This document shows, piece after piece, positions 1 through 64,000 of a stretch of DNA of 64,000 nt; the first letter of the stretch is position 1, and the number at the start of each line of letters is the position of its first letter. Under the pieces are notes generated by a model, which saw nothing but the letters and a program-made list of their open reading frames with translations, was not told the origin of the DNA and did not search any database. Position numbers and translations under genes: made by a program. Source of the stretch: Sphingomonas sp. LR60 (GTDB lineage Bacteria > Pseudomonadota > Alphaproteobacteria > Sphingomonadales > Sphingomonadaceae); contig NZ_JASPFK010000001.1 in the NCBI RefSeq assembly GCF_036855935.1, positions 2,482,501 through 2,546,500 of the forward strand. Reading direction: 5' to 3'.

Positions 1-645
1 GGCGGCGTCGCGCATGCCGACCTGTTCACCGGCGTCTATGCGACGGTCGCGATCCTCGCCGCGGTGGTGGCGCGGGCATCGAGTGGCGTCGGCACGCATA
101 TCGACATGGCGCTGCTCGACACGCAGGTGGCGGTGCTCGGCAACCAGGCGCTGAACTGGATGGCGAGCGGCGTGGTGCCGCAGCGGCTCGGCAACGGCCA
201 TCCGAATCTCGCGCCATATCAGAGCTTCCCAACCAGCGACGGCGACCTGATCGTCGCGGTCGGCAACGATCGCCAGTTCGCGCGATTGTGTGCAGTGCTG
301 GAGGTGCCGGGGCTGGCGGAGGATGCGCGCTTCGCGACCAACCCGGCGCGGGTTGCCCATCGCACCGCGCTGCTCCCGCTATTGGTGGCGCGCACCGTCC
401 TGTGGCGCGCCGCCGACCTGCTCGCCGCGCTGGAGGTAGCGGGGGTGCCGGTCGGCCCGGTCAACCGCATCGATCAGGTCTTCGCCGACTCGCAGGTGAT
501 CGCGCGCGGGATGCAGCTGGCGATGGCCGGCATCCCCGGCCTCGCCTCACCGATCCGCTACGACGGCGAGCGCGCGGTGGCGGCACGGCCGAGCCCGCGG
601 CTGGGCGAACATGCGGGTGCGGAGTGGATCGCGCGAGAAGAATAG
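1..645 (+). CDS. CaiB/BaiF family CoA-transferase, C-terminal part
   Basis: The frame is open from the first base, so this is the last 214 residues of a gene starting outside the window; the family is usually about 400 residues. The visible part begins GGVAHADLFTGVYATVA and continues into DMALLDTQVAVL, which are the conserved core segments of class III CoA-transferases. These enzymes move CoA between organic acids through an aspartyl-CoA intermediate. The catalytic aspartate and the substrate-defining N-terminal half are not visible, so the substrate cannot be named. An internal GTG at 64 is not the true start because conserved sequence lies upstream. The stop is followed by a gene-free stretch carrying a REP-like hairpin. 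Confidence 0.88.
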   Translation, partial: GGVAHADLFTGVYATVAILAAVVARASSGVGTHIDMALLDTQVAVLGNQALNWMASGVVPQRLGNGHPNLAPYQSFPTSDGDLIVAVGNDRQFARLCAVLEVPGLAEDARFATNPARVAHRTALLPLLVARTVLWRAADLLAALEVAGVPVGPVNRIDQVFADSQVIARGMQLAMAGIPGLASPIRYDGERAVAARPSPRLGEHAGAEWIAREE

Positions 646-737
646 GTCGATGAGCCGACCGCTCCCGCTAGTCATTCTGGAACCCGTTTCCTCTCCTCTT
701 GCCGCTGATTAGAGATGACCTCGCATCTACCGAGCAT

Positions 738-815
738 CGTCATTGCGAGCGCAGCGACGCAATCCAGGGCCACAGCCAAGACGCTCTGGATTGCTTCGCT
801 GCGCTCGCAATGACG
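738..815. repeat. REP-like inverted repeat, family C
   Basis: Two arms of about 30 bases, 738-767 and 786-815, are near-perfect inverted copies built on CGTCATTGCGAGCGCAGCGA. A shorter version of the same unit lies at 5609-5640. The rest of the 646-885 interval shows no convincing gene. It lies between the convergent ends of the CoA-transferase and hisF, where it may also stop transcription. Confidence 0.85.
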
Positions 816-885
816 GCTAGGAGCGATCTCACGTCATCATGCGCCAAGGAGCGGGGATCTCAATCACCTCCCGGCGCGATGAAGA

Positions 886-1653
886 TCAGATCAGCGGCGA
901 CCTGACCGGCACCCCCGCCGCCGCCAGCACGGCGTGCGCCTCGGCCACCGTCGCCTGTCCGAAGTGGAAGATCGACGCCGCCAGCACTGCCGAGGCGTGC
1001 CCCTCGACCACCCCCGCGACCAGATCGTCCAGCGACCCGACGCCGCCGCTCGCCACCACCGGCACCGCGGTGCGGTCGGCGATCGCGCGGATCAGGTCGA
1101 GGTCGTAGCCGCCCTTGGTTCCGTCGCGGTCCATCGAGGTGACCAGCAACTCGCCCGCGCCCAGCTCCGCCAGCCGTAGCGCGTGTTCGACCGCGTCGAT
1201 CCCGGTCGCGCGTCGCCCGCCGTGCGTGAACACTTCCCAGCCATCGCCGCTGCGCCGCGCATCGACGCTGGCGACGCAGCATTGGCTGCCGAACCGCTCG
1301 GCGATGTCGGCGACCACTTCGGGGCGCGCGACGGCGGCGGAATTGACCGCGACCTTGTCCGCACCGGCCAGCAGCAGCGCGCGGGCGTCCTCCGCAGTGC
1401 GCACGCCGCCACCGACGGTGAGCGGCATGAAGCACACCGCCGCGGTCCGGCGCACGACGTCGAGGATCGTGCCCCGCGCCTCATGGCTGGCGGTGATGTC
1501 GAGGAAGCACAATTCGTCCGCCCCCGCCGCGTCATAGGCGCGCGCCTGCTCGACCGGGTCGCCGGCATCGACCAGATCGACGAAATTGACGCCTTTGACG
1601 ACGCGGCCACCGGCAACGTCGAGGCACGGGATCACACGGGCGCGAACGGTCAT
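886..1653 (-). CDS. hisF: Imidazole glycerol phosphate synthase subunit HisF
   Basis: 255 residues, the normal HisF length. HisF is the cyclase half of the HisF-HisH enzyme: it uses ammonia from HisH to close the imidazole ring, giving imidazole glycerol phosphate and AICAR. It is a TIM barrel, and both half-barrel signatures are visible: RVIPCLDV near the N-terminus with the first catalytic Asp at residue 12, and [16 protein letters not shown] with the second catalytic Asp in the C-terminal half. I chose the start at 1653 ([13 protein letters not shown]) because a further 20 upstream residues in frame resemble no HisF. It is the last gene of the his operon, 40 bases after the transporter gene. 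Confidence 0.97.
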
Positions 1654-1693
1654 GCGCGGCTCATGCCCGCCGGGCAACGACGGGGCAAGCAGG

Positions 1694-2668
1694 TCACTCC
1701 GCCCGCTCCGCATAGCGCCGCGCCAGCCAGGCGCAGACGAACAATTGCACCTGGTGGAAGATCATCAGCGGCAGCACGATCAGGCCGACGCTTTGCGGGG
1801 GAAACAGGATCGCCGCCATCGGGATGCCGCTCGCCATGCTCTTCTTCGACCCGCAGAAGACGGTCGCGATCTCGTCGGGCACCGTGAACCCCAGTGCGCG
1901 CGATACCAGCGTCGCCGCGCCGATCACCAGCGCGAGAATCACCAGCGAGACGAGCACGATCGCCACCAGGGTCAGCGGCGAGACATGCTGCCACAGTCCG
2001 GCGACCACCCCCGCGCCGAATGCGGCATAGACGACCACCAGCACGGATCCGCGATCGACCACATTGGTCAGCAGCGGATGCGCGAGCAGCCAGCCTTGCG
2101 CCCACGGCCTTATCGCCTGCCCGACGACGAACGGCAGCAGGATCTGCAAGGCGATGTCGCGCAGCGCGTCGAGCGACAGCCCGCCGCTGGCGGTGGCGAG
2201 CAGTTGCGCGACCAGCAGCGGGGTGATGATGACGCCGACGAGGTTCGACAGCGACGCGCTGCACAAGGCCGCGGGCACGTTCCCGCGTGCGATCGAGGTG
2301 AAGGCGATCGACGATTGGACGGTTGACGGTAGCAGGCAGAGATACAGCAAGCCGGTGACGATCGGCAGGGGCAGCCACGACTGGGTCGCCGCCGCGACGC
2401 CGAGGCCGATCACCGGGAACAGCAGGAAGGTGCTGGCGAACACCAGAAGCTGCAACCGCCATTGCGCGAGCCCTGCCCAGATCGCCTGCGGCGCGAGCCG
2501 CGCGCCGTAGAGCAGGAACAGCAGCGCAACCGCCACGGTCGTTCCATGTTCGACCCACACCGCCGCTTGCCCACGCGCCGGCAGCACGGCGGCGAGCGCC
2601 ACTGTCGCGATCAGCAGCAGCAGGAAGCGATCGGCGCGTGCGAGCAGCGCGCCGACGCGGCGAGGCAC
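1694..2668 (-). CDS. Bile acid:sodium symporter family (YfeH-like) transporter
   Basis: 324 residues with about ten hydrophobic segments. The pattern fits the SBF-like/YfeH branch of the bile acid:sodium symporter superfamily; [18 protein letters not shown] and [15 protein letters not shown] are the two conserved crossover-like motifs of that branch. The GTG start at 2668 is 8 bases beyond the hisA stop, and hisF follows after 40 bases, so it should be cotranscribed with the histidine genes. The substrate of this branch is not generally known; location in the his operon alone does not show that it moves a histidine intermediate. It is an insertion relative to the usual hisA-hisF adjacency. 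Confidence 0.88.
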
Positions 2669-2676
2669 GGAGCGGG

Positions 2677-3411
2677 TCAGCGCCCTGCCACCCGCAAGGC
2701 GTCGCCGAGATCGAGCCGCCCGTCATATAGCGCGCGGCCGGTGATGACGCCCTCGACGCCCTCGGTGGCGTGCGCGGCGAGCTGGTGGATGTCGTCGATG
2801 TCGGCGACCCCGCCGCTGGCGATCACCGGGATGCGCACGTCGCGCGCCAGCGCGACGGTCGCCGCGACGTTGCAGCCCTTGAGCAGCCCGTCGCGCCCGA
2901 CATCGGTGAACAGCAATGCCGCAACGCCCGCGTCCTCGAATTGCCGCGCGAGATCGGCGACGCTGGTGGTGGATACCTCCGCCCAGCCCTTGGTCGCGAC
3001 CATCCCGTCGCGCGCATCGACCGCGACCACGATCTGGCCGGGGTAGCGCGCCGCCATGTCGCGGACGAACTGCGGCTGTTCGAGCGCGGCGGTGCCGATC
3101 ACCACCCGCGCCACGCCGAGCGCGAGCCATGCCGCGACCGCCTCGGGCGTGCGGATGCCCCCGCCGAGCTGCACCTTGCCCGGAAAGGCCGCGACGATCC
3201 CGCGGACCGCGTCACCGTTGACGCTCTCGCCCGCGAACGCGCCGTCGAGGTCGACGACATGCAGGTGCGTCGCCCCCGCCGCCGCGAAGGCGCGCGCCTG
3301 CGCCGCGGGATCGTCGCCATAGACGGTCGCGCGCGCCATATCGCCCTCGGCGAGCCGGACGACCTGCCCTTGCTTGAGGTCGATCGCGGGAAAGACGATC
3401 AGGGACGCCAT
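2677..3411 (-). CDS. hisA: ProFAR isomerase HisA
   Basis: 244 residues, typical of HisA, which converts ProFAR to PRFAR by an Amadori rearrangement in the fourth step of histidine synthesis. The TIM-barrel motifs FPAIDLKQGQVVRL (catalytic Asp at residue 11), GGGIRT and LFTDVGRDGLLKG (second catalytic Asp) are all present. The ATG at 3411 places the start 13 bases inside the 3' end of hisH, which indicates translational coupling. A longer open frame upstream only shadows hisH. Confidence 0.97.
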   Translation of the reverse strand: MASLIVFPAIDLKQGQVVRLAEGDMARATVYGDDPAAQARAFAAAGATHLHVVDLDGAFAGESVNGDAVRGIVAAFPGKVQLGGGIRTPEAVAAWLALGVARVVIGTAALEQPQFVRDMAARYPGQIVVAVDARDGMVATKGWAEVSTTSVADLARQFEDAGVAALLFTDVGRDGLLKGCNVAATVALARDVRIPVIASGGVADIDDIHQLAAHATEGVEGVITGRALYDGRLDLGDALRVAGR

Positions 3412-4004
3412 GCCAGAAACCTTTCGAGCAGCGCCAGGCCGTAGCGCTGGCTCTTTTCGGGATGGAATTGCACGCCCAGCACCGTGTCGCGCGCGACCGC
3501 GGCGGTCACCGGCCCGGCATGATCGGTGGTCGCGACCACGCCCTCGCCGGTGAAGGCGTAGCTGTGAAGGAAATAAGCCTCGCCGGGGACGATCAGCGGG
3601 TGGCCAGCGATCGGCACCACGTCGTTCCAACCCATGTGCGGCACCTTGGCGTCGCTGCCCGCCGGGTCGATCCGGCGCACGCTGCCCGCGATCCAGCCGA
3701 GCCCTTTGTGGAGCCCGAGTTCCTCGCCGGTCTCCGCAAGCAATTGCATCCCGACGCAGATGCCGAGGAACGGCGCGCCCTGCTCGAGCGCCCGCTCCTC
3801 CAGCGCCGCGATCATCCCCGGCACCGCGCGCAAATTCGCCGCACACGCGCCGAACGCCCCGACGCCGGGCAGCACGATGCGATCGGCGCGCCGCACCACT
3901 TCGGGATCGGCGGTGACGGTCAGATCGGCGCAGCCCGCCGCGCGCAACGCATTCTCGACCGAGTGGAGGTTGCCGGCCTGATAGTCGATCAGTGCGAGCG
4001 TCAT
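3399..4004 (-). CDS. hisH: Imidazole glycerol phosphate synthase glutaminase HisH
   Basis: 201 residues. This class I glutamine amidotransferase supplies ammonia to HisF. The nucleophile Cys83 lies in GICVGMQLLAETGEE, the oxyanion region is LPGVGAFG, and the catalytic His-Glu pair is in GVQFHPEKSQ. The ATG at 4004 overlaps the TGA of the YciI-like gene by four bases, and the 3' end overlaps hisA, so the three genes should be translated as a block. Confidence 0.97.
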   Translation of the reverse strand: MTLALIDYQAGNLHSVENALRAAGCADLTVTADPEVVRRADRIVLPGVGAFGACAANLRAVPGMIAALEERALEQGAPFLGICVGMQLLAETGEELGLHKGLGWIAGSVRRIDPAGSDAKVPHMGWNDVVPIAGHPLIVPGEAYFLHSYAFTGEGVVATTDHAGPVTAAVARDTVLGVQFHPEKSQRYGLALLERFLAWRP

Positions 4005-4312
4005 GCCAGCCATCCGTGCAGCTCGGTCGCGGCGAAGCTGGCGCTGAACGGCACGATCTCGGCGGTCGCGACTCCGCTCGTCACGAACGGATCGGTCGCG
4101 ACGACGCGCTCCACCGCATCGCGCGCACCGCGCATCACGATCACCCCGCCGGTGCGCGGCGTCCGGCGTCCCGCAACGAGGAACACGCCCTGCCCGAACC
4201 CTTGCTCCAGCCACGCGACGTGCGCCGCCATCTGTGCGTCCACCTCATCGAGCGGCCGCACATAGCTGAGCAGCACGACGCACAGGTAACCGCTGGCGCG
4301 GAACCCCGTCAC
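4001..4312 (-). CDS. YciI-like protein inside the his operon
   Basis: 103 residues from a GTG at 4312 that overlaps the hisB TGA (GTGA), ending in an ATGA overlap with hisH. The sequence fits the YCII-related domain, a small ferredoxin-like fold: [18 protein letters not shown] in the middle and [16 protein letters not shown] near the end, with the DP(F)V motif carrying the conserved aspartate. YciI-domain proteins are poorly understood; some take part in dechlorination or act as small hydrolase-like partners. The coupling on both sides makes it a true operon member, so a role linked to histidine biosynthesis is possible but unproved. Confidence 0.87.
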
Positions 4313-4896
4313 AGCGTCCCCTTGGTCGAGGGGATCGCATCGGCCTTGCGCGGGTCGATCTCGACCGCGGCGCGCAGCGCGCGGGCGAGGCCCTTGAACA
4401 TGCTCTCGGCGATGTGGTGATTGTTGTCGCCGTACAGCGTCTCGATGTGCAGCGTGATACCGGCGTTCTGCGCGAAGCTGTGGAAGAAATGCTGGAACAT
4501 TTCGGTGTCCATCCCGCCCAGCCGCGCCTGCGAGAAGCGCGCGCGCCATACCAGCCACGGCCGCCCCGAAATGTCGAGCGCGACGCGGGTCAGCGTCTCG
4601 TCCATCGGGCTAAGCGCGTCGCCGTAACGGCGGATGCCGCGCTTGTCGCCCAGCGCCTGCGCCACCGCGCTGCCGATCGCGAGCGCGGTGTCCTCGACGG
4701 TGTGATGCTCGTCGATATGCAGATCGCCGTCGCAGCGGACGTGCAGGTCGATCAGGCCGTGCCGCGAGAGCTGTTCGAGCATATGGTCGAAGAAGCCGAC
4801 GCCGGTCTTCACGTCGTAAGCCCCTGTCCCGTCTAGGTTGACGGTGACGGCGACCTTCGTCTCCGAAGTATCGCGGCGGATCGTGGCGGTGCGCAT
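4309..4896 (-). CDS. hisB: Imidazoleglycerol-phosphate dehydratase HisB
   Basis: 195 residues, the length of the monofunctional dehydratase without the phosphatase domain found in enterobacteria. It dehydrates imidazole glycerol phosphate to imidazole acetol phosphate using manganese. Metal-binding motifs are visible: [18 protein letters not shown] and DNNHHIAE. The start at 4896 ([14 protein letters not shown]) is preferred over an upstream in-frame ATG because homology begins there. It is the first gene of the minus-strand his operon and is divergent from sspB, with about 100 bases for both promoters. No histidine-rich leader peptide was seen. Confidence 0.96.
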
Positions 4897-4997
4897 ATCG
4901 CGTCGTCCATAACGCGCCCCGCTGCCCAAGCAACCTTGGCGAGTAACCTTACCGAGCAAGCTTGACCGGCGCGCGCGGCGCGCTACCCATGGCGGCC

Positions 4998-5483
4998 ATG
5001 AGCGATATGCTGCCCGACAGCCTGATACCTTACGACGAAATCGTGCAGGAAGCCCTGCGCGCGGTCGTGGGGCGCGTGCTGGGAACCGTGGCCGAGTCGG
5101 GCGGTCTGCCGGGCGAGCACCACTTCTACATCACCTTCAAGACGCAGGCGCCCGGGGTCGACATCCCGCAGCGATTGATCGAGCGATTCCCGGACGAGAT
5201 GACGATCGTCCTCCAGAATCGCTTCTGGGACCTGACGGTCGATCAGGAGCGCTTCTCGGTCGGCCTGAGCTTCAATCAGGTGCCGTCGAAGCTGGTCATC
5301 CCCTATTCGGCGATCACCGGCTTCCACGATCCGACGGTCAATTTCGAATTGCGCTTCCAGGCGCAGGAAGGCCCCGGCGATGGCCCCGGCCCGCACGATC
5401 CGGCCGAGAACGACGGCCCGAGCGTGACGCCGGTCGAGGACGGCTCGAACGTCGTCGCAGTGGATTTCAAAAGGAAGAAGTGA
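4998..5483 (+). CDS. sspB: SspB-type ClpXP adaptor
   Basis: 161 residues from ATG 4998 ([20 protein letters not shown]). The body matches the alphaproteobacterial SspB family, with [18 protein letters not shown] and [18 protein letters not shown] forming the substrate-binding core. SspB brings ssrA-tagged and some other substrates to the ClpXP protease. After a charged, proline-rich linker, the last residues [10 protein letters not shown] fit the ClpX-docking tail expected at the end of SspB proteins. An in-frame ATG at 4962 would add 12 poorly supported residues. Confidence 0.93.
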
Positions 5484-5608
5484 CCGCGCCAGCGGCGCAC
5501 GCGTGCGCCGCGGTCGCGAAGCGAGGCGCGGGCACGGCCGGCGCGGCACCGCCCGCGTCCGACGTCATGGGATTTACTCCCATGACGTGCCCTTCCTCGC
5601 GGACTTCT

Positions 5609-5640
5609 CCGTCATTGCGAGCGCAGCGAAGCAATGACGG
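5609..5640. repeat. REP-like hairpin, family C
   Basis: A compact palindrome CCGTCATTGCGAGCG / GAAGCAATGACGG. It shares its core with the larger element at 738-815. Nearby are two copies of CCCATGACGTG (5579 and 5650 areas), suggesting further degenerate repeats in this gap. Confidence 0.8.
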
Positions 5641-5732
5641 AAACTTGCCCATGACGTGGCCCGGCAGCGGGTAAATCACCCGGTCCCGACGGAATGGATG
5701 TTGCCGAGGCGCAGTTCTATGAGCCCTTCGTC

Positions 5733-6158
5733 ATGACCGATACCAGCATCCACCTGATCCCCAACCCCGGCGACGCCGAACTCGACGCGATCCTCGCGCC
5801 GCTCGCCGCGCATAACGACGCCGCCGCCGGCCCGACCGAGCGTCACAAGGTCGCGCTCGTGCTGCGCGACGACGCCAGCACCGCGATCGGCGGCCTGTGG
5901 GCGGAGGCGAGCTATCGCTGGCTGTTCGTCAAATATCTCGCGCTCCCGCCGCAGGCGCGCGGCAAGGGACAGGGCCGCGCACTGATGCTCGCCGCCGAGG
6001 ACGAAGCGCGACGGCTGGGCTGCGTCGGCATCTGGCTCGACACGTTCAGCTTCCAGGCGCGCGGTTTCTACGAAAAGCTCGGCTATGGCGTCTTCGGCCG
6101 GATCGACGATTATCCGCCTGGCGAGGCGCGCTTCTTCCTGTCGAAGCGGATCGGGTAG
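5733..6158 (+). CDS. GNAT family N-acetyltransferase
   Basis: 141 residues from ATG 5733 (MTDTSIHLIPNPG). The acetyl-CoA binding motif A is clear in QARGKGQGRALMLAAEDEA, and motif B follows as QARGFYEKLGYGVFG. The sequence fits small GNAT proteins that acetylate an amine; the acceptor cannot be told. A further 13 in-frame residues upstream begin at 5694 but are less likely. The gene stands alone between two REP-like elements. Confidence 0.9.
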   Translation: MTDTSIHLIPNPGDAELDAILAPLAAHNDAAAGPTERHKVALVLRDDASTAIGGLWAEASYRWLFVKYLALPPQARGKGQGRALMLAAEDEARRLGCVGIWLDTFSFQARGFYEKLGYGVFGRIDDYPPGEARFFLSKRIG

Positions 6159-6172
6159 GCCGCCCCCACCTT

Positions 6173-6266
6173 CGTCATCCCCGCGGAGGCGGGGATCCAG
6201 ACGCGCAGGTCCTCGTAAGAGCCGCGACGTCAGAGGTTCTGGATTCCCGCCTTCGCGGGAATGACG
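6173..6266. repeat. REP-like long inverted repeat, family A
   Basis: Arms CGTCATCCCCGCGGAGGCGG (6173 onward) and its near-complement ending GGGAATGACG at 6266 enclose a variable centre that includes GACGTCAGAGGTT. The same design recurs at 14952-15047, 21640-21734 and 29223-29316, with variants at 12271-12367 and 17281-17374. Confidence 0.88.
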
Positions 6267-6345
6267 GGGAGTGAGCGGGCATAACGAGGGGAGTTCCGCG
6301 CGAGCGGGTTGCGCAACAACCTTCCCGCCGGCCAGTTATCCCCGC

Positions 6346-7743
6346 ATGACCCAGACCACCCGCACCGAAACCGATTCGATCGGCCCGATCGAGGTCCCCG
6401 CCGACGCTTATTGGGGCGCGCAGACCGAGCGTAGCCTCGAGAACTTCCCGTTCGGCGCGCGCGAGCGGATGCCGATCGAGATCGTCCACGCGCTCGCGCT
6501 CGTCAAACAGGCCGCGGCGCGGGTCAATCGCCGCCACGGGCTCGACGCCGAAAAGGCCGAGGCGATCGAACAGGCCGCGCAGGAAGTCGCTTCGGGCCGG
6601 CTCGACGAGCATTTCCCGCTCGTCATCTGGCAGACCGGCAGCGGCACGCAGAGCAACATGAACGTCAACGAGGTGATCGCCGGCCGCGCCAACGAGATCC
6701 TGACCGGCACGCGCGGCGGCAAGTCCCCGGTCCACCCCAATGACGACGTCAACCGCGGCCAATCCTCGAACGACAGCTTCCCGACCGCGCTCCACATCGC
6801 TTGTTCGATCGCGGTGCGGCAGCGGCTGTTGCCCGCGGTCGAGCGACTCCACGCCGCGCTCGACGCCAAAGCGCAGGAATGGCGCGATCTGGCCAAGATC
6901 GGGCGCACGCATCTGCAGGACGCGACCCCGCTGACGCTCGGGGATGAGTTCTCCGGCTATGCGCACCAGCTCTATCGCTGCCTCAAGCGGATTGGTCCGG
7001 CGGTCGAGCAAGGTACCGACCGGCTTGCGCAGGGCGGCACCGCGGTCGGCACCGGGCTCAATGCGCCCAAGAACTTCGCGCGCGACGTCTGCGCCGAACT
7101 CGGTGCGATCACCGGGGTCGCGTTCAGCCCGGCCGACAATTTCTTCGAAGCGCTGGCGAGCAACGATCCGCTTGTCCATTTGTCGGGGACGCTCAACACG
7201 CTGGCGGTGGCGTGCACCAAGATCGCCAACGACATCCGGCTGCTCGGCTCGGGCCCGCGCTGCGGACTGGGCGAACTCGATCTGCCCGCCAACGAGCCGG
7301 GTAGCTCGATCATGCCCGGGAAGGTCAACCCGACGCAATGCGAGATGCTGACGATGGTCGCGGCGCAGGTGATCGGCAACCATGTCGCGGTCACGGTCGG
7401 CGGTGCGCAGGGACACCTCGAACTCAACGTCTTCAAGCCGGTGATCGGCGCGGGCGTGCTGCGCTCGATCGACCTGCTCGCGACCGGCTGCGACAGTTTC
7501 GCCGAGCGCTGCGTCGAGGGGCTGACCGCCAATGAGGGGCGGATCGCGGAGCTGCTCGATCGCTCGCTGATGCTCGTCACGGCGCTGGCGCCCGAGATCG
7601 GCTACGACAATGCCGCCAAGATCGCCAAACATGCGCACGCCGAAGGATTGACGCTCAAGGAAGCGGGGCTGTCGCTCGGGCTGGTCGATGCGGAGACGTT
7701 CGACCGCGTGGTGCGGCCGGAGGCGATGCTGGGGCGTTCCTGA
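6346..7743 (+). CDS. fumC: Class II fumarate hydratase
   Basis: 465 residues. FumC interconverts fumarate and malate in the TCA cycle, without an iron-sulfur cluster, as a cytosolic tetramer. The signature [17 protein letters not shown] carries the catalytic serine loop. [19 protein letters not shown] and [17 protein letters not shown] are the two other conserved regions that build the active site. I placed the start at 6346 ([17 protein letters not shown]); the 25 extra upstream codons run into REP sequence. Confidence 0.97.
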
Positions 7744-7846
7744 ACCTGAACCCATCTCCGGGCGACGATCTCAAGGTCCACCCAACTCGCCGGAACCCCG
7801 CCGCTTCCCCGGCATTGTTGATGCGAAACGAACAGGGGTCATCAAC

Positions 7847-8059
7847 ATGGGTGCTACCACGATCGGCGCGCTGATCGGCGGCGCGATCGACTCGATGTCG
7901 GGCGACGACAGCGCTGCCGACGGCGCATTGTACGGCGCGATCACCGCCAATGTCCTGAAGGTCGTGCTGCCGGTGGTGGCGACCTGGGCGATCGGCTGGG
8001 GCGTGCTGAAGGGAATCGAAATCCTCGGTGACAGCGTATCGGAAAGGATCAAGGCATGA
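7847..8059 (+). CDS. Small membrane protein of unknown function
   Basis: 70 residues from ATG 7847, with a GGGG ribosome-binding stretch just upstream. It has glycine-rich N-terminal sequence (TTIGALIGGAIDSM) and one clear hydrophobic segment, VLKVVLPVVATWAIGWGVLK, so it is probably a single-pass inner membrane protein. It overlaps the next small gene by ATGA, so the two are very likely made together. I do not recognise a family. Confidence 0.7.
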   Translation: MGATTIGALIGGAIDSMSGDDSAADGALYGAITANVLKVVLPVVATWAIGWGVLKGIEILGDSVSERIKA

Positions 8060-8289
8060 TTCGGAGCATATTGGGCGGACTGATCGGGCGTGAACTCGAT
8101 CGTCGCGGGCGTGACGGCGGTGCCGGTGGCGCGATCCTCGGTGCAGTCGCTGCGCGCGCGGTGACGCGGATGGGCCCGCTCGGCTGGGCGCTCGGCGGCG
8201 CGTACGTCGCCAAGAAGGTCTATGACCGGCACAAGGCGAGCAAGGTCGCGACCGCCGGCCGTCCGTCGCGTTATCCACCGGGCGCCTGA
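8056..8289 (+). CDS. Small glycine-rich protein of unknown function
   Basis: 77 residues, starting at the ATGA overlap with the preceding gene. The glycine- and alanine-rich middle, GGAGGAILGAVAARAV, then LGWALGGAYVAKKVYDRHK, could form one or two short membrane hairpins. The tail is basic. The coupling with a membrane protein suggests a two-subunit unit. No family is recognised. Confidence 0.68.
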   Translation: MIRSILGGLIGRELDRRGRDGGAGGAILGAVAARAVTRMGPLGWALGGAYVAKKVYDRHKASKVATAGRPSRYPPGA

Positions 8290-8354
8290 CGTGCGATTGC
8301 GCGTGGGGGCGGGCGACCATTGACCCCGCCCCCGCGACGCGGCACCTCGGCCGC

Positions 8355-8702
8355 ATGACTGCTACCGACACGTTCGACCGGCTGTTCGCGACGATCGCCG
8401 CGCGCAAGGGTGCCGATGCCGACGGCTCGTACACCGCCTCGTTGTTCGCTCGCGGCCGCCCGCGCATCGCGCAGAAGATCGGCGAGGAAGCCACCGAGAT
8501 CGTCATCGCCGCAATGGGCCAGAACCCGCGCGCGATCGTCCCGGAGGCCGCCGACCTCATCTACCATTTGTTCGTGCTGCTCGCCGACGCCGGGCTCACC
8601 CCCGACGACATCCGCGACGAACTGGGGCGGCGCGAGGGCACCAGCGGGCACGAGGAAAAGGCGACGCGCGGCCCGCTTCCCCTTTCCTTCCGCGCCGAAT
8701 GA
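8355..8702 (+). CDS. hisE: Phosphoribosyl-ATP pyrophosphatase HisE
   Basis: 115 residues. HisE removes pyrophosphate from phosphoribosyl-ATP in the second step of histidine synthesis. The MazG-like helical motifs IGEEATEIVIAAMG and EAADLIYHLFVLLADAG hold the acidic magnesium ligands. The gene is on the plus strand about 3.5 kb from hisB and runs with a HIT gene, whereas the other his genes here form one minus-strand operon. Confidence 0.95.
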   Translation: MTATDTFDRLFATIAARKGADADGSYTASLFARGRPRIAQKIGEEATEIVIAAMGQNPRAIVPEAADLIYHLFVLLADAGLTPDDIRDELGRREGTSGHEEKATRGPLPLSFRAE

Positions 8703-8712
8703 GGAACCGCGC

Positions 8713-9105
8713 ATGAGCGTCGACGCCACCCTGCCCTATGACGACGGCAACATCTTCGCACGGCTGTTGCGCGGTGAGATCCCGTCGAAGCGCGTCTATG
8801 AGGACGATCACACGATCGTTTTCCACGACATCGCGCCCTGGGCGCCGACGCACCTGCTGGCGGTGCCGCGCGGCAGCTACGTCAGCTGGGACGATTTCGC
8901 TGCCAGTGCGAGCGAGGCCGAGATCGTCAGCTTCACGCGCGCGATCGGACAGGCTGCACGCGCCGCCGGGTTGGTCGCGGGCGGCTATCGCCTGATCGCC
9001 AACACCGGACTCGATTCGCATCAGGAGGTGCCGCACCTTCACGTCCATATCCTCGGCGGACGTCCGCTGGGTGCGATGCTGGTGCAGAACGACAGCCGCG
9101 ACTGA
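8713..9105 (+). CDS. HIT family (Hint-type) nucleotide hydrolase
   Basis: 130 residues from ATG 8713, 10 bases after hisE. The histidine triad HLHVHILGG near the C-terminus is the catalytic motif of HIT purine nucleoside phosphoramidases and related nucleotidyl hydrolases; NIFARLLRGEIPSKRVYED at the N-terminus is the Hint branch signature. The in-frame extension upstream only shadows hisE. Adjacency of hisE and a HIT gene is common in alphaproteobacteria, which suggests the pair kept its old link when it became separated from the his operon. Confidence 0.94.
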   Translation: MSVDATLPYDDGNIFARLLRGEIPSKRVYEDDHTIVFHDIAPWAPTHLLAVPRGSYVSWDDFAASASEAEIVSFTRAIGQAARAAGLVAGGYRLIANTGLDSHQEVPHLHVHILGGRPLGAMLVQNDSRD

Positions 9106-9191
9106 AACCGTCATCGTTACGCAACACTATTGCGCGCGCGCGATCCGCCGCTAGGCTCCCGTCATCTGAGATTCCGGGGGCTTCGACCTAC

Positions 9192-10727
9192 ATGATATTC
9201 GGGCGCGTCAAACCTCTCGACGCCATCCTCGCTACCGCCGAGAAAAAGTCGCTGCATCGCACGCTCGGCTGGTTCCAGCTCACGCTGTTCGGTGTCGGTT
9301 GCGTGATCGGCACTGGCATCTTCGTGCTGACCGCGGCGGGTGCGCAAAAGGCCGGTCCCGGCCTGATGCTCGCCTTCGCGATCGCCGGCGCGATCTGCAT
9401 CGTCGCCGCGCTCTGCTATGCGGAAATCGCGGCGATGATCCCGGTGGCGGGGTCGGCCTATACCTACACTTATTCCACCATGGGCGAGTTGCTCGCCTGG
9501 ACGGTCGGCTGGGCGTTGATCCTCGAATATGCGGTCGCCGCCAGTGCGGTCGCGGTCGGCTGGTCGGGGTATTTCACCGGTACGATCCTGAACCAGTTCC
9601 TCGGCGTGCATCTGCCGCCCTGGCTTTCGGCGGCGCCGCTGGCGTTGGGCGGCGCACCGGGCGGGCTCATCAACCTGCCCGCCGTGGTGATCGCGCTGCT
9701 CATCACCTGGCTGCTGATGATCGGCACGACCGAGAGCGCGCGCGTCAATGCCGTGCTGGTCGCGATCAAGGTGACGGCGCTGACCGCCTTCGTCGCGCTG
9801 ACGTTGCCGAGCGATCATTTCAGCGCCGAGCGGTTCAACCCGTTCCTGCCTGCGGGCGTCTTCGGGGGCTTCGGCACCGGGGTCGGCGCGGTAGGCGCGG
9901 CGGCGACGATTTTCTTCGCCTATGTCGGCTTCGACGCCGTCTCGACCGCGGCCGAGGAAACCAAGGATCCACAGCGCAACGTGCCCATCGGCCTGATCGG
10001 GTCGCTGCTGTTCTGCACCGTCTTCTACATCCTGGTCGCGGCGGGCGCGATCGGGACGATCGGCGGGCAGCCGATCATGGGGCCGAACGGCATCCCCTTC
10101 CCGGCCGGCTCCGAGGAACTGGCCCGCGAATGCGCGCTGCCGCAATATAAGGATGCGCTGGTCTGCTCGGGCGAGGCGCTCGCGCACGTCCTGCGCACGA
10201 TCGGCTGGTCGGGGGTCGGCAACCTGCTGGGTATCGCCGCCTTCGTCGCGCTACCGTCGGTGATCCTGATCCTGATGTTCGGCCAAACGCGCATCTTCTT
10301 CGTGATGAGCCGCGACGGCTTGCTCCCCGAGCGGCTGTCCACGGTCCATCCGAAGTGGAAGACGCCGCACATCGTCACCGCGATGACCGGGGTCGGTGTT
10401 GCGTTCGCCGCCGCCTTCCTGCCGGTCGGGCAGCTGGCCGACATCGCCAATGCCGGGACGCTCTACGCCTTCGCGATGGTCGCGGTGTCGGTGATGATCC
10501 TTCGTCGCACCGCCCCGGACCAGCCACGCAGCTTCCGCACTCCGGCGCTGTGGCTGGTCGGGCCGCTGACGATCATCGGCTGCGTGTTCCTGTTCTTCAA
10601 CCTGCCCTCGGCGGCGATGCTGGTGCTGCCGATCTGGGGTGCGGTCGGGCTGGTGATCTACTTCGGTTACAGCCGCCGCCACAGCCATCTGGGGCGCGGC
10701 ATCGTAGAGGCGCACGAGACTCACTGA
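9192..10727 (+). CDS. APC family amino acid permease
   Basis: 511 residues with about twelve membrane spans. The first span carries the APC sodium/proton-site sequence FGVGCVIGTGIFVLTAAGA, and FFAYVGFDAVSTAAEETKDPQ is the conserved TM6-loop motif of the cationic amino acid transporter (CAT/YhdG) branch. It probably imports amino acids by proton coupling across the inner membrane; the specific substrate is not readable. It ends at a strong intrinsic terminator. Confidence 0.93.
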   Translation: MIFGRVKPLDAILATAEKKSLHRTLGWFQLTLFGVGCVIGTGIFVLTAAGAQKAGPGLMLAFAIAGAICIVAALCYAEIAAMIPVAGSAYTYTYSTMGELLAWTVGWALILEYAVAASAVAVGWSGYFTGTILNQFLGVHLPPWLSAAPLALGGAPGGLINLPAVVIALLITWLLMIGTTESARVNAVLVAIKVTALTAFVALTLPSDHFSAERFNPFLPAGVFGGFGTGVGAVGAAATIFFAYVGFDAVSTAAEETKDPQRNVPIGLIGSLLFCTVFYILVAAGAIGTIGGQPIMGPNGIPFPAGSEELARECALPQYKDALVCSGEALAHVLRTIGWSGVGNLLGIAAFVALPSVILILMFGQTRIFFVMSRDGLLPERLSTVHPKWKTPHIVTAMTGVGVAFAAAFLPVGQLADIANAGTLYAFAMVAVSVMILRRTAPDQPRSFRTPALWLVGPLTIIGCVFLFFNLPSAAMLVLPIWGAVGLVIYFGYSRRHSHLGRGIVEAHETH

Positions 10728-10747
10728 CCCAAGCGTGAGGTGAAAAG

Positions 10748-10785
10748 AAAAGGGCCGGGAAGAGCGATCCCCCGGCCCTTTTTCT
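10748..10785. terminator. Rho-independent terminator, likely bidirectional
   Basis: A perfect 12-base stem, AAAAGGGCCGGG (10748-10759) with CCCGGCCCTTTT (10771-10782), has an 11-base loop and a T-run after it. The matching A-run on the left side means it can also stop leftward transcripts from mscL. It lies 20 bases after the permease stop. Confidence 0.93.
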
Positions 10786-10789
10786 TTCT

Positions 10790-10920
10790 GTCGCCCCTGC
10801 GCCGACAGGGGCCCATGTCTGTGTCGCCCCGCGGGCCGTCTGACACAAATAGCGCTGCTGATGTATCGGGGCCGATCAAGACATTCGACAGACATAGGCC
10901 CCTGCCTTCGCAGGGGCGAC
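10790..10920. repeat. Long inverted repeat, family B
   Basis: Arms built on GTCGCCCCTGC...CAGGGGCC(C/T)ATGTCTG face each other across about 70 bases; each arm is itself a CCCCTGC/GCAGGGG hairpin. Close relatives are at 12073-12204 and a single arm at 17219-17247. Confidence 0.85.
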
Positions 10921-10925
10921 CGCAG

Positions 10926-11393
10926 TTACACCTGCGGCGGCACCGGCCCACGCGCCTTCAGTTCGTCGCGGATCTCGCGCAGCAGCACCACCTCGGCGGG
11001 ATCGGCGGCCGGCTCGGCCTCGCCCGCAGCCTTCTCGCGCTCGACGGTCGCGATCAGCTTGTTGACGCTGCGCATCAGCAGGAAGACGATGAACGCGAGG
11101 ATCACGAAGTTGATGACGACGGTGATGAACTCGCCATAGCCAAGCAGCGGCACGCCCGCCGCCTTAAGCTGCGCATAGCTGGCCAGCGAGCCCTTGAAAT
11201 CCGCCGGCACCGGCCCGAGCCGTACGAAATAGCTGGAAAAATCGAAGCCGCCGAACAACGCGCCGACGATCGGCATGATGACGTCATCGGTGAGCGACTT
11301 GGTGATGGTCGCGAAGGCGCCGCCGATGATGACGCCGACCGCGAGATCCAGCACGTTGCCGCGCGCGATGAACGCCCGGAAATCCTTGAGCAT
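10926..11393 (-). CDS. mscL: Large-conductance mechanosensitive channel MscL
   Basis: 155 residues from ATG 11393. MscL is the pentameric inner membrane valve that opens in osmotic downshock. The N-terminal helix and TM1 (MLKDFRAFIARGNVLDLAVG, then VIIGGAFATITKSLTDDVIMP) match the family closely. TM2 lies near FITVVINFVILAFIVFLLM, and the charged C-terminal helix follows. A longer in-frame upstream extension overlaps the divergent Nudix gene region and is unlikely. Confidence 0.96.
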   Translation of the reverse strand: MLKDFRAFIARGNVLDLAVGVIIGGAFATITKSLTDDVIMPIVGALFGGFDFSSYFVRLGPVPADFKGSLASYAQLKAAGVPLLGYGEFITVVINFVILAFIVFLLMRSVNKLIATVEREKAAGEAEPAADPAEVVLLREIRDELKARGPVPPQV

Positions 11394-11482
11394 GATCGGC
11401 TTCCTTCCCTGTTGCACGAAGTGGCTGAGGTTAGGCGCGGTTTTCGCTTCGCCAAGCGCCGCCGCGCCGATAAACGTGCGGC

Positions 11483-12022
11483 ATGACCTACCCACATCGC
11501 GATGCCGCCTTCCCGCCGGAAACCGCCTGGGAAGGCCGCTATATCAAGGTCGTGAAGCAAGGCGGCTGGGAGTTCGTCGCCCGCCAGCGCGGCATCCAGG
11601 CGGCGGTGATCGTCGCGATCGACGACGCCGACCGCGTGGTGCTGGTCGAGCAATATCGCGTGCCGCTGGGCTGCCGCTGCCTCGAACTACCCGCCGGGTT
11701 GATCGGCGACGAGACCGAAGGCGAGGCGGTCGCGGTCGGCGCTGCGCGCGAGCTGGAGGAGGAAACCGGTTATCGCGCCGGACGGATCGAGGAGTTGGGC
11801 TTCTTCCATTCCTCGCCGGGGATGAACAGCGAGGGCTTCACGCTGGTGCGCGCGCACGATCTGGTCAGAGTCGGCGACGGTGGCGGCGAGGCCGACGAGG
11901 ATATCGAAGTGCATCTCGTGCCCCGCACCGAAATCGCCGCCTTCGTCGCGCAGAAGCGCGCCGCGGGCGTGGCGATGGACGTCAAGATGCTGGTGCTGCT
12001 CGCGGATGCGCTGATCAGCTGA
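11483..12022 (+). CDS. Nudix hydrolase, ADP-ribose pyrophosphatase type
   Basis: 179 residues. The full Nudix box G-x5-E-x7-REUxEExGU is present as GDETEGE then AARELEEETGY. The surrounding sequence (VVLVEQYRVPLGCRCLELPAG) resembles NudF-type ADP-ribose pyrophosphatases, which split ADP-ribose into AMP and ribose 5-phosphate and keep the free ADP-ribose pool low. It is divergent from mscL with a gap of only 89 bases. Confidence 0.93.
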   Translation: MTYPHRDAAFPPETAWEGRYIKVVKQGGWEFVARQRGIQAAVIVAIDDADRVVLVEQYRVPLGCRCLELPAGLIGDETEGEAVAVGAARELEEETGYRAGRIEELGFFHSSPGMNSEGFTLVRAHDLVRVGDGGGEADEDIEVHLVPRTEIAAFVAQKRAAGVAMDVKMLVLLADALIS

Positions 12023-12072
12023 AGCGAACGAACGAACGCCCGCCAGTGTGGCGAGCGTTTGACGACGGGCGC

Positions 12073-12204
12073 CGTCGCCGCTGCGCAGGCAGGGGCCCAT
12101 GGCTGTCGCGTGGTTGAGCGCGGGCTGACACAATCGCGGCGCTTAGTGTGTCGGGCGCCGACCCGGACGACACAGACATAGGCCCCTGCCTTCGCAGGGG
12201 CGAG
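12073..12204. repeat. Long inverted repeat, family B
   Basis: A second copy of the element at 10790-10920, with the same GCAGGCAGGGGCCCATG arm and the opposite arm GACATAGGCCCCTGCCTTCG. The centre differs. The 12023-12461 gap holds only this and the next repeat. Confidence 0.85.
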
Positions 12205-12270
12205 GGCGCTTGGGGCGAAAGGGCGCCTTCACGTCGAAGGAGATTGTCGACAGCCTCGCAAATTCCAGCC

Positions 12271-12367
12271 CGTCATGCCGGACCTGTTCCGGCATCCACC
12301 GTGCCGCGAGATCATGGGCTGGCAGGTTTGCGTGACCGTGGATGCCGGAACAAGCCCGACATGACGG
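12271..12367. repeat. Long inverted repeat, CGTCATGCCGG variant
   Basis: Arms CGTCATGCCGGACCTGTTCC (12271) and the complementary GGAACAAGCCCGACATGACG near 12346-12366 enclose a variable centre. The outer CGTCAT / ATGACG ends match family A; the inner sequence is different. Confidence 0.85.
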
Positions 12368-12461
12368 TCAGGGTGTCGGAAGGAATTCGAGCAAATCGCG
12401 GGTCACGCGAAGCAAAACCGCGGCCCGTCGGCGCGCATCCTCAACTCAGCGAATCCTCAAC

Positions 12462-12743
12462 TCAGCGAAAATTATCCGCATAGCTCTGCAGCTTCAGCTT
12501 CTTCTCCGGCGTCGGGATCACCGTGAACGCCAGCCCCTCCGCCTCGGCATAGGCCACCGCGGCTTCGCAGGTCGGGAAGAACAGCCGGATCTGGTCGCGC
12601 GTGTCACCGCTGCCGGCCCAGCCGGTCAGCGGATCGGGGCGCTTCGCCTCGCCGGGTTCGAACTCCAGCTGCCACGTATCGGTGCGGGCCTTGCCGGATT
12701 GCATGGCGTTCTTGGGGCGCTGAAAGATACGGGCGGTCTGCAT
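12462..12743 (-). CDS. NADH dehydrogenase NDUFS4-like (ETC complex I) subunit
   Basis: 93 residues from ATG 12743. [19 protein letters not shown] followed by [19 protein letters not shown] matches the accessory complex I subunit family (the bacterial counterpart of mitochondrial NDUFS4/18 kDa) found in alphaproteobacteria. It should sit on the peripheral arm of respiratory complex I near the NADH-binding module. It stands alone here, away from a nuo operon, which is usual in this group, and is divergent from dnaK. Confidence 0.92.
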
Positions 12744-12807
12744 GATGGCCTCCTCTACGTTCCACGCGGCGATCAGGCAATGGTTCCCTCCGTCGACGCC
12801 CTGCAAT

Positions 12808-12835
12808 CTTGCGGGCCGGATCACGCCACCTATAT
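12808..12835 (+). promoter_or_regulatory. Candidate RpoH heat-shock promoter of dnaK
   Basis: CTTG at 12808-12811, 17 bases, then CCTATAT at 12829-12835. This agrees with the alphaproteobacterial sigma-32 form CTTG-N17/18-CYTATNT. It lies 87 bases before the dnaK ATG, leaving a normal leader. Confidence 0.75.
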
Positions 12836-12921
12836 CGCGGTTCGTCACACGCGGTTGCGCTGCCGTAACGGGGCGTGGCGGCGACGAAGTCACAAATATG
12901 CAGGGGCTAGGTAAAGCACTC

Positions 12922-14823
<1,902 letters not shown>

Positions 14824-14837
14824 GGTCTCCCGCAAGG

Positions 14838-14860
14838 CCCTCTCCCCTGCGGGGAGAGGG
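14838..14860. terminator. Terminator-like hairpin after dnaK
   Basis: CCCTCTCC and GGAGAGGG form a strong stem with a short loop, 15 bases after the dnaK stop. A second partial copy, GGGAGAGG, follows at about 14863. There is no T-run, so it may be a repeat or an attenuator that lowers readthrough into dnaJ rather than a full terminator. Confidence 0.6.
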
Positions 14861-14951
14861 TTGGGAGAGGGGCAGTGAGGAAAGGTGACGATGCATCGCA
14901 AGTCAGCGTTCGTGGCCGCCCCCTCGCACCCACGCTCTACTCCTTCCAACC

Positions 14952-15047
14952 CGTCATCCCCGCGGAGGCGGGGATCCAGACACGCCGACGCTACTGCAAG
15001 AAGCGCCACGTCAGAGGTTCTGGATCCCCGCCTACGCGGGGATGACG
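14952..15047. repeat. REP-like long inverted repeat, family A
   Basis: Same design as 6173-6266: arm CGTCATCCCCGCGGAGGCGG, shared centre CCACGTCAGAGGTTCTGGAT, arm ending GCGGGGATGACG. It separates dnaK from dnaJ. Confidence 0.88.
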
Positions 15048-15108
15048 GTAAGCAATTCCGGGTCGTCCGCACTTTCCTGCCGGAATGCCGATCCGACCTA
15101 GAGGCCGC

Positions 15109-16230
15109 ATGACCGAAATCGACTATTACGAGCTGCTCGAATGCGAGCGCACCGCCGATGCCGCGACGATCAAATCGTCGTATCGCAAGCTTGCGATGAA
15201 GTATCATCCGGACAAGAACGCCGGGTGCAAGGACTCCGAGGCCCGGTTCAAGGCGGTCAGCGAAGCCTATGATTGCCTAAAGGACCCGCAGAAGCGCGCG
15301 GCCTATGATCGCTTCGGCCATGCCGCGTTCCGCAACGGCGGCGGCGGCGGGCACCAGGCGCAGGATTTTGGCGGCTTCTCCGACATCTTCGAAAGCGTTT
15401 TCGGCGAGTTCATGGGCGGTCAGCGCGGCGGCGGGCGGCAGCAGACGCGCCGCGGCGCCGACCTGCGCTACGACATGGAGATCACGCTGGAGGAGGCGTT
15501 CCACGGCAAGGAGACGGAGATCACCGTCGACATCTCCGCGCCCTGCGACACCTGCCACGGCACCGGATCGAAGCCGGGCACGCACGCCCACACCTGTCAG
15601 CATTGCCACGGCCACGGCAAGGTCCGTGCGCAGCAGGGCTTTTTCGTCGTCGAGCGCGCCTGTCCGCTGTGCCACGGCTCGGGACAGGTCATCACCGATC
15701 CGTGCGCCGACTGTCGCGGCGAGGGCCGTGTCGAGAAGACCAAGACGCTCGCCGTTTCGGTCCCGCCCGGCGTCGACGAAGGCACGCGCGTCCGGCTGAC
15801 CGGCGAGGGCGAAGCGGGCGCGCGCGGCGCACCGGCCGGCGACCTCTACATCTTCCTCCACGTCAAGCGCCACGCCTTGTTCGAACGCGAGGGCACGACG
15901 CTGTTTGCGCGTGCGCCGATCAGCTTCACCACTGCGGCGCTCGGCGGAACGATGTCGATCCCCGGCCTCGACGGCAAGCGCCACGAGGTGAAGATTCCGG
16001 CGGGCATCCAGTCTGGCAAGCAGTTGCGGCAGCGCGGCGCGGGGATGCCGGTGCTGCAAGGTCGCGGCCACGGCGATCTGGTCATCCAGATCGATGTCGA
16101 GACCCCGACCAAGCTCAACACGCGGCAGCGCGCCTTGCTCGAGGAGTTCCGCGAAACCGAAACCGGTGAGGAATGCCCGCAGAGCCAGGGCTTCTTCTCG
16201 CGGCTGAAGAATGCCATTGCGGGCGAATGA
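15109..16230 (+). CDS. dnaJ: Co-chaperone DnaJ (Hsp40)
   Basis: 373 residues with the full type I layout. The J-domain holds KYHPDKN (the HPD motif that stimulates DnaK ATPase); a glycine-rich linker follows around [16 protein letters not shown]. Four zinc-binding CxxCxGxG repeats read [24 protein letters not shown] and CADCRGEG, the last with E in place of the usual second G context. The C-terminal substrate-binding domain is complete. ATG 15109 is chosen because [11 protein letters not shown] begins the J-domain. The stop overlaps the era start by ATGA. Confidence 0.97.
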
Positions 16231-17201
16231 CCGAGCCTGAAGAAAACGTGCCCGCGGGGTCCAACGCGCCAGCGTCTCAACATTCGCAACATTCGCCCGT
16301 CGAGACGGGGTCGCAACATTGCGGCCTGGTTGCGGTGGTCGGCGCGCCGAACGCCGGAAAGTCGACGCTGGTCAATGCCTTGGTCGGGCAGAAGGTCGCG
16401 ATCGTCAGCCCCAAGGCGCAGACGACGCGCACCCGGCTGATGGGCGTCGCGATCGAGGGCGATACGCAGCTGCTGCTGGTCGACACCCCCGGCATCTTCG
16501 AGCCGAAGCGCCGCTTCGACCGCGCGATGGTATCGGCGGCCTGGGGCGGCACCGAGGGCGCGGACGTGATCGCGCTGGTCGTCGACGGCAAGGGCGGGCT
16601 CGGCCCCAAGGTGACCGAGATCGCCGAGGCGCTGAAGGGCCGGCCCGAGCCGATCTACCTCGTGCTCAACAAGGTCGACCTTGCCGACAAGCCGAAGCTG
16701 CTGCTCCATGCCGAACGGCTCAACGGCTTACTGCCGTTCGCGGAGACGTTCTTCATCTCCGCGCAGACCGGGGACGGCGTCGCGCACTTCAAGCAGCAAC
16801 TGGCCAAGGCGATGCCCGCCGCCCCGTGGCATTATCCCGAGGATCACGTCTCCGACGCGACCGAGCGCGCGATGGCCGCCGAGGTGACGCGCGAGCAATT
16901 GTACCTGCAGCTTCACGCCGAGCTGCCTTACGCCAGCGTCGTCGAAACCGAGAAGTTCACCGACCGCCCGGACGGCTCGACCGAGATCCACCAGCAGATC
17001 ATGGTCGAACGCACTTCGCAGCGTGCGATCGTGCTCGGCAAGGGCGGCGCGCGCATCAAGGAGATCGGCGCGAGGGCGCGCGCGGAGCTGGCGGTGCTGC
17101 TCGACCGCCCGGTGCACCTCTACCTGCACGTCAAGGTCAAGCCCGGCTGGGACGAGGACCGCGGCGTCTACCGCGACCTCGGGCTCGACTGGGTGGAGTG
17201 A
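16227..17201 (+). CDS. era: Ribosome-maturation GTPase Era
   Basis: 324 residues from the ATG at 16227 that overlaps the dnaJ stop. Era binds the 3' end of 16S rRNA and helps 30S assembly. GTPase motifs are [10 protein letters not shown] (G1), TTRTRLMG (G2), DTPGIF (G3) and NKVD (G4). The KH RNA-binding domain near the end contains [13 protein letters not shown]. The N-terminus has about 30 extra residues rich in Ser, Gln and His before the G domain, longer than most Era proteins. Coupling to dnaJ is unusual. Confidence 0.96.
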
Positions 17202-17218
17202 CGCTGGCACAACCACCT

Positions 17219-17247
17219 TCGCCCCTGCGCAGGCAGGGGCCTATGTC
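17219..17247. repeat. Family B single arm (hairpin)
   Basis: TCGCCCCTGCGCAGGCAGGGGCCTATGTC is one arm of the family B element, able to fold as CCCCTGC/GCAGGGG. It sits just after era and may end its transcript. Confidence 0.75.
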
Positions 17248-17280
17248 TCTCTCCGCCACAACCACGTGATCGACCCTCAC

Positions 17281-17374
17281 CGTCACCCCGGCGCAGGCCG
17301 GGGTCCAGCGCGCCGTGCAAGCGACGGCAGCGGCGTCCGCGGCAACGTGGATCCCGGTCTTCGCCGGGATGACG
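17281..17374. repeat. REP-like inverted repeat, family A variant
   Basis: Arms CGTCACCCCGGCGCAGGCCG at 17281 and the complementary end GATCCCGGTCTTCGCCGGGATGACG at 17350-17374. The CGTCA ends and spacing match family A, with a GGCC-type inner stem. Confidence 0.82.
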
Positions 17375-17438
17375 AAAGAAGGGCAGACGGACGCACATCC
17401 CTCATGACAGCGCCCCCGACCGCAGGCATGTAACTGAA

Positions 17439-19091
17439 ATGGCGCTTTTCACCCGCCTTCGTACCATCCTCGCCGAGGAACGCTGGGACTATGCGCCCCA
17501 CGAGCGCCCGGTCATGCCCGGCTCGCCCGGTTCGCCCGACCACCCGCCCCAGCGCAAGCTGGCCTATGCACTGGTCGCCGTCCTCGTCGGGCTGACCAGC
17601 GGGTTCGGCAATGCGCTGGTCAGTGCGAACACCGTCACGCTGGCGGGTGCGCTCGGGCTCGATCCGGCGGAGATCGCGTGGCTGCCGACGGTCTATGTCA
17701 TGACCAACGTCAGCATCAATTTGCTGCTCATCAAGTTCCGGCAACAATTCGGGCTTCGTCCCTTCGCGATCATCTTCCTGTCGCTCTACCTGCTGCTGAC
17801 GCTCGGCCATCTGTTCGTGCGCGATTTCTGGTCGGCGGTGCTGGTGCGCGGCGCGAGCGGGATGGCGGGCGCGGCGCTCAACACCTTCGCGCTTTATTAT
17901 CTAATGCAGGCATTCCCCGCCAAATGGCGGCTGCGCGCGATCGTGCTCGGGATCGGCATTCCGCAGCTCGCCACCCCGCTCGCGCGGTTATTCTCGCCCG
18001 AACTGCTGTCGATGAGCCAGTGGCGGACGCTCTATCTCTTCGAACTCGGGCTGTCGGCGCTCAGCCTCGCCGCGGTGCTCGCCTTCCGCCTGCCGCCGAC
18101 GACACGGCAGAAGGCGTTCGAGAAGCTCGACTTCGTCACCTTCGCGCTGTTCGCCGGATCGATGGGGTTGTTCGCGGCGGTGCTCGGCCTGGGGCGCTAC
18201 GTCTGGTGGACGCAATCGGCGTGGATCGGCTGGGCGCTGCTCGGCGCGATCCCGATGCTCGCGGCCGCGCTCATCATCGAACACCACCGGGCCAACCCGC
18301 TGCTCAACACCCGCTGGCTGGGCAGCGCCGACATCATCCGCTTTGCGGTCGTCACGTTGATGGCGCGGATCGTCCTGTCCGAACAGACCTATGGCGCGGT
18401 CGGGCTGCTGACCGTGCTGGGGCAGAACAACGACCAGCTCGTGCCGTTCTTCACGATCATCTTCCTGGCCACCGTCGCCGGGTTCGTCATCAGCGCGATC
18501 ACGCTCGATCCGACCAAGCTCGCGCATCCGGTGATGCTCGCGATCGGGCTGGTCGCGATCGCCGCCTGGGTCGATTCCTATTCGACCAGTCTGACCCGCG
18601 CGCCGCAGCTCTACGCGACGCAGGCGACGATCGCCTTCGCGGGCGCCTTCTTCCTCGGGCCGTCGCTGTTGTTCGGGATGACGCGCGCGCTGCAACAGGG
18701 CGCTGGGCACGTCATCAGCTTCCTCGCGCTGTTCGGCGTGCTCAATTCGATCGGCGGGCTCGCCGGCACCGCGCTGCTCGGCACGTACCAGATCGTCCGC
18801 GAGAAGGCGAACAGCGCGGCGCTGGTGCAGGCGATCGACCCGACCGACCCGATCGTGCAGGCCCGGCTCCAATCGGGTGCAAGCGGCGTCGCGCGCGTCG
18901 TCGGCGACCCAACCTTGCGCAGCGCCGAGGGCGGCGCGCTGCTGTCGCAGGCCGCGACGCGCGAGGCGAACGTGCTCGCCTATGACGACATGTTCCGGTT
19001 GATCGCGGTGCTGGCGGCGCTCACCTTCTTCTACCTTCTGTTCCTCCTGCTGCGCCGTTCGTGGCGCGCACGCGTTCAGGCCACCGCATGA
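17439..19091 (+). CDS. MFS multidrug transporter, DHA2/EmrB-like
   Basis: 550 residues with about fourteen hydrophobic segments after a 35-residue cytosolic N-terminus, the layout of DHA2 drug:proton antiporters such as EmrB. It starts the three-gene efflux operon: its stop overlaps the start of the membrane fusion gene by ATGA. Together the three products should form a channel from cytosol to outside. The periplasmic-side loop after the last third is rich in TDP and REAN-type sequence. The substrate cannot be told; no regulator is adjacent. Confidence 0.9.
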   Translation: MALFTRLRTILAEERWDYAPHERPVMPGSPGSPDHPPQRKLAYALVAVLVGLTSGFGNALVSANTVTLAGALGLDPAEIAWLPTVYVMTNVSINLLLIKFRQQFGLRPFAIIFLSLYLLLTLGHLFVRDFWSAVLVRGASGMAGAALNTFALYYLMQAFPAKWRLRAIVLGIGIPQLATPLARLFSPELLSMSQWRTLYLFELGLSALSLAAVLAFRLPPTTRQKAFEKLDFVTFALFAGSMGLFAAVLGLGRYVWWTQSAWIGWALLGAIPMLAAALIIEHHRANPLLNTRWLGSADIIRFAVVTLMARIVLSEQTYGAVGLLTVLGQNNDQLVPFFTIIFLATVAGFVISAITLDPTKLAHPVMLAIGLVAIAAWVDSYSTSLTRAPQLYATQATIAFAGAFFLGPSLLFGMTRALQQGAGHVISFLALFGVLNSIGGLAGTALLGTYQIVREKANSAALVQAIDPTDPIVQARLQSGASGVARVVGDPTLRSAEGGALLSQAATREANVLAYDDMFRLIAVLAALTFFYLLFLLLRRSWRARVQATA

Positions 19092-20245
19092 CCGATACTC
19101 GTTCCCCCGTCGCTCCCGGCCCCGTCACGGAGGAGAAAGTGGCCGAGGACGCTGCCGTCACGGCCCCGGCCCCGCCGGCCGGCTCCGGGTGGCGACCGCC
19201 CGCACTGTCGCGCACCGCGATCGCGCTGATCCTGTTGCTCGCCGTCGCCGGGATCGCGCCGGTGTTGGCGGCATGGCGGGTGTGGCCGTTCACCACCGCC
19301 TATGAGTCGACCGACAACGCCTATGTCCGCGGACGCACGACGGTGATCGCGCCGCAGGTGTCGGGCTATGTCACCCGCGTGCTGGTGCGCGACTTCGAGA
19401 ATGTGAAAGCCGGCCAGCCGCTCGTCACGATCGACGACCGCATCTATGCGCAGCGCGTCGAACAGGCGCAGGCGCAGGTCGAAGCCGCGCAGGCGACGCT
19501 CGCCAACAGCAACCAGACCGCGGCCAGCCGACAGGCGTCGTTCGGCGCGCAAGGCGCGGCGGTCGCCAACGCCCGCGCGCAATTGATGCGCGCGCAGGCC
19601 GATATGAACCGCGTCAACGATCTCGTCACCGACGGCTCGGTGTCGTTGCGTGAACGCGACCAGACGCTTGCCGCGCTCCGACAGGCACAGGCGCAGCTCA
19701 ATCAGGCGCAGGCCGCCCAGGAGATCGCACGGCAGGACATCCGCACCGTCGCGGTCGGGCGCGGCGGGCAAGAGGCCGGCGTGTCGGGGGCACGCGCCGC
19801 GCTGCGTCTCGCCAAGATCGACCTCGCCAATACCGTGATCCGTGCGCCGGAAGCGGGACGGCTGAGCGAAGTCGGCGTCCGCGCCGGGCAATATGTCACC
19901 GCCGGGTCGCAGCTGATGTTCCTCGTTCCGCCCGAGACGTGGGTCATCGCCAATTTCAAGGAAGCGCAAACCGCGCGGATCACGGTCGGGCAGCGCGCCA
20001 GCTTCACCGTCGACGCGCTCGCCAACGCCCGGCTGACCGGGCGCGTCGAGCGAATCTCGCCCGCCGCTGGCAGCGAGTTCGCGGTGCTCAAGTCCGACAA
20101 CGCCACCGGCAATTTCACCAAGGTGCCGCAGCGGATCGCGGTGCGCATCCGCGTCGACCCCGGCCAGCGGCTCGCCGAGCGGCTGCGCCCCGGCATGTCG
20201 GTGCAAGCGCGCGTCGACACCGACGGCGTGCCCGCGCCGCAATGA
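19088..20245 (+). CDS. HlyD/EmrA-type membrane fusion protein
   Basis: 385 residues from the ATGA overlap at 19088. A proline-rich cytosolic start is followed by one membrane anchor (TAIALILLLAVAGIAPVLAA). Then come STDNAYVRGRTTVIAPQVSG, the EmrA biotinyl-lipoyl half motif, a long Gln/Ala-rich coiled-coil hairpin (about residues 120-230) and the second lipoyl half IRAPEAGRLSEVGVRAGQYV. It links the MFS pump to the outer membrane channel in the periplasm. It overlaps the next gene by ATGA. Confidence 0.95.
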   Translation: MTDTRSPVAPGPVTEEKVAEDAAVTAPAPPAGSGWRPPALSRTAIALILLLAVAGIAPVLAAWRVWPFTTAYESTDNAYVRGRTTVIAPQVSGYVTRVLVRDFENVKAGQPLVTIDDRIYAQRVEQAQAQVEAAQATLANSNQTAASRQASFGAQGAAVANARAQLMRAQADMNRVNDLVTDGSVSLRERDQTLAALRQAQAQLNQAQAAQEIARQDIRTVAVGRGGQEAGVSGARAALRLAKIDLANTVIRAPEAGRLSEVGVRAGQYVTAGSQLMFLVPPETWVIANFKEAQTARITVGQRASFTVDALANARLTGRVERISPAAGSEFAVLKSDNATGNFTKVPQRIAVRIRVDPGQRLAERLRPGMSVQARVDTDGVPAPQ

Positions 20246-21633
20246 GCAGGTCGCGCGCGCTGTTGCTCCCGCTGTTGCTGGCGGGATGCGCCCTGCCCGG
20301 CCCGCGTCGCGCCGCGCCCGACGCTGCTGCGGTCGTGCCGCCGCCAGCGTGGCGCAACGCGCTGCCGGTCGGTGGCGCCGTACAGTCGGGCTGGTGGCAG
20401 GGGTTCGGCGACCCGGTGCTGACCGCCTTGGTCGAGCGCGCGCTCGCCAACAATCTCGACATCCAGACCGCCGCCGCGCGCGTCGAGGAAGCGCGTGCTG
20501 CCGAGTCCCTGGCGCGCGCGCAATTGCTACCGCAGGTCGGCGGCGCGGTGCCCGAGACACAGGGGCAGCAGATCAGCGCGCTCGGCACCACCGCACGCTC
20601 GGCGGCGGTGCAGCCGGGGCTGACGCTCAGCTACGATCTCGACCTGTTCGGGCGCTTGCGACAGGCGACACGCTTGGCGCGTGCGCAATTGCTCGCCACC
20701 GAGGCGGCAGCGGATACGGTACGGCTCGCGACCGCCGCGACGACGGCACAAAGCTACATCACGTTGCGCGCGCTCGACCACCGGCTCGCGATCGCGCGCG
20801 ACACGCTCGCGGCACGCGCCGAGGCGCTGCGGATCGCGCAACGGCGCTTCGAGGCGGGCTATACGTCGCGGCTCGAATATCGGCAGGCGCAGGCCGAATA
20901 TGCCAGCACCGCGCAACTCGTCCCTGCCGCCGAACTCGCGATCACGCGCGCCGAAAATGCGCTGGCGCTGCTGACCGGCGACGTGCCGCGCGCGATCGAT
21001 CGCGGGGTGACGCTGGAGCGGCTCGCGGCTCCGGCGATCCCGGACGGGCTGCCCGCCGACCTGCTGCGCCGCCGCCCGGATCTGTTCCAGGCCGAGCAGA
21101 CCCTGGTCGCCGCCGACCGCTCGCTCGACAGCCAGCGCGCGGCGATGCTGCCCAATCTGTCGCTGACCGGCGCGGCGAACCTCGTGCTGTCGACCGCGCT
21201 CGCGCAGCCGGAGGTGGTCTTCTCGCTCGGCGCGAGCATCCTTGGCCCGATCTTCGACGGCGGGCGGCTGCGCGCGCAGGAACGCGGCGCGACCGCACGC
21301 CGCGATCAGGCCGCCTTCGCCTACCGCCGCACCGCGCTGACCGCGTTCCGCGAGGTCGAGGATGCGCTGGCCGGCGTGCGCCGCACCGGCGAGCAGGCGC
21401 AGGCGTTGTCCGATCAGGTCGCGGCCTCGCGCGGCGCGCTCCAGAACGCCACCAATCGCTATCGTGCGGGGTACTCGAGCTATATCGAGCAGCTCGATGC
21501 GCAGCGCACGCTGCTGACCGCCGAACTGTCGCTGGCCCAGGCGCGCGCCGATCGGCTCAACAGCTATGTCGCGCTCTATCAGGCGATGGGCGGCGGCTGG
21601 TCGCGTCCGGAGGTGACGGCGGTGGAGCGCTAA
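20242..21633 (+). CDS. NodT-type outer membrane efflux lipoprotein
   Basis: 463 residues. The N-terminus is a lipoprotein signal, LLLPLLLAGC, with the modified cysteine at residue 16. Two outer membrane efflux (TolC-like) domains follow; QGFGDPVLTALVERALANN and YDLDLFGRLR are hallmark segments of the NodT branch, and LRRRPDLFQAEQTLVAADRS marks the second repeat. It forms the outer membrane duct of the EmrAB-type pump encoded just upstream. A REP element follows the stop by seven bases. Confidence 0.95.
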   Translation: MSRSRALLLPLLLAGCALPGPRRAAPDAAAVVPPPAWRNALPVGGAVQSGWWQGFGDPVLTALVERALANNLDIQTAAARVEEARAAESLARAQLLPQVGGAVPETQGQQISALGTTARSAAVQPGLTLSYDLDLFGRLRQATRLARAQLLATEAAADTVRLATAATTAQSYITLRALDHRLAIARDTLAARAEALRIAQRRFEAGYTSRLEYRQAQAEYASTAQLVPAAELAITRAENALALLTGDVPRAIDRGVTLERLAAPAIPDGLPADLLRRRPDLFQAEQTLVAADRSLDSQRAAMLPNLSLTGAANLVLSTALAQPEVVFSLGASILGPIFDGGRLRAQERGATARRDQAAFAYRRTALTAFREVEDALAGVRRTGEQAQALSDQVAASRGALQNATNRYRAGYSSYIEQLDAQRTLLTAELSLAQARADRLNSYVALYQAMGGGWSRPEVTAVER

Positions 21634-21639
21634 ACGGTC

Positions 21640-21734
21640 CGTCATTCCCGCGCGGGCGGAAATCCAGAACCTCCGACGTTTGTGACTCTTGCGAAAACCT
21701 GCGCGTCTGGATTCCCGCCTTCGCGGGAATGACG
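21640..21734. repeat. REP-like long inverted repeat, family A
   Basis: Arms CGTCATTCCCGCGCGGGCGG and ...GCCTTCGCGGGAATGACG flank a centre containing CCTCCGACGTTTGTGACTCT. It separates the convergent efflux operon and the membrane gene at 21742. Confidence 0.87.
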
Positions 21735-21741
21735 GGAGTGC

Positions 21742-22725
21742 TCAAGGCATTCCGGCGATCTTGTCCCCGGCCGGTTCCTCCGCTTCGATGACATTGGCGC
21801 CCTCCACCGTCGGCGGCTGCAGGAACGACGTCAGCAGGTAGAACACCAGATTGCTCCCCTGCGTCAGCGCCCCGCCTGCGAGCAACAACCCCGCCATCGC
21901 CTCGCGCGGGCCATTGATCGTGCCGCTCATCTCAAGCGCGGCACTCAGGAACAGCAGGTCCCGGTTGGGGATCACCGGCAGGCGGGAAATCACCATTTGC
22001 GCGGTGAGAAACACCAGCCAGACGCTCCACGGTTCTTGCGGCAGCACCACCGCCCATTGCGTCGCCTGCAGCAACACGGTCGCGACGATGCGCGCGCTGT
22101 GGATCGCCATCACCTGCGTCATCCGGCGTGCCGGCATCGCGATCAATTGCTTGCGCAGGCGGAACAGCAGCGGTGCGACGAAGATCGTCCCCAGCAACCC
22201 CGCGATCAACAACGCTGGGCCCGGATCCAGCCATTTTGCGATCCGCCGTGCGTCGCCCGCCGCCGCAAAGGCGATCAGCAGCATCAGCGTCACGCCCCCC
22301 GACGCGAGCGCGGACAGGATCGCATTGTCTTTCAGCCCGATCGCGATCGTCTTGGCGGGCAAGCCGATGACACGCCGCAGCCAGACGAACAGATATAGCT
22401 CACCGGAATAGCCGACCAGCGCGCTATTGAGGATCCGCTTGCGGATATAGATCGGAAAGCCACCCGGCAGCGGCCGTCCGAAGATCGTGCGGAACACCGC
22501 GATCTCCGACGCCGGCAGGATCAGGAAACCGACCACGAACAGGATGTAGAACAGCGGGTTGACCGGCAGGCTGGCGATTACGTCGCGCCAGCCGATCGCG
22601 CGGACCTTCAAGGCCATCCACGCGATCATCCCGACGAAGAAGGCGATCCGCGCCACCTTGCCTGCAACTTTCGCCGCCGGACGATCCGCCAGCGCGCGCC
22701 AGCGTTCGAGACGTTGCTCCAGCAT
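21742..22725 (-). CDS. Multi-pass membrane protein of unknown function
   Basis: 327 residues with seven to eight hydrophobic segments, for example IAFFVGMIAWMALKV, LFYILFVVGFLILPASEIAVF and LLIAGLLGTIFVAPLLF. Conserved-looking polar motifs sit between them (SGELYLFVWLRR, NRDLLFLSAALEMSG). The general pattern recalls lysyl-PG synthase-type or flippase-like membrane proteins found beside glycosyltransferases, but I do not assign a family. It is cotranscribed after the glycosyltransferase at 22738, with 12 bases between. Confidence 0.75.
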   Translation of the reverse strand: MLEQRLERWRALADRPAAKVAGKVARIAFFVGMIAWMALKVRAIGWRDVIASLPVNPLFYILFVVGFLILPASEIAVFRTIFGRPLPGGFPIYIRKRILNSALVGYSGELYLFVWLRRVIGLPAKTIAIGLKDNAILSALASGGVTLMLLIAFAAAGDARRIAKWLDPGPALLIAGLLGTIFVAPLLFRLRKQLIAMPARRMTQVMAIHSARIVATVLLQATQWAVVLPQEPWSVWLVFLTAQMVISRLPVIPNRDLLFLSAALEMSGTINGPREAMAGLLLAGGALTQGSNLVFYLLTSFLQPPTVEGANVIEAEEPAGDKIAGMP

Positions 22726-22737
22726 CGCCGTGGCGCG

Positions 22738-23517
22738 TCAGAAGATGCCGAGCGCACGCGATTCCGCGTAGAAGGCGTCGAACGACGCCTGCTGACGCGG
22801 TGTCAGGCGGAACTGCGAGTAATTGTCGGTGGTGTGGAACAGCTTGCGAATGTTCCACTCTACGATGTCGCGCGGACGCAGCGCGACACGGCGGGTGAAG
22901 TGATCGCGTTCCCACGTGTTGCTGCCGTGGAAGCACCGGATCAGCAGGCCCGCCCACTCCGATCCCATCGTCACGACGCCGCGCTTCACCCATGCGTCGC
23001 GGAAAGTGCTGTCCTCACCCTTCCGCTCGGAGGGATAACGAATGCTGTCGTCACGGATGTGCAGGATCGTGCTGGGCGCGCCGCCCTGGATGTAGCCGAC
23101 ATAGGGCCGCTCCAGCCACGCCGGATCGTCGAGATGGACGAGCGTCGCCGTGGTCCAGCACGCCGCCTTGTCTCCCAGCACCTGATGCTGGCGCGACAGG
23201 CGCTCCGGGTCGAACCAGTCGTCATCGTCCCAATGCGACATCAACGCACCGCGCGCGATGTCGAGCGACAGGTTGCGCAGGTCGCCCAGCGTGCGCGTGG
23301 GATCCTTCACCAGCCGGTGGTGGATCAGCCGCTCGGGCGGGATCGCGGCGAGGATCGGCGTATAATCTTCGTCGCCGTCGTCGACGATCACCATCTCGCG
23401 GTTGGGATAATCCTGCGAGAGAAAACAGTTGATCGAGCGCTCCGCCAGCTTGCGGCGATTGGCCGTCACCATCAGGCACGAAATCCGCGGACCATCTTCG
23501 GCGAAGGGCGAGATCAT
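22738..23517 (-). CDS. GT-A fold glycosyltransferase (family 2 type)
   Basis: 259 residues from ATG 23517. ISCLMVTANRR, then QDYPNREMVIVDDGDED, is the nucleotide-sugar site of GT2 enzymes; the metal-binding DxD region is MSHWDDDDWFDPERL. A C-terminal WERDHFTRRV segment is plausible as acceptor-binding. It should transfer a sugar at the inner membrane face. The gene is divergent from the GT-B gene at 23575 with a 57-base gap, so the cluster has a shared promoter region. Confidence 0.88.
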   Translation of the reverse strand: MISPFAEDGPRISCLMVTANRRKLAERSINCFLSQDYPNREMVIVDDGDEDYTPILAAIPPERLIHHRLVKDPTRTLGDLRNLSLDIARGALMSHWDDDDWFDPERLSRQHQVLGDKAACWTTATLVHLDDPAWLERPYVGYIQGGAPSTILHIRDDSIRYPSERKGEDSTFRDAWVKRGVVTMGSEWAGLLIRCFHGSNTWERDHFTRRVALRPRDIVEWNIRKLFHTTDNYSQFRLTPRQQASFDAFYAESRALGIF

Positions 23518-23574
23518 GCGCAGAGCCCCGCGTGCTGGGCAGGAGCCCGCGAACCGGCTACCAGCGACCACTGC

Positions 23575-24630
23575 ATGACGCGTATCATCTTCATCCTCAG
23601 CTATCCCACCTACGTCAGCGTCGCCGACCAGGCCGAATGGCTGGCGTGGAACAATCGCGACCGTCGGATGCCCGCTATCCTATCGGCGATGGGGGTGGAA
23701 GTCGAGTTGTGGGGGATCGGGCGCACGCCGCAGGTTGTTGAAGCGGCGGGCGATGACGGTACACGCTACACCGTCCGGCTGTTCTGCGCCGATAATCCGC
23801 GCCGCGCGCCCCGCGAGCATGTCAGCACCGCGATGCTGGAGGCGGCACGCGCCGCCACCGACGCCTTCTTCGTCGTGATCGGCACCAACGGCGGGATCGG
23901 CTATCACCTGTTCGATCGACTGCTACGCCCGGAGCGCCGCCGCTACGCGGTCATCATCGGGGGCGATTACTGGAGCCGCTTGCTGCCGCACGCGAAGTTG
24001 GTGTTCCCGGAGTCGGCAGTGCAGGAACAGGCGCTGGCCCACCCACGCTTCTTCTGGCGCGCGCCGATCCCACGCGCGCGAATGCTGCGATTGCCCAAGG
24101 CGATCGACACCGAGCTGTTCCATCCCGTGCTGTGTCCGGTCCAGTGGGACGTAATCGCGATCAGCCGTCTATCTCGCTGGAAAAGCTTCGACGAAGTCGG
24201 CGCGCTGTCGCAGCGTTACCGCGTGGCGGTGGCGGGTGGCGGACCCGATGCGGCGGCGCTTGCGAAACGCTTTCCCAAGATCGTGTGGCTGGGGCATGTG
24301 CCGCATCGTGATGTGCCCGGCCTGCTCCACCGGTCACATGTCTATTTTCACGCCGGCCGGCGCGACTATTTCCCGCGCGCGATCGTCGAGGCAATGGCGT
24401 GCGGGAAGCCGGTGATCGGCTTCGGTGCGCGGATGGGTGATGACGTCATCCCCGCCGATTGCGGGCTTAGTGTCGACCGTGCGACCTTCGCCTCCGCGAC
24501 GGCGGCGCTGCTCGACGACCCTGCGCGGATCGCCGCGATGGGCGCGGCGGCACGGCGACACGCCGTCGCGACACACGGGCTGAATAGCAGCGTGGCGGCC
24601 TGTCAGGTGCTCGCAGGAATGCTGCGGTGA
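23575..24630 (+). CDS. GT-B fold glycosyltransferase (family 4 type)
   Basis: 351 residues from ATG 23575. The C-terminal half has the family 4 signature YFPRAIVEAMACGKPVIGFG, including the E-x7-E-like nucleotide site, preceded by IVWLGHVPHRDVPGLLHRS. The N-terminal half is less conserved (FILSYPTYVSVADQAEWLAW). It should use an NDP-sugar donor; acceptor unknown. The stop overlaps the next glycosyltransferase by GTGA. Confidence 0.88.
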   Translation: MTRIIFILSYPTYVSVADQAEWLAWNNRDRRMPAILSAMGVEVELWGIGRTPQVVEAAGDDGTRYTVRLFCADNPRRAPREHVSTAMLEAARAATDAFFVVIGTNGGIGYHLFDRLLRPERRRYAVIIGGDYWSRLLPHAKLVFPESAVQEQALAHPRFFWRAPIPRARMLRLPKAIDTELFHPVLCPVQWDVIAISRLSRWKSFDEVGALSQRYRVAVAGGGPDAAALAKRFPKIVWLGHVPHRDVPGLLHRSHVYFHAGRRDYFPRAIVEAMACGKPVIGFGARMGDDVIPADCGLSVDRATFASATAALLDDPARIAAMGAAARRHAVATHGLNSSVAACQVLAGMLR

Positions 24631-25394
24631 AGTGGTCCTTCGTCATTCCTTACTTCAACGAGGCCGATTATCTGCCCGCGACGCTTGAGAGCCTCGCGGC
24701 GCAGACGTTTCGACCGTTCCGGCTGATACTGGTCGACAATGGCTCCACCGATGCGTCGGCGGCGCTTGCGCGACAAGTCGGTGCGATGCTGCCCGACATT
24801 GACGTGGTGCATCTGCGCGAGCCGCGCCCGGGCAAGATCCATGCGCTCGAACACGGCCTTGCGGCGGTAGCGACACCATACATCGCGTTCGGAGATGCCG
24901 ACACGATCTACCCGCCGCATTATCTCGCGACCGCCGATGCTGCTTTTGCGCCCGGTGTCGTGGCGGTGATGGGCACCGACGTGCCGGGCGACGACGCCGC
25001 GGCAGCGTTGCGCAAGCGTCGTCACGTCCGGTACGCCAGCCGGCTATGGCCGCGACAAACCCATACGGGCGGCTATGGTCAGACCTTTCGCACCGACGCG
25101 CTGCGGGCGGCCGGCGGCTACGGCGAGCGTTGGTGGCGCTACGTGCTGGAGGACCACGAGATCATGCAGCGTGTCGGCAAGCAGGGCCGGGTCGTCTATC
25201 CCTTCGATCTGTGGTGCGTGCCGTCGAACCGCCGCGCCGATCGCAGCGCGGTGAATTGGACGCTGGCGGAGCGGCTGCTCTACCATTTCACGCCCGCCGC
25301 GGCGAAGGACTGGTATTTCTACCGCTTTCTCGGGCCCCGGCTCGCGGCGCGACGAATGGACAACCTCAACCTGCGCGACAAGACGTGGCTCTGA
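24627..25394 (+). CDS. Family 2 glycosyltransferase
   Basis: 255 residues from a GTG at 24627 overlapping the preceding stop. FVIPYFNEADYLPATLESLA and LILVDNGSTDASAALARQ form the GT2 donor site, and FGDADTIYPPHYL carries the metal-binding DAD. LEDHEIMQRVGKQGRVVY is the catalytic-base ED region. The product likely adds a sugar in the same surface glycan as its two neighbours. Confidence 0.92.
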   Translation: MKWSFVIPYFNEADYLPATLESLAAQTFRPFRLILVDNGSTDASAALARQVGAMLPDIDVVHLREPRPGKIHALEHGLAAVATPYIAFGDADTIYPPHYLATADAAFAPGVVAVMGTDVPGDDAAAALRKRRHVRYASRLWPRQTHTGGYGQTFRTDALRAAGGYGERWWRYVLEDHEIMQRVGKQGRVVYPFDLWCVPSNRRADRSAVNWTLAERLLYHFTPAAAKDWYFYRFLGPRLAARRMDNLNLRDKTWL

Positions 25395-25406
25395 TTTAGT
25401 CGCCGG

Positions 25407-26492
25407 TCACTCCGGCTCCACCCCGCGCGCCAGCCGTCCGCGCGCATAGTCGAGCGCGCGCCGTATCCCGTCGTCGAGCGGGATCGTCTGACGCCAGCCG
25501 AGTTCGTCGTGGATGCGCGACGCGTCCGAATAGCGTTCCGCCACCCCAACCGGCTTGCCCTCGGTACCCAGCACCGGCGCGTCATAGCCCTCGATCGACA
25601 CCATCCGCGCGGCGAGATCGAGGAAGCTGGTCGGCTTACCCGATCCGATGTTGAACGCACGCGCGTCGCTGACCCCGCGACACACCAGCAGGCACGCCTC
25701 GCACGCATCGTCGATATGCACGAAATCGCGGGTCTGGTGCCCCGATCCCCAAACCCGCACCGGATCTCGCCGCGCCGCGACCCGCAATGCGATCGCCGGA
25801 AACGGATAGACTACGTCCTGATCCTCGCCATAGCCCGAAAACGGCCGCACCACGCCGACGCTCAGGCCATATTTCTCATGCGCGATCCGGCTCAGATACT
25901 CACCGGTCAGCTTGCTCCAGCCATAGGTATAATCGGGCAGTCCCAACCGCTTCTCGAAGGAGATGTCATCCTCGTGCAGCGCGCGGCTCTCGCCGGCTTC
26001 CTGCAGGTCGATGGGATAAGCCGCGCTGGAGGAAGCATAGAGGATGCGGCCAGGCCGAGCGACCTTCGCCAACCACAGGAAGAAGGTGCTGTCGATCGCC
26101 AGATCGATCCCGACCGCCAGCGGATCGTTGTCGATCACGTTGCGCCCGCCGACCACGCTGGCGAGATGATAAACCTCGTCGAACGCCGGCAGCTTCGCGA
26201 GCCCTAGCGATGGCGTCATTCCCAGTTCCGCCTGCGCCACCGCGACGAAATCGGCACGGATGAAGCGCACCACCGCATCGTGCACCGCGACCTCGTGGAA
26301 CGCGACCCCGCCCTCTTCGCCGACGTGGCGAAGCTGCGGCACCTCCCAGTCGGCCGGCGCCTTGCCGGTCGAGAGATCGTCGATGATCCAGATCTCGTTG
26401 CCGCCCTCCGCGGCCAGCTTGGCAACCAGATGGCGCCCCACGAACCCACAGCCCCCGGTCACCAGAACTCGACGTGCCACTACTGCCTCCAT
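25407..26492 (-). CDS. NAD-dependent sugar epimerase/dehydratase
   Basis: 361 residues of the extended short-chain dehydrogenase family. [18 protein letters not shown] is the Rossmann glycine motif, and the catalytic Tyr and Lys are in [15 protein letters not shown] (YxxxK). The closest appearance is UDP-glucose 4-epimerase or related nucleotide-sugar dehydratases, including the ending [20 protein letters not shown]. It converges on the glycosyltransferases and probably makes their donor sugar. Confidence 0.92.
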
Positions 26493-26541
26493 GCTTGCGA
26501 CCGTCGCGGTGCCACCCTAGCTTCCTTGGTGCAACCCACCC

Positions 26542-26569
26542 CTTGTGTTGCCCAAAAGCAACACCATCT
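26542..26569 (+). promoter_or_regulatory. Candidate RpoH promoter of clpB with internal palindrome
   Basis: CTTG at 26542-26545, 17 bases, then ACCATCT at 26563-26569, close to sigma-32 forms (CTTG..., CCCATNT). The spacer holds a perfect inverted repeat, GTGTTGC (26545-26551) and GCAACAC (26558-26564) around CCAAAA. It lies 28 bases before the clpB ATG. Confidence 0.6.
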
Positions 26570-26596
26570 GACACCCAAGAGAAACAGGGCTTACAG

Positions 26597-29176
<2,580 letters not shown>

Positions 29177-29222
29177 GTCAGGGGCCAGCGGAGTTTTGGG
29201 CCGGGTGCTTGGCCCTCCCCTC

Positions 29223-29316
29223 CGTCATTCCCGCGCAGGCGGGTATCCAGAACCTCGGACGTCTTGATTTCCACGACGGCCTGCGCGTCTGGATCCCCGC
29301 CTGCGCGGGGATGACG
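29223..29316. repeat. REP-like long inverted repeat, family A
   Basis: Arms CGTCATTCCCGCGCAGGCGG and ...CCGCCTGCGCGGGGATGACG. The rest of the 29177-29556 gap shows a weak GGGCC/GGCCC hairpin at 29198-29215 just after clpB, and no gene. Confidence 0.87.
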
Positions 29317-29556
29317 GCAAGGGAGGGGATGACCTTAAAGGTTGAAACTCCTCGCTATCCAGCCCCGCCCGAGGCCCCTCGCACCTTGCATCGCGCCGAT
29401 CGCGATGCCATCTCACACGACGAACGATCCATTTTGGGTGAGGATTTCCCTTCGGTTACGCGCGCCCGTCCGGCGCTGCGCCCGGAACAAACACGAGCGA
29501 CGACCCTCCTGCCCGCAACGGGTTGGGGGTTGCCGTCATAGCGGAAAGACCTCCCG

Positions 29557-31230
29557 ATGCAGCCCACCCCCTCCACCTCTGGCGTCACCCGCCGCAACTT
29601 GCTCGGCGCCAGCCTCGCCGCCGGCACCGCCGCGCTCGCGCCCGCCGCGCGCGCCGCGCCGACCGAGCGCAAGGTCGACGTACTGCTGATCGGCGGCGGG
29701 ATCATGAGCGCGACGCTCGGCGTGCTGCTCACCCAGCTCGAACCCGGCTGGTCGATCGAATTGGTCGAACGGCTCGACAAGGTCGCCGACGAAAGCTCGA
29801 ACGGCTGGAACAACGCCGGCACCGGCCATTCCGCCCTCTGCGAGTTGAACTACACGCCAATTAACACCGCCGACGGCCGCGTCGAGATCGCCAAGGCGAT
29901 CGAGATCAACGAACAATTCCAGGTCACGCGCCAGTTCCTGTCGTCGCAGGTCAAGGCCGGGGTGCTCGGCAATCCGCGCAGCTTCATCAATTCGACACCC
30001 CACATGAATCTCGTCTGGGGTGACGAGAATGTCGCCTTCCTGCGCAAGCGGTACGAGGCGCTGGGAGCGAGCCCGCTGTTCTCGGGCATGGAGTTCAGCG
30101 ACGATCCCGCGCAGATCGCCGGCTGGGTGCCGCTGATGATGGAAGGCCGCGCGCCGGGGCAGAAGCTCGCCGCGATGCGCTCGCCGCTCGGCACCGACTG
30201 CGACTGGGGCGAGGTGACGCGGCAATATATCGCGTCGCTTGCCAAGCAGCCGAACGTCACGCTTACCACCGGGCACGAGGTCCGTTCGCTGGAGCGCAAC
30301 AACGACGGCACCTGGCGCGTCTCCGCCCGCAGCATGAAGGACGATAGCGAGCAGGTCATCACCGCGCGCTTCGTCTTCGCCGGGGCGGGTGGCGGCGCGC
30401 TGCCGATCCTCCAGAAGTCGGGCATTCCCGAAGCCGACGATTATGCCGGCTTCCCGGTCGGCGGATCGTTCCTCGTCACCGAGAATGCGGCGGTGGCCCA
30501 GCGGCATCTTGCCAAGGTCTACGGCAAGGCGGCGAGCGGATCACCGCCGATGTCGGTCCCGCATCTCGACACGCGCTATCTGAACGGCAAACAGGTGCTG
30601 CTGTTCGGCCCCTTCGCGACCTTCTCGACCAAGTTCCTGAAGCAGGGGTCGTATTTCGACCTGCCGGCATCGGTGACGCTCGACAATTTCCGCCCGATGC
30701 TCGCGGTCGGCTGGGACGATTTCGACCTCGTCGAATATCTCGCCGGGCAGCTTATCATGAGCGATGCGGACCGGATGAACGCGCTGCGCGAGTATCTGCC
30801 CGCGGCGAAAGACGGCGACTGGCGACTGTGGCAGGCCGGGCAGCGCGTGCAGATCATCAAGCGCGATCCGAAGAAGGGCGGCGTACTCAAGCTCGGCACC
30901 GAGATCGTCGCCGCAAAGGACGGCTCGATCGCGGCGCTGCTCGGCGCATCGCCGGGTGCCTCGACCGCACCGTCGATCATGCTCGATTTGCTCAAGAAGG
31001 TCTTCGCCGACCGGCTGGCGACCCCGGCGTGGCAGCAGCGCATCAGCGCGATCGTCCCCAGCTATGGCACGCCGCTCAATGCGCAGCCCGATCTGCTCGC
31101 GCGCGAATGGGCCGCGACCGCGCAGACGCTGCAACTGACGATCGCCCCGCCGCCGGTCCATGTCGCCTCGCAGCCCGCGCCGGCGGCGACGCGCGTCAAG
31201 CCGGACCGTCATCCCGATCTGGCGCTGTAA
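29557..31230 (+). CDS. mqo: Malate:quinone oxidoreductase with Tat-type signal
   Basis: 557 residues, compared with about 490-550 for Mqo. It oxidises malate to oxaloacetate and passes electrons to quinone through FAD. The FAD-binding dinucleotide motif is [39 protein letters not shown] and [13 protein letters not shown] are strong Mqo signatures. The N-terminus has a twin-arginine leader, [13 protein letters not shown], with a hydrophobic stretch and an [13 protein letters not shown] cleavage region, which suggests export of the folded flavoprotein; most Mqo enzymes are cytosolic peripheral membrane proteins. Confidence 0.95.
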
Positions 31231-31343
31231 CCTCGACCCGACAGGGGACGGCGGTACGGAAAAACTCGCCGCTCCCCCTGCCGTCGCCTGCGCTTTCGTG
31301 CGAAGGGATTTGTCCGACACAATCCCCGGCAGAGTGACTTCGC

Positions 31344-32072
31344 ATGACCAGCATCGGCATCTACGGCAGCAACGGTCGCATGGGCCGCGCGATCGCCACG
31401 ATCGCGGCCGGTGAAGGCGTGACGATCGCCGGGGGCGGCGATGCGGGCAGCGATCCGTTCCCCGTCGCGCACGCCGCCGATGTTCTGGTCGATTTCTCGA
31501 CACCGGCGGCGCTCGAATCGCATTTGGCAGCGGCAATCGCGGCGCGAACGCCGATCGTGATCGGCACCACCGGGCTGCTCGCGACCCACCACACGCTGAT
31601 CGAGCGCGCCGCGGAGTCGGTCGCGGTGCTCCAGACCGGCAATACGTCCCTCGGCGTGACGCTGTTGAGCGTGCTGGTCCGCGAGGCCGCCGCCCGGCTG
31701 GGTGCGGAGTGGGACATCGAAATCACCGAAATGCACCACCGCCACAAGGTCGATGCCCCGTCGGGAACCGCGCTGCTGCTCGGCGAGGCGGCGGCGGCCG
31801 GGCGCGACACGCGGCTCGCCGAAGTCCGCGTCGACAGCCGCGCCGGGCTGGTCGGTGCGCGCAGCGACGGCACGATCGGCTTCGCGTCCTTGCGCGGCGG
31901 ATCGGTGGTCGGCGACCACAATGTCATTTTCGCCGGCGAGGGCGAGCGGATCGAGATCGGCCACCGCGCCGACGACCGCACGATCTTCGCGCGCGGTGCG
32001 GTCAAGGCCGCGCTGTGGCTCGCCGGTCGCGCGCCGGGCCGCTATGCGATGGCCGAGGTGCTCGGGCTTTGA
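31344..32072 (+). CDS. dapB: 4-hydroxy-tetrahydrodipicolinate reductase DapB
   Basis: 242 residues. DapB reduces the product of DapA with NAD(P)H on the way to meso-diaminopimelate and lysine. The nucleotide-binding motif is IGIYGSNGRMGRAI, and the active-site signature is EMHHRHKVDAPSGTALLLGE. It is coupled to the endonuclease III gene by a TTGA overlap at its stop. Confidence 0.97.
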   Translation: MTSIGIYGSNGRMGRAIATIAAGEGVTIAGGGDAGSDPFPVAHAADVLVDFSTPAALESHLAAAIAARTPIVIGTTGLLATHHTLIERAAESVAVLQTGNTSLGVTLLSVLVREAAARLGAEWDIEITEMHHRHKVDAPSGTALLLGEAAAAGRDTRLAEVRVDSRAGLVGARSDGTIGFASLRGGSVVGDHNVIFAGEGERIEIGHRADDRTIFARGAVKAALWLAGRAPGRYAMAEVLGL

Positions 32073-32725
32073 AGAAGGCGGACGTTCTCGAATTCTACCG
32101 ACGCCTCGCCGAAGCCAATCCGCATCCCGAAACCGAACTGGAGTCGGTCAACGACTACACGCTGCTGGTCGCGGTCGTGCTGTCCGCGCAGGCGACCGAC
32201 GCCGGGGTCAACAAGGCGACCCGTGCGCTGTTCGCCTCGGTCGACACGCCCGAGAAGATGCTCGAGCTGGGGCTGGACGGGCTCAAGCAGCACATTCGAA
32301 CGATCGGGCTGTTCAACACGAAGGCCAAGAACGTCATCGCCTTGTCGCAGGCGTTGGTCGACGAGCATGGCGGCCGCATCCCCGAAAGCCGCGAGGCGCT
32401 GGAAAGGCTGCCCGGCGTCGGGCGCAAGACCGCCAATGTCGTGATGAACGTCGCTTTCGGTGCCGAGACCTTCGCGGTCGACACGCACATCTTCCGCGTC
32501 GGCAACCGTACCGGGCTCGCCAAGGGGAAGACGGTGCTCGCGGTCGAAAAGCGCCTCGACGCCGTGACCCCGGCGCCGTTCCGCGTTCATGCGCATCACT
32601 GGCTGATCCTGCACGGCCGTTACGTCTGCAAGGCGCGCCGTCCCGAATGCTGGCGATGCATCGTCGCCGACCTCTGCGCGTTCAAGCCCAAGACCCCGCC
32701 CCCGCCCAGCCGCACGAAGGACTGA
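32069..32725 (+). CDS. nth: Endonuclease III
   Basis: 218 residues from a TTG at 32069 that overlaps the dapB TGA. It is a DNA glycosylase/AP lyase that removes oxidised pyrimidines. The helix-hairpin-helix is LERLPGVGRKTANVV with the catalytic lysine, the catalytic aspartate is in AVDTHIFRVGNR, and the C-terminal [4Fe-4S] loop has the C-x6-C-x2-C-x5-C spacing in CKARRPECWRCIVADLC. No ATG is available near the conserved N-terminus (KKADVLEFYRRLAE), so the TTG start is well supported. Confidence 0.95.
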   Translation: MKKADVLEFYRRLAEANPHPETELESVNDYTLLVAVVLSAQATDAGVNKATRALFASVDTPEKMLELGLDGLKQHIRTIGLFNTKAKNVIALSQALVDEHGGRIPESREALERLPGVGRKTANVVMNVAFGAETFAVDTHIFRVGNRTGLAKGKTVLAVEKRLDAVTPAPFRVHAHHWLILHGRYVCKARRPECWRCIVADLCAFKPKTPPPPSRTKD

Positions 32726-32727
32726 CG

Positions 32728-33093
32728 ATGCGCTTGTTGCCGGCCGCCGCCCTGCTGATCGCCGCCCCGGCCTTGGCGCGCGACCGTGCCGCGGATGTTC
32801 CGCCTGCCACTCCCGCCGGGCCGCCACGCAACTGCCTCTCGCTTACCTCGATCGATGAAACGCTGGTGCGCAGCGACCGCGTGATCGATTTCCGCACGAT
32901 CGGTCGTCAGACATACCGCGTCACCTTGCCGTACCGCTGCCCCGGCCTCGGCACCGAGCGTCGCTTCGGCTACGCGACGTCGATTGGGCAATTATGCGCG
33001 CAGGATCTCATTACGGTTCTCTACGCCAGCGGCCCGATGCAGGGCGCGCGTTGCGGGCTCGCTCCCTTCCAGCCGGTCGTGCTGGCGCGCTGA
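32728..33093 (+). CDS. Secreted protein of unknown function with paired cysteines
   Basis: 121 residues, directly after nth. A signal peptide, [17 protein letters not shown], is clear. The mature part has four cysteines (in [22 protein letters not shown] and ARCGLAPF) that could form two disulfides. Similar small periplasmic proteins occur in sphingomonads, but I cannot name a function. Confidence 0.75.
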
Positions 33094-33154
33094 CGATTTT
33101 CACGATCAAAACGGGTAGCGCGGCGCGACGACGCCTGCTAGGCGACACCCACCG

Positions 33155-33231
<77 letters not shown>

Positions 33232-33602
33232 GCAACATCTATCTAAATGCCTGCTTTTGCTTGGTTTTCTGGCTTGCCGCTGGCAGCCACTCCCTCTCCT
33301 GCTCCCACGTTTGATCGCGGCTACAGCCGAATGCGGGCGAACAGCGCCGATCAAATGACCTGCCCAGTTGCCTCTCAGGGTTAGGTCAAAGGTCGAGATC
33401 TATCTGCTCAGGGCGGACGTATCGCGGTGCCACGGCATAGCCCTCAGCTGCCAAACGGCGCAGCGACTCCACCTGCACCAGCCGGCGCCAACAAAGTTTG
33501 TGATTCAGCAGCCCTAACGATCGTCGTGTCGACCAGCACCGCAAGAACGTCAGAGGCGGCATGTGATTGGCACTTGGCTTCACTGAGCGGTAGAACAGCG
33601 TA
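33232..33602. other. Gene-free start of the island
   Basis: I see no supported gene here. A minus-strand open frame in this area mostly shadows the DUF3800 gene, although its tail, VQVESLRRLAAEGYAVAPRY, could be a remnant. Confidence 0.5.
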
Positions 33603-34448
33603 ATGGAATTACCGACTCCGGGGTATGTCGTATTCATCGACGAAGCAGGTGATCCAGGGATCAAGCCCGCCGGCAACGCGCCAGCGTGGACTGAGTGGTT
33701 TACACTAGGGGCGGTCGTCGTTGCGGCGCATCGCGAACCAGAAGTCCGCGGATGGATCGAGGAAATGCGGAACGTCACTCGGTCTCGCCAGAAACCAGAC
33801 CTGCATTACCGCAACCTGTCGCTAGCAAATAAACGACGCGTAGCCCGGATGCTCGCTTCGAAGGAGGTCAGGCTTTTCACGCTGGCTTCGCATAAGGCAA
33901 ATATGCGCGGCCATAGATCAGCTGCCTTGGGCAGAATGGGACCCGACCAGTATTATAATTGGTGTCTACGATTCATCCTTGAGCGTGTGACCGCATGGTG
34001 CGCTCGCCGCGCGCGGAGAGACCAAGTCAGCCCAGCTCTTAAAATTATCTTTTCGGAACGCGGTGGCCATCGCTACTCGGATTTGGTCGATTATTTGAAG
34101 AAACTAGACCATCAATCGCGGGCTGGGACGCTTACGCTAAAAGCTCGCTGCATGGTCCCCAACGTCCTTGTGCCGGAATTGTGCGAAGTCAGACCCCACA
34201 CGAGTGTCGCCGGCCTCCAACTCGCAGACATTGTAGCGAGCGCGTTCTTCCAAGCTGCCAATTCAGCTTTGCCCACCCATGAACTTTCTCCCGCTCGGCT
34301 CTTAAATGACAGAATGGCGAAGGAAGGAAGAAGCAGGACTCACGCAAACTTCGGAGTAACACTTCTACCATTACCGCACCAAGGAACTATTCCGGCAAGA
34401 GAACGCGCCATCTTTGAATTTTATGGGTATGACTTCTCGCTGAGGTGA
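33603..34448 (+). CDS. DUF3800 domain protein
   Basis: 281 residues. The start PGYVVFIDEAGDPG is the DUF3800 signature FIDESGD, and TSVAGLQLADIVASAFFQA near residue 205 is the second conserved acidic motif. DUF3800 proteins have an RNase H-like fold and are common in mobile and defence-rich regions; their activity is poorly known. Codon use is less GC-rich than the core genes (for example TTTGAATTTTATGGGTATG near the end), which points to recent transfer. It is the gene closest to the tRNA end of the island. Confidence 0.87.
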   Translation: MELPTPGYVVFIDEAGDPGIKPAGNAPAWTEWFTLGAVVVAAHREPEVRGWIEEMRNVTRSRQKPDLHYRNLSLANKRRVARMLASKEVRLFTLASHKANMRGHRSAALGRMGPDQYYNWCLRFILERVTAWCARRARRDQVSPALKIIFSERGGHRYSDLVDYLKKLDHQSRAGTLTLKARCMVPNVLVPELCEVRPHTSVAGLQLADIVASAFFQAANSALPTHELSPARLLNDRMAKEGRSRTHANFGVTLLPLPHQGTIPARERAIFEFYGYDFSLR

Positions 34449-34840
34449 CGGGCCCCGGCCTTCGTTTCACTAGCGGGCAGATAGGTCACCATCCGGTGGG
34501 CAACCGTCCCGCAAGCTGCTATCACGGACGAAGCGATCAGGCTGAAGGTATTCCCGGCGTATCCCGTCGCAGAGAACTGTATTCGCGGCGACTCGCGAGT
34601 TCAATCGTTTACGCCTCATCCCGGACTCGGCTCGTCCCGTTTTCGACGTCTCTCGACTCATTACGACGCCAGCCACAGACACAAGCACGTGGGTCCCGCT
34701 TAGGAGGCAAACAGCGCCACGTTGAACGCCTGCATTAGGACGCCCCGCGATCCGAATGCTAACGGCCGACAATCTCGCTTTCTGCGCGGCCGAGGGATCT
34801 GGATGCTAACTGATTGTTGCGCCGTTGGCAGCGCGCGCCG
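34449..34840. other. Gene-free stretch
   Basis: No supported gene. Short open frames on both strands lack family resemblance and recognisable starts. Confidence 0.5.
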
Positions 34841-35528
34841 CTAACGATCTAACATCAACCCCGGCGGCAGCGCCGGCAGACCCTTCATCGGGGCGAACCG
34901 TGAATCAGCGGGCAGAGCCGGCGTGGTCCGAGCTTGATCAGGTGCGCGGCGAGTAACGCCCTCAACCTGCTCCCTTGCCGCCTTACGAGCGTCGCGCATC
35001 AGGTCACTCACCATCGACTGCTTGGCCTCGTCGTCCGCGCTCTTCCAGCCATCAGACTTCACCAGCCTAGACAGCCCCTCCCGCGCACGGTCGCCAACGG
35101 CGACCTGCAAGCGGTCATATTCCGCAGGCGTCCACTCCTTCCGCTTGCCGTCAACCTTGCGGAAGCGCGGCGGCACGCTGACCGTCACCCCAGCGTCGAG
35201 CAGCGCTTTGATGGTCGGATTGTTTTTCGCCTCTCCGGTCCACACGGGAGAGACGATGTCTGGCCCCAAGCCGCCACCCGACGTTACAGGCTCCCCAAAA
35301 ATATTCCGTCGAGGGAAGAGGTCGTCAGACACGCCGGGAGTGCGCGAGCGGATGCGGTCGATCGGCGACCGAGCCTCACGGATCACCGGATCAATCGTCC
35401 GCGTCACCTGCGCGGCAAAGGCGGGCACGGCGACTGCCCCAGCAGTGCGCGCAAGGAAGTTCGTCCAGTTGCGATCTGGATCCGCCAACGCCTCGGCAAT
35501 GCCACTGACGCCGGTCAGCCACGTCTTA
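34841..35528 (-). pseudogene. C-terminal fragment of a large phage-type protein
   Basis: About 228 residues lie left of the IS5 boundary. GISGIAEALADPDRN-like sequence (here VSGIAEALADPDRNWTNFLA) followed by RTIDPVIREARSPIDRIRSR and DDLFPRRNIFGEPV resembles the ends of very large multidomain phage or plasmid proteins. The reading frame enters the IS terminal repeat at 35529, so the few codons beyond it are IS sequence. No matching N-terminal part lies on the other side of the IS, so the rest was deleted. Confidence 0.75.
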
Positions 35529-36362
35529 GGGTCAGGACCCATTGATGTGAGCGTCGCAATCTGATTCAGGCTCCGCAAGGAGACTGGGATGAGCGACCTG
35601 TTTTGGCTGACGGACGATCAGATGGAGCGGCGGCTGCCGTTCTTTCCCAAGAGCCATGGCAAGCCTCGTGTGGATGACCGGCGAGTGCTGAGCGGCATCG
35701 TCTTCGTCAACCGCAACGGGCTGCGCTGGCGCGATGCACCAAGCGCCTATGGCCCCTACAAGACGCTATACAACCGGTGGAAGCGCTGGGGCGAGCGTGG
35801 CGTATTCACGCGCATGATGGAGGGGCTGGCTGCAGGCAATGCCGAACCCAAGACCGTCATGATCGACGCGACATACTTGAAGGCGCACCGCACGGCATCG
35901 AGCCTGCGGGTTAAAAGGGGATCTTGGCCGCCTGATCGGACGCACCAAAGGCGGCATGAACACCAAGCTCCATGCCATCGCCAATGCCAACGGACGCCCT
36001 TTGAGCTTCTTCATGACCGCCGGGCAAGTCAGCGACTATACTGGCGCGGTAGCGCTGCTGGACGACCTGCCAAAAGCGCAGTGGCTGCTTGGCGACCGCG
36101 GCTACGACGCCGACTGGTTCAGGGACGCCCTCCAGGCCAAAGGCATCCAACCCTGCATCCCAGGCCGCAGGTCGCGTAACGAGCCCGTCCGGTACGACAA
36201 GCGCCGGTACCGGCGCCGCAGCCGCATCGAGATCATGTTCGGCCGCCTCAAAGACTGGCGCCGGGTCGCCACCCGCTACGACCGTTGCCCCACAGCCTTC
36301 TTCTCCGCCGTCACCCTTGCTGCCACCGTCATCTTCTGGCTGTGATCAACGAGTCCTGACCC
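35529..36362 (+). mobile_element. IS5-family insertion sequence
   Basis: Terminal inverted repeats GGGTCAGGACCCATTGAT (35529-35546) and ATCAACGAGTCCTGACCC (36345-36362) match at 16 of 18 positions. A TA lies directly outside each end (35527-35528 and 36363-36364), in line with the TA target duplication of the IS427 group. The element is about 834 bases and has removed the 5' end of the phage-type gene on its left. Confidence 0.92.
35589..36345 (+). CDS. IS5-family (IS427-like) transposase in two frames
   Basis: The first frame (from 35589) begins MSDLFWLTDDQMERRLPFFP and runs to SSLRVKRG; the second, which contains GRLIGRTKGG and MNTKLHAIANANGR, covers the rest to 36345. They meet at AAAAGGGG (35913-35920). 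Catalytic residues are present: Asp in TVMIDATYLKAH, Asp in LLGDRGYDADWF and Glu in SRIEIMFGRLKDWRR. Members of this group can make a fused protein by frameshifting at such a site; a mutation is the alternative. Confidence 0.88.
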
Positions 36363-36475
36363 TAGTGCGCCTCGCGCACTGCTAACTCGCAGGGTAGCGT
36401 GGCTGACCACCCATGCCGGTTTTGACGACGAACAGGCAGGCAGGCGGAGCACGATCTAGCCCACCTCTGCAGAGC

Positions 36476-36520
36476 GGCGGGCTCAGCGGTCAGCGAGCGA
36501 TATGCCGCGCTGAGCCCGCC
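36476..36520 (-). terminator. Strong hairpin spanning the stop of the 36483 gene
   Basis: Perfect 13-base arms GGCGGGCTCAGCG (36476-36488) and CGCTGAGCCCGCC (36508-36520) with a 19-base loop. The stop codon of the minus-strand gene lies inside it. It could act as a terminator for that gene; there is no T-run. Confidence 0.6.
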
Positions 36521-36974
36521 TAAACTGCTTGGACGGCTTCACCTCGATCTCACTCATTCGAGACACCCATTCCTCGGTTGTAAACTCAGGCGGGCCGTCG
36601 TCGCTCTGCTGCTCGGGATAGCGCTCTAGAATAATCAGCGGCGGAGCGTAAAACTCTCCCTCGAAATGGCCGGTATCTGTGTAGCCGAACGTGCCTGTCC
36701 CGCGCACTTCGATACGCTGGTCGTCGTAATCGCCCTCTAGAACAATCTCCGCCTCGTTCATCTCGGACGCATCAGGCACTGGGGCCCCGACCGCGGAAAA
36801 CGCCCATACCGGCGTGAGGCTACACGTTGGCTCCTCGTCACCATTCGTCATTGCGACGCGGCCTTCACGGTATTCAACGTCGGCCTCTTCAACGACTGCG
36901 CCTCCGCCGTTTAGCACGGCCACCACCCGCGCGTTCGACAGTGTGTAAATCAGCAGGCTTTCAGCAAGTGGCAT
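36483..36974 (-). CDS. Acidic protein of unknown function
   Basis: 163 residues from ATG 36974. It is acidic and contains regular beta-like segments, such as ARVVAVLNGGGAVVEEADVE and IEVRGTGTFGYTDTGHFEGE, with a basic C-terminal tail SKQFRRAQRG. No family is recognised. It lies between the IS5 element and a gene-free stretch. Confidence 0.65.
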   Translation of the reverse strand: MPLAESLLIYTLSNARVVAVLNGGGAVVEEADVEYREGRVAMTNGDEEPTCSLTPVWAFSAVGAPVPDASEMNEAEIVLEGDYDDQRIEVRGTGTFGYTDTGHFEGEFYAPPLIILERYPEQQSDDGPPEFTTEEWVSRMSEIEVKPSKQFRRAQRGISLADR

Positions 36975-37414
36975 GGTTATGGCTCCCTAATGGCGGAGTC
37001 ATTCTCACCGGTCCTGATGCCGCGGGAAGGCCCACAGCCGACTGATACGGTCAGACGAGTCCCATGTGAGTCCAGCTGCGTCACGGTGAGGTTGGCGCTG
37101 GCGGCAAGTCGTGCCACCCACACCTGGGCGCAGTTGGCGGGAGCGCGAACTGACCGCCTTTAGCTATTCAGCGCAACCGCATTGATGACATCTAGATCGA
37201 CGGCAGATGCGCAGGCCCAAGTGGAATAGATACGAGGCGGCTGGCAATAAGATGCGCCATATCCTCGGACACAAAATGTAATTCTTCAAAGTCGTATTCC
37301 TTCGCGAACGCGTTAACAAATCGTTAGCTTTGAGACTTCCTGCCTTGGGCGAGGGTCGACTCAGTTCATTGTGGAGTCGGCCCTGCGCCGCGAACAACAG
37401 AGGGAATTGCGGCT
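36975..37414. other. Gene-free stretch with AT-rich promoter area
   Basis: No gene is supported. The right part (about 37255-37335) is AT-rich for this genome and includes GTTAACAAATCGTTAGC, and is the likely promoter region of the PEP-CTERM gene at 37415. Confidence 0.55.
37352..37384 (+). promoter_or_regulatory. Hairpin in the leader of the PEP-CTERM gene
   Basis: AGGGTCGACTC (37352-37362) pairs with GAGTCGGCCCT (37374-37384) with one G-T pair and an 11-base loop. It ends 30 bases before the ATG, just ahead of an AGAGGGA ribosome-binding site. It could affect mRNA stability or translation. Confidence 0.5.
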
Positions 37415-38275
37415 ATGATGAGAGCATCATTTCTGGCGGCGGTGGCATTGCTCGCCCCCGCAGGCGCATCGGCGGCGACAATCTTCGGCGTTGACGAAAA
37501 TAATCAGCTGGTCACGTTCGACAGTGCCGCGCCGGGCACGTTTACCTCTTCCGTCAAGATCAGCGGCACCAACAGCAGTATCGAGGCGCTCGACTTCCGT
37601 CCGCTGAACGGAGCACTCTACGGCCTGGGTGTCGACCGGATCGTCTACACCATCAACGCAATGACAGGTGTCGCCACCGCAGCCAGCGCCAAGCTCGGCG
37701 TTGAAGGGACTGTGTTCGGCTTCGACTTCAATCCGACGATCGATCGTGTCCGAATCGTCAGCAACACCAACAACAACTACGTCTTCAACCCGAATGACGG
37801 ATCGTTGACCGGTTCGCCGACGACAAGCACGCTGGCTTATGCGGCTGGCGACCCGAACGAAGGGCGTGATCCGGGCGTCAGCGGCGCCGCCTACACCACG
37901 TCGAGCTTCGGCGCGCCGGGCACCTCCACGCAGCTCTACGTGCTCGACACCGATCTCGATGTGCTTGCCAAGCAGAACAACAATGGCGGCGTGCTGACGA
38001 CCGTCGGCGGGCTAGGGGTGGATCTCGGCTCGCGCACGAGCTTCGACATCGCTGGCAACGAAGCCTTCGCGTTCAACGGCACTTCGCTTTACGGCGTCAA
38101 TCTGTCGACCGGTGCGCTGTCGTCGCTCGGCAGCACCTCGCGTCAGCTCTTCGGGATCGCAGTGGCCCCGGTCCCTGAGCCAGCGACTTGGGGCATGATG
38201 ATCCTTGGATTCGGCGTGATCGGCTACTCGATGCGCCGCCGGCCTCGGGCTCGCTTCACGCGCCAGATCGTCTAA
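37415..38275 (+). CDS. DUF4394 secreted protein with PEP-CTERM tail
   Basis: 286 residues. A signal peptide (MMRASFLAAVALLAPAGASA) leads into a DUF4394-type beta-propeller-like body with repeated segments such as FGVDENNQLVTFDS and FDFNPTIDRVRIVSNTNNNY. The C-terminus is a PEP-CTERM sorting signal: VPEPATWGMMILGFGVIGYS, then an arginine-rich end. Such tails are cut by an exosortase, usually encoded elsewhere with exopolysaccharide genes. In the island it lies just before a decayed polysaccharide cluster, which fits that link. Confidence 0.92.
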   Translation: MMRASFLAAVALLAPAGASAATIFGVDENNQLVTFDSAAPGTFTSSVKISGTNSSIEALDFRPLNGALYGLGVDRIVYTINAMTGVATAASAKLGVEGTVFGFDFNPTIDRVRIVSNTNNNYVFNPNDGSLTGSPTTSTLAYAAGDPNEGRDPGVSGAAYTTSSFGAPGTSTQLYVLDTDLDVLAKQNNNGGVLTTVGGLGVDLGSRTSFDIAGNEAFAFNGTSLYGVNLSTGALSSLGSTSRQLFGIAVAPVPEPATWGMMILGFGVIGYSMRRRPRARFTRQIV

Positions 38276-38445
38276 AACGGGAGGGTTGCGGGTAACCTCA
38301 CGGATGCCCGCGATAACCTTCACTTTCTATCGAGCGGGCGGCGAGCAGAAAGCCTAGAGCTGCTCGTCGCCAGCATCAGACAGCGGACGCGAAGTTAGCG
38401 CTGCATCGATCCTGCGGTCATGACGATAGTCATGTCAGCAAACAC

Positions 38446-38733
38446 GTGTTCCCGCAATGTTCTTGCAAATCTTGCGGCATCGGCGTAGCTTGCGCCACCG
38501 CCTTCCAAGACGATGCCGAGGCTTTGATTTTAGCCGCGGGCGATCACCCCGACTTGGCTCGTCAAGTTACCCGCCTATTAGCCGACGAGAATCTGTACGC
38601 CGGACTGTCGCAAGCGGCGGAAGCTACCTGGGCGCGGTTAGTCGACCGTACGCGCGCTTCGCTCACCCGCGGCTACCGGCCTGCACGAAGGTCGGATGGC
38701 AATACTATTTTGTTCGTGCCATGGCCGACATAA
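38446..38733 (+). pseudogene. Remnant of a glycosyltransferase C-terminus
   Basis: The open frame encodes DDAEALILAAGDHPDLARQV followed by TRLLADENLYAGLSQAAEAT, the typical last helices of family 4 glycosyltransferases. There is no N-terminal domain, no start codon context, and the frame runs on into unrelated sequence. I therefore call it a remnant of the polysaccharide cluster. Confidence 0.6.
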
Positions 38734-38808
38734 CAAGGGAGCAAATTCAGCAGTTTGCAATCGTTTGGGCTTGCGAGAGCCTGCGGTCGGCTGTTGCATA
38801 TCGGGGCT

Positions 38809-39869
38809 ATGCGGGTGGAAGAACGGTCAGGGGTGCGTGCGCGCCCACAATTTGACAATATTCAGTACTTGAGAGCTGTAGCGGCTCTTATGGTCGTGTT
38901 CCACCATGCCCGGAACCCGTTAGCAGGTGGTTTTAACCCGCTCTTGGGCTATACGATCGGTGAGGCTGGCGTCGACATATTCTTTGTCATCAGCGGCTTC
39001 ATTATGCTGACAATCGGCGTGAAGGAGCAGGTCGGCACCTTCATATCCAGGCGCCTCGTTCGCATTTATCCTCTGTACTGGATCGCGTGTTTCTTAACAC
39101 TATTTGTTCTTATCGCCTCCAAAAAGGAAAATTTATTTGTTGGGCATGTTATCAAATCTTTCCTGCTAATACCGTATTACAACCCGATCCATGGCGGTGA
39201 AATTTGGCCGATTTTAGTTCCCGGCTGGACGCTCAGCTATGAGCTGTTTTTTTATGGGATCTTTGCAATCGGACTGGTTGCTAAGAAGCCGCTGATAGTG
39301 CCCTTATTTCTGCTTCTGGCAACCGTCGCGGCAGGCGCGATCTTCCCGTTCCGGGGGCTGTCCCCGTGTTGCTTACCCATCCGATCCTATTGGAATTTGG
39401 AGCAGGTCTTCTTCTAGCTGAGGCATGTCGCAACGGCGCGCTCTCGCGCTTAGGCTTTTTGCTGCCTCTCGGCGTCCTCGCCTTATGCATTGGTTCGTAC
39501 ATCGGCGGTCCGCGCGTGGTAGTATATGGCATCCCCGCATGCGCAATTGTCGCAGGCGCTCTTGCGCTGGAGGGTGGCACAAGGCGGTCAACGCTGAAGT
39601 TGCTAGGTGACGCGAGCTACTCAATCTACCTTATGCACCCGCTTGTGCTCTTCGTGCTTCGGCGAGTGATCGCGCATGTTCCTCTGGGCGGCTGGCTTGG
39701 CTTCACGCTCTTCATCACCTTGGCTTTGAGCGGGTCGATCATCGCCGGGCTGATCGTGCATCGCTTTGTGGAAAAGCCGCTTGCGCGCCTGCTTACTCGT
39801 AAGCGGCCTCTGATTGGGCGGTCGTCGCGTGGCACGACAGAGCAATCTTCCTTGCAGCTTAGCGAGTAG
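38809..39869 (+). pseudogene. Acyltransferase 3 family protein, frameshifted
   Basis: Frame 1 from ATG 38809 (IQYLRAVAALMVVFHHARNP, the acyltransferase 3 start) runs to a stop at 39417. Frame 2, with VLLTHPILLEFGAGLLLAEA, YSIYLMHPLVLFVLRR and the rest of the membrane domain, runs to 39869. Adding one base to the G5 run at 39353-39357 would join them as FRGAVPVLLTH. Intact proteins of this family O-acylate polysaccharides across the inner membrane. It is either a recent pseudogene or a base-calling error. Confidence 0.85.
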
Positions 39870-39910
39870 CACCTGGCGGGATACTAAGGATCATCATCCG
39901 TGTGCGCGGC

Positions 39911-40000
39911 GGCTGACCGAGACGAGAGCTGTCGCCGCAAACCCACGGAAGATTGACTGTCAGTAATTTCCCCACTCCGCCCATCGTACATCGTCGAGGG
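39911..40000 (-). pseudogene. Degenerate copy of part of the gene at 44729
   Basis: About 90 bases match 44743-44835 at roughly four positions out of five, including GTCGCCGC-AACCC-CGGAAGAT and CACTCCGCCCAT. No open frame remains. The surrounding 39870-40217 gap holds no other gene and probably carries the promoter of the next acyltransferase. Confidence 0.7.
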
Positions 40001-40217
40001 CGATAACACGGCGGCTATCCCGAAAATTCTTGCTTGAGCAGCGCTTAGCCGTGAGCGCTGGTGCCGTGGCGAATCGCGCAAGGCTTGGTTTTGCGTGATG
40101 TGTGCAACTTGCGGGCAACCTTAAGAAATATACGCTTCATCCGGGCAAGCCTGCGGGCTACGGACCTCCTCGGGGGACGCGCTCATCGCACGTCAGAATT
40201 TTTCGCGCGCGAAGAAC

Positions 40218-41298
40218 GTGCAGGTTTGGGGAGGCAGCATGTCGGAGCAAGGGGACGCGGATCAGGACGCATCGCGAGAGCCGACGCGTACGTCATTTCG
40301 CGCGCGAACCTCTTCCGGTGCGTCTCAGCCGATTGACAGGCGTGATGCGCGCAAAACTGATGCGGTAAAGTTGGCCGCGAGGGCAATCCTAATACTACTC
40401 GTGGTCCTTGGTCATAACCGCATTTTTCACGACCATCTCTACTATACTGGCTACATCTTCGTATATAGCTTTCACGTTGGATCGTTTTTCCTACTGGCCA
40501 CTTTCGGGAAGCCTCGCCCGCTCAACCGGAAGACCTTTTCCGGGATGTGGCGATCGTTCCTTTGGCCTTATGTAATATTTACGGCTATCTACGGCAGCCT
40601 GTTCTTCGTTTCAGAGTTTGCGAAGGGCAAGGTCGATCCTTTGACGTGGGCAGCTAGGTTTATGCTAGCGCTCCCTCTGGGCACCTCTCCTATGCTGGAC
40701 GCAGCGACTGGATTGAAGATGCTTTGGTTTCTTCCCGCGTTCTTCGTTTTCTGCATATTTTACAATTGGTACGGCACTGCCGATCGGAAGCTGAAGATCG
40801 CGATCGTCGCAGGCGCGTGCGTGGCACATTTGGGATTGCCGACCGTGCCTCGGCCCGTTCTCGCGATGGCCCCCTTGGCTCGGCGATAGCAGCTTACCTT
40901 CTACTTCCAGCTTTGATTTTCATGCAACTTCGATGCCTTGAGTGGCGGGGGAAGGTGATTGCCATCAACGCGGCGGTTTTCGCTCTCAGCTCGCTCGCGC
41001 TGATCCATTTTCGGCTCGAGAGCGTGCTGGCTGATTACCGCATCTTCGGCATAGACACTCCCTTAGACATGTTCATCTCCGATGCAGCATTGATTTCCGG
41101 AGCTTGCTTCATCGTGTCTTTAGCGCGCGCCCTAAGCGATAGCTGGGCGGCCCGTTGGATTGGAGCTAGGTCGCTTCAAATTTACCTTATTCACGCTCCT
41201 ATAAACCTTGCCACGGTCACGCTCTGCAAGCGCATCGCTTTTTGGCCCCTTGGGATCGTGATAGCGTCTGCCTGTGCAGCAGTTCTGACTGAGGGTCC
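40218..41298 (+). pseudogene. Second acyltransferase 3 family protein, frameshifted and cut by IS3
   Basis: The first frame starts near 40218-40239 and carries AARAILILLVVLGHNRIFHD and LKMLWFLPAFFVFCIFYNWY. It stops at 40889. The continuation AIAAYLLLPALIFMQLRCLE, then RSLQIYLIHAPINLATVTL, is in another frame. One more C in the C5 run at 40870-40874 restores APLGSAIAAYL. The gene then runs into the IS3 end at about 41299, so its last residues are replaced. Two lesions make true loss of function likely. Confidence 0.85.
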
Positions 41299-42505
41299 CC
41301 CAGTTTCTCATCCATGTCGAAGGAGAGTTTCCGTCATTCATTCGGCCGCGATCTTGGCCGCGGCAGCAGCATATTCGACCGGCGTCAGCCAGCCAAGCGA
41401 TGTGTGAGGGCGGCTCTCATTATAGTCCCGCCGCCAGGCCTCGATCTTGGCTCTGGCGTCCTCCAGCGACAGGAACCAGTGCGTGTTCAGGCACTCGTCC
41501 CGAAGGCGGCCGTTAAACGACTCTACGAAGGCGTTGTCGGTCGGCTTGCCCGGCCGGCTGAAGTCCAGGGTCACGCCATTCTCGTATGCCCAGCGGTCGA
41601 GCGCCTTCGAGATGAACTCCGGCCCGTTGTCCACCCGAATGGTCCTGGGCGCGCCGCGGGTTGACGAGATCCGCGCCATCACCTCGACCACCTGCTCACC
41701 CTTGATGCCCTGGTCGACGTCAATCGCCAGCGCCTCGCGCGTGAACGCATCGACGACCGTCAGCGCTCGCAACCGCCGGCCGTCGAACAGCGCGTCGGAG
41801 ACGAAGTCCATCGACCACATCTCGTTGGCCGCCGCAGCCGCAGGCTGTCGGTCGCGGTTGGCAGCGCTGACGTTGCGGCGAGGCTTCTTGAGCCGAAGGC
41901 TCAGTCCATCATCCCGGTAAAGCCGATAGACCCTCTTGTGGTTCACGAACCATCCCTCCCTGCGCAGCAGGATGTAGATGCGGAAGTAGCCGTATCGCGT
42001 CCGCGTCGCCGCCAGATCGCGGATGCGCAGCATCAGCGGCGCCTGGTCCGGCCGATGCGACACGTAGCGCACCGACGACCGGTCGACGCCCAGCGCCAGG
42101 CAACTGCGTCGCTCGCTGACACCATGAGACGCCTGGACGTGCGCGACGAGCTCGCGCCGTCGTCCAGGCGTCAGGGCTTTTTGACAGCACGTCCTGCAGG
42201 ATATGCTTGTCCAGGCTCAGGTCCGCGACCAGCTGCTTGAGCTTGCGGTTCTCCTCCTCGAGCAGCTTCAGGCGCCGCAGCTCGCCTACGCCGAGGCCGC
42301 CGTACACCTTCTTCCAGCGGTAGAATGTCTGCTCGGAGATCCCCATCCGGCGGATTACCTCCGCCACTGACGTACCCGTCTCCGCCTGCTTCAGCGCGAA
42401 CGCGATCTGCTCGTCCGTATGCCTCGTCTTCTTCATGTCCAGCTCCTCGCCCGCAGGCTTCAAAGGACCGGAAAACTCTCACTCAACATGGATGAAAAAA
42501 CAGGG
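41299..42505 (-). mobile_element. IS3-family insertion sequence
   Basis: The ends CCCAGTTTCTCATCCATGTC (from 41299) and, on the other strand, CCCTGTTTTTTCATCCATGT (from 42505) are imperfect inverted repeats of about 35 bases, both running on to GAGAGTTT-CCG. They bracket OrfA and OrfB. A short target duplication could not be recognised, so the exact ends may be a few bases off. The insertion cuts off the acyltransferase on the left. Confidence 0.88.
41338..42436 (-). CDS. IS3-family transposase OrfA/OrfB
   Basis: OrfA starts at 42436 (MKKTRHTDEQIAFALKQAET) with a helix-turn-helix and the coiled coil LRRLKLLEEENRKLKQLVAD. OrfB carries the DDE integrase core: MDFVSDALFDGRRL, VDNGPEFISKALD and NAFVESFNGRLRDE. 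The frames meet at TCAAAAAGCCC (42176-42186). With five A bases OrfA runs on for about 85 codons; six would give a KKP stop and the usual -1 slippery site. Reaching OrfB now needs a +1 or -2 shift, so this copy may be inactive. Confidence 0.88.
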
Positions 42506-42572
42506 AGGACGTCATGACCTGCGCCGTGATCGCTGTCATGGAGCGCACCCGCATCGCCAGAATCATATTTGG

Positions 42573-42680
42573 CTAGTGGTTGAAGACGGTCAGCCAGAAA
42601 ATTGCTGCTTGATGCCTTGCATCCTTCCAAGCCTCCATCGGCGTCAGGATCTCGACATAGGGATCAATGGCATTGTTCAT
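42573..42680 (-). CDS. Possible 35-residue ORF
   Basis: ATG 42680 to TAG 42573 encodes MNNAIDPYVEILTPMEAWKD and then a hydrophobic end (AAIFWLTVF). No family and no strong ribosome-binding site are seen. It may be a leftover of a longer gene next to the IS3 element. Confidence 0.3.
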   Translation of the reverse strand: MNNAIDPYVEILTPMEAWKDARHQAAIFWLTVFNH

Positions 42681-42754
42681 GATTTGCTATATGACAGGTC
42701 ACGAGCTATGCGTGCCTAAGTATCTGCCCGGCCTTGTGAATTTAGATCAAGTGG

Positions 42755-44260
42755 GTGTTTAGGGAAAAGCCGGGGGCGGCGTTGAAGGGTTCACTAACTC
42801 GATCTGTCATGCGCGGTGCCGCGCTTACGTTTGGCTCGAGAGCTGGCTTGATGTTGGCCAACATCATCGCGCTGGGCATAACCGCCCGGCTGATCTCGCC
42901 TGCGGAGTTTGGGCGGTTTACCATCATCCAGCTTCTGATCGGCATTCTTGGCGTATTCCCTTATGCCGTCGGCCAGGCATTGATCAGGATCGAGAGCAAG
43001 GGCGCGGCGGGAACCGGCTTGGCCATCGTCGGCCTGTTGGCGCTGACCGCCGACTTTCTGGTGCTGGCATTGGTGCCGGTAATCGAGCAGTTCTTCAGCA
43101 TCGTCATCAGCGGGACCGAGCTATCCCTCGTTCTCCTGACGATCCCGCTGCTGTTCCTATCCTTTCTGGCTGATGCGCTCGTACGAAAGAACCTGAAGTT
43201 CGGGGCGGCGACCTTCGCGGAAACGGGATCGCAGGTCGTTGGCCTTTACTTCCTGACGTGCTTGCTCGCCCTTCTCGGATTCGGGCCGCTGTCGTTGCTC
43301 ATCGGGTTGGTCGTTCAAGCCGGACTCTGGTTGGCGTTCCTCTGTATGAGTGGACTGTTCGGCCTGATCGATGCTCCGACGCGGGACGCGATAAGAGGCT
43401 ATAGGGATGCCGCCTGGTTTTCCCTGATGGGATGCGCAAGCTACGTTGCTCTCAACGGCGACAACTACGTCGTCGGCCGGACCATGGATGCGGCTGCGCT
43501 CGGCGTTTATTCGCGTGCCTACAATTTGATGAACAAGCCGGTGAACCTCATCGGCGCTTCGATCAGCAACGTATTCTACCCCGCAGTCGTCGAGCTGCGC
43601 GGCGATCGCCAGCGGCTGAAGGCAGCGTACATGAAGGCGACGACCGCGGCGGCTTTCCTGGCGTTGCCGGGTGCCGCGCTGGCCTTTCTGTTCTCCGCCG
43701 TTCTCGTCAAAATCGTTCTGGGCGATGGCTGGACCTCGGCGATCGTGCCTTTTCAGGTCCTGAGCATCGGCCTGTTCTTCCGAGTCCATGTGAAGGTCGC
43801 CGAGGCGGTCGCTTTCGCGGCCAGCAACGTTCTTTCTTCGTTTTGGCGGCAAGTCGTGTTCGCGATCGCTGTCATTTTCGCCAGCGCGCTCGGAAGCCGA
43901 TACGGCCTCGCCGGCGTGACGGCACTGGTTGTCGTGGCGATCGCAGCGTTTCACGCGTTGATCGTGGCGCTCGCGAACAAGCAGACGCAAACGTCCATTC
44001 TCGAATGGGTGGTGTGCATGACAGCGCCGGTCGCCATCACCGCGGCGGCACTCCTATGCTCGATCGCATTGCCGTCGAAGTATTTTGACGGCTCGGTGTT
44101 CGGCCATGCGATCATGCAGGGGACGATCTTCGCATTGGTATTCGGCTGCGGCGTTGTCGCCACCCTCCTCGTCTGGCCCTCATCCCAGTTGGGATCGCTG
44201 CTGGCACCGCTGACCCGGCACCTGCCGATCAAGCGCTTTATGCCACCTCGGGCGACCTGA
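42755..44260 (+). CDS. Polysaccharide flippase (Wzx/WzxC-like)
   Basis: 501 residues with about fourteen hydrophobic segments, in the MATE/oligosaccharide flippase superfamily. The start region GAALTFGSRAGLMLANIIAL and ITARLISPAEFGRFTIIQLL, then NGDNYVVGRTMDAAALGVYS, are typical of WzxC-type exporters that move lipid-linked oligosaccharides across the inner membrane. The first start is a GTG at 42755; a TTG at 42782 and an ATG at 42809 are possible alternatives. It is the only intact gene of the island polysaccharide cluster. Confidence 0.9.
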   Translation: MFREKPGAALKGSLTRSVMRGAALTFGSRAGLMLANIIALGITARLISPAEFGRFTIIQLLIGILGVFPYAVGQALIRIESKGAAGTGLAIVGLLALTADFLVLALVPVIEQFFSIVISGTELSLVLLTIPLLFLSFLADALVRKNLKFGAATFAETGSQVVGLYFLTCLLALLGFGPLSLLIGLVVQAGLWLAFLCMSGLFGLIDAPTRDAIRGYRDAAWFSLMGCASYVALNGDNYVVGRTMDAAALGVYSRAYNLMNKPVNLIGASISNVFYPAVVELRGDRQRLKAAYMKATTAAAFLALPGAALAFLFSAVLVKIVLGDGWTSAIVPFQVLSIGLFFRVHVKVAEAVAFAASNVLSSFWRQVVFAIAVIFASALGSRYGLAGVTALVVVAIAAFHALIVALANKQTQTSILEWVVCMTAPVAITAAALLCSIALPSKYFDGSVFGHAIMQGTIFALVFGCGVVATLLVWPSSQLGSLLAPLTRHLPIKRFMPPRAT

Positions 44261-44271
44261 CGCCCGCACTA

Positions 44272-44294
44272 TAGCCTCCCTTTGCTGGAGGCTA
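44272..44294 (+). terminator. Hairpin after the flippase gene
   Basis: TAGCCTCC (44272-44279) and GGAGGCTA (44287-44294) form a perfect stem with a 7-base loop, 11 bases after the flippase stop. There is no clear T-run. Confidence 0.65.
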
Positions 44295-44321
44295 GTACGA
44301 GACAGAAGGTCTATCGACATC

Positions 44322-44696
44322 ATGAACGAACGCATTGATATCAGGCGCGGTGACATCGTCGATGTCGATCTGGGTGGCGCCAGGGGCGTTGAAAAGATGA
44401 ATTATGGGACGATCAACTCACGTCCCTGCATCGTCGTCCAGAACGATCGGGGAAACACGGTGTCTCCGCTGACGCAGGTCGTCCCGCTCACCGGCGAGCA
44501 GCAGTTCAAGGGATATCCAGTGCAGGTCCTGCTAAAGGCATCCGAGATTTTGATGCCAAACAGCATCGATTCATCGGCCGAGTGCGGTCATGTGCGGACG
44601 ATCGATCGCCGCCGGATCATCAATCGTCGCGGATTCGTAAGGGCGGAAGCGATGGACCGCATTGATCAGGCGTTGAGGATTAGCTTGTCGCTTTAG
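44322..44696 (+). CDS. MazF/PemK-like toxin, solitary
   Basis: 124 residues. IRRGDIVDVDLGGARG and SRPCIVVQNDRGNTVSPLTQ are the MazF/PemK core strands; LMPNSIDSSAECGHVRTIDR is the third. Active members are sequence-specific endoribonucleases paired with a labile antitoxin. No antitoxin-like ORF is seen just upstream; the small gene downstream is on the other strand. It may be a stand-alone MazF, or the antitoxin has been lost. Confidence 0.87.
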   Translation: MNERIDIRRGDIVDVDLGGARGVEKMNYGTINSRPCIVVQNDRGNTVSPLTQVVPLTGEQQFKGYPVQVLLKASEILMPNSIDSSAECGHVRTIDRRRIINRRGFVRAEAMDRIDQALRISLSL

Positions 44697-44728
44697 CGGC
44701 GCTGGGCTTTCATTCAACCGCCTCGCCG

Positions 44729-44968
44729 TCACTCGCTCCGTCGGCGACTGATCGAGGAGAGGGCCGTCGCCGCGAACCCGCGGAAGATCGGCTGCCAGTA
44801 GTTGCCGCACTCCGCCCATGGGACATCGTCGAGCGTGCCGTCGCGGCGGCTCTCCCATAGATCCTCGGCGACCTGCTCGATCAGGGCCTCGTCGTGGAGC
44901 CCGGAGCCGTCGCATAGCGCGCACGGTCGGTTGTGGCCGATCCCTGGTGGCGCGCGATCAGCGGCCAT
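44729..44968 (-). CDS. Small protein of unknown function
   Basis: 79 residues from ATG 44968, four bases after the YozE-like gene. It contains two close cysteine pairs in PCALCDGSG, and a conserved-looking DLWESRRDGTLDDVPWAECG. A damaged copy of its C-terminal half lies at 39911-40000, which shows it belongs to a spreading or duplicated segment. Function is unknown. Confidence 0.65.
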   Translation of the reverse strand: MAADRAPPGIGHNRPCALCDGSGLHDEALIEQVAEDLWESRRDGTLDDVPWAECGNYWQPIFRGFAATALSSISRRRSE

Positions 44969-44971
44969 CGA

Positions 44972-45208
44972 TCAGTATGCCGCCCAGTCGAGCTCAGCGT
45001 CGTCGACCGCTTCAAACATGTCGCCGTCCGCCTGAAGCGCGCGCAGCCGCGCGCGAACGTCTTCCGGGTTGCCCTGCTTCGGGAACGCGCGATCGGCCAC
45101 GGCGCCGGCCGCCAGCGTGCCGATCAGCCCGCCCCTATCCTTCTGCGTCAGGATCCACTCGCCGAACGCCAGCGAGCGCGCCGGTGCGATACCTTCGATC
45201 CGCATCAT
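44972..45208 (-). CDS. YozE-SAM-like small protein
   Basis: 78 residues from ATG 45208. FGEWILTQKDRGGLIGTLAA followed by ADRAFPKQGNPEDVRARLRA resembles the YozE_SAM_like fold, a short helical domain common in mobile elements. It may bind DNA or protein; the role is unknown. It forms a pair with the downstream gene at 44968. The longer frame upstream overlaps the opposite-strand gene at 45314 and is not used. Confidence 0.75.
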   Translation of the reverse strand: MMRIEGIAPARSLAFGEWILTQKDRGGLIGTLAAGAVADRAFPKQGNPEDVRARLRALQADGDMFEAVDDAELDWAAY

Positions 45209-45313
45209 GTCCGTGTCCTCGATCAGTCTGCCCGCAGCGGCGACTCGCCAGCGGCGTTTCTGGCCACCTGATGCACCCGCGAGCCCGCGCGATCCAGTCT
45301 TTTTGTTCTCGCA

Positions 45314-45862
45314 ATGTTCCGGCATATCCGGCGCATGGTCGGGCAGCCAAAATCGCTCTACGACCTCCGCAAGGTGGAGGGTGCTGTCAACGTCACCTGC
45401 AAGACGTGCGGCAAGTCGCGACTGTACGATCTCGAGGAGCTGATCAAATCGCGGACGTTCCAGCGCCAGTCGACGGACTGGGAGGTGGTGATCCGCGAAA
45501 TGCCCTGCTGGCACTGCGATGACCGCACCGGAACGCGCGTCGCCATCGTCCCCTATGCCGCCAACGATCGCGAGCTGCGCGCGCGCCGTGCCGAGATGCT
45601 TATCATGAACCTTGCGCTGGCTGTCTTGAAGGACTCGACGGTCCGCGCGACGCAGATCGGCGTCGACACACCTGCTGTCCGCCTAGCGCTGCGCGTGCTT
45701 CGGCCGTTCTTACCTGATAGCTCTCTGCTCGTCCGGTTCTGGAATGAAGGCCAGGCAGCCATCGGTGTGCCAGCGAACGAGGTGCACTTCGCTCATGGCT
45801 GGATCGCGCAGGCGCTTGTGAAGCAGGGACACTCGGTCTGGGCTGAGTTCCGGATAGGATAG
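45314..45862 (+). CDS. Protein with two CxxC knuckles, unknown function
   Basis: 182 residues from ATG 45314 (an ATG at 45335 is an alternative). NVTCKTCGKSRLYDLEELI and MPCWHCDDRTGTRVA give two CxxC pairs, suggesting one zinc ribbon. The C-terminal two thirds are helical and rich in Leu/Ala. I do not recognise a family; a DNA- or RNA-binding role is only a guess. Confidence 0.68.
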   Translation: MFRHIRRMVGQPKSLYDLRKVEGAVNVTCKTCGKSRLYDLEELIKSRTFQRQSTDWEVVIREMPCWHCDDRTGTRVAIVPYAANDRELRARRAEMLIMNLALAVLKDSTVRATQIGVDTPAVRLALRVLRPFLPDSSLLVRFWNEGQAAIGVPANEVHFAHGWIAQALVKQGHSVWAEFRIG

Positions 45863-46033
45863 ATAGCCAGCCCGGTCCGGGCGCTCGCCATCCCACCCGG
45901 GCGGCCTTACGGCCATGCTAGCGTTTGGCTTAATTTTCCAGCCCTTGGCTAAGCTCGGGCGTTCGGCGTAGGCTCACTCCGTACGAGAATACGGTAACTA
46001 GTCGTATCGGCTATGCCGTGATCGGAGGCGTGA

Positions 46034-46450
46034 GTGCACATCATCATCTACATGAGCCGCTTTACGCGCATCCTGGATGATGACGAGCTTGCCTGCTTGT
46101 TTGACACGGCAGCTGAAAAAAATCGCAAAGCCGGCATAACCAGCGTTCTCCTGCACGATAGTCATCGATTGATCCAAGCCATCGAAGGCAAGCGAGAGAC
46201 GATAGCCACCCTCATGGCCAAGCTCGAAAGCGACCCGCGACATCATCAAATCTCACTAGTTCATCGCTCAGCGATCCAAGCTCGCCAGTTTGACCCTTGG
46301 CACATGAGAGCCGCCCGTCTCGATCCGGGACAGAGCCTCGCCAAGCTGAGCGTCCAGGCCGCCGATTTGCTCAGGTCGACCACCCAAGTACCGGTAAAAG
46401 CTGCGTTCTTCGGATTTTGCCGTTACTCCGCCAAGGCAATCCCTGTTTAG
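46034..46450 (+). CDS. BLUF-domain blue-light sensor
   Basis: 138 residues from a GTG at 46034, with GGAGG five bases upstream. The BLUF (FAD-binding) fold covers about residues 1-95. The photoactive residues fall at the exact AppA spacing: Tyr6, Asn30, Gln48 and Trp89, compared with Tyr21, Asn45, Gln63 and Trp104. The C-terminal tail of about 45 residues has no known output domain, so it is a short BLUF protein that signals by binding a partner. The GAF gene 74 bases downstream on the same strand is the obvious candidate. Confidence 0.93.
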   Translation: MHIIIYMSRFTRILDDDELACLFDTAAEKNRKAGITSVLLHDSHRLIQAIEGKRETIATLMAKLESDPRHHQISLVHRSAIQARQFDPWHMRAARLDPGQSLAKLSVQAADLLRSTTQVPVKAAFFGFCRYSAKAIPV

Positions 46451-46524
46451 CAGATTAGGCTTATGTTGCTGGCTTGCTCAAGGTAGGACCGGTGTGGCCG
46501 TGTCCTTTGCTGAGCGAGACGCGA

Positions 46525-47043
46525 ATGAGCATATCTATCTTCCAGCCGCCACCGATCCCCATCAACGAAGCGGAGCGAGGCGCGGCAGTGTCGGCGAGCG
46601 GAGCATTGAAGACGCTTGATGATCCAGTTCTCCTTGAGATCACGCGAGCTGTCTGCGTACAGATGAGGGTGAGCACGTCATTGCTGTCGATACTTCACGG
46701 TGACACGCAGTATGTCGTTGCCGCAAATGGGTTTGTGACTGGGGCATATCGCCGGCAAAACTCATTCTCAGGCCACGCAGTCGCATCCGGCGAGGACCTG
46801 TTTTTCGTTCCAGATCTACTTGCTGACGATAGATTCGCAGATAATCCTTGGGTGAATGGCGATGCTGGGCGTTTCCGCTTCTACTCCGCTGCGCTCATTC
46901 GATTGGACGGTAAGCACGCCATTGGAGCGATCAGCGCGATTGATCCAGCGCCTCGTTCTAACATCGGCACGGCTGACAGAGAGGCGCTCCTGGCTGCCAC
47001 CAGTGCCGCCGCAACGAGACTTCAACAACTCAGGATAGCCTAA
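46525..47043 (+). CDS. GAF-domain protein
   Basis: 172 residues from ATG 46525. After about 40 residues rich in Pro and Ala, a single GAF domain follows: VSTSLLSILHGDTQYVVAAN, the SGHAVASGEDLFFVPDLLAD motif and RFRFYSAALIRLDGKHAIGA. There is no output domain, as in small GAF proteins that bind a ligand or partner. It stands between BLUF and SRAP genes in the same direction. Confidence 0.87.
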   Translation: MSISIFQPPPIPINEAERGAAVSASGALKTLDDPVLLEITRAVCVQMRVSTSLLSILHGDTQYVVAANGFVTGAYRRQNSFSGHAVASGEDLFFVPDLLADDRFADNPWVNGDAGRFRFYSAALIRLDGKHAIGAISAIDPAPRSNIGTADREALLAATSAAATRLQQLRIA

Positions 47044-47109
47044 TCGCTCGAAGACTTGCCCTTTGAGCCGAAGCCTTGCGAATCAGGCACGCCATGTCAG
47101 CATTGGCGA

Positions 47110-47739
47110 ATGTGTAACCGCTATCGCATGACCGAAGCGCAGATCGCGCTGGCTGCCCGCTACGGCATTGAGGCACCTTTTCCGCCCGATCACACGATAC
47201 CGCCGCCTGAGCTGTTCCCCGACAAGCCGGCGTTCGTCGTACGGCAGGAGGCCGAGGAGCGCATGCTCGACACCATGGCTTGGGGCTTTCCGCACAAGGT
47301 ACCGGGCAAGCGGATCAACAAGGCCACGGGCAAGCCTGTCCTTCTCAACAAGAGCGTGACGAACGTCCGCAACTATACCTCGCCGTTCTGGAGATCGGCG
47401 CTGCTGAACCCGGAGCGGCGGTGCCTGGTGCCGTTCACCAGCTTCAGCGAATATGGGCAGACCCGCGGCGCGGACGGCAAACTACCGCTTTACTGGTTTG
47501 ACGTGCCCAGCCGACCGATCGTCAGCTTCGCTGGAGTGTGGCGATCGACCGAGAGCGGTGCGGTGTTCGCGTTCCTCACGACCGAGCCAAACCCGCTAGT
47601 CGCGCCTATTCATCCCAAAGCGATGCCTGTGCTGCTGCACGAGCAAGACGAGGAGCAATGGCTAACAGCTGACGTGGACCAAGCGATCCTGCTCGCCGCC
47701 CCTTATCCTTCCCAGCTCATGGTGGTTGACCTTGGCTGA
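47110..47739 (+). CDS. SRAP family (YedK/HMCES) abasic-site DNA-protein crosslinker
   Basis: 209 residues. The start ATG 47110 gives MCNRYRMTE, so Cys2 becomes the N-terminal catalytic residue after Met removal, as required. The other active-site parts are visible: NVRNYTSPFWR, the glutamate in FTSFSEYG and the histidine in APIHPKAMPVLLHEQD. SRAP proteins form a thiazolidine link with abasic sites in single-stranded DNA, shielding them from cleavage. Many SRAP genes travel on mobile elements. It follows the GAF gene by 66 bases. Confidence 0.94.
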   Translation: MCNRYRMTEAQIALAARYGIEAPFPPDHTIPPPELFPDKPAFVVRQEAEERMLDTMAWGFPHKVPGKRINKATGKPVLLNKSVTNVRNYTSPFWRSALLNPERRCLVPFTSFSEYGQTRGADGKLPLYWFDVPSRPIVSFAGVWRSTESGAVFAFLTTEPNPLVAPIHPKAMPVLLHEQDEEQWLTADVDQAILLAAPYPSQLMVVDLG

Positions 47740-47840
47740 GGCTTCCGACGCCATACGCGGCCTCGAAAACACGCCCTTAACTATTGAAAGGTATCGAACT
47801 TAGAACGCTTTTTGCGCGTCCTTTAGGGTGAGACGGATTC

Positions 47841-48008
47841 ATGCTGCGCAAAATTATCAGTAGCCGCAAGGCCGCCACAGCGATCGAGTACGGTCTAATA
47901 GCCGCGCTGATCGCGGTTGCCGCAATCGCGGCGATGAAGGGCATCGGCACTCAGCTAAACACCACATATCGCAACACGGCCACTAAGCTCACTGCCTCCG
48001 GCGCGTAA
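47841..48008 (+). CDS. Flp/TadA-type IVb pilin
   Basis: 55 residues from ATG 47841 to TAA 48008. The sequence SRKAATAIEYGLIAALIAVA is the Flp pilin N-terminal core with the essential Glu5 of the mature form and the following hydrophobic stretch. The prepilin peptidase normally cuts after Gly; here the residue before ATAIEYG is Ala. No other tad/cpa gene is in the window, so it would need assembly genes encoded elsewhere. It may be exported by the host's own Tad system. Confidence 0.9.
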   Translation: MLRKIISSRKAATAIEYGLIAALIAVAAIAAMKGIGTQLNTTYRNTATKLTASGA

Positions 48009-48102
48009 TAGGGTTAAGCACACCTCAGCCTAGGTCTCGCGGTATGACCGCCCGAAAGTGGCATGGGCCACTATCAGCCTGATAGAGGCGGGTGCGCTAT
48101 CG

Positions 48103-48291
48103 TCATTGAAGCGTCGCGGGCTGCTTCAAAAGCTTATACAGCTTGGCGACCTCGTAGAGGCGATCGGCTTCAGCGATTAGGCCAGCGTGAAGCAGCTCGT
48201 TGACCCGATCCTGGAGCCAGTATGGCGTGTCAGGGCCGCGGCGACGCTCAATGGCAATCAACTCGCTCCAATACTCACGGTGTATAGTCAT
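48103..48291 (-). CDS. Small protein of unknown function
   Basis: 62 residues from ATG 48291, directly after the 48292 gene. YWSELIAIERRRGPDTPYWL and LLHAGLIAEADRLYEVAKLY suggest three short helices. It resembles small helical proteins often seen in sphingomonad genomes, but I give no function. Confidence 0.6.
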   Translation of the reverse strand: MTIHREYWSELIAIERRRGPDTPYWLQDRVNELLHAGLIAEADRLYEVAKLYKLLKQPATLQ

Positions 48292-48783
48292 TCAGCTCCC
48301 CGTATGTTGCCCTGACGCCGAAAGCTGATCGAGCTTCCAGGGGCTAATCTCAAGGAGCAGACCCCGCTGGCTCTTGCCGAATGCGCTGAGGGGCACACGC
48401 ACCTGGCTGCGCGCGGTCATCACGATCGCCTCGTTTTCTGTAACAAAGGTAATTGTGCCGATCAGAGGTCCGTAGATGCTGTTCACCTTGGCTCCGACCA
48501 CGATGTCCGAAGTCGTTGCTTGCGAAGCTGGCAGGAAGCGCGGCTTGCCGGTGCGGCCCGAGTAGCTCCATGGGTTGGGACCATATGAGCCTGACGACAT
48601 CGAGGGGAGTGGCGGCAGTGCCTGCGGCGTCGACGACTGAGCCATGGCGGCCCCGGTCAGCAAGGGGAGGCTACAAACGAGGCTAGGTAAGCTCGACGGA
48701 ACATAGCATCTCCTGTCCCAGCAGATCGCTAGTGCGAGGCTCCCATAGAAGCGTGCGTCGCACAAGCCACAGTCTAAGCGCAC
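48292..48783 (-). CDS. Secreted protein of unknown function
   Basis: 163 residues if the GTG at 48783 is used; the true start could be later. A signal-like segment SLPSLVCSLPLLTGAAMAQS is followed by a Pro/Ser-rich linker. The C-terminal half, VVGAKVNSIYGPLIGTITFV with ARSQVRVPLSAFGKSQRGL, has the beta-barrel look of small PRC/YajC-like periplasmic proteins. The stop touches the next gene start. Role unknown. Confidence 0.6.
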   Translation of the reverse strand: MRLDCGLCDARFYGSLALAICWDRRCYVPSSLPSLVCSLPLLTGAAMAQSSTPQALPPLPSMSSGSYGPNPWSYSGRTGKPRFLPASQATTSDIVVGAKVNSIYGPLIGTITFVTENEAIVMTARSQVRVPLSAFGKSQRGLLLEISPWKLDQLSASGQHTGS

Positions 48784-49138
48784 TGTTGCCTATCACCGCG
48801 TACAGTCCGTCGGCGGACGAGTCTCGCCAAACTTAGAACGCCCTTCGACGGGTACAGAGATGCCGCAGGGCGCGTCTAGGAGCAGGGTCAAACCCTGGTG
48901 ACGTCTAGTCCTCAATGGTTAATTTCTCGTCGCCGGGCGCAGTTGCGCTTCCAGCTGCGCGTAAGACACGCGTCCCGCCCTGACTTAGGGGATCGAGCGG
49001 GACGCGGCAGGCCCCCCGGAGAGACCCGCAACCCATCTGCCCGCGCGGCTCTAATCCGACAATAAAGACCGGCGTCCCAAGAAGGGACAGTTTGGGCAAT
49101 CGACTGTTATCGCCGGGAAAATCTGCCGCTGGACGCCG
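48784..49138. other. Gene-free stretch
   Basis: No gene is supported. It contains the hairpin described at 48971-49004. Confidence 0.55.
48971..49004. terminator. Possible terminator hairpin
   Basis: CGTCCCGC (48971-48978) and GCGGGACG (48997-49004) are perfect complements with an 18-base loop. It lies between two minus-strand gene groups. Confidence 0.45.
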
Positions 49139-49384
49139 TCAGGCAGCCTCGTCCAAGCGCACAGCTTCGTTTTGTGATGCTTCGTCGCTGATGAGGTGAA
49201 GCCTGGGTGTATCATCGAGCAGGTCGACGACGCTGCGCCCGACGAGCAAGGCCTTTGCGTACATTGATGCCATCTCCAAGTGCATACGCCGTGCCCGCGC
49301 ATCTATGGCTCGGTGACCACTGGCTCGCGCGGCAGCTTCGCGCTGGCGATAGTAACGGCTAAGTTCCTGATCGATCACGGCCAC
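49139..49384 (-). CDS. Small protein of unknown function
   Basis: 81 residues from a GTG at 49384. It is helical and basic in its first half (YYRQREAAARASGHRAIDAR), followed by MHLEMASMYAKALLVGRSVV. It resembles short sphingomonad-island proteins without known role. Confidence 0.58.
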   Translation of the reverse strand: MAVIDQELSRYYRQREAAARASGHRAIDARARRMHLEMASMYAKALLVGRSVVDLLDDTPRLHLISDEASQNEAVRLDEAA

Positions 49385-49510
49385 ACTCCGAACCCCGATG
49401 TCCTGACCAGTCGATGTATGCTGCTCCGGTTAATACCGCTTCAACAAGGCCAACGGCGGCTCCGAAAGGCACGATCATATTTCCCCGATCAGGCGCCAAA
49501 GCATCACTCC

Positions 49511-49738
49511 TCACTTTTGGAGCAACTGCCTCAACGCCTGCATCTCGGCCGTCCGTAGCCCGTGCTTAAGCGCGTTTTGATTTCCGCGCGGCGCGCCTGG
49601 ATTCGTCCCGCCGTGCATCCTGCATCTCCGCTTGCCCCGCACGGCTGGTGATTGGCACGCCGTGCCCGAGCGGGTCCGGGCTAGGCAACGAGGCGACTGA
49701 TGCGCCTTGTGCATTGGATTGATCGGCAATTCCGGCAT
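49511..49738 (-). CDS. Small HGG-motif protein overlapping the upstream gene
   Basis: 75 residues from ATG 49738, or 67 from the ATG at 49714. CLARTRSGTACQSPAVRGKR followed by CRMHGGTNPGAPRGNQNALK is a conserved motif set seen in many phage and island genes; the Cys and His residues may bind zinc. It shares 173 bases with the 3' end of the 49566-50237 gene in another frame on the same strand. Both frames look coding. Confidence 0.78.
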   Translation of the reverse strand: MPELPINPMHKAHQSPRCLARTRSGTACQSPAVRGKRRCRMHGGTNPGAPRGNQNALKHGLRTAEMQALRQLLQK

Positions 49739-50237
49739 TCGTAACCCCCTGCCCGTTCATGTGTAGTTGTTCGGCGACCACCGCCTGACCGCCCTCGTGA
49801 ACATGCACATGGCGCACTACCTGCTCGCGAGGCTGATGAACCTTCGCCAGTGCCTCCAGCGTGGCACGGCTCTGCGCCTGCGATTTGAGCGCCAGGCTGA
49901 TGTACCGCTGGAATGCGTCAGGGTACTGGCCAACGTTCCGCCATGCCCGCCCCATCAGCTCAGTCGCGGTCGCGTCCAGCATCATGCTCTGGCTCAGGAG
50001 CGCGTTGGTGATAGGCGTCAGGTCACCAGCTGTGATGGTCGCCGCCATCTCTCGCAGCACCTCGCCGACCTCACCCGAATTGCACTTGATCTCGCCACCC
50101 CTGACCGTCTCGCCGGCCATGTGGTTCGTGAGGAAACCGTGACGCAGGAATGGTTCGACACGAAGCTGAGCAAGCGCCTCTCGCGCCTCCTTGCCGTCCG
50201 GCACCACCACCTCAACTGCGTTGTCATCCTTGGCCAT
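49566..50237 (-). CDS. Island protein of unknown function
   Basis: 223 residues from ATG 50237 (MAKDDNAVEVVVPDGKEARE). A helical middle, ALLSQSMMLDATATELMGRA and FQRYISLALKSQAQSRATLE, is followed by a His-rich segment VVRHVHVHEGGQAVVAEQLH and a low-complexity basic tail, much of which overlaps the HGG gene. I cannot assign a function; similar proteins accompany helicase genes in proteobacterial islands and prophages. Confidence 0.72.
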   Translation of the reverse strand: MAKDDNAVEVVVPDGKEAREALAQLRVEPFLRHGFLTNHMAGETVRGGEIKCNSGEVGEVLREMAATITAGDLTPITNALLSQSMMLDATATELMGRAWRNVGQYPDAFQRYISLALKSQAQSRATLEALAKVHQPREQVVRHVHVHEGGQAVVAEQLHMNGQGVTNAGIADQSNAQGASVASLPSPDPLGHGVPITSRAGQAEMQDARRDESRRAARKSKRA

Positions 50238-50274
50238 CGTGCGCCTCCTAAATCGTTCGGGTGTGCGGCCGTTT

Positions 50275-50402
50275 GCTCCACCCCATTTTGCGCCACCTCC
50301 GCTGCTCCACCCCACCCCACCCCCTAATAAGGGGGTGGTGGTGGAGCAGGTTTAGTGCGGCACTGCTCCACCTTGCTCCGCTCCACCTTTGCGGGGTGGA
50401 GC
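50275..50402. repeat. Cluster of six GCTCCACC / GGTGGAGC repeats
   Basis: GCTCCACC occurs at 50275, 50304, 50365 and 50380, and its complement GGTGGAGC at 50340 and 50395. Copies at 50304 and 50340 form a long hairpin (about 50304-50347, loop TAATAA) between the helicase stop and the next gene. Some copies encode the last residues of the helicase (GGAEQGGAVPH region). Iteron-like sites for the helicase-initiator, or a strong terminator plus operator, are both possible. Confidence 0.7.
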
Positions 50403-51605
50403 AAACTCTTGATCGACCCATTCGCCGACGACCAGGAACGCCTTCTCCTTGCGGCGCTCATCAGGTTTCATGACGACAGCGAGAGCGCCGTTGCGGATCC
50501 ATGTGGAGAGCAGCGTCTTGATCCGCGCTTTGTCGCCGGCTTTCTCGATGTTCATGCCGAGCACGTCAGCGACCGCTTCGCCAGCCCATCGCTTGGACTG
50601 ATGATCCTGCCTGTATGTGCCGTCTGCGAGGGCTGCCTGAACCCGCCGGAGACAGCCGACGGTCACCCCATCAAAGGCATCCGGCGGTGACCAGGGCACA
50701 ACCACCGGCAAACTGTCCCCGCCATCCGGTCCATTGCCGAGCGACACGCTATGCAGCCGGTACCAGTCGGACTTATCCGAAGGCGGGGCGCGATTGTTCT
50801 TGTCGTCGTACACACGGAAGAAGCGGCGGCGTTCTTCGCCCTCGATCCCGAACTTGGCGGCTTCATCATCCGACATGCGGTTGAGCGTGGGCACCGATCG
50901 TGCCGCGGCGATCAGTGCACTGGCGCCACGAGCCGCCTCCGCGCTGACCTCGCCGCCAGCAAGCTTTCGGGCATGATGGACGAGAACGACCGCACAGCCC
51001 GCCTGAGAGGCCAAACGAGCCCATTGCTTGGCTACCAGGTCGATCGCGCGGTTATCGTTCTCGTTGACGCTGTGAGACGATACGAACGGGTCTACGATGA
51101 GCACGTCGATCTGCTGCTCGCGAAGCTGCGTCAGGAGAGCGCCGACCACCGGAGCGTTGATGCGAGTACCGTCCTTGGTCTCATGCGCGGTCTTCAGCTC
51201 AGCCCCATCCATGCCGCTGTCGACGTAGAGGCGATTACCAACATCTTCGGGCTCGATGCGCCAGTGGATAGCGGCTGCCTGAAGCCCACGCGCCATCTCC
51301 TCACCGGCATCTTCCAGGTTCCAAAGCCAGACTCGCTTCGGTCCACCCCACACCTTTGGCCCCAACAGGTTGCGCCCGGTAGCCAAAGCCATCGCAGTGC
51401 CGATCGTCAGCGCCGTCTTGCCGGTAGCACCAGGCGCCACGACGACCGTCAGCGACCCGCGGAGCAGCATGTGCCCGTAAACCCAGCTGCGCACGGGGAT
51501 GCCCGCCGGATCTCGCCATTGATAAGGCGTGGCCTTAATCGCAGCGTTGATCGCCGGGTGCGGAACTGGCTCGTCGGCCATCATGGAGGCGAGGTCACGC
51601 GACAT
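50352..51605 (-). CDS. RepA-like AAA helicase/ATPase
   Basis: 417 residues, start ATG 51605 overlapping the upstream gene by 11 bases. Walker A is VVVAPGATGKTALTIGTAMA, Walker B is IDVLIVDPFVSSHSVNENDN, and CAVVLVHHARK is the sensor/H-motif. VWLWNLEDAGEEMARGLQAA is typical of the AAA_25 branch, which includes hexameric plasmid RepA helicases. The C-terminal part has a winged-helix-like region (GNGPDGGDSLPVVVPW onward). It probably unwinds or initiates replication of the excised island. Confidence 0.88.
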   Translation of the reverse strand: MSRDLASMMADEPVPHPAINAAIKATPYQWRDPAGIPVRSWVYGHMLLRGSLTVVVAPGATGKTALTIGTAMALATGRNLLGPKVWGGPKRVWLWNLEDAGEEMARGLQAAAIHWRIEPEDVGNRLYVDSGMDGAELKTAHETKDGTRINAPVVGALLTQLREQQIDVLIVDPFVSSHSVNENDNRAIDLVAKQWARLASQAGCAVVLVHHARKLAGGEVSAEAARGASALIAAARSVPTLNRMSDDEAAKFGIEGEERRRFFRVYDDKNNRAPPSDKSDWYRLHSVSLGNGPDGGDSLPVVVPWSPPDAFDGVTVGCLRRVQAALADGTYRQDHQSKRWAGEAVADVLGMNIEKAGDKARIKTLLSTWIRNGALAVVMKPDERRKEKAFLVVGEWVDQEFAPPRKGGAEQGGAVPH

Positions 51606-52152
51606 GTCGCGCCTCCGCCACCCGAATGGTCGGCAGGCGATCCGGTTTCGTAAGTGCTCGCCGCAGCGTGCCGGCGAGCATGTCGTTGCCGCAGTCGATG
51701 CGGTCGAAGCCGCGGAACGTCAGCAGATCCGGCGCATCCCAGTCGAGCACCACGCCGCCGACGGCGTCGGCCCGCAACCAGTCCAGCGGGGTCGCGTGTA
51801 GGGCAAGCCGCTCGGCGTCCCAGCGCGAGCCGAGGCACGTGTCGGCGTTGAGCAGCCAGCCGATGCCATTGACCAGACCCCAGCGCGCTGGATTGCCGAC
51901 CCGCCACGCGACGAGGTCGATCAACTCGCATCCGTCCACGACAGGCTGAATGACATGCGCTGGCCCTTCCCCTGCCAGAAAGCGACTGCCACGTTCCGTC
52001 ACGCCATTGAAGACGCCGAATGCCGGATAGGATCGACCGATCCGCGCGATAGTGTCGGGCGCCACCCCGACCGCAACTAGGCGATCGAGGTGGCATTGGC
52101 GCACGGCCGCTATCGCGCTGGCGTACAGCGCTTCGAGGTCATGCCCCTTCAT
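51595..52152 (-). CDS. Island protein of unknown function
   Basis: 185 residues from ATG 52152. It carries GVAPDTIARIGRSYPAFGVF and LIDLVAWRVGNPARWGLVNG; the Trp-rich, non-repeat sequence is typical of toprim-like or primase-associated proteins, but I cannot assert that. It overlaps both neighbours by 11-14 bases, so it is made with the helicase as a unit. A possible primase role would fit and is only an inference. Confidence 0.72.
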   Translation of the reverse strand: MKGHDLEALYASAIAAVRQCHLDRLVAVGVAPDTIARIGRSYPAFGVFNGVTERGSRFLAGEGPAHVIQPVVDGCELIDLVAWRVGNPARWGLVNGIGWLLNADTCLGSRWDAERLALHATPLDWLRADAVGGVVLDWDAPDLLTFRGFDRIDCGNDMLAGTLRRALTKPDRLPTIRVAEARHVA

Positions 52153-52486
52153 TGGCTGCGCCCTCCTTGTGCTGGAGCGGACCTGCGAACTGAGGCAGCA
52201 CCCACACGATGGAAGAGATGCCAGCATCGCTGCGTCGGCGTCTGCGACTGTCCATGATCCGGCTGAGCTTACGAAGCTCCGACGTCCGGGGACGGACGCG
52301 GTACTTCTCCCACGACAGCTCACGCGCGATCTCGTCGCCGGTCGCGCCATATGAGCCAGCCGCACCGATCACCCGCACGACCTGAGCTTGCAGGTAAGCG
52401 AGGTTGGTCGTGATGACCTCGGCCGCTTCTACACTGCCACCGACACCGCGATGACCCGCGACATTGGGATAGCGATTGTCGCTCAT
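52139..52486 (-). CDS. Possible winged-helix protein
   Basis: 115 residues starting at an ATGA overlap with the upstream gene. LAYLQAQVVRVIGAAGSYGA followed by TGDEIARELSWEKYRVRPRT looks like a winged helix-turn-helix. A basic RRRRRSDAG segment follows. It probably binds DNA in replication or control of the island. Confidence 0.68.
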   Translation of the reverse strand: MSDNRYPNVAGHRGVGGSVEAAEVITTNLAYLQAQVVRVIGAAGSYGATGDEIARELSWEKYRVRPRTSELRKLSRIMDSRRRRRSDAGISSIVWVLPQFAGPLQHKEGAANEGA

Positions 52487-52701
52487 GCAGCGCCTCCGTC
52501 ATCATCTGCGCAGAGACCCGCACGTTCAACGAGCTTGTCCAGCCACCGCTGCTGCTTGTCTGAGAGAGGCTGCCCTGGATCGACAGCGATCTGTCCGACG
52601 AAGCTGCCCGCCTTTTGCGTTAGCGGTGCTGCGCCAGACCGGTGCGCCTCAAAGAGCGCCCAGGCTGTCGCCTCGACTTGGGTGTGGGTGTCGCTCCTCA
52701 T
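52483..52701 (-). CDS. Small protein of unknown function
   Basis: 72 residues from ATG 52701 (MRSDTHTQVEATAWALFEAH), coupled by ATGA on both sides. An in-frame ATG 15 bases upstream is less likely. It is helical and ends in an acidic CADDDGGAA. No family is recognised. Confidence 0.65.
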   Translation of the reverse strand: MRSDTHTQVEATAWALFEAHRSGAAPLTQKAGSFVGQIAVDPGQPLSDKQQRWLDKLVERAGLCADDDGGAA

Positions 52702-52904
52702 CGAGCTTCTCCCCACGCAAGATCGGCGATAAGATCTGCTCGGAAGCCGTTGATGCCGATTGCTAGGAGGCGTTGCAGCCTCGCCGTCGTTACGCTATCT
52801 GGGGTGCTGCCAAGGTTGAAGTAATTCGCGGCGCCCTGCTCGACCATCCGACCGGTCGCGTAGGGCGTTTGCGGTTTAGGCCCGCTCGCCTGTGTTGGCG
52901 TCAT
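52698..52904 (-). CDS. Small protein of unknown function
   Basis: 68 residues from ATG 52904, six bases after the AlpA-like gene and overlapping the next start by ATGA. TTARLQRLLAIGINGFRADL looks helical. Function unknown; the tight coupling supports it as a real gene. Confidence 0.65.
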   Translation of the reverse strand: MTPTQASGPKPQTPYATGRMVEQGAANYFNLGSTPDSVTTARLQRLLAIGINGFRADLIADLAWGEAR

Positions 52905-52910
52905 GGTCGA

Positions 52911-53165
52911 TCACGCCGCCAACTGCTGAAAAAGCTTTTCTTTGAAGCGGCGCATACTGCGCCCCGAGATTACCGACTTGCCGTCAAGCTTCAGCAATTC
53001 GAGATCACCACGGGCAACCAGCTGATACAGCTTGGTGCGACCGATACCGCCAAGATCTTGGCGGGCCTGGGCGACAGAGAAAAATGGTTCGTCCACTTCG
53101 TTGCCTCCGAATGGATGCGGGAGAACACCCGCGGCAACAGAGGGATTAGCGTTCAGGCGGGCCAC
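52911..53165 (-). CDS. AlpA/excisionase-like helix-turn-helix protein
   Basis: 84 residues from GTG 53165. FFSVAQARQDLGGIGRTKLY followed by LVARGDLELLKLDGKSVISG and SMRRFKEKLF matches the HTH_17/MerR-type fold of AlpA and excisionases. Such proteins bind the attachment site or the integrase promoter and favour excision. It lies near the integrase, as expected for an island excision regulator. Confidence 0.86.
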   Translation of the reverse strand: MARLNANPSVAAGVLPHPFGGNEVDEPFFSVAQARQDLGGIGRTKLYQLVARGDLELLKLDGKSVISGRSMRRFKEKLFQQLAA

Positions 53166-53212
53166 TTCGCCAAGGACATTTTGACGCCATTTTGTCCGGC
53201 TCGCGTTGCGCC

Positions 53213-53920
53213 TTAACGCTCGCGCAGTTGTGCCTGATAACGTTGACCGTCGCGTGCAAGAGCGGCATGCCAGTCCTCGTTTCGGCGCATTCGGTCGATC
53301 CGCAAGCCATTCTCCGCGTCTCTTTGGTCGCCCCGTAGGCGGACAAGAGCCTCGTCCCCCCAGGCGTTTACAACGTCATCTTTCCATCGCCGAGCGATCG
53401 TCTCCCACTCCGCTCCAAACGCGTTCGCGATCTTGCTACGGCGCTCAGGGCCTTCCAGACCCCTGCCCGCCAGCCAAAAGTCCCACCGAAGCGCCGTAAA
53501 TTTTGCCTGAAGAAGCCTCACCGTCTTCTTTCGATTGCCGAGCTTTGCGAATACTCGCGGCAAGTCACTTTGCGATACCGCACGCGCCTCGCTTTCAACC
53601 TCGCTCAAACTTCCGTGGCCGAAATCAATGGTGCCGAAAGCGTAACTCGCGAGCCGCGCACGTTCGGCTAACGCGATCAGACCTTCTTCTCGGCTTGTCG
53701 CGGGGTCACCGTATGCAAGCCTGACCGTTGATGCACCGCAGGCTCGGCGAGCAAGGTCGAGCATCGATATCACGCGACCAATGCTCTCACGCCTTTGAAG
53801 ATGCACAGGCATTGTGGACGCGGAAATTGGGCGATCCTTTAAAAGCTCGATAAATTCGAAAACTAGGTCAAGCTCTTCCTCGGAAAGCCGGCCTAGATCC
53901 ACGGTCTTGATCAAATTCAC
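53213..53920 (-). CDS. Island protein of unknown function
   Basis: 235 residues from GTG 53920. It is largely helical and basic, with LSEEELDLVFEFIELLKDRP at the start and RWDFWLAGRGLEGPERRSKI in the middle. It stands between the integrase and the AlpA-like gene, a common place for replication or regulatory genes in integrative elements. I do not recognise a family. Confidence 0.65.
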   Translation of the reverse strand: MNLIKTVDLGRLSEEELDLVFEFIELLKDRPISASTMPVHLQRRESIGRVISMLDLARRACGASTVRLAYGDPATSREEGLIALAERARLASYAFGTIDFGHGSLSEVESEARAVSQSDLPRVFAKLGNRKKTVRLLQAKFTALRWDFWLAGRGLEGPERRSKIANAFGAEWETIARRWKDDVVNAWGDEALVRLRGDQRDAENGLRIDRMRRNEDWHAALARDGQRYQAQLRER

Positions 53921-53945
53921 TTCGCCACCTCGCCTTCCGGCTGGT

Positions 53946-55090
53946 TTAGATACGTGCAGACGAACACCCCCATCTCTCTAGCAGGGTCCGCCGCATCTCG
54001 ACGAAGCTAGTCCGCTTGTACGCTCGCACCACCTTATCTGGCACAGCGTGCGCCAAGGCCGCCTCAGCGACTGGGTCAGGCAATTCCGGCATCTTCTCCG
54101 CTGCCCAGTCGCGAAACGAGCTACGAAAGCCATGCGCATCGTAAGGCTGATCAGCCGATCGCAGCACCTTGTTCATTGTCATGTCGGAGAGCATGGCCCC
54201 ACCCCGCCCCGCGAAAATTAACTCGTCGTGCTTTGGCTTTCGCCCGCTCTTCACCTCTTCCAGCAGCGTCATGGCAGCACCACTAAGAGTAACGGAGTGC
54301 GCCACACCGCCCTTCATGATGTCGGCCGGCCTGTTCCAATCTCGCTTGTTGAGGTCGATCTGACCCCATCGGGCAGCGCGGATCTCCCTGGACGCGCAGC
54401 GCAGAGGATCTGGAACAAGAGCGCTTGCCGCCCTGAGGTGGCCGGCTTGCTGCGTAGTGCTGCAACGAAGGCCGGGACTTCGCCATAAGGCATAGCCTTG
54501 AAGTTCTTGCCGGCCGGCTGCTTCGGCAAACCGACGGTGATGGATCGCCCCGGCGCCTCTGTGGCCCGCCATCCCTTCGAGTGACTGAAGTTCAGCACCT
54601 GCCCGACCCGCATCCGCACCTTGCGCGCCACCTCGGGCTTGGCGGTCCAGATTGGAGCGAGCAGATCCCGGATGTGCCCCGCCTCGATGGTGTCCACCAG
54701 GAGGTTGCCGATCGAAGGGTACGCGTGCGTTTCAAGCGACGTCAGGAAGGCCGCGGCGTTCTTCTCGATCCAACCGGCCTTCAATGCCTCATGAGCGAGC
54801 TTTGTCGCCTCCCTGAACGTTGGTGTGGCTCGCTTGTCGCGGTCACGCTCAGCAATGGGATCGCGCCCGTTCAGCGCATGCTTGCGAAGATCGACCGCGC
54901 GTTGTCGCGCCTCAGACAAACTGAGCGCGGCCACCGACCCCAAACCGATGTCGCGTCGCTTGCCGTTCTGCTGAATGCGGATCATCCACGACTTGGCACC
55001 GGTCGGGCTGACGAGCAGGTATAGCCCTGCTCCGTCGCCATGCCGGCCGGGCTTCGCATTCTTCACAGCGAGGGCGGTAAGCTTGCCCAT
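53946..55090 (-). pseudogene. Tyrosine integrase (P4/prophage type), frameshifted
   Basis: Starts at 55090 with MGKLTALAVKNAKPGRHGDG, the DUF4102 arm-binding domain of P4-like integrases, then the core-binding domain and FQILCAAR. The frame is lost at about 54386-54396. The catalytic domain continues in another frame: EIRAARWGQIDLNKRD, then PYDAHGFRSSFRDWAAEKM (His and Arg of the active site) and ALAHAVPDKVVRAYKR. One extra G in the GGG run would give AARPGEIRAARWG and restore the whole protein. It faces away from the adjacent attR and is either newly inactive or a sequencing error. Confidence 0.9.
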
Positions 55091-55393
55091 AAAACTCCCA
55101 CATCGACTCCCACACTTTCGCGCGGCTAGATGCGAACGTCAACGAACAAGTGCGGAACGGCCGACGTGAATCTAACGGGAACGCCAATGGCGTAGCGGAT
55201 GGGTGCGAACAACGGCGAACACGGAGTTATGATCCTGTCGGGTGCGCCATTTACAACTTGATGCGCGAGCGAAGGGCACTCCCGGTGCCGGCTTTGCTAC
55301 GTCACCTTCCATTTCGCTCACTTCAGCGATCTTGTTGGCGTGATTCGGATATCAGCCACCGACATCCAACCCGGCGCCCGAAACCGACCGATT
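55091..55393. other. Gene-free island end and junction
   Basis: Besides the attR core, no gene is supported. The part left of 55232 should hold the integrase promoter and arm sites. Confidence 0.55.
55232..55249 (+). other. attR-type core repeat
   Basis: ATCCTGTCGGGTGCGCCA, identical to the last 18 bases of the tRNA-Arg gene at 33214-33231. It marks the right end of the island, 142 bases from the integrase start. Confidence 0.92.
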
Positions 55394-56536
55394 TCAGAAA
55401 AACAGCTTTAGAAACGGCAACAGTCCCGCGCCCGCCGCGACCGTATCGCCCCGCGCTTCGCTCGCCACCACCTCCGGCAAGGGAAAGTGCGCGTTGTTGC
55501 GCATCGGGGTGCGCGGCGGCGCGACGCGGGCTGCCAGTGCGATCGCGATGTCCTGCGGGATCCGGCCCCCGATCACGACCTTTTCGGGCGACACGACATG
55601 GCCGAGGATGCTGGCGAGCATCCCGAACGGGACGACTGCATCCTCCAGCCAGCGTTCCACTCCCGGCGTCTCGATCGTGATCGCCGCAACCATCTCTTCG
55701 ACGGTCGCGAAGCGCGCGCCAGCGGCATTGACGTGCGTCATCAGCAGGTCGAGATTCGGATAGCCGCGATCGAGCAGCCACCAGACGCCGCCGAAATCGC
55801 CGGCGTTGCCCATCCAGCTGCGCACCGTGCGGCCATCGATCACCAGCCCGCCGCCGAAGCCGTTGGTCAGGTGGCAATAGGCGAAGGTCGCGCATGTCCG
55901 TCCCGCGCCCAGCAGACATTCATAGACCGTCGCGGCGGTCGCGTCGTTGTCGCAGAGTACCGGCAGCCCCAGCGCCTCGCCGAAGACCGCCACGATATCC
56001 ACATCCCTCCAGGCAGCCAGCAAGGGTGGCGGGCTGAAGCGGATCGGATCGCCGACGAAGAACCCTGAGAACCCGATCCCCGCCCCGATCAATCGCGTGC
56101 GATCGATCGTGGTCTGCACGAGCAAGGCGTCCCGTATTCGACGAAGTTCGGCGACGACGCCGGCCGGTGCCATGTCGGGCATCGCCACGCTGGTATAGCC
56201 ACGCACGCCCCCGGCGAGATCGACCACCGCCATCGATACCGCGTCACCGACGATCGCGATCCCCAACGTGAACGCGAAATCGGGGTTCAACTGCACCAGC
56301 GCGCTGGGATTGCCCGGCCCCGACGCCTTGCGACTGGCCAATGTCACCAGCCCCATGCGGGCGAAATCCCCGACGAGCCGCGCGACGCTCGACTGCGACA
56401 GATCGAGCAGTCGCACCACATCCGCCTGCGCGACTGAGCCACGCCGGACCAGCAGGTCGAGCAAGGCACGCCCGCCGCCGCTGATCGGTTTGTGTCCGGC
56501 GAGCGGCGGCATGGTGCCGATGGGCGCGATCTTCAT
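55394..56536 (-). CDS. ROK family transcriptional repressor
   Basis: 380 residues. The N-terminal winged helix-turn-helix includes VVRLLDLSQSSVARLVGDFA; the C-terminal ROK domain contains GIAIVGDAVSMAVVDLAGG, LPVLCDNDATAATVYECLLG and YCHLTNGFGGGLVIDGR. ROK repressors sense sugars or sugar phosphates. The kinase-like zinc motif seen in active sugar kinases is not apparent, so it is a regulator. It is divergent from the TonB receptor with a 97-base shared region. Confidence 0.93.
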   Translation of the reverse strand: MKIAPIGTMPPLAGHKPISGGGRALLDLLVRRGSVAQADVVRLLDLSQSSVARLVGDFARMGLVTLASRKASGPGNPSALVQLNPDFAFTLGIAIVGDAVSMAVVDLAGGVRGYTSVAMPDMAPAGVVAELRRIRDALLVQTTIDRTRLIGAGIGFSGFFVGDPIRFSPPPLLAAWRDVDIVAVFGEALGLPVLCDNDATAATVYECLLGAGRTCATFAYCHLTNGFGGGLVIDGRTVRSWMGNAGDFGGVWWLLDRGYPNLDLLMTHVNAAGARFATVEEMVAAITIETPGVERWLEDAVVPFGMLASILGHVVSPEKVVIGGRIPQDIAIALAARVAPPRTPMRNNAHFPLPEVVASEARGDTVAAGAGLLPFLKLFF

Positions 56537-56597
56537 GCGGATATGGTTAATCGGCTGTCACGAAGATGCAACCCACTCCGAATACTACCCGTCTCAG

Positions 56598-56614
56598 GTA
56601 ATAAGCCGAATTAC
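56598..56614. promoter_or_regulatory. Candidate ROK repressor operator
   Basis: GTAAT (56598-56602) and ATTAC (56610-56614) form a perfect inverted repeat around AAGCCGA. A related block TTAATCGGCT in the reverse sense lies at about 56547-56556. It sits 19 bases before the receptor ATG, where bound repressor would block transcription. Confidence 0.5.
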
Positions 56615-56633
56615 AAACATTCCGGGGGTTTTC

Positions 56634-59444
56634 ATGACGGTTCATCGTGCCGCGCTGTGGCGGCTGCTCGTGTCGGTGTCGCTGATCGCCAGCGCGCAGG
56701 CCGGTTGGGCGCAACAGGCGGAGCAGGATCCTGCTGCGTCGGACGCGCCGGGCGACATCGTGGTCACCGGCATCCGCCGCGCCAATGCCACCGCGATCCA
56801 GAGCAAGCGCAACGCCACCAACATCGTCGACGTGGTCAGCGCCACCGACGTCCGCGCCCTGCCCGACAATACCATCGTCGAGGCGCTGCGCCGCATCCCC
56901 GGCCTGTCGGTGCTGCCCGCGACCGACAACGAGCATCCACGCGACGAGGCCGCGACGCCGGTGCTGCGTGGCCTTGGGCCGAGCTACAACAACGTCACGA
57001 TCGACGGGCTGACGATCGCCTCGCCGGGCACGCCGAACGGCACCCTCGGTTCGATCACGCGCGGCGTGCGGCTCGACATCCTGCCGTCGTCGATGGTCAG
57101 CGAGATCCAGGTCGTGAAGACCTTCACGGCCGATCTCGATCCCAATGCCACCGGCGGCGCGATCAACCTGAAGACGCGCTCGGCGTTCGAGAATGGCGGC
57201 AAGCCGTTCTTCACCGCCGAGGCTTCGCTGGGCCATGCCAACGACACCGGCAAGCCCCGCGACCAGAGCGATCCCGGCTATCGCCTGATCGCGACCGGCA
57301 GCACCACGTTCGGGGCGGCGCATCAGTTCGGCGTGACGCTGTCGGCGAACTATCAGCAGCTGTCGAGCTTCACCGAAACCCATATGACGACCGACACGGT
57401 CCATTACAGCTTCTACGACAACAACGGCGTGCTCCAGAGCGGCAACAACCTGGGCAATGGCTATGCGGTGCCGCAGCAGGACAAATATTGGTACGTCATG
57501 GACAAGCGCGATCGTTATGGCCTGACCGCGAAGTTCGAGGCGCGGATCACCGATACGCTCGATGCCGTTGCGACCGGCGGCTATTACTTCTTCCGCGACA
57601 ATATGGAGCGCAACGAGATCATCATCGATCCGCGCAACCGCGGTCGCGTCTACAACCAGACCGCGACCTCCGGCAGCTATCCGGGCGGCGATGTCGAAGT
57701 CGGTTATTCCAACCAGATCACGACGACGCGCACGCGCGTCGGTCAGGCAGGCCTGAACTGGCGCCCGGCCGACAACCAGCTCGTCAGCCTGCGGACCTCG
57801 GTGTCGAACGCGACCTATCGCGAACCGATCTTCATGGTGAAGTACGCCACCAACATCACTCGTCCGGCGGCGGTCGCCACGAACAAGACCGGCAGCGGCG
57901 TGACGATCAACGCGACGCCCGAATACGCCTTCAGCTACGACACGTCGGGTTTGGACCAGCGGTTCCCGATCAGCGCGTCGGCGTACAACAACCTCGCCAA
58001 TTACAGCCTGCTCTACTGGCGGCCGGCAAGCGACTATGTGCGCGCGGCGGGTGACCGCATCTTCACCTCGCGGCTGGACTACGGCATCAATCAGGGGTTG
58101 GACGATCGCGGCGTCGGCGTCGCGACGGGTGTCAGCTACACCGACGACAAGCCGCGCTTCGACATCGGGCGGGCCGAATATCAACCCAATGCGAGTGCCC
58201 CGGCGCTGAACATGGCCGACGTGGTCGGGCCGTCGAACGCGATCATGCGGTATCTCGGCTACAACCTCTTCGCGCTCGACCCGGCCAAAGCGCGCGCGCA
58301 GGTCGAGGCCGCCCCGCGCAGCGCGTACAACGCCACCGACCAGACCGCCTTCAGCAACCAGGACGATTTCACGCACCACGAGAAGCTGTTCGGCGCCTAT
58401 GCGATCGCGACCTATCGCAGCGACCGGCTCAACCTACAGGCGGGCCTCCGCTACGACGACACCACCCAATCGACGACCGGTCGCCAGCGGCAGCTCGACA
58501 AGGCGAGCGGCACGTACGTCTATGTCGACAAGCTGACCGGCTCTTCCTACCGCTACCTGCTGCCCTCGACGGTAATGACCTGGCACGCGACCGAGCTGCT
58601 CGATCTGCGCGTCGGGGCCAGCCAGACGCTGGGTCACCCGCCCTATGACGCTTATGCCGCGCGCACCTCGATCGGGTTCGTCAACCCGAACGATCAGGGC
58701 AACCCTAATGCGACCGGCGTCACGGTGACGATTGGCGCACCGGACATCCGCCCGCGCCTGTCCGACAATCTCGACCTCGCCGCTGACCTTCGCATCACGC
58801 CGTTCGAGGGGATGATCTCGCTCGCCGCCTTCGACAAGCGGATCAAGAACGAGATCTTCACGCTGACCAATATCGTGCCGTTCACGTTCGACGGCACCAC
58901 CTATGCCAATGCCGCGGTCAGCACGCCTGCCAACGCCGCCGCTGCGCGCATTCGCGGACTGGAAGGGTCGGTGATCCTCAACACCTTGCGCCCGATCGCG
59001 CCGTTCCTGTCCGGCTTCGGCCTGTCGGCGAACGCCGCGCTGCTCGACGGACGGATCACCGTCCCCTATTCGCCAAGCGCCACCACCCGCGCGACCCGCT
59101 CGCTCGACCGGCTGGTGGGGCAGCCGGGCTATACCGCCAACGTCACCGCCTTCTACAATGCGCATGGACTGGAGTTGCGCGCCGCGTGGAACCGGCAGGG
59201 CAAGGCGTTGCGCACGATCATCAGCAACATCGGCTGGCAGGATCTCTACTGGTCGCCGCGCAGCCAGATCGACCTGTCGGCGACCTACGCGGTCAACGAC
59301 AGCATCAGCCTGATCGGGCAGGTCGGCAACGTCACGCACCGCCGGATCACCAGCGTGACCGGGCCGGGGCAGAACCTGCTGAAGGACAGCTATTCGGCGC
59401 CGACCACCTTCTGGGTCGGCCTGCGCATCACGCCGCGCTTCTGA
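56634..59444 (+). CDS. TonB-dependent receptor
   Basis: 936 residues from ATG 56634. A signal peptide, LLVSVSLIASAQAGWAQQ, leads to a TonB-box-like segment DIVVTG. A plug domain follows with IVEALRRIPGLSV and LRGLGPSYNNVTIDGLTIAS, then a large beta barrel ending in the aromatic TFWVGLRITPRF. This branch is the type used by sphingomonads and Caulobacter to import oligosaccharides and other large nutrients rather than siderophores. It lies just before a secreted phosphodiesterase gene, suggesting a common substrate. Confidence 0.95.
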   Translation: MTVHRAALWRLLVSVSLIASAQAGWAQQAEQDPAASDAPGDIVVTGIRRANATAIQSKRNATNIVDVVSATDVRALPDNTIVEALRRIPGLSVLPATDNEHPRDEAATPVLRGLGPSYNNVTIDGLTIASPGTPNGTLGSITRGVRLDILPSSMVSEIQVVKTFTADLDPNATGGAINLKTRSAFENGGKPFFTAEASLGHANDTGKPRDQSDPGYRLIATGSTTFGAAHQFGVTLSANYQQLSSFTETHMTTDTVHYSFYDNNGVLQSGNNLGNGYAVPQQDKYWYVMDKRDRYGLTAKFEARITDTLDAVATGGYYFFRDNMERNEIIIDPRNRGRVYNQTATSGSYPGGDVEVGYSNQITTTRTRVGQAGLNWRPADNQLVSLRTSVSNATYREPIFMVKYATNITRPAAVATNKTGSGVTINATPEYAFSYDTSGLDQRFPISASAYNNLANYSLLYWRPASDYVRAAGDRIFTSRLDYGINQGLDDRGVGVATGVSYTDDKPRFDIGRAEYQPNASAPALNMADVVGPSNAIMRYLGYNLFALDPAKARAQVEAAPRSAYNATDQTAFSNQDDFTHHEKLFGAYAIATYRSDRLNLQAGLRYDDTTQSTTGRQRQLDKASGTYVYVDKLTGSSYRYLLPSTVMTWHATELLDLRVGASQTLGHPPYDAYAARTSIGFVNPNDQGNPNATGVTVTIGAPDIRPRLSDNLDLAADLRITPFEGMISLAAFDKRIKNEIFTLTNIVPFTFDGTTYANAAVSTPANAAAARIRGLEGSVILNTLRPIAPFLSGFGLSANAALLDGRITVPYSPSATTRATRSLDRLVGQPGYTANVTAFYNAHGLELRAAWNRQGKALRTIISNIGWQDLYWSPRSQIDLSATYAVNDSISLIGQVGNVTHRRITSVTGPGQNLLKDSYSAPTTFWVGLRITPRF

Positions 59445-59458
59445 AAGGAACCGACACG

Positions 59459-60403
59459 ATGAAGATGATGGCGATGGCCGGCGCATGCGCGCTGGCCGCA
59501 ACGATGGCGTCCGGCACCGCGGTCGCGGCGCCCGGCGGCGGGGTGGCGGCGATCCAGCAACGGCTCGCCGATCCCGATGGCGGGATCGTGGTGGTCGCGC
59601 ATCGCGGCTGCCACAACCCGGCACCGCGTCATGGCATGATGGGCAATGTGCCGGAAAACTCGCGCGCCGCGCTGGAGCGGTGTGTCGCGATCGGCGCGGA
59701 CATGATGGAAACCGACGTGCGTCGCTCGGCGGACGGCACGTTGGTGATCCTTCACGACGCCACGGTCGACCGCACGACCGACGGCAGCGGCGCCGTCGAC
59801 CGGCTGACCTGGGCACAGCTCTCGGGCCTGCATCTGCGCGACGACGAGGGCGGCGAGAAGGCCGCACTCACCGATGAGCGGATGCTGACCCTCGATCAGA
59901 TCCTGGCGCTCGCCAAGGGTCGGATCATGCTCAATCTCGACGTGAAGGCGAACATCTATGTCGAGGTCGCCGCAGCGGTGCGGCGCGCAGGGATGGAAAA
60001 GCAGATCGTCATCAAGACCGAGGTGGGGCCGGAGACGCCGGCAATGGCGGCGCAGGCCCCCTTCGACCGCCTGCTCTACATGCCGATCCCGCTCAACCCC
60101 GACCGCAAGGCCGATCTCGCCGCGATCGTCACGGCGCAACTCACCGACGCCCGCCCGATCGGGATCGAACTGCCGCGGATGGATGCAGCGCAGCTGCCGC
60201 CGGTGGCCGCAATCGCCCGCGCGCGCCGGGTGCGATTGTGGATCAACACTCTCTGGGACGGATTCGTCGTCGGGTACGGCGGCGACGAACAGGCGTTGCG
60301 TGATCCCGATGCGGTGTGGGGTCGGCTCTATCGCGAGGGTATCACCATCCTCCAGACCGACGAACCCGAAGCACTGCTCCGCTATCGCGCGACCCTGCGC
60401 TGA
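59459..60403 (+). CDS. Secreted glycerophosphodiester phosphodiesterase
   Basis: 314 residues from ATG 59459, with a GGAACC ribosome site and 14 bases after the receptor stop. The signal peptide is MKMMAMAGACALAATMASGT and onward to AVAAP. Catalytic motifs are VVVAHRGCHN, PENSRAALERCVAIGADMME, TDVRRSADGTLVILHDATVD and LNLDVKA. GDPD enzymes split glycerophosphodiesters into glycerol 3-phosphate and an alcohol, in the periplasm here. Its position suggests it processes the nutrient brought in by the receptor. Confidence 0.95.
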   Translation: MKMMAMAGACALAATMASGTAVAAPGGGVAAIQQRLADPDGGIVVVAHRGCHNPAPRHGMMGNVPENSRAALERCVAIGADMMETDVRRSADGTLVILHDATVDRTTDGSGAVDRLTWAQLSGLHLRDDEGGEKAALTDERMLTLDQILALAKGRIMLNLDVKANIYVEVAAAVRRAGMEKQIVIKTEVGPETPAMAAQAPFDRLLYMPIPLNPDRKADLAAIVTAQLTDARPIGIELPRMDAAQLPPVAAIARARRVRLWINTLWDGFVVGYGGDEQALRDPDAVWGRLYREGITILQTDEPEALLRYRATLR

Positions 60404-60477
60404 ACCGACGACCGTCGGGGGCATGAAGGCCCCCGTCGTGTCACCAAGCGATCATCAAGCCGCGGTATCGCGCGGCC

Positions 60478-61692
60478 ATGGTCGCGTGGCTTCTTCCGTC
60501 GAACCGGGCGCGCTTCGGCGCGGCCCATGCCACGCGCTCGCTCGCCTGGGCCGCGATCGACCTGTTGCTCGCCTGGCACCTGCATGTCCGGGTCGGATTG
60601 ACGGGCGTCCAGACCGGCTGGCTGTTGTGCCTGTTCCTCCTGGTCGGCGCGGTCGCCACCGCGCTCGCGGGACGCGCGCTCGATCGCGGCCGGGCGACGG
60701 ACGCGATGGCCGTGCGCGTCCAATTGCCCGCCACCTGCGTCACCGCATTGTTGCTGTGGGCGCAATTCGCCGTCCACGGCGCCGCGGCGGCGATGGCCGT
60801 CGGTCTCGCATTTCGCCTGTCCTATGCCGTGCAGGACGTGGCGCAGAACATGCTCGCGGCGCTGCTGCCGCGCGATGATGCAGACGCGCGCGGCTACGCC
60901 CGGCTGCGCGTGATGCTCAGCGCCGGAACGCGCTGCCTGATCGTCGCCGGCTTCGCGCTGGCGACGGCGGCGGGGATGGTCGCGCTGCTGGCCGTGGTCG
61001 GCGCGTTGATGGTCGCGTCGGCCTTCGGTCTGCGCGGCGCGACCTTTGCGCCGCACGCGCCTGCCCGCCCGGCCGACCGCAGTGACCGGGCGATGCCAGC
61101 CGGACTGCCAGCGCTTCTGCTGGGCTGGATCATGACCGCGACGTTGCTACCGACCGTCACCCGCCTGCTGATCTTTGCACCCCCGGTGGCCGGCGCGTGG
61201 AGTGGCGGCGTGGTGCTGCTGGGCGGTTATTGCCTGGGGACGCTGATCGGCCCAGCCTTGCGTGAGTTGCTCGGCCGATCGGTCTTGCTGGCGATCATCG
61301 TGGCGAGCGGCGCGCTCCTGATCGTGCCGCTCGGTATCGGCCCGACCGTGCGGATCGCCGCCGCCGTGCTGCACGGCATCGGCGTCAGCATCATCAATGT
61401 CCACCTCTGGGTGGCCACGTCGCAGCTGGCGATCGACGAGCGACGCGCCGGGCGCAGCGCCGACGGGACGGTTTTCGGCGCGGTCATCATGACCCTGCAT
61501 CTGGCCACCGCGCTGAGCATGGTCATCCTTGGACCGCTGATCGACCAGCTGGGGGACGGCCGTCATCAGGCACCGGCGATCAGCCTGCTCTTGACCGCAC
61601 TCGGCGCGATCATGATCGCCGGTGCGGGACACCGCCCCAAGCCACGAGGCAGGCGAGTTCGGGCCAAGAGCTTCCAAAAACCGGCGTTGTAG
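60478..61692 (+). CDS. MFS transporter
   Basis: 404 residues with about twelve hydrophobic segments. It lacks close similarity to a known drug pump; the loop after TM2 (LAGRALDRGRATDAM) is the usual MFS basic motif region. GGYCLGTLIGPALRELLGRS may be the repeat in the second half. The gene is 74 bases after the phosphodiesterase and on the same strand, so it may import the released product, such as a polyol or sugar. The tail is basic (KPRGRRVRAKSF). Confidence 0.85.
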   Translation: MVAWLLPSNRARFGAAHATRSLAWAAIDLLLAWHLHVRVGLTGVQTGWLLCLFLLVGAVATALAGRALDRGRATDAMAVRVQLPATCVTALLLWAQFAVHGAAAAMAVGLAFRLSYAVQDVAQNMLAALLPRDDADARGYARLRVMLSAGTRCLIVAGFALATAAGMVALLAVVGALMVASAFGLRGATFAPHAPARPADRSDRAMPAGLPALLLGWIMTATLLPTVTRLLIFAPPVAGAWSGGVVLLGGYCLGTLIGPALRELLGRSVLLAIIVASGALLIVPLGIGPTVRIAAAVLHGIGVSIINVHLWVATSQLAIDERRAGRSADGTVFGAVIMTLHLATALSMVILGPLIDQLGDGRHQAPAISLLLTALGAIMIAGAGHRPKPRGRRVRAKSFQKPAL

Positions 61693-62054
61693 CGACTTCA
61701 GCTAAGCGACGGCTGTTGACCCGCGGGAGCCGAGGCAGACGCCGATGTGACAGCCGGGTCTGCTGGTCCCTTCACGCATCATCGACCTTGGCCCAGATCG
61801 GGACAGGGTAGATGTGTCGAGCCCTTCGACTGTCGCCTAAGCATCGCCGATAGCGAAGCCTCTGCTCTACGCATTCCCGTTGCTTGATCGTCACTTTGCG
61901 AGATATTTACCTTGTTATTGTAACCTTCTCCTGTTTGCTGACGGGGCCGCAATGCAGGCAGATTGTTTCTTGACGTCAAAGCGTTAAGCGGCTCAATGAT
62001 GGTTTTGTGAAACCGCGAAGACGCGCGGCAGAACTCTCCTAGAGGTGGTGATCC
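61693..62054. other. Gene-free stretch before the radical SAM gene
   Basis: No gene is supported. The middle is AT-rich (GAGATATTTACCTTGTTATTGTAACC near 61900) and may hold the promoter of the next gene. The immediate leader has AGAGGTGGTG before the TTG start. Confidence 0.55.
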
Positions 62055-63122
62055 TTGGTCGAAAGTAGCGCCGAACGGGCGATCGCCAGAGCTGCGAACG
62101 TGCTGGCGGGAAAACTGCCGCAGATTCGCCAGATTTCGCGCAAGAGCTACGTCCTCCGGAAGAATCTAACGACGCGAAAGATCCTGAATCTGGCGTCGCT
62201 TACCTATTGCTTCGTCCGCGGCAAAACCGACGGCACCGGCGTGCCCTTTCACATGAAAGTGGATGTCACGCCGCGGTGTCAGCTGAGCTGCCCGGTATGC
62301 TTCCATGGCAAGCTGCAGAAATCCGAGCGGAACAAGCTGCCCAAAGCCATGGATCTGCAGATGTTCTCGCAACTTGTCGATCAAGTGCGCGGCCGGACGC
62401 ATGTCATGGCCCTCTACAATCTCGGGGAGCCGTTGCTCAACAAGTCGCTTATCCCGATGATCAAATATGCTCATGCCGCTAATATCAACACGTACATCAC
62501 TTCGAACTTCAGCCTTCCTCTTTCCGATGAGTTTCTGGCTGATCTTCTAAATTCGGGCCTGACCTCACTCATCGTCGCCGTCGATGGCATATCCGAGACG
62601 ACATTCGGGCAGCAGCGGATTGGCGGCAATTGGAAGTCGGTCTCCGAAAACCTCGCGCGACTGAAGACCGTCAAGAAGCCCGCGGGCCTGCAAATCACCC
62701 TTCAGTACATCGTCTTCGACCACAACAGACATGAACTGGCCGCGGTGGAAGGATACTGCAACGATCTCGGGATCGATCTGGTCGTGTTCGAGGGCTCGAC
62801 GACCCCCTGGCTGATCCAGTTCAAGCCACGCGAGGGGTGGGCGCCCCGGTCGAAGAAGATGTTGCCGCGCTGTGCATGGCCGTTCTTCTCCGCCCTCGTC
62901 GGGTCCGATGGCAACGTGTATGGTTGCTGCAATTATCGAATGGATGAGGTCAACGACAGGAACGTCGATGCGCGCTCGCTGGGCAGCGTTGCAACGGAGT
63001 CCATCACCGACATCTACAAGGGCGAGCAATATCGGGAGGCGCGGCGTCTCGTGACCGACCCCGCGGCGTCGGGGCCGAGCGTCGGCCACTTTTGCCATGG
63101 CTGTTCGGTCATTCAGAAATAA
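62055..63122 (+). CDS. Radical SAM/SPASM protein
   Basis: 355 residues, start TTG 62055 supported by AGAGGTGG upstream. The [4Fe-4S] SAM-cluster cysteines are in [14 protein letters not shown] (C-x3-C-x2-C). A GEP motif occurs in [12 protein letters not shown]. The C-terminal SPASM-type region includes [20 protein letters not shown] and a final [10 protein letters not shown]. Such enzymes often modify peptides or sugars. No precursor peptide or partner gene is adjacent, so the substrate is unknown. A GT or lipid-modification role is possible; about 60 N-terminal residues before the radical SAM core are of unknown role. Confidence 0.9.
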
Positions 63123-63175
63123 AGCGATCAATCGTTAACCACCTCACGCTACCGCTGCGGACGGAGGTGCTGATT

Positions 63176-64000
63176 TTGACGCTAGATCAGACAATTACCG
63201 GGGCTTCGCGGGTCGCGGGCGAACTGGGGATCAGGACGCTCGACCTGCAGGCGGACATCTCGGAGCTGTCGATGCGCGTCACCGCGCAGGCACGCACCAT
63301 CGAGAGCGTCGATGCACAGACCAGTCGCCTGACCGACGACGTCGAGAACGTCGCCGATGCCGCGCGCGAGGCATCGGGCGCGACCACGGGGGCGCATGGG
63401 CTGCTCGCCAGCTCGCATGTTCAGATCGACGCCGCGATGGGTGACGTCGTCGATCTGATCGCGCAGGTCAGCCGCATTCACGACAGCCTCGGCGCATTCA
63501 CCTCGGCGCTGGAAGAGGTCGGGCGCGTCACCGCGACGATCGACGCGATCGCCAAACAGACCAACCTGCTCGCGCTCAATGCGACGATCGAGGCCGCGCG
63601 CGCCGGCAATGCGGGGCGCGGCTTCTCCGTGGTCGCAGGCGAGGTCAAGAAGCTGGCGTCCGAAACCGCGGCGGCGACCTCGCGGATCAACAACTCGATC
63701 ACGGCGCTGACCACGCAGGCCGATGCGATGCTCGGCCGCGTCGATACGGGCGTCACCAAGGCGCGCTCGGCGCATCAGGGCACGCATGAGGTCAAGGCAT
63801 TGGTGGCGCAGTTGCGCGGGCTGATGGACGGGCTGGAACGCAACAGCGAAAGCGTGGTGCGGCGTATCGGTTCGATGCTGTCGGCGGTGGTCGAGGTGAA
63901 GACCGGGCTCGGGCAATTGTCCGAAACCTCCAGCGACAATGCCGCCGGGCTGCACCGCCTGTCGAAGCGGCTGACCACCGTCAGCGACGACACCAACGAA
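63176..64000 (+). CDS. Soluble methyl-accepting chemotaxis protein, partial
   Basis: 275 codons are visible before the window ends. The start is a TTG at 63176 with GGAGG eight bases upstream; an in-frame GTG at 63167 would overlap that site. The sequence is a long helical hairpin with heptads and the MCP signalling tip [20 protein letters not shown], then [20 protein letters not shown]. No membrane segment or sensory domain precedes it, so it is a cytosolic receptor, perhaps with a sensor domain after the window edge. It would signal to CheA and CheW. Confidence 0.93.

Follow-up and report, generated by a model that had tools for sequence, protein, structure and literature searches.

The 64,000-nucleotide stretch of Sphingomonas sp. 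LR60 analysed here (hereafter the window) carries a 22 kb island in a tRNA-Arg(CCG) gene. Based on comparison of its genes with those of related loci, we consider it, with a little better than even confidence, to be a decayed member of a phage-derived, tRNA-targeted, satellite-like family of Sphingomonas elements, possibly with their own injection proteins in helper virions.

Boundaries, gene content and decay of the island

The 3' end of the tRNA gene is duplicated at the far end of the island with the integrase adjoining, as in tRNA-integrated (tyrosine-integrase) elements. The following features were identified (coordinates, strand, description).

33155..33231, +, tRNA-Arg(CCG), the integration target (ARAGORN)
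33214..33231, +, att copy within tRNA-Arg(CCG), its final 18 bases
33603..34448, +, DUF3800 protein, 281 aa (PF12686, E 1.4e-10)
34841..35526, -, 3' end of the gene for a T7-type internal virion protein D (ejection protein), by homology of relatives
35527..36364, +, IS5-like insertion sequence inside the protein D gene (terminal repeats; transposase ORFs named by eye)
36483..36974, -, 163-aa protein resembling an ORF of the G218 element (by eye)
37415..38275, +, DUF4394/PEP-CTERM protein (PF14339, E 5.5e-60; PF07589)
38755..39869, +, acyltransferase-3 gene in two frames (PF01757 in the first part; second part by eye)
40218..41407, +, second acyltransferase-like gene in two frames (by eye)
41338..42463, -, IS3-like transposase, two ORFs (by eye)
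42755..44260, +, polysaccharide flippase-like protein, 501 aa (PF13440, E 1.1e-37)
44322..44696, +, PemK/MazF-like toxin (PF02452, E 2e-19)
45314..45862, +, 182-aa protein (cluster with homologues in 6 of 28 loci)
46034..46450, +, BLUF blue-light sensor protein (PF04940, E 2.6e-24)
47056..47739, +, SRAP, SOS response associated peptidase (PF02586, E 1.3e-23; cluster in 13 of 28 loci)
49566..50315, -, 249-aa protein after RepA (cluster in 11 of 28 loci; low-confidence helical model)
50352..51605, -, RepA-like AAA_25 helicase, 417 aa (PF13481, E 2.2e-36)
51595..52365, -, 256-aa protein (cluster of 5 loci)
52139..52486, -, 115-aa protein, probable winged helix (label by eye; phrog_1123, E 2.6e-11; cluster in 18 of 28 loci)
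52483..52904, -, conserved pair of short ORFs (clusters spanning 18 and 16 of the 28 loci)
52911..53165, -, AlpA/excisionase-like HTH protein (single-linkage cluster of 16 loci, 22 ORFs)
53213..53920, -, 235-aa protein adjoining the integrase (ORF)
53946..54572, -, tyrosine integrase, catalytic part in a separate frame (PF00589, E 7.2e-9; match 53967-54392)
54314..55090, -, integrase, arm-binding and core-binding part (PF13356, PF22022)
55232..55249, +, att copy at the integrase end, exact and on the same strand as 33214-33231

The first-pass annotation described a 22 kb island within this tRNA gene, bounded by exact 18-base repeats at 33214 and 55249, and both the insertion and its ends hold. 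The second att copy lies 142 bp from the integrase start codon (55090). The 18-mer has exactly two copies in the whole genome, with no third, and a reversed-pattern control has none; chance would give 0.15 matches with up to three mismatches in the 64-kb window. Alignment to a second element of the same genome stops at the final base of the integrase-end copy. GC content is 0.605 in the island, against 0.676 in the left flank and 0.654 in the right.

Comparison with related genomes for an empty site gave a partial answer. The tRNA end is present in 28 of 29 related loci and none of the 29 has island DNA in the 1.0-1.5 kb past the tRNA, but the right flank of the island has no counterpart adjoining the tRNA in any of them, so there is no exact empty site. 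The closest relatives of the right-flank ROK gene (201 genomes searched) are in G129 (82%) and G017 (73%), and the stretch fetched around each contains no tRNA.

No family match was found for the 256-aa and 235-aa proteins. The window copy of the AlpA-like protein has no Pfam or PHROG match, and the G2 member of its cluster matches HTH_17. P4-type integrase domains and an AlpA-like gene occur together, with HTH_17 matched only in the homologue. Assignment of the 249-aa protein as a small terminase is unsupported, as model confidence is too low (pLDDT 50).

The island encodes integration and replication functions of its own, but with a split integrase and, across the window, nothing that matches a primase. 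The integrase is not the single P4-like gene originally annotated: the arm-binding and core-binding domains are in one frame and the catalytic domain in another. An assembly error is a conceivable cause of this break, but genome completeness is 98.57% and the integrase of the second element in the same genome is also split, at a different place. The insertion sequence that interrupts the protein D gene has imperfect inverted repeats at its ends (18 of 22 bases match). The DNA match of the protein D remnant to v016 ends at 35527, the end of the insertion sequence, and a looser protein alignment reaches 35605. Given the split integrase and the interrupted injection gene, the window copy is probably immobile now.

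Related RepA loci and the search for head genes

RepA was found in 29 of 295 congeneric genomes, and we examined 28 loci chosen by this AAA_25 family. The att geometry of the window recurs in 16 of the 28, spread over 13 anticodons: the tRNA is at the far end, and its 3' end is exactly repeated (15-52 bases) upstream of RepA. The repeats are 15-25 bases long in the ten loci with the window's integrase type and 31-52 in the six without it. A CHC2/Toprim primase is encoded in 17 loci at the position held by the 256-aa protein in the window. Two of the 28 loci, G073 and G138, are headed prophages; in the RepA tree they form their own branch (support 100), apart from the headless loci.

Terminase and portal genes were not detected in the other 26 of the 28 loci. 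The strongest of the head-gene negatives is a PHROG scan, in which terminase, portal and capsid are absent among the 18 families matched by 60 ORFs of six elements; in the control, the scan named terminase, portal and head protease in each of the two headed prophages, with E of 6e-49 or lower. For a second ORF set, the scan result rests on 25 listed families of 77. Across the 28 loci and seven further protein D loci, T7-type head-gene queries from Roseobacter phage CRP-114 had no matches other than protein D and integrases; the same queries strongly recovered portal, capsid, tail tubes and terminase in v026, a real T7-type prophage of the genus. Blast with head-gene queries from CRP-114 and the temperate podovirus ctQWt234 together also matched nothing but protein D and integrases in the elements, and detected no head genes in viral contig pieces L138-L148. 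Pfam profiles for terminase, capsid and T7 portal are weak, recovering one of six such genes of G073 and G138 (the G073 terminase); thus, Pfam silence in the remaining loci weighs little.

Beyond the genus set, queries from G073, G138 and Rhizobium phage RHph_X2_26 identified terminase and/or portal genes in nine of 24 loci (L039-L062). The G073 and G138 terminases miss each other, so these blast queries are insufficient alone. In nine of the 24 loci, a terminase relative follows about 3-8 kb downstream of the RepA relative; some of the nine are one prophage present in two collections.

Among the headless loci, G066 encodes a 163-aa protein related to a phage capsid protein. A terminase-like match close to G196 falls outside the att-bounded element there. 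The window island has no match to phage head genes, and its only ORFs of at least 380 aa are RepA and the flippase. It thus lacks the terminase, portal and capsid genes of a complete prophage. As in satellites, complete head and packaging genes are absent, at the search sensitivity used, from the window island and 26 of the 28 RepA loci. The first-pass annotation was correct that the island has no capsid genes, but it does carry, at 34841-35526, the end of a gene for a virion (injection) protein. The description there of a plasmid-like replication module joined to unrelated cargo is in part mistaken: replication is encoded by phage-type genes, and one of the fragments comes from a phage injection protein.

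Injection proteins and competing explanations

Of the 26 headless loci, 19 encode a large protein of the injection or tail type, namely a tape measure protein, a tail fibre, protein D or one of its partial relatives; these partial relatives account for six of the 19, and some of them match only function-unknown families. No injection gene was found in the other seven, some of which end at contig ends or the edge of the fetched stretch. The product of 34841-35526 shows 38-52% identity to the ends of proteins of 1510-1596 aa encoded by five other elements. The window keeps only this end, and its podoviral (T7-type) assignment comes from phage matches and phrog_6651 matches of relatives, including P0002 (88%), a longer relative that matches this internal virion protein family at E 2.3e-28.

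Ten headless elements encode protein D in a single uninterrupted frame of 1510-1807 aa, with a third-position excess in 45 of 45 pairs. Protein D is under purifying selection in these ten elements, down to 49% amino acid identity, which counts against simple prophage decay. The injection gene is downstream of RepA, in the same place and orientation, across the elements compared, and the partner genes of protein D are retained beside it with gene order kept. An extra N-terminal nuclease-like (staphylococcal-nuclease-like) domain is predicted in the protein D of the elements. In G274 and G271 the tape measure protein is similar to that of the headed prophages, which counts against a satellite reading.

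Under the reading that we favor, the ancestors would be temperate phages whose terminase, portal and capsid genes were lost while cargo was acquired. A typical member keeps the integrase, AlpA-like regulator and phage primase/RepA module at one end, and most also keep a tape measure protein, a tail fibre or a podoviral ejection set that includes protein D. Intact members (G214a, G190 and v119 are examples) would excise, replicate and travel as satellites in helper-phage virions, where the element's injection proteins would replace the helper's own. Reliance on a helper, as suggested in the first-pass annotation, is a good reading of the family, whose members may use helpers, but the window copy itself looks immobile. 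Element sizes of 27-39 kb are large for satellites, a point against this reading. More tentatively, and at well under even confidence, we propose that headless satellites of Sphingomonas bring their own injection machine to the particles of a helper. This would be a podoviral ejection set whose main protein has a staphylococcal-nuclease-like front; depending on the type of helper, other members would have a siphoviral tape measure protein or a tail fibre in its place. After injection, the nuclease may act on competing DNA in the recipient.

The leading alternative, which we regard as rather unlikely, is that these are ordinary defective prophages from which head and packaging genes were deleted, the tail and injection genes being functionless leftovers. 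Consistent with this, the replication module is shared with the headed prophages G073 and G138 and with nine of the 24 loci L039-L062, gene order is that of podovirus ctQWt234 minus its middle, and decay of the window copy is visible. The capsid-like fragment in G066 suggests that some members may be eroding prophages. However, the long open frames and purifying selection of protein D argue against leftovers, random deletion should sometimes spare a portal or terminase gene (neither was detected in any of the 26 loci), and the RepA tree separates the headless loci from the two headed prophages.

It is improbable that the elements are satellites in which the tail or injection protein is a weapon or exclusion factor, acting either as a decoy that poisons the building of tails or cores by other phages or as a block to entry. 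Published reports (PMC11364771, PMC10884400) describe factors that prevent assembly of tails or virions. The nuclease-like domain added to protein D would also fit, but maintenance of partner genes beside protein D exceeds the needs of a decoy.

Least probable are mobilizable islands spread by conjugation or general transduction with phage genes as incidental cargo: cargo is diverse and general transduction of chromosomal DNA requires no element genes, but the constant place and orientation of the injection gene are unlike loose cargo, and no relaxase is among the 25 listed of 29 Pfam families for 52 ORFs. Gene transfer agents as a vehicle were rejected on grounds of size.

Comparison with known systems

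P4-like and PICI satellites have P4-type integrase domains, an AlpA-like regulator, a primase/helicase and insertion in tRNA genes, all shared by the Sphingomonas elements. The elements differ in that RepA (AAA_25) and primase (CHC2/Toprim) are separate proteins and in having a virion injection or tail protein aboard.

The window RepA shares 39.6% identity with the C-terminal region of the 'putative DNA primase' of RHph_X2_26, and the relationship extends to Rhizobiales prophages (39-44% for other loci). Unlike the elements, RHph_X2_26 has terminase, portal and capsid genes, relatives of which occur in the nine loci noted above. Homologues of protein D occur in ctQWt234 and CRP-114, which are complete phages, unlike the headless elements. 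On its circular map, ctQWt234 has the ejection genes close to the integrase end. In the element protein, matches to both phages begin around residues 690-760, leaving the front half, which includes the nuclease-like domain, unmatched.

Passages of a recent report (Nature 2026, PMC12987554) describe PLE11 of Vibrio cholerae, with its own TMP and baseplate hub protein in chimeric tails, and map putative tmp genes in cf-PICIs. By that description, PLE satellites are integrated and encode their own tape measure protein, as do some Sphingomonas elements; they differ in host, and many Sphingomonas elements have podoviral ejection proteins instead. Tycheposons and VEIMEs, in the cited parts of their reports (PMC11389934, PMC10872708), are likewise tRNA-bounded, with a tyrosine recombinase and cargo, a likeness by description only; they are listed as proposed satellite families (PMC11389934).

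The route of spread is unknown for many tRNA islands. If the elements are satellites, an injection protein of their own within a helper's shell would be a wider satellite strategy, which the cited passages report for PLE tape measure proteins and for tmp in some cf-PICIs (PMC12987554), and which would extend here to podoviral ejection sets. Such elements could then be sought by an integrase and replication module at one end and a lone injection protein towards the tRNA, without terminase or portal.

Monophyly of the elements' protein D to the exclusion of the metagenomic contig L138 was rejected (p 1e-14), as L138 is nested within the group. No head genes were seen in the 19 kb of L138, its protein D has the nuclease-like front domain, and it may be an element of the headless family.

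The island and its target site

The island (33214-55249 of the window) is real and tRNA-bounded. The sole tRNA gene predicted in the window by ARAGORN is tRNA-Arg(CCG) (33155-33231), and an exact second copy of its last 18 bases lies at 55232-55249. The first-pass annotation had proposed an island bounded by exact 18-base att repeats, and this is borne out: the 18-mer has only these two exact copies, and no third, in the genome (3.94 Mb, 2 contigs), and GC content is 0.676 in the left flank, 0.605 within the island and 0.654 in the right flank. It also called for an empty-site search in related genomes. The upstream gene and tRNA-Arg(CCG) are widely conserved, and the tRNA 3' end is present in 28 of the 29 best related site loci fetched. 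None of the 29 carries island DNA in the 1.0-1.5 kb examined past the tRNA, and four (L161, L162, L163 and L165) have common sequence there, so in those four the site is free of the window's island. However, an exact empty site was not found, as the window's right flank adjoins the tRNA in 0 of 29. In G153, a congeneric genome, a different element occupies tRNA-Arg(CCG).

The arm-binding and core-binding domains of the integrase are encoded in an ORF starting at 55090, and the catalytic domain lies downstream in another frame. As the integrases of relatives keep a single open frame (e.g., 404, 416, 413 and 419 aa), we conclude that this gene is disrupted. The same genome (G000) carries a second element of the family:

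G000:C1:3181070-3208438 (stretches L009 and L038): second family element of the same genome, at tRNA-Arg(TCT)

Its DNA is 80-82% alike to the window over the integrase, RepA (an AAA_25 helicase, 50352-51605, minus strand, in the window) and SRAP genes, and the alignment terminates at the final base of the window's att copy. At tRNA-Arg(TCT) the second element carries an 18-base att pair of its own, with copies 27.4 kb apart. Its integrase is likewise in two frames, but broken at a different place. Also encoded is a 1003-aa phrog_5880-type protein. A small ORF beside the window's tRNA (33386-33778, minus strand) has a counterpart beside the second element's tRNA (E 8e-14) and clusters with AlpA-like proteins by single linkage. 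Imperfect ~100-base repeats (window 6160-6286, 14951-15048, 21638-21735 and 29214-29317) also occur beside the second element (stretch L010, near 149-257). The window island encodes a PemK/MazF-like toxin (44322-44696).

A family of phage-derived elements

The island belongs, in decayed form, to a coherent family of elements of phage origin that are headless, i.e., RepA loci in which neither terminase nor portal was detected. RepA (E 1e-40 or better) occurs at 33 places in 29 of the 295 genomes of the genus, of which 28 places were fetched and analysed (all except those of G278, G183, G083, G136 and G173). In 16 loci, a far-end tRNA lies on the strand opposite RepA and its 3' end is repeated exactly (15-52 bases) upstream of RepA, within the integrase-bearing stretch. 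These att-bounded elements use 13 different anticodons and are 8.8 to 38.7 kb long. The repeat is 15-25 bases in the ten loci with the window's integrase type and 31-52 bases in the six without it; no att pair was found in the remaining 12 loci. Nine further tRNAs in RepA loci served as a control: six, compared identically, gave no match of at least 13 bases, and two of the nine have a 14-base match elsewhere. The control is partial, as three tRNAs, on the integrase side, were compared with the whole locus only.

Shared genes were counted by single-linkage clustering over the 28 loci. RepA is present in all, a phrog_1123-type protein in 18, two small ORFs in 18 and 16, an AlpA-like protein in 16, SRAP in 13 and a 249-aa protein in 11. 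A primase cluster (CHC2, DUF7146 and Toprim in one member) occurs in 17 loci, and in its place a different ~250-aa protein is found in five loci, among them the window and the second own-genome copy. A UmuC-like polymerase, named by eye, was found in six. The recurrence of UmuC-like and SRAP genes, in G175 and G190 among others, suggests a link to SOS mutagenesis.

RepA shares 39.6% identity with part of the primase of a complete phage, Rhizobium phage RHph_X2_26, and 39-44% with proteins from most of the listed Rhizobiales and viral-contig loci. Of 24 such loci (L039-L062), 9 have relatives of terminase and/or portal in the fetched stretch downstream of RepA; this count includes three prophages twice because they are present in both collections. 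Within the genus, siphovirus-type prophages account for two RepA loci (G073 and G138), both with terminase, portal and head protease named by PHROG, and with tape measure and tail genes after the head genes.

In the other 26 of 28 loci, no terminase or portal was detected with the queries used. G066 encodes a 163-aa relative of an RHph_X2_26 protein that carries a capsid annotation. In G196, a terminase-like match falls outside its att-bounded element. In whole-genome profile searches, 2 of 24 genomes had a T7 portal match (PF12236), in both cases distant from the elements, and of 28 genomes 25 had a capsid match (PF05065) and 26 a terminase match (PF03237); by coordinates, only the G073 terminase among the latter two sets of matches falls inside an element. 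The Pfam profiles recovered only one of the six corresponding genes of G073 and G138, so their silence elsewhere weighs little. A PHROG scan of 112 larger ORFs from 12 elements, chosen from 161 (5 of these cross fetch borders), is a stronger negative: the first 60 ORFs (six elements) matched 18 PHROG families, about half without a named function and none named terminase, portal or capsid, and control genes in the same scan scored E 6e-49 or better. For the other 52 ORFs, the matches listed cover 25 of 77 PHROG families and 25 of 29 Pfam families. In the compact elements (G214a, G190, G182b, G218, v198 and v119), ORFs of at least 380 aa were assigned, by homology or by eye, to integrase, RepA or helicase, protein D (a T7-type internal virion protein, involved in DNA ejection) and its partner, recombinases, UmuC, opposite-strand shadows and two unknowns. 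In 20 of 28 genomes, a capsid match and a terminase match are separated by no more than ~6 kb, presumably as expected of a gene transfer agent cluster.

Tail and injection proteins

Of the 26 headless loci, 19 encode a large tail or injection-type protein. Six have protein D (the window, as a remnant, G214a, G190, G182b, G218 and G198), and six have proteins alike only over stretches to protein D or to one another (G2, G163, G175, G238b, G110 and G182a; local identity 28-49%, with G238b 67% to G2), some of which fall in the function-unknown families phrog_5880 and phrog_36512. Tape measure proteins occur in G215, G274, G066 and G271, a tail fibre family in G018 and G166, and an internal virion protein with peptidase, together with a phrog_9880 protein, in G026. 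No such large protein was found in G032, G113, G141, G153, G196, G214b and G238a, although contig ends cut G032 and G113. On the RepA tree the cassette types are dispersed, a pattern suggestive of exchange among elements. A putative satellite life with swapping of injection proteins is the best, but unproven, account of the family. A published report (PMC12987554) describes PLEs as the first satellites known to build tail components of their own (TMP, hub) into chimeric tails, and some cf-PICIs as encoding putative tmp genes; thus, tape-measure-bearing satellites are already in print. Among titles and abstract openings in the open PMC literature, Sphingomonas satellites included, we recognised no podoviral ejection sets in satellites.

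Relatives of the protein D C-terminus occur at 20 places in 17 of 295 genomes. Ten more loci were fetched, comprising nine protein D places (excluding two in G183 and those in G216, G272 and G119:C12) and the G073 portal locus. Protein D accompanies a primase and/or phrog_1123-type protein in v119, v122, v198 and v113; in v119 and v113 a tRNA lies <150 bases from its gene, at the element end. Att repeats measure 58 bases in v198 and 46 bases in v113, and none were found in v273 and v119. T7-type head queries against v119, v122, v198, v273, v016, v068 and v113 matched only protein D and integrases. The v026 locus is a true T7-type prophage (G026:C1:1570000-1609999; L215, L216), with portal, capsid, terminase and RNA polymerase relatives; its protein D is split over frames, and it is separate from the G026 element. 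It is a possible helper type.

In ten elements (aa identity 49-87%), protein D is under purifying selection: third codon positions differ most, and second positions least, in 45 of 45 pairs. In the protein D tree, the element proteins form a moderately supported group (84/97) with a metagenomic contig (L138) and P0003, separate from five viral contigs whose gene order is podovirus-like (98/96). The complete podovirus ctQWt234 falls beside the element side on a very long branch, so its placement is unsure. Eight elements share the gene directly upstream of protein D. A profile of this gene, run against 91 ORFs, matches the gene in the same position in viral contig L140 (E 2e-5). The metagenomic viral contig L138 (IMGVR_UViG_3300034069_002171) encodes an element-like protein D, front domain included, and no head genes were seen within its 19 kb.

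Protein D is 1510-1807 aa in the ten elements versus 1037-1334 aa in complete-looking free-phage or contig copies. The extra front domain is probably staphylococcal-nuclease-like, as judged from an alignment of three elements and L138. Foldseek paired a model of this domain, with a pLDDT of only 57, with staphylococcal nuclease at probability 1.00 and E 2e-5, although the TM values are 0.41/0.53 and the rmsd is near 9.7. Searching PDB sequences with a profile returned a nuclease-domain protein at E 0.056; there was no Pfam match for the front. The domain is missing from the window's remnant, which matches v016 protein D at the DNA level over 35026-35527, halting at the edge of an insertion sequence:

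35527-36364: IS5-like element, at the end of the protein D remnant

A looser protein alignment extends from 34850 to 35605, and no further significant parts of the gene were found in the window. The closest relative of the remnant in the tree is v016 (99/97).
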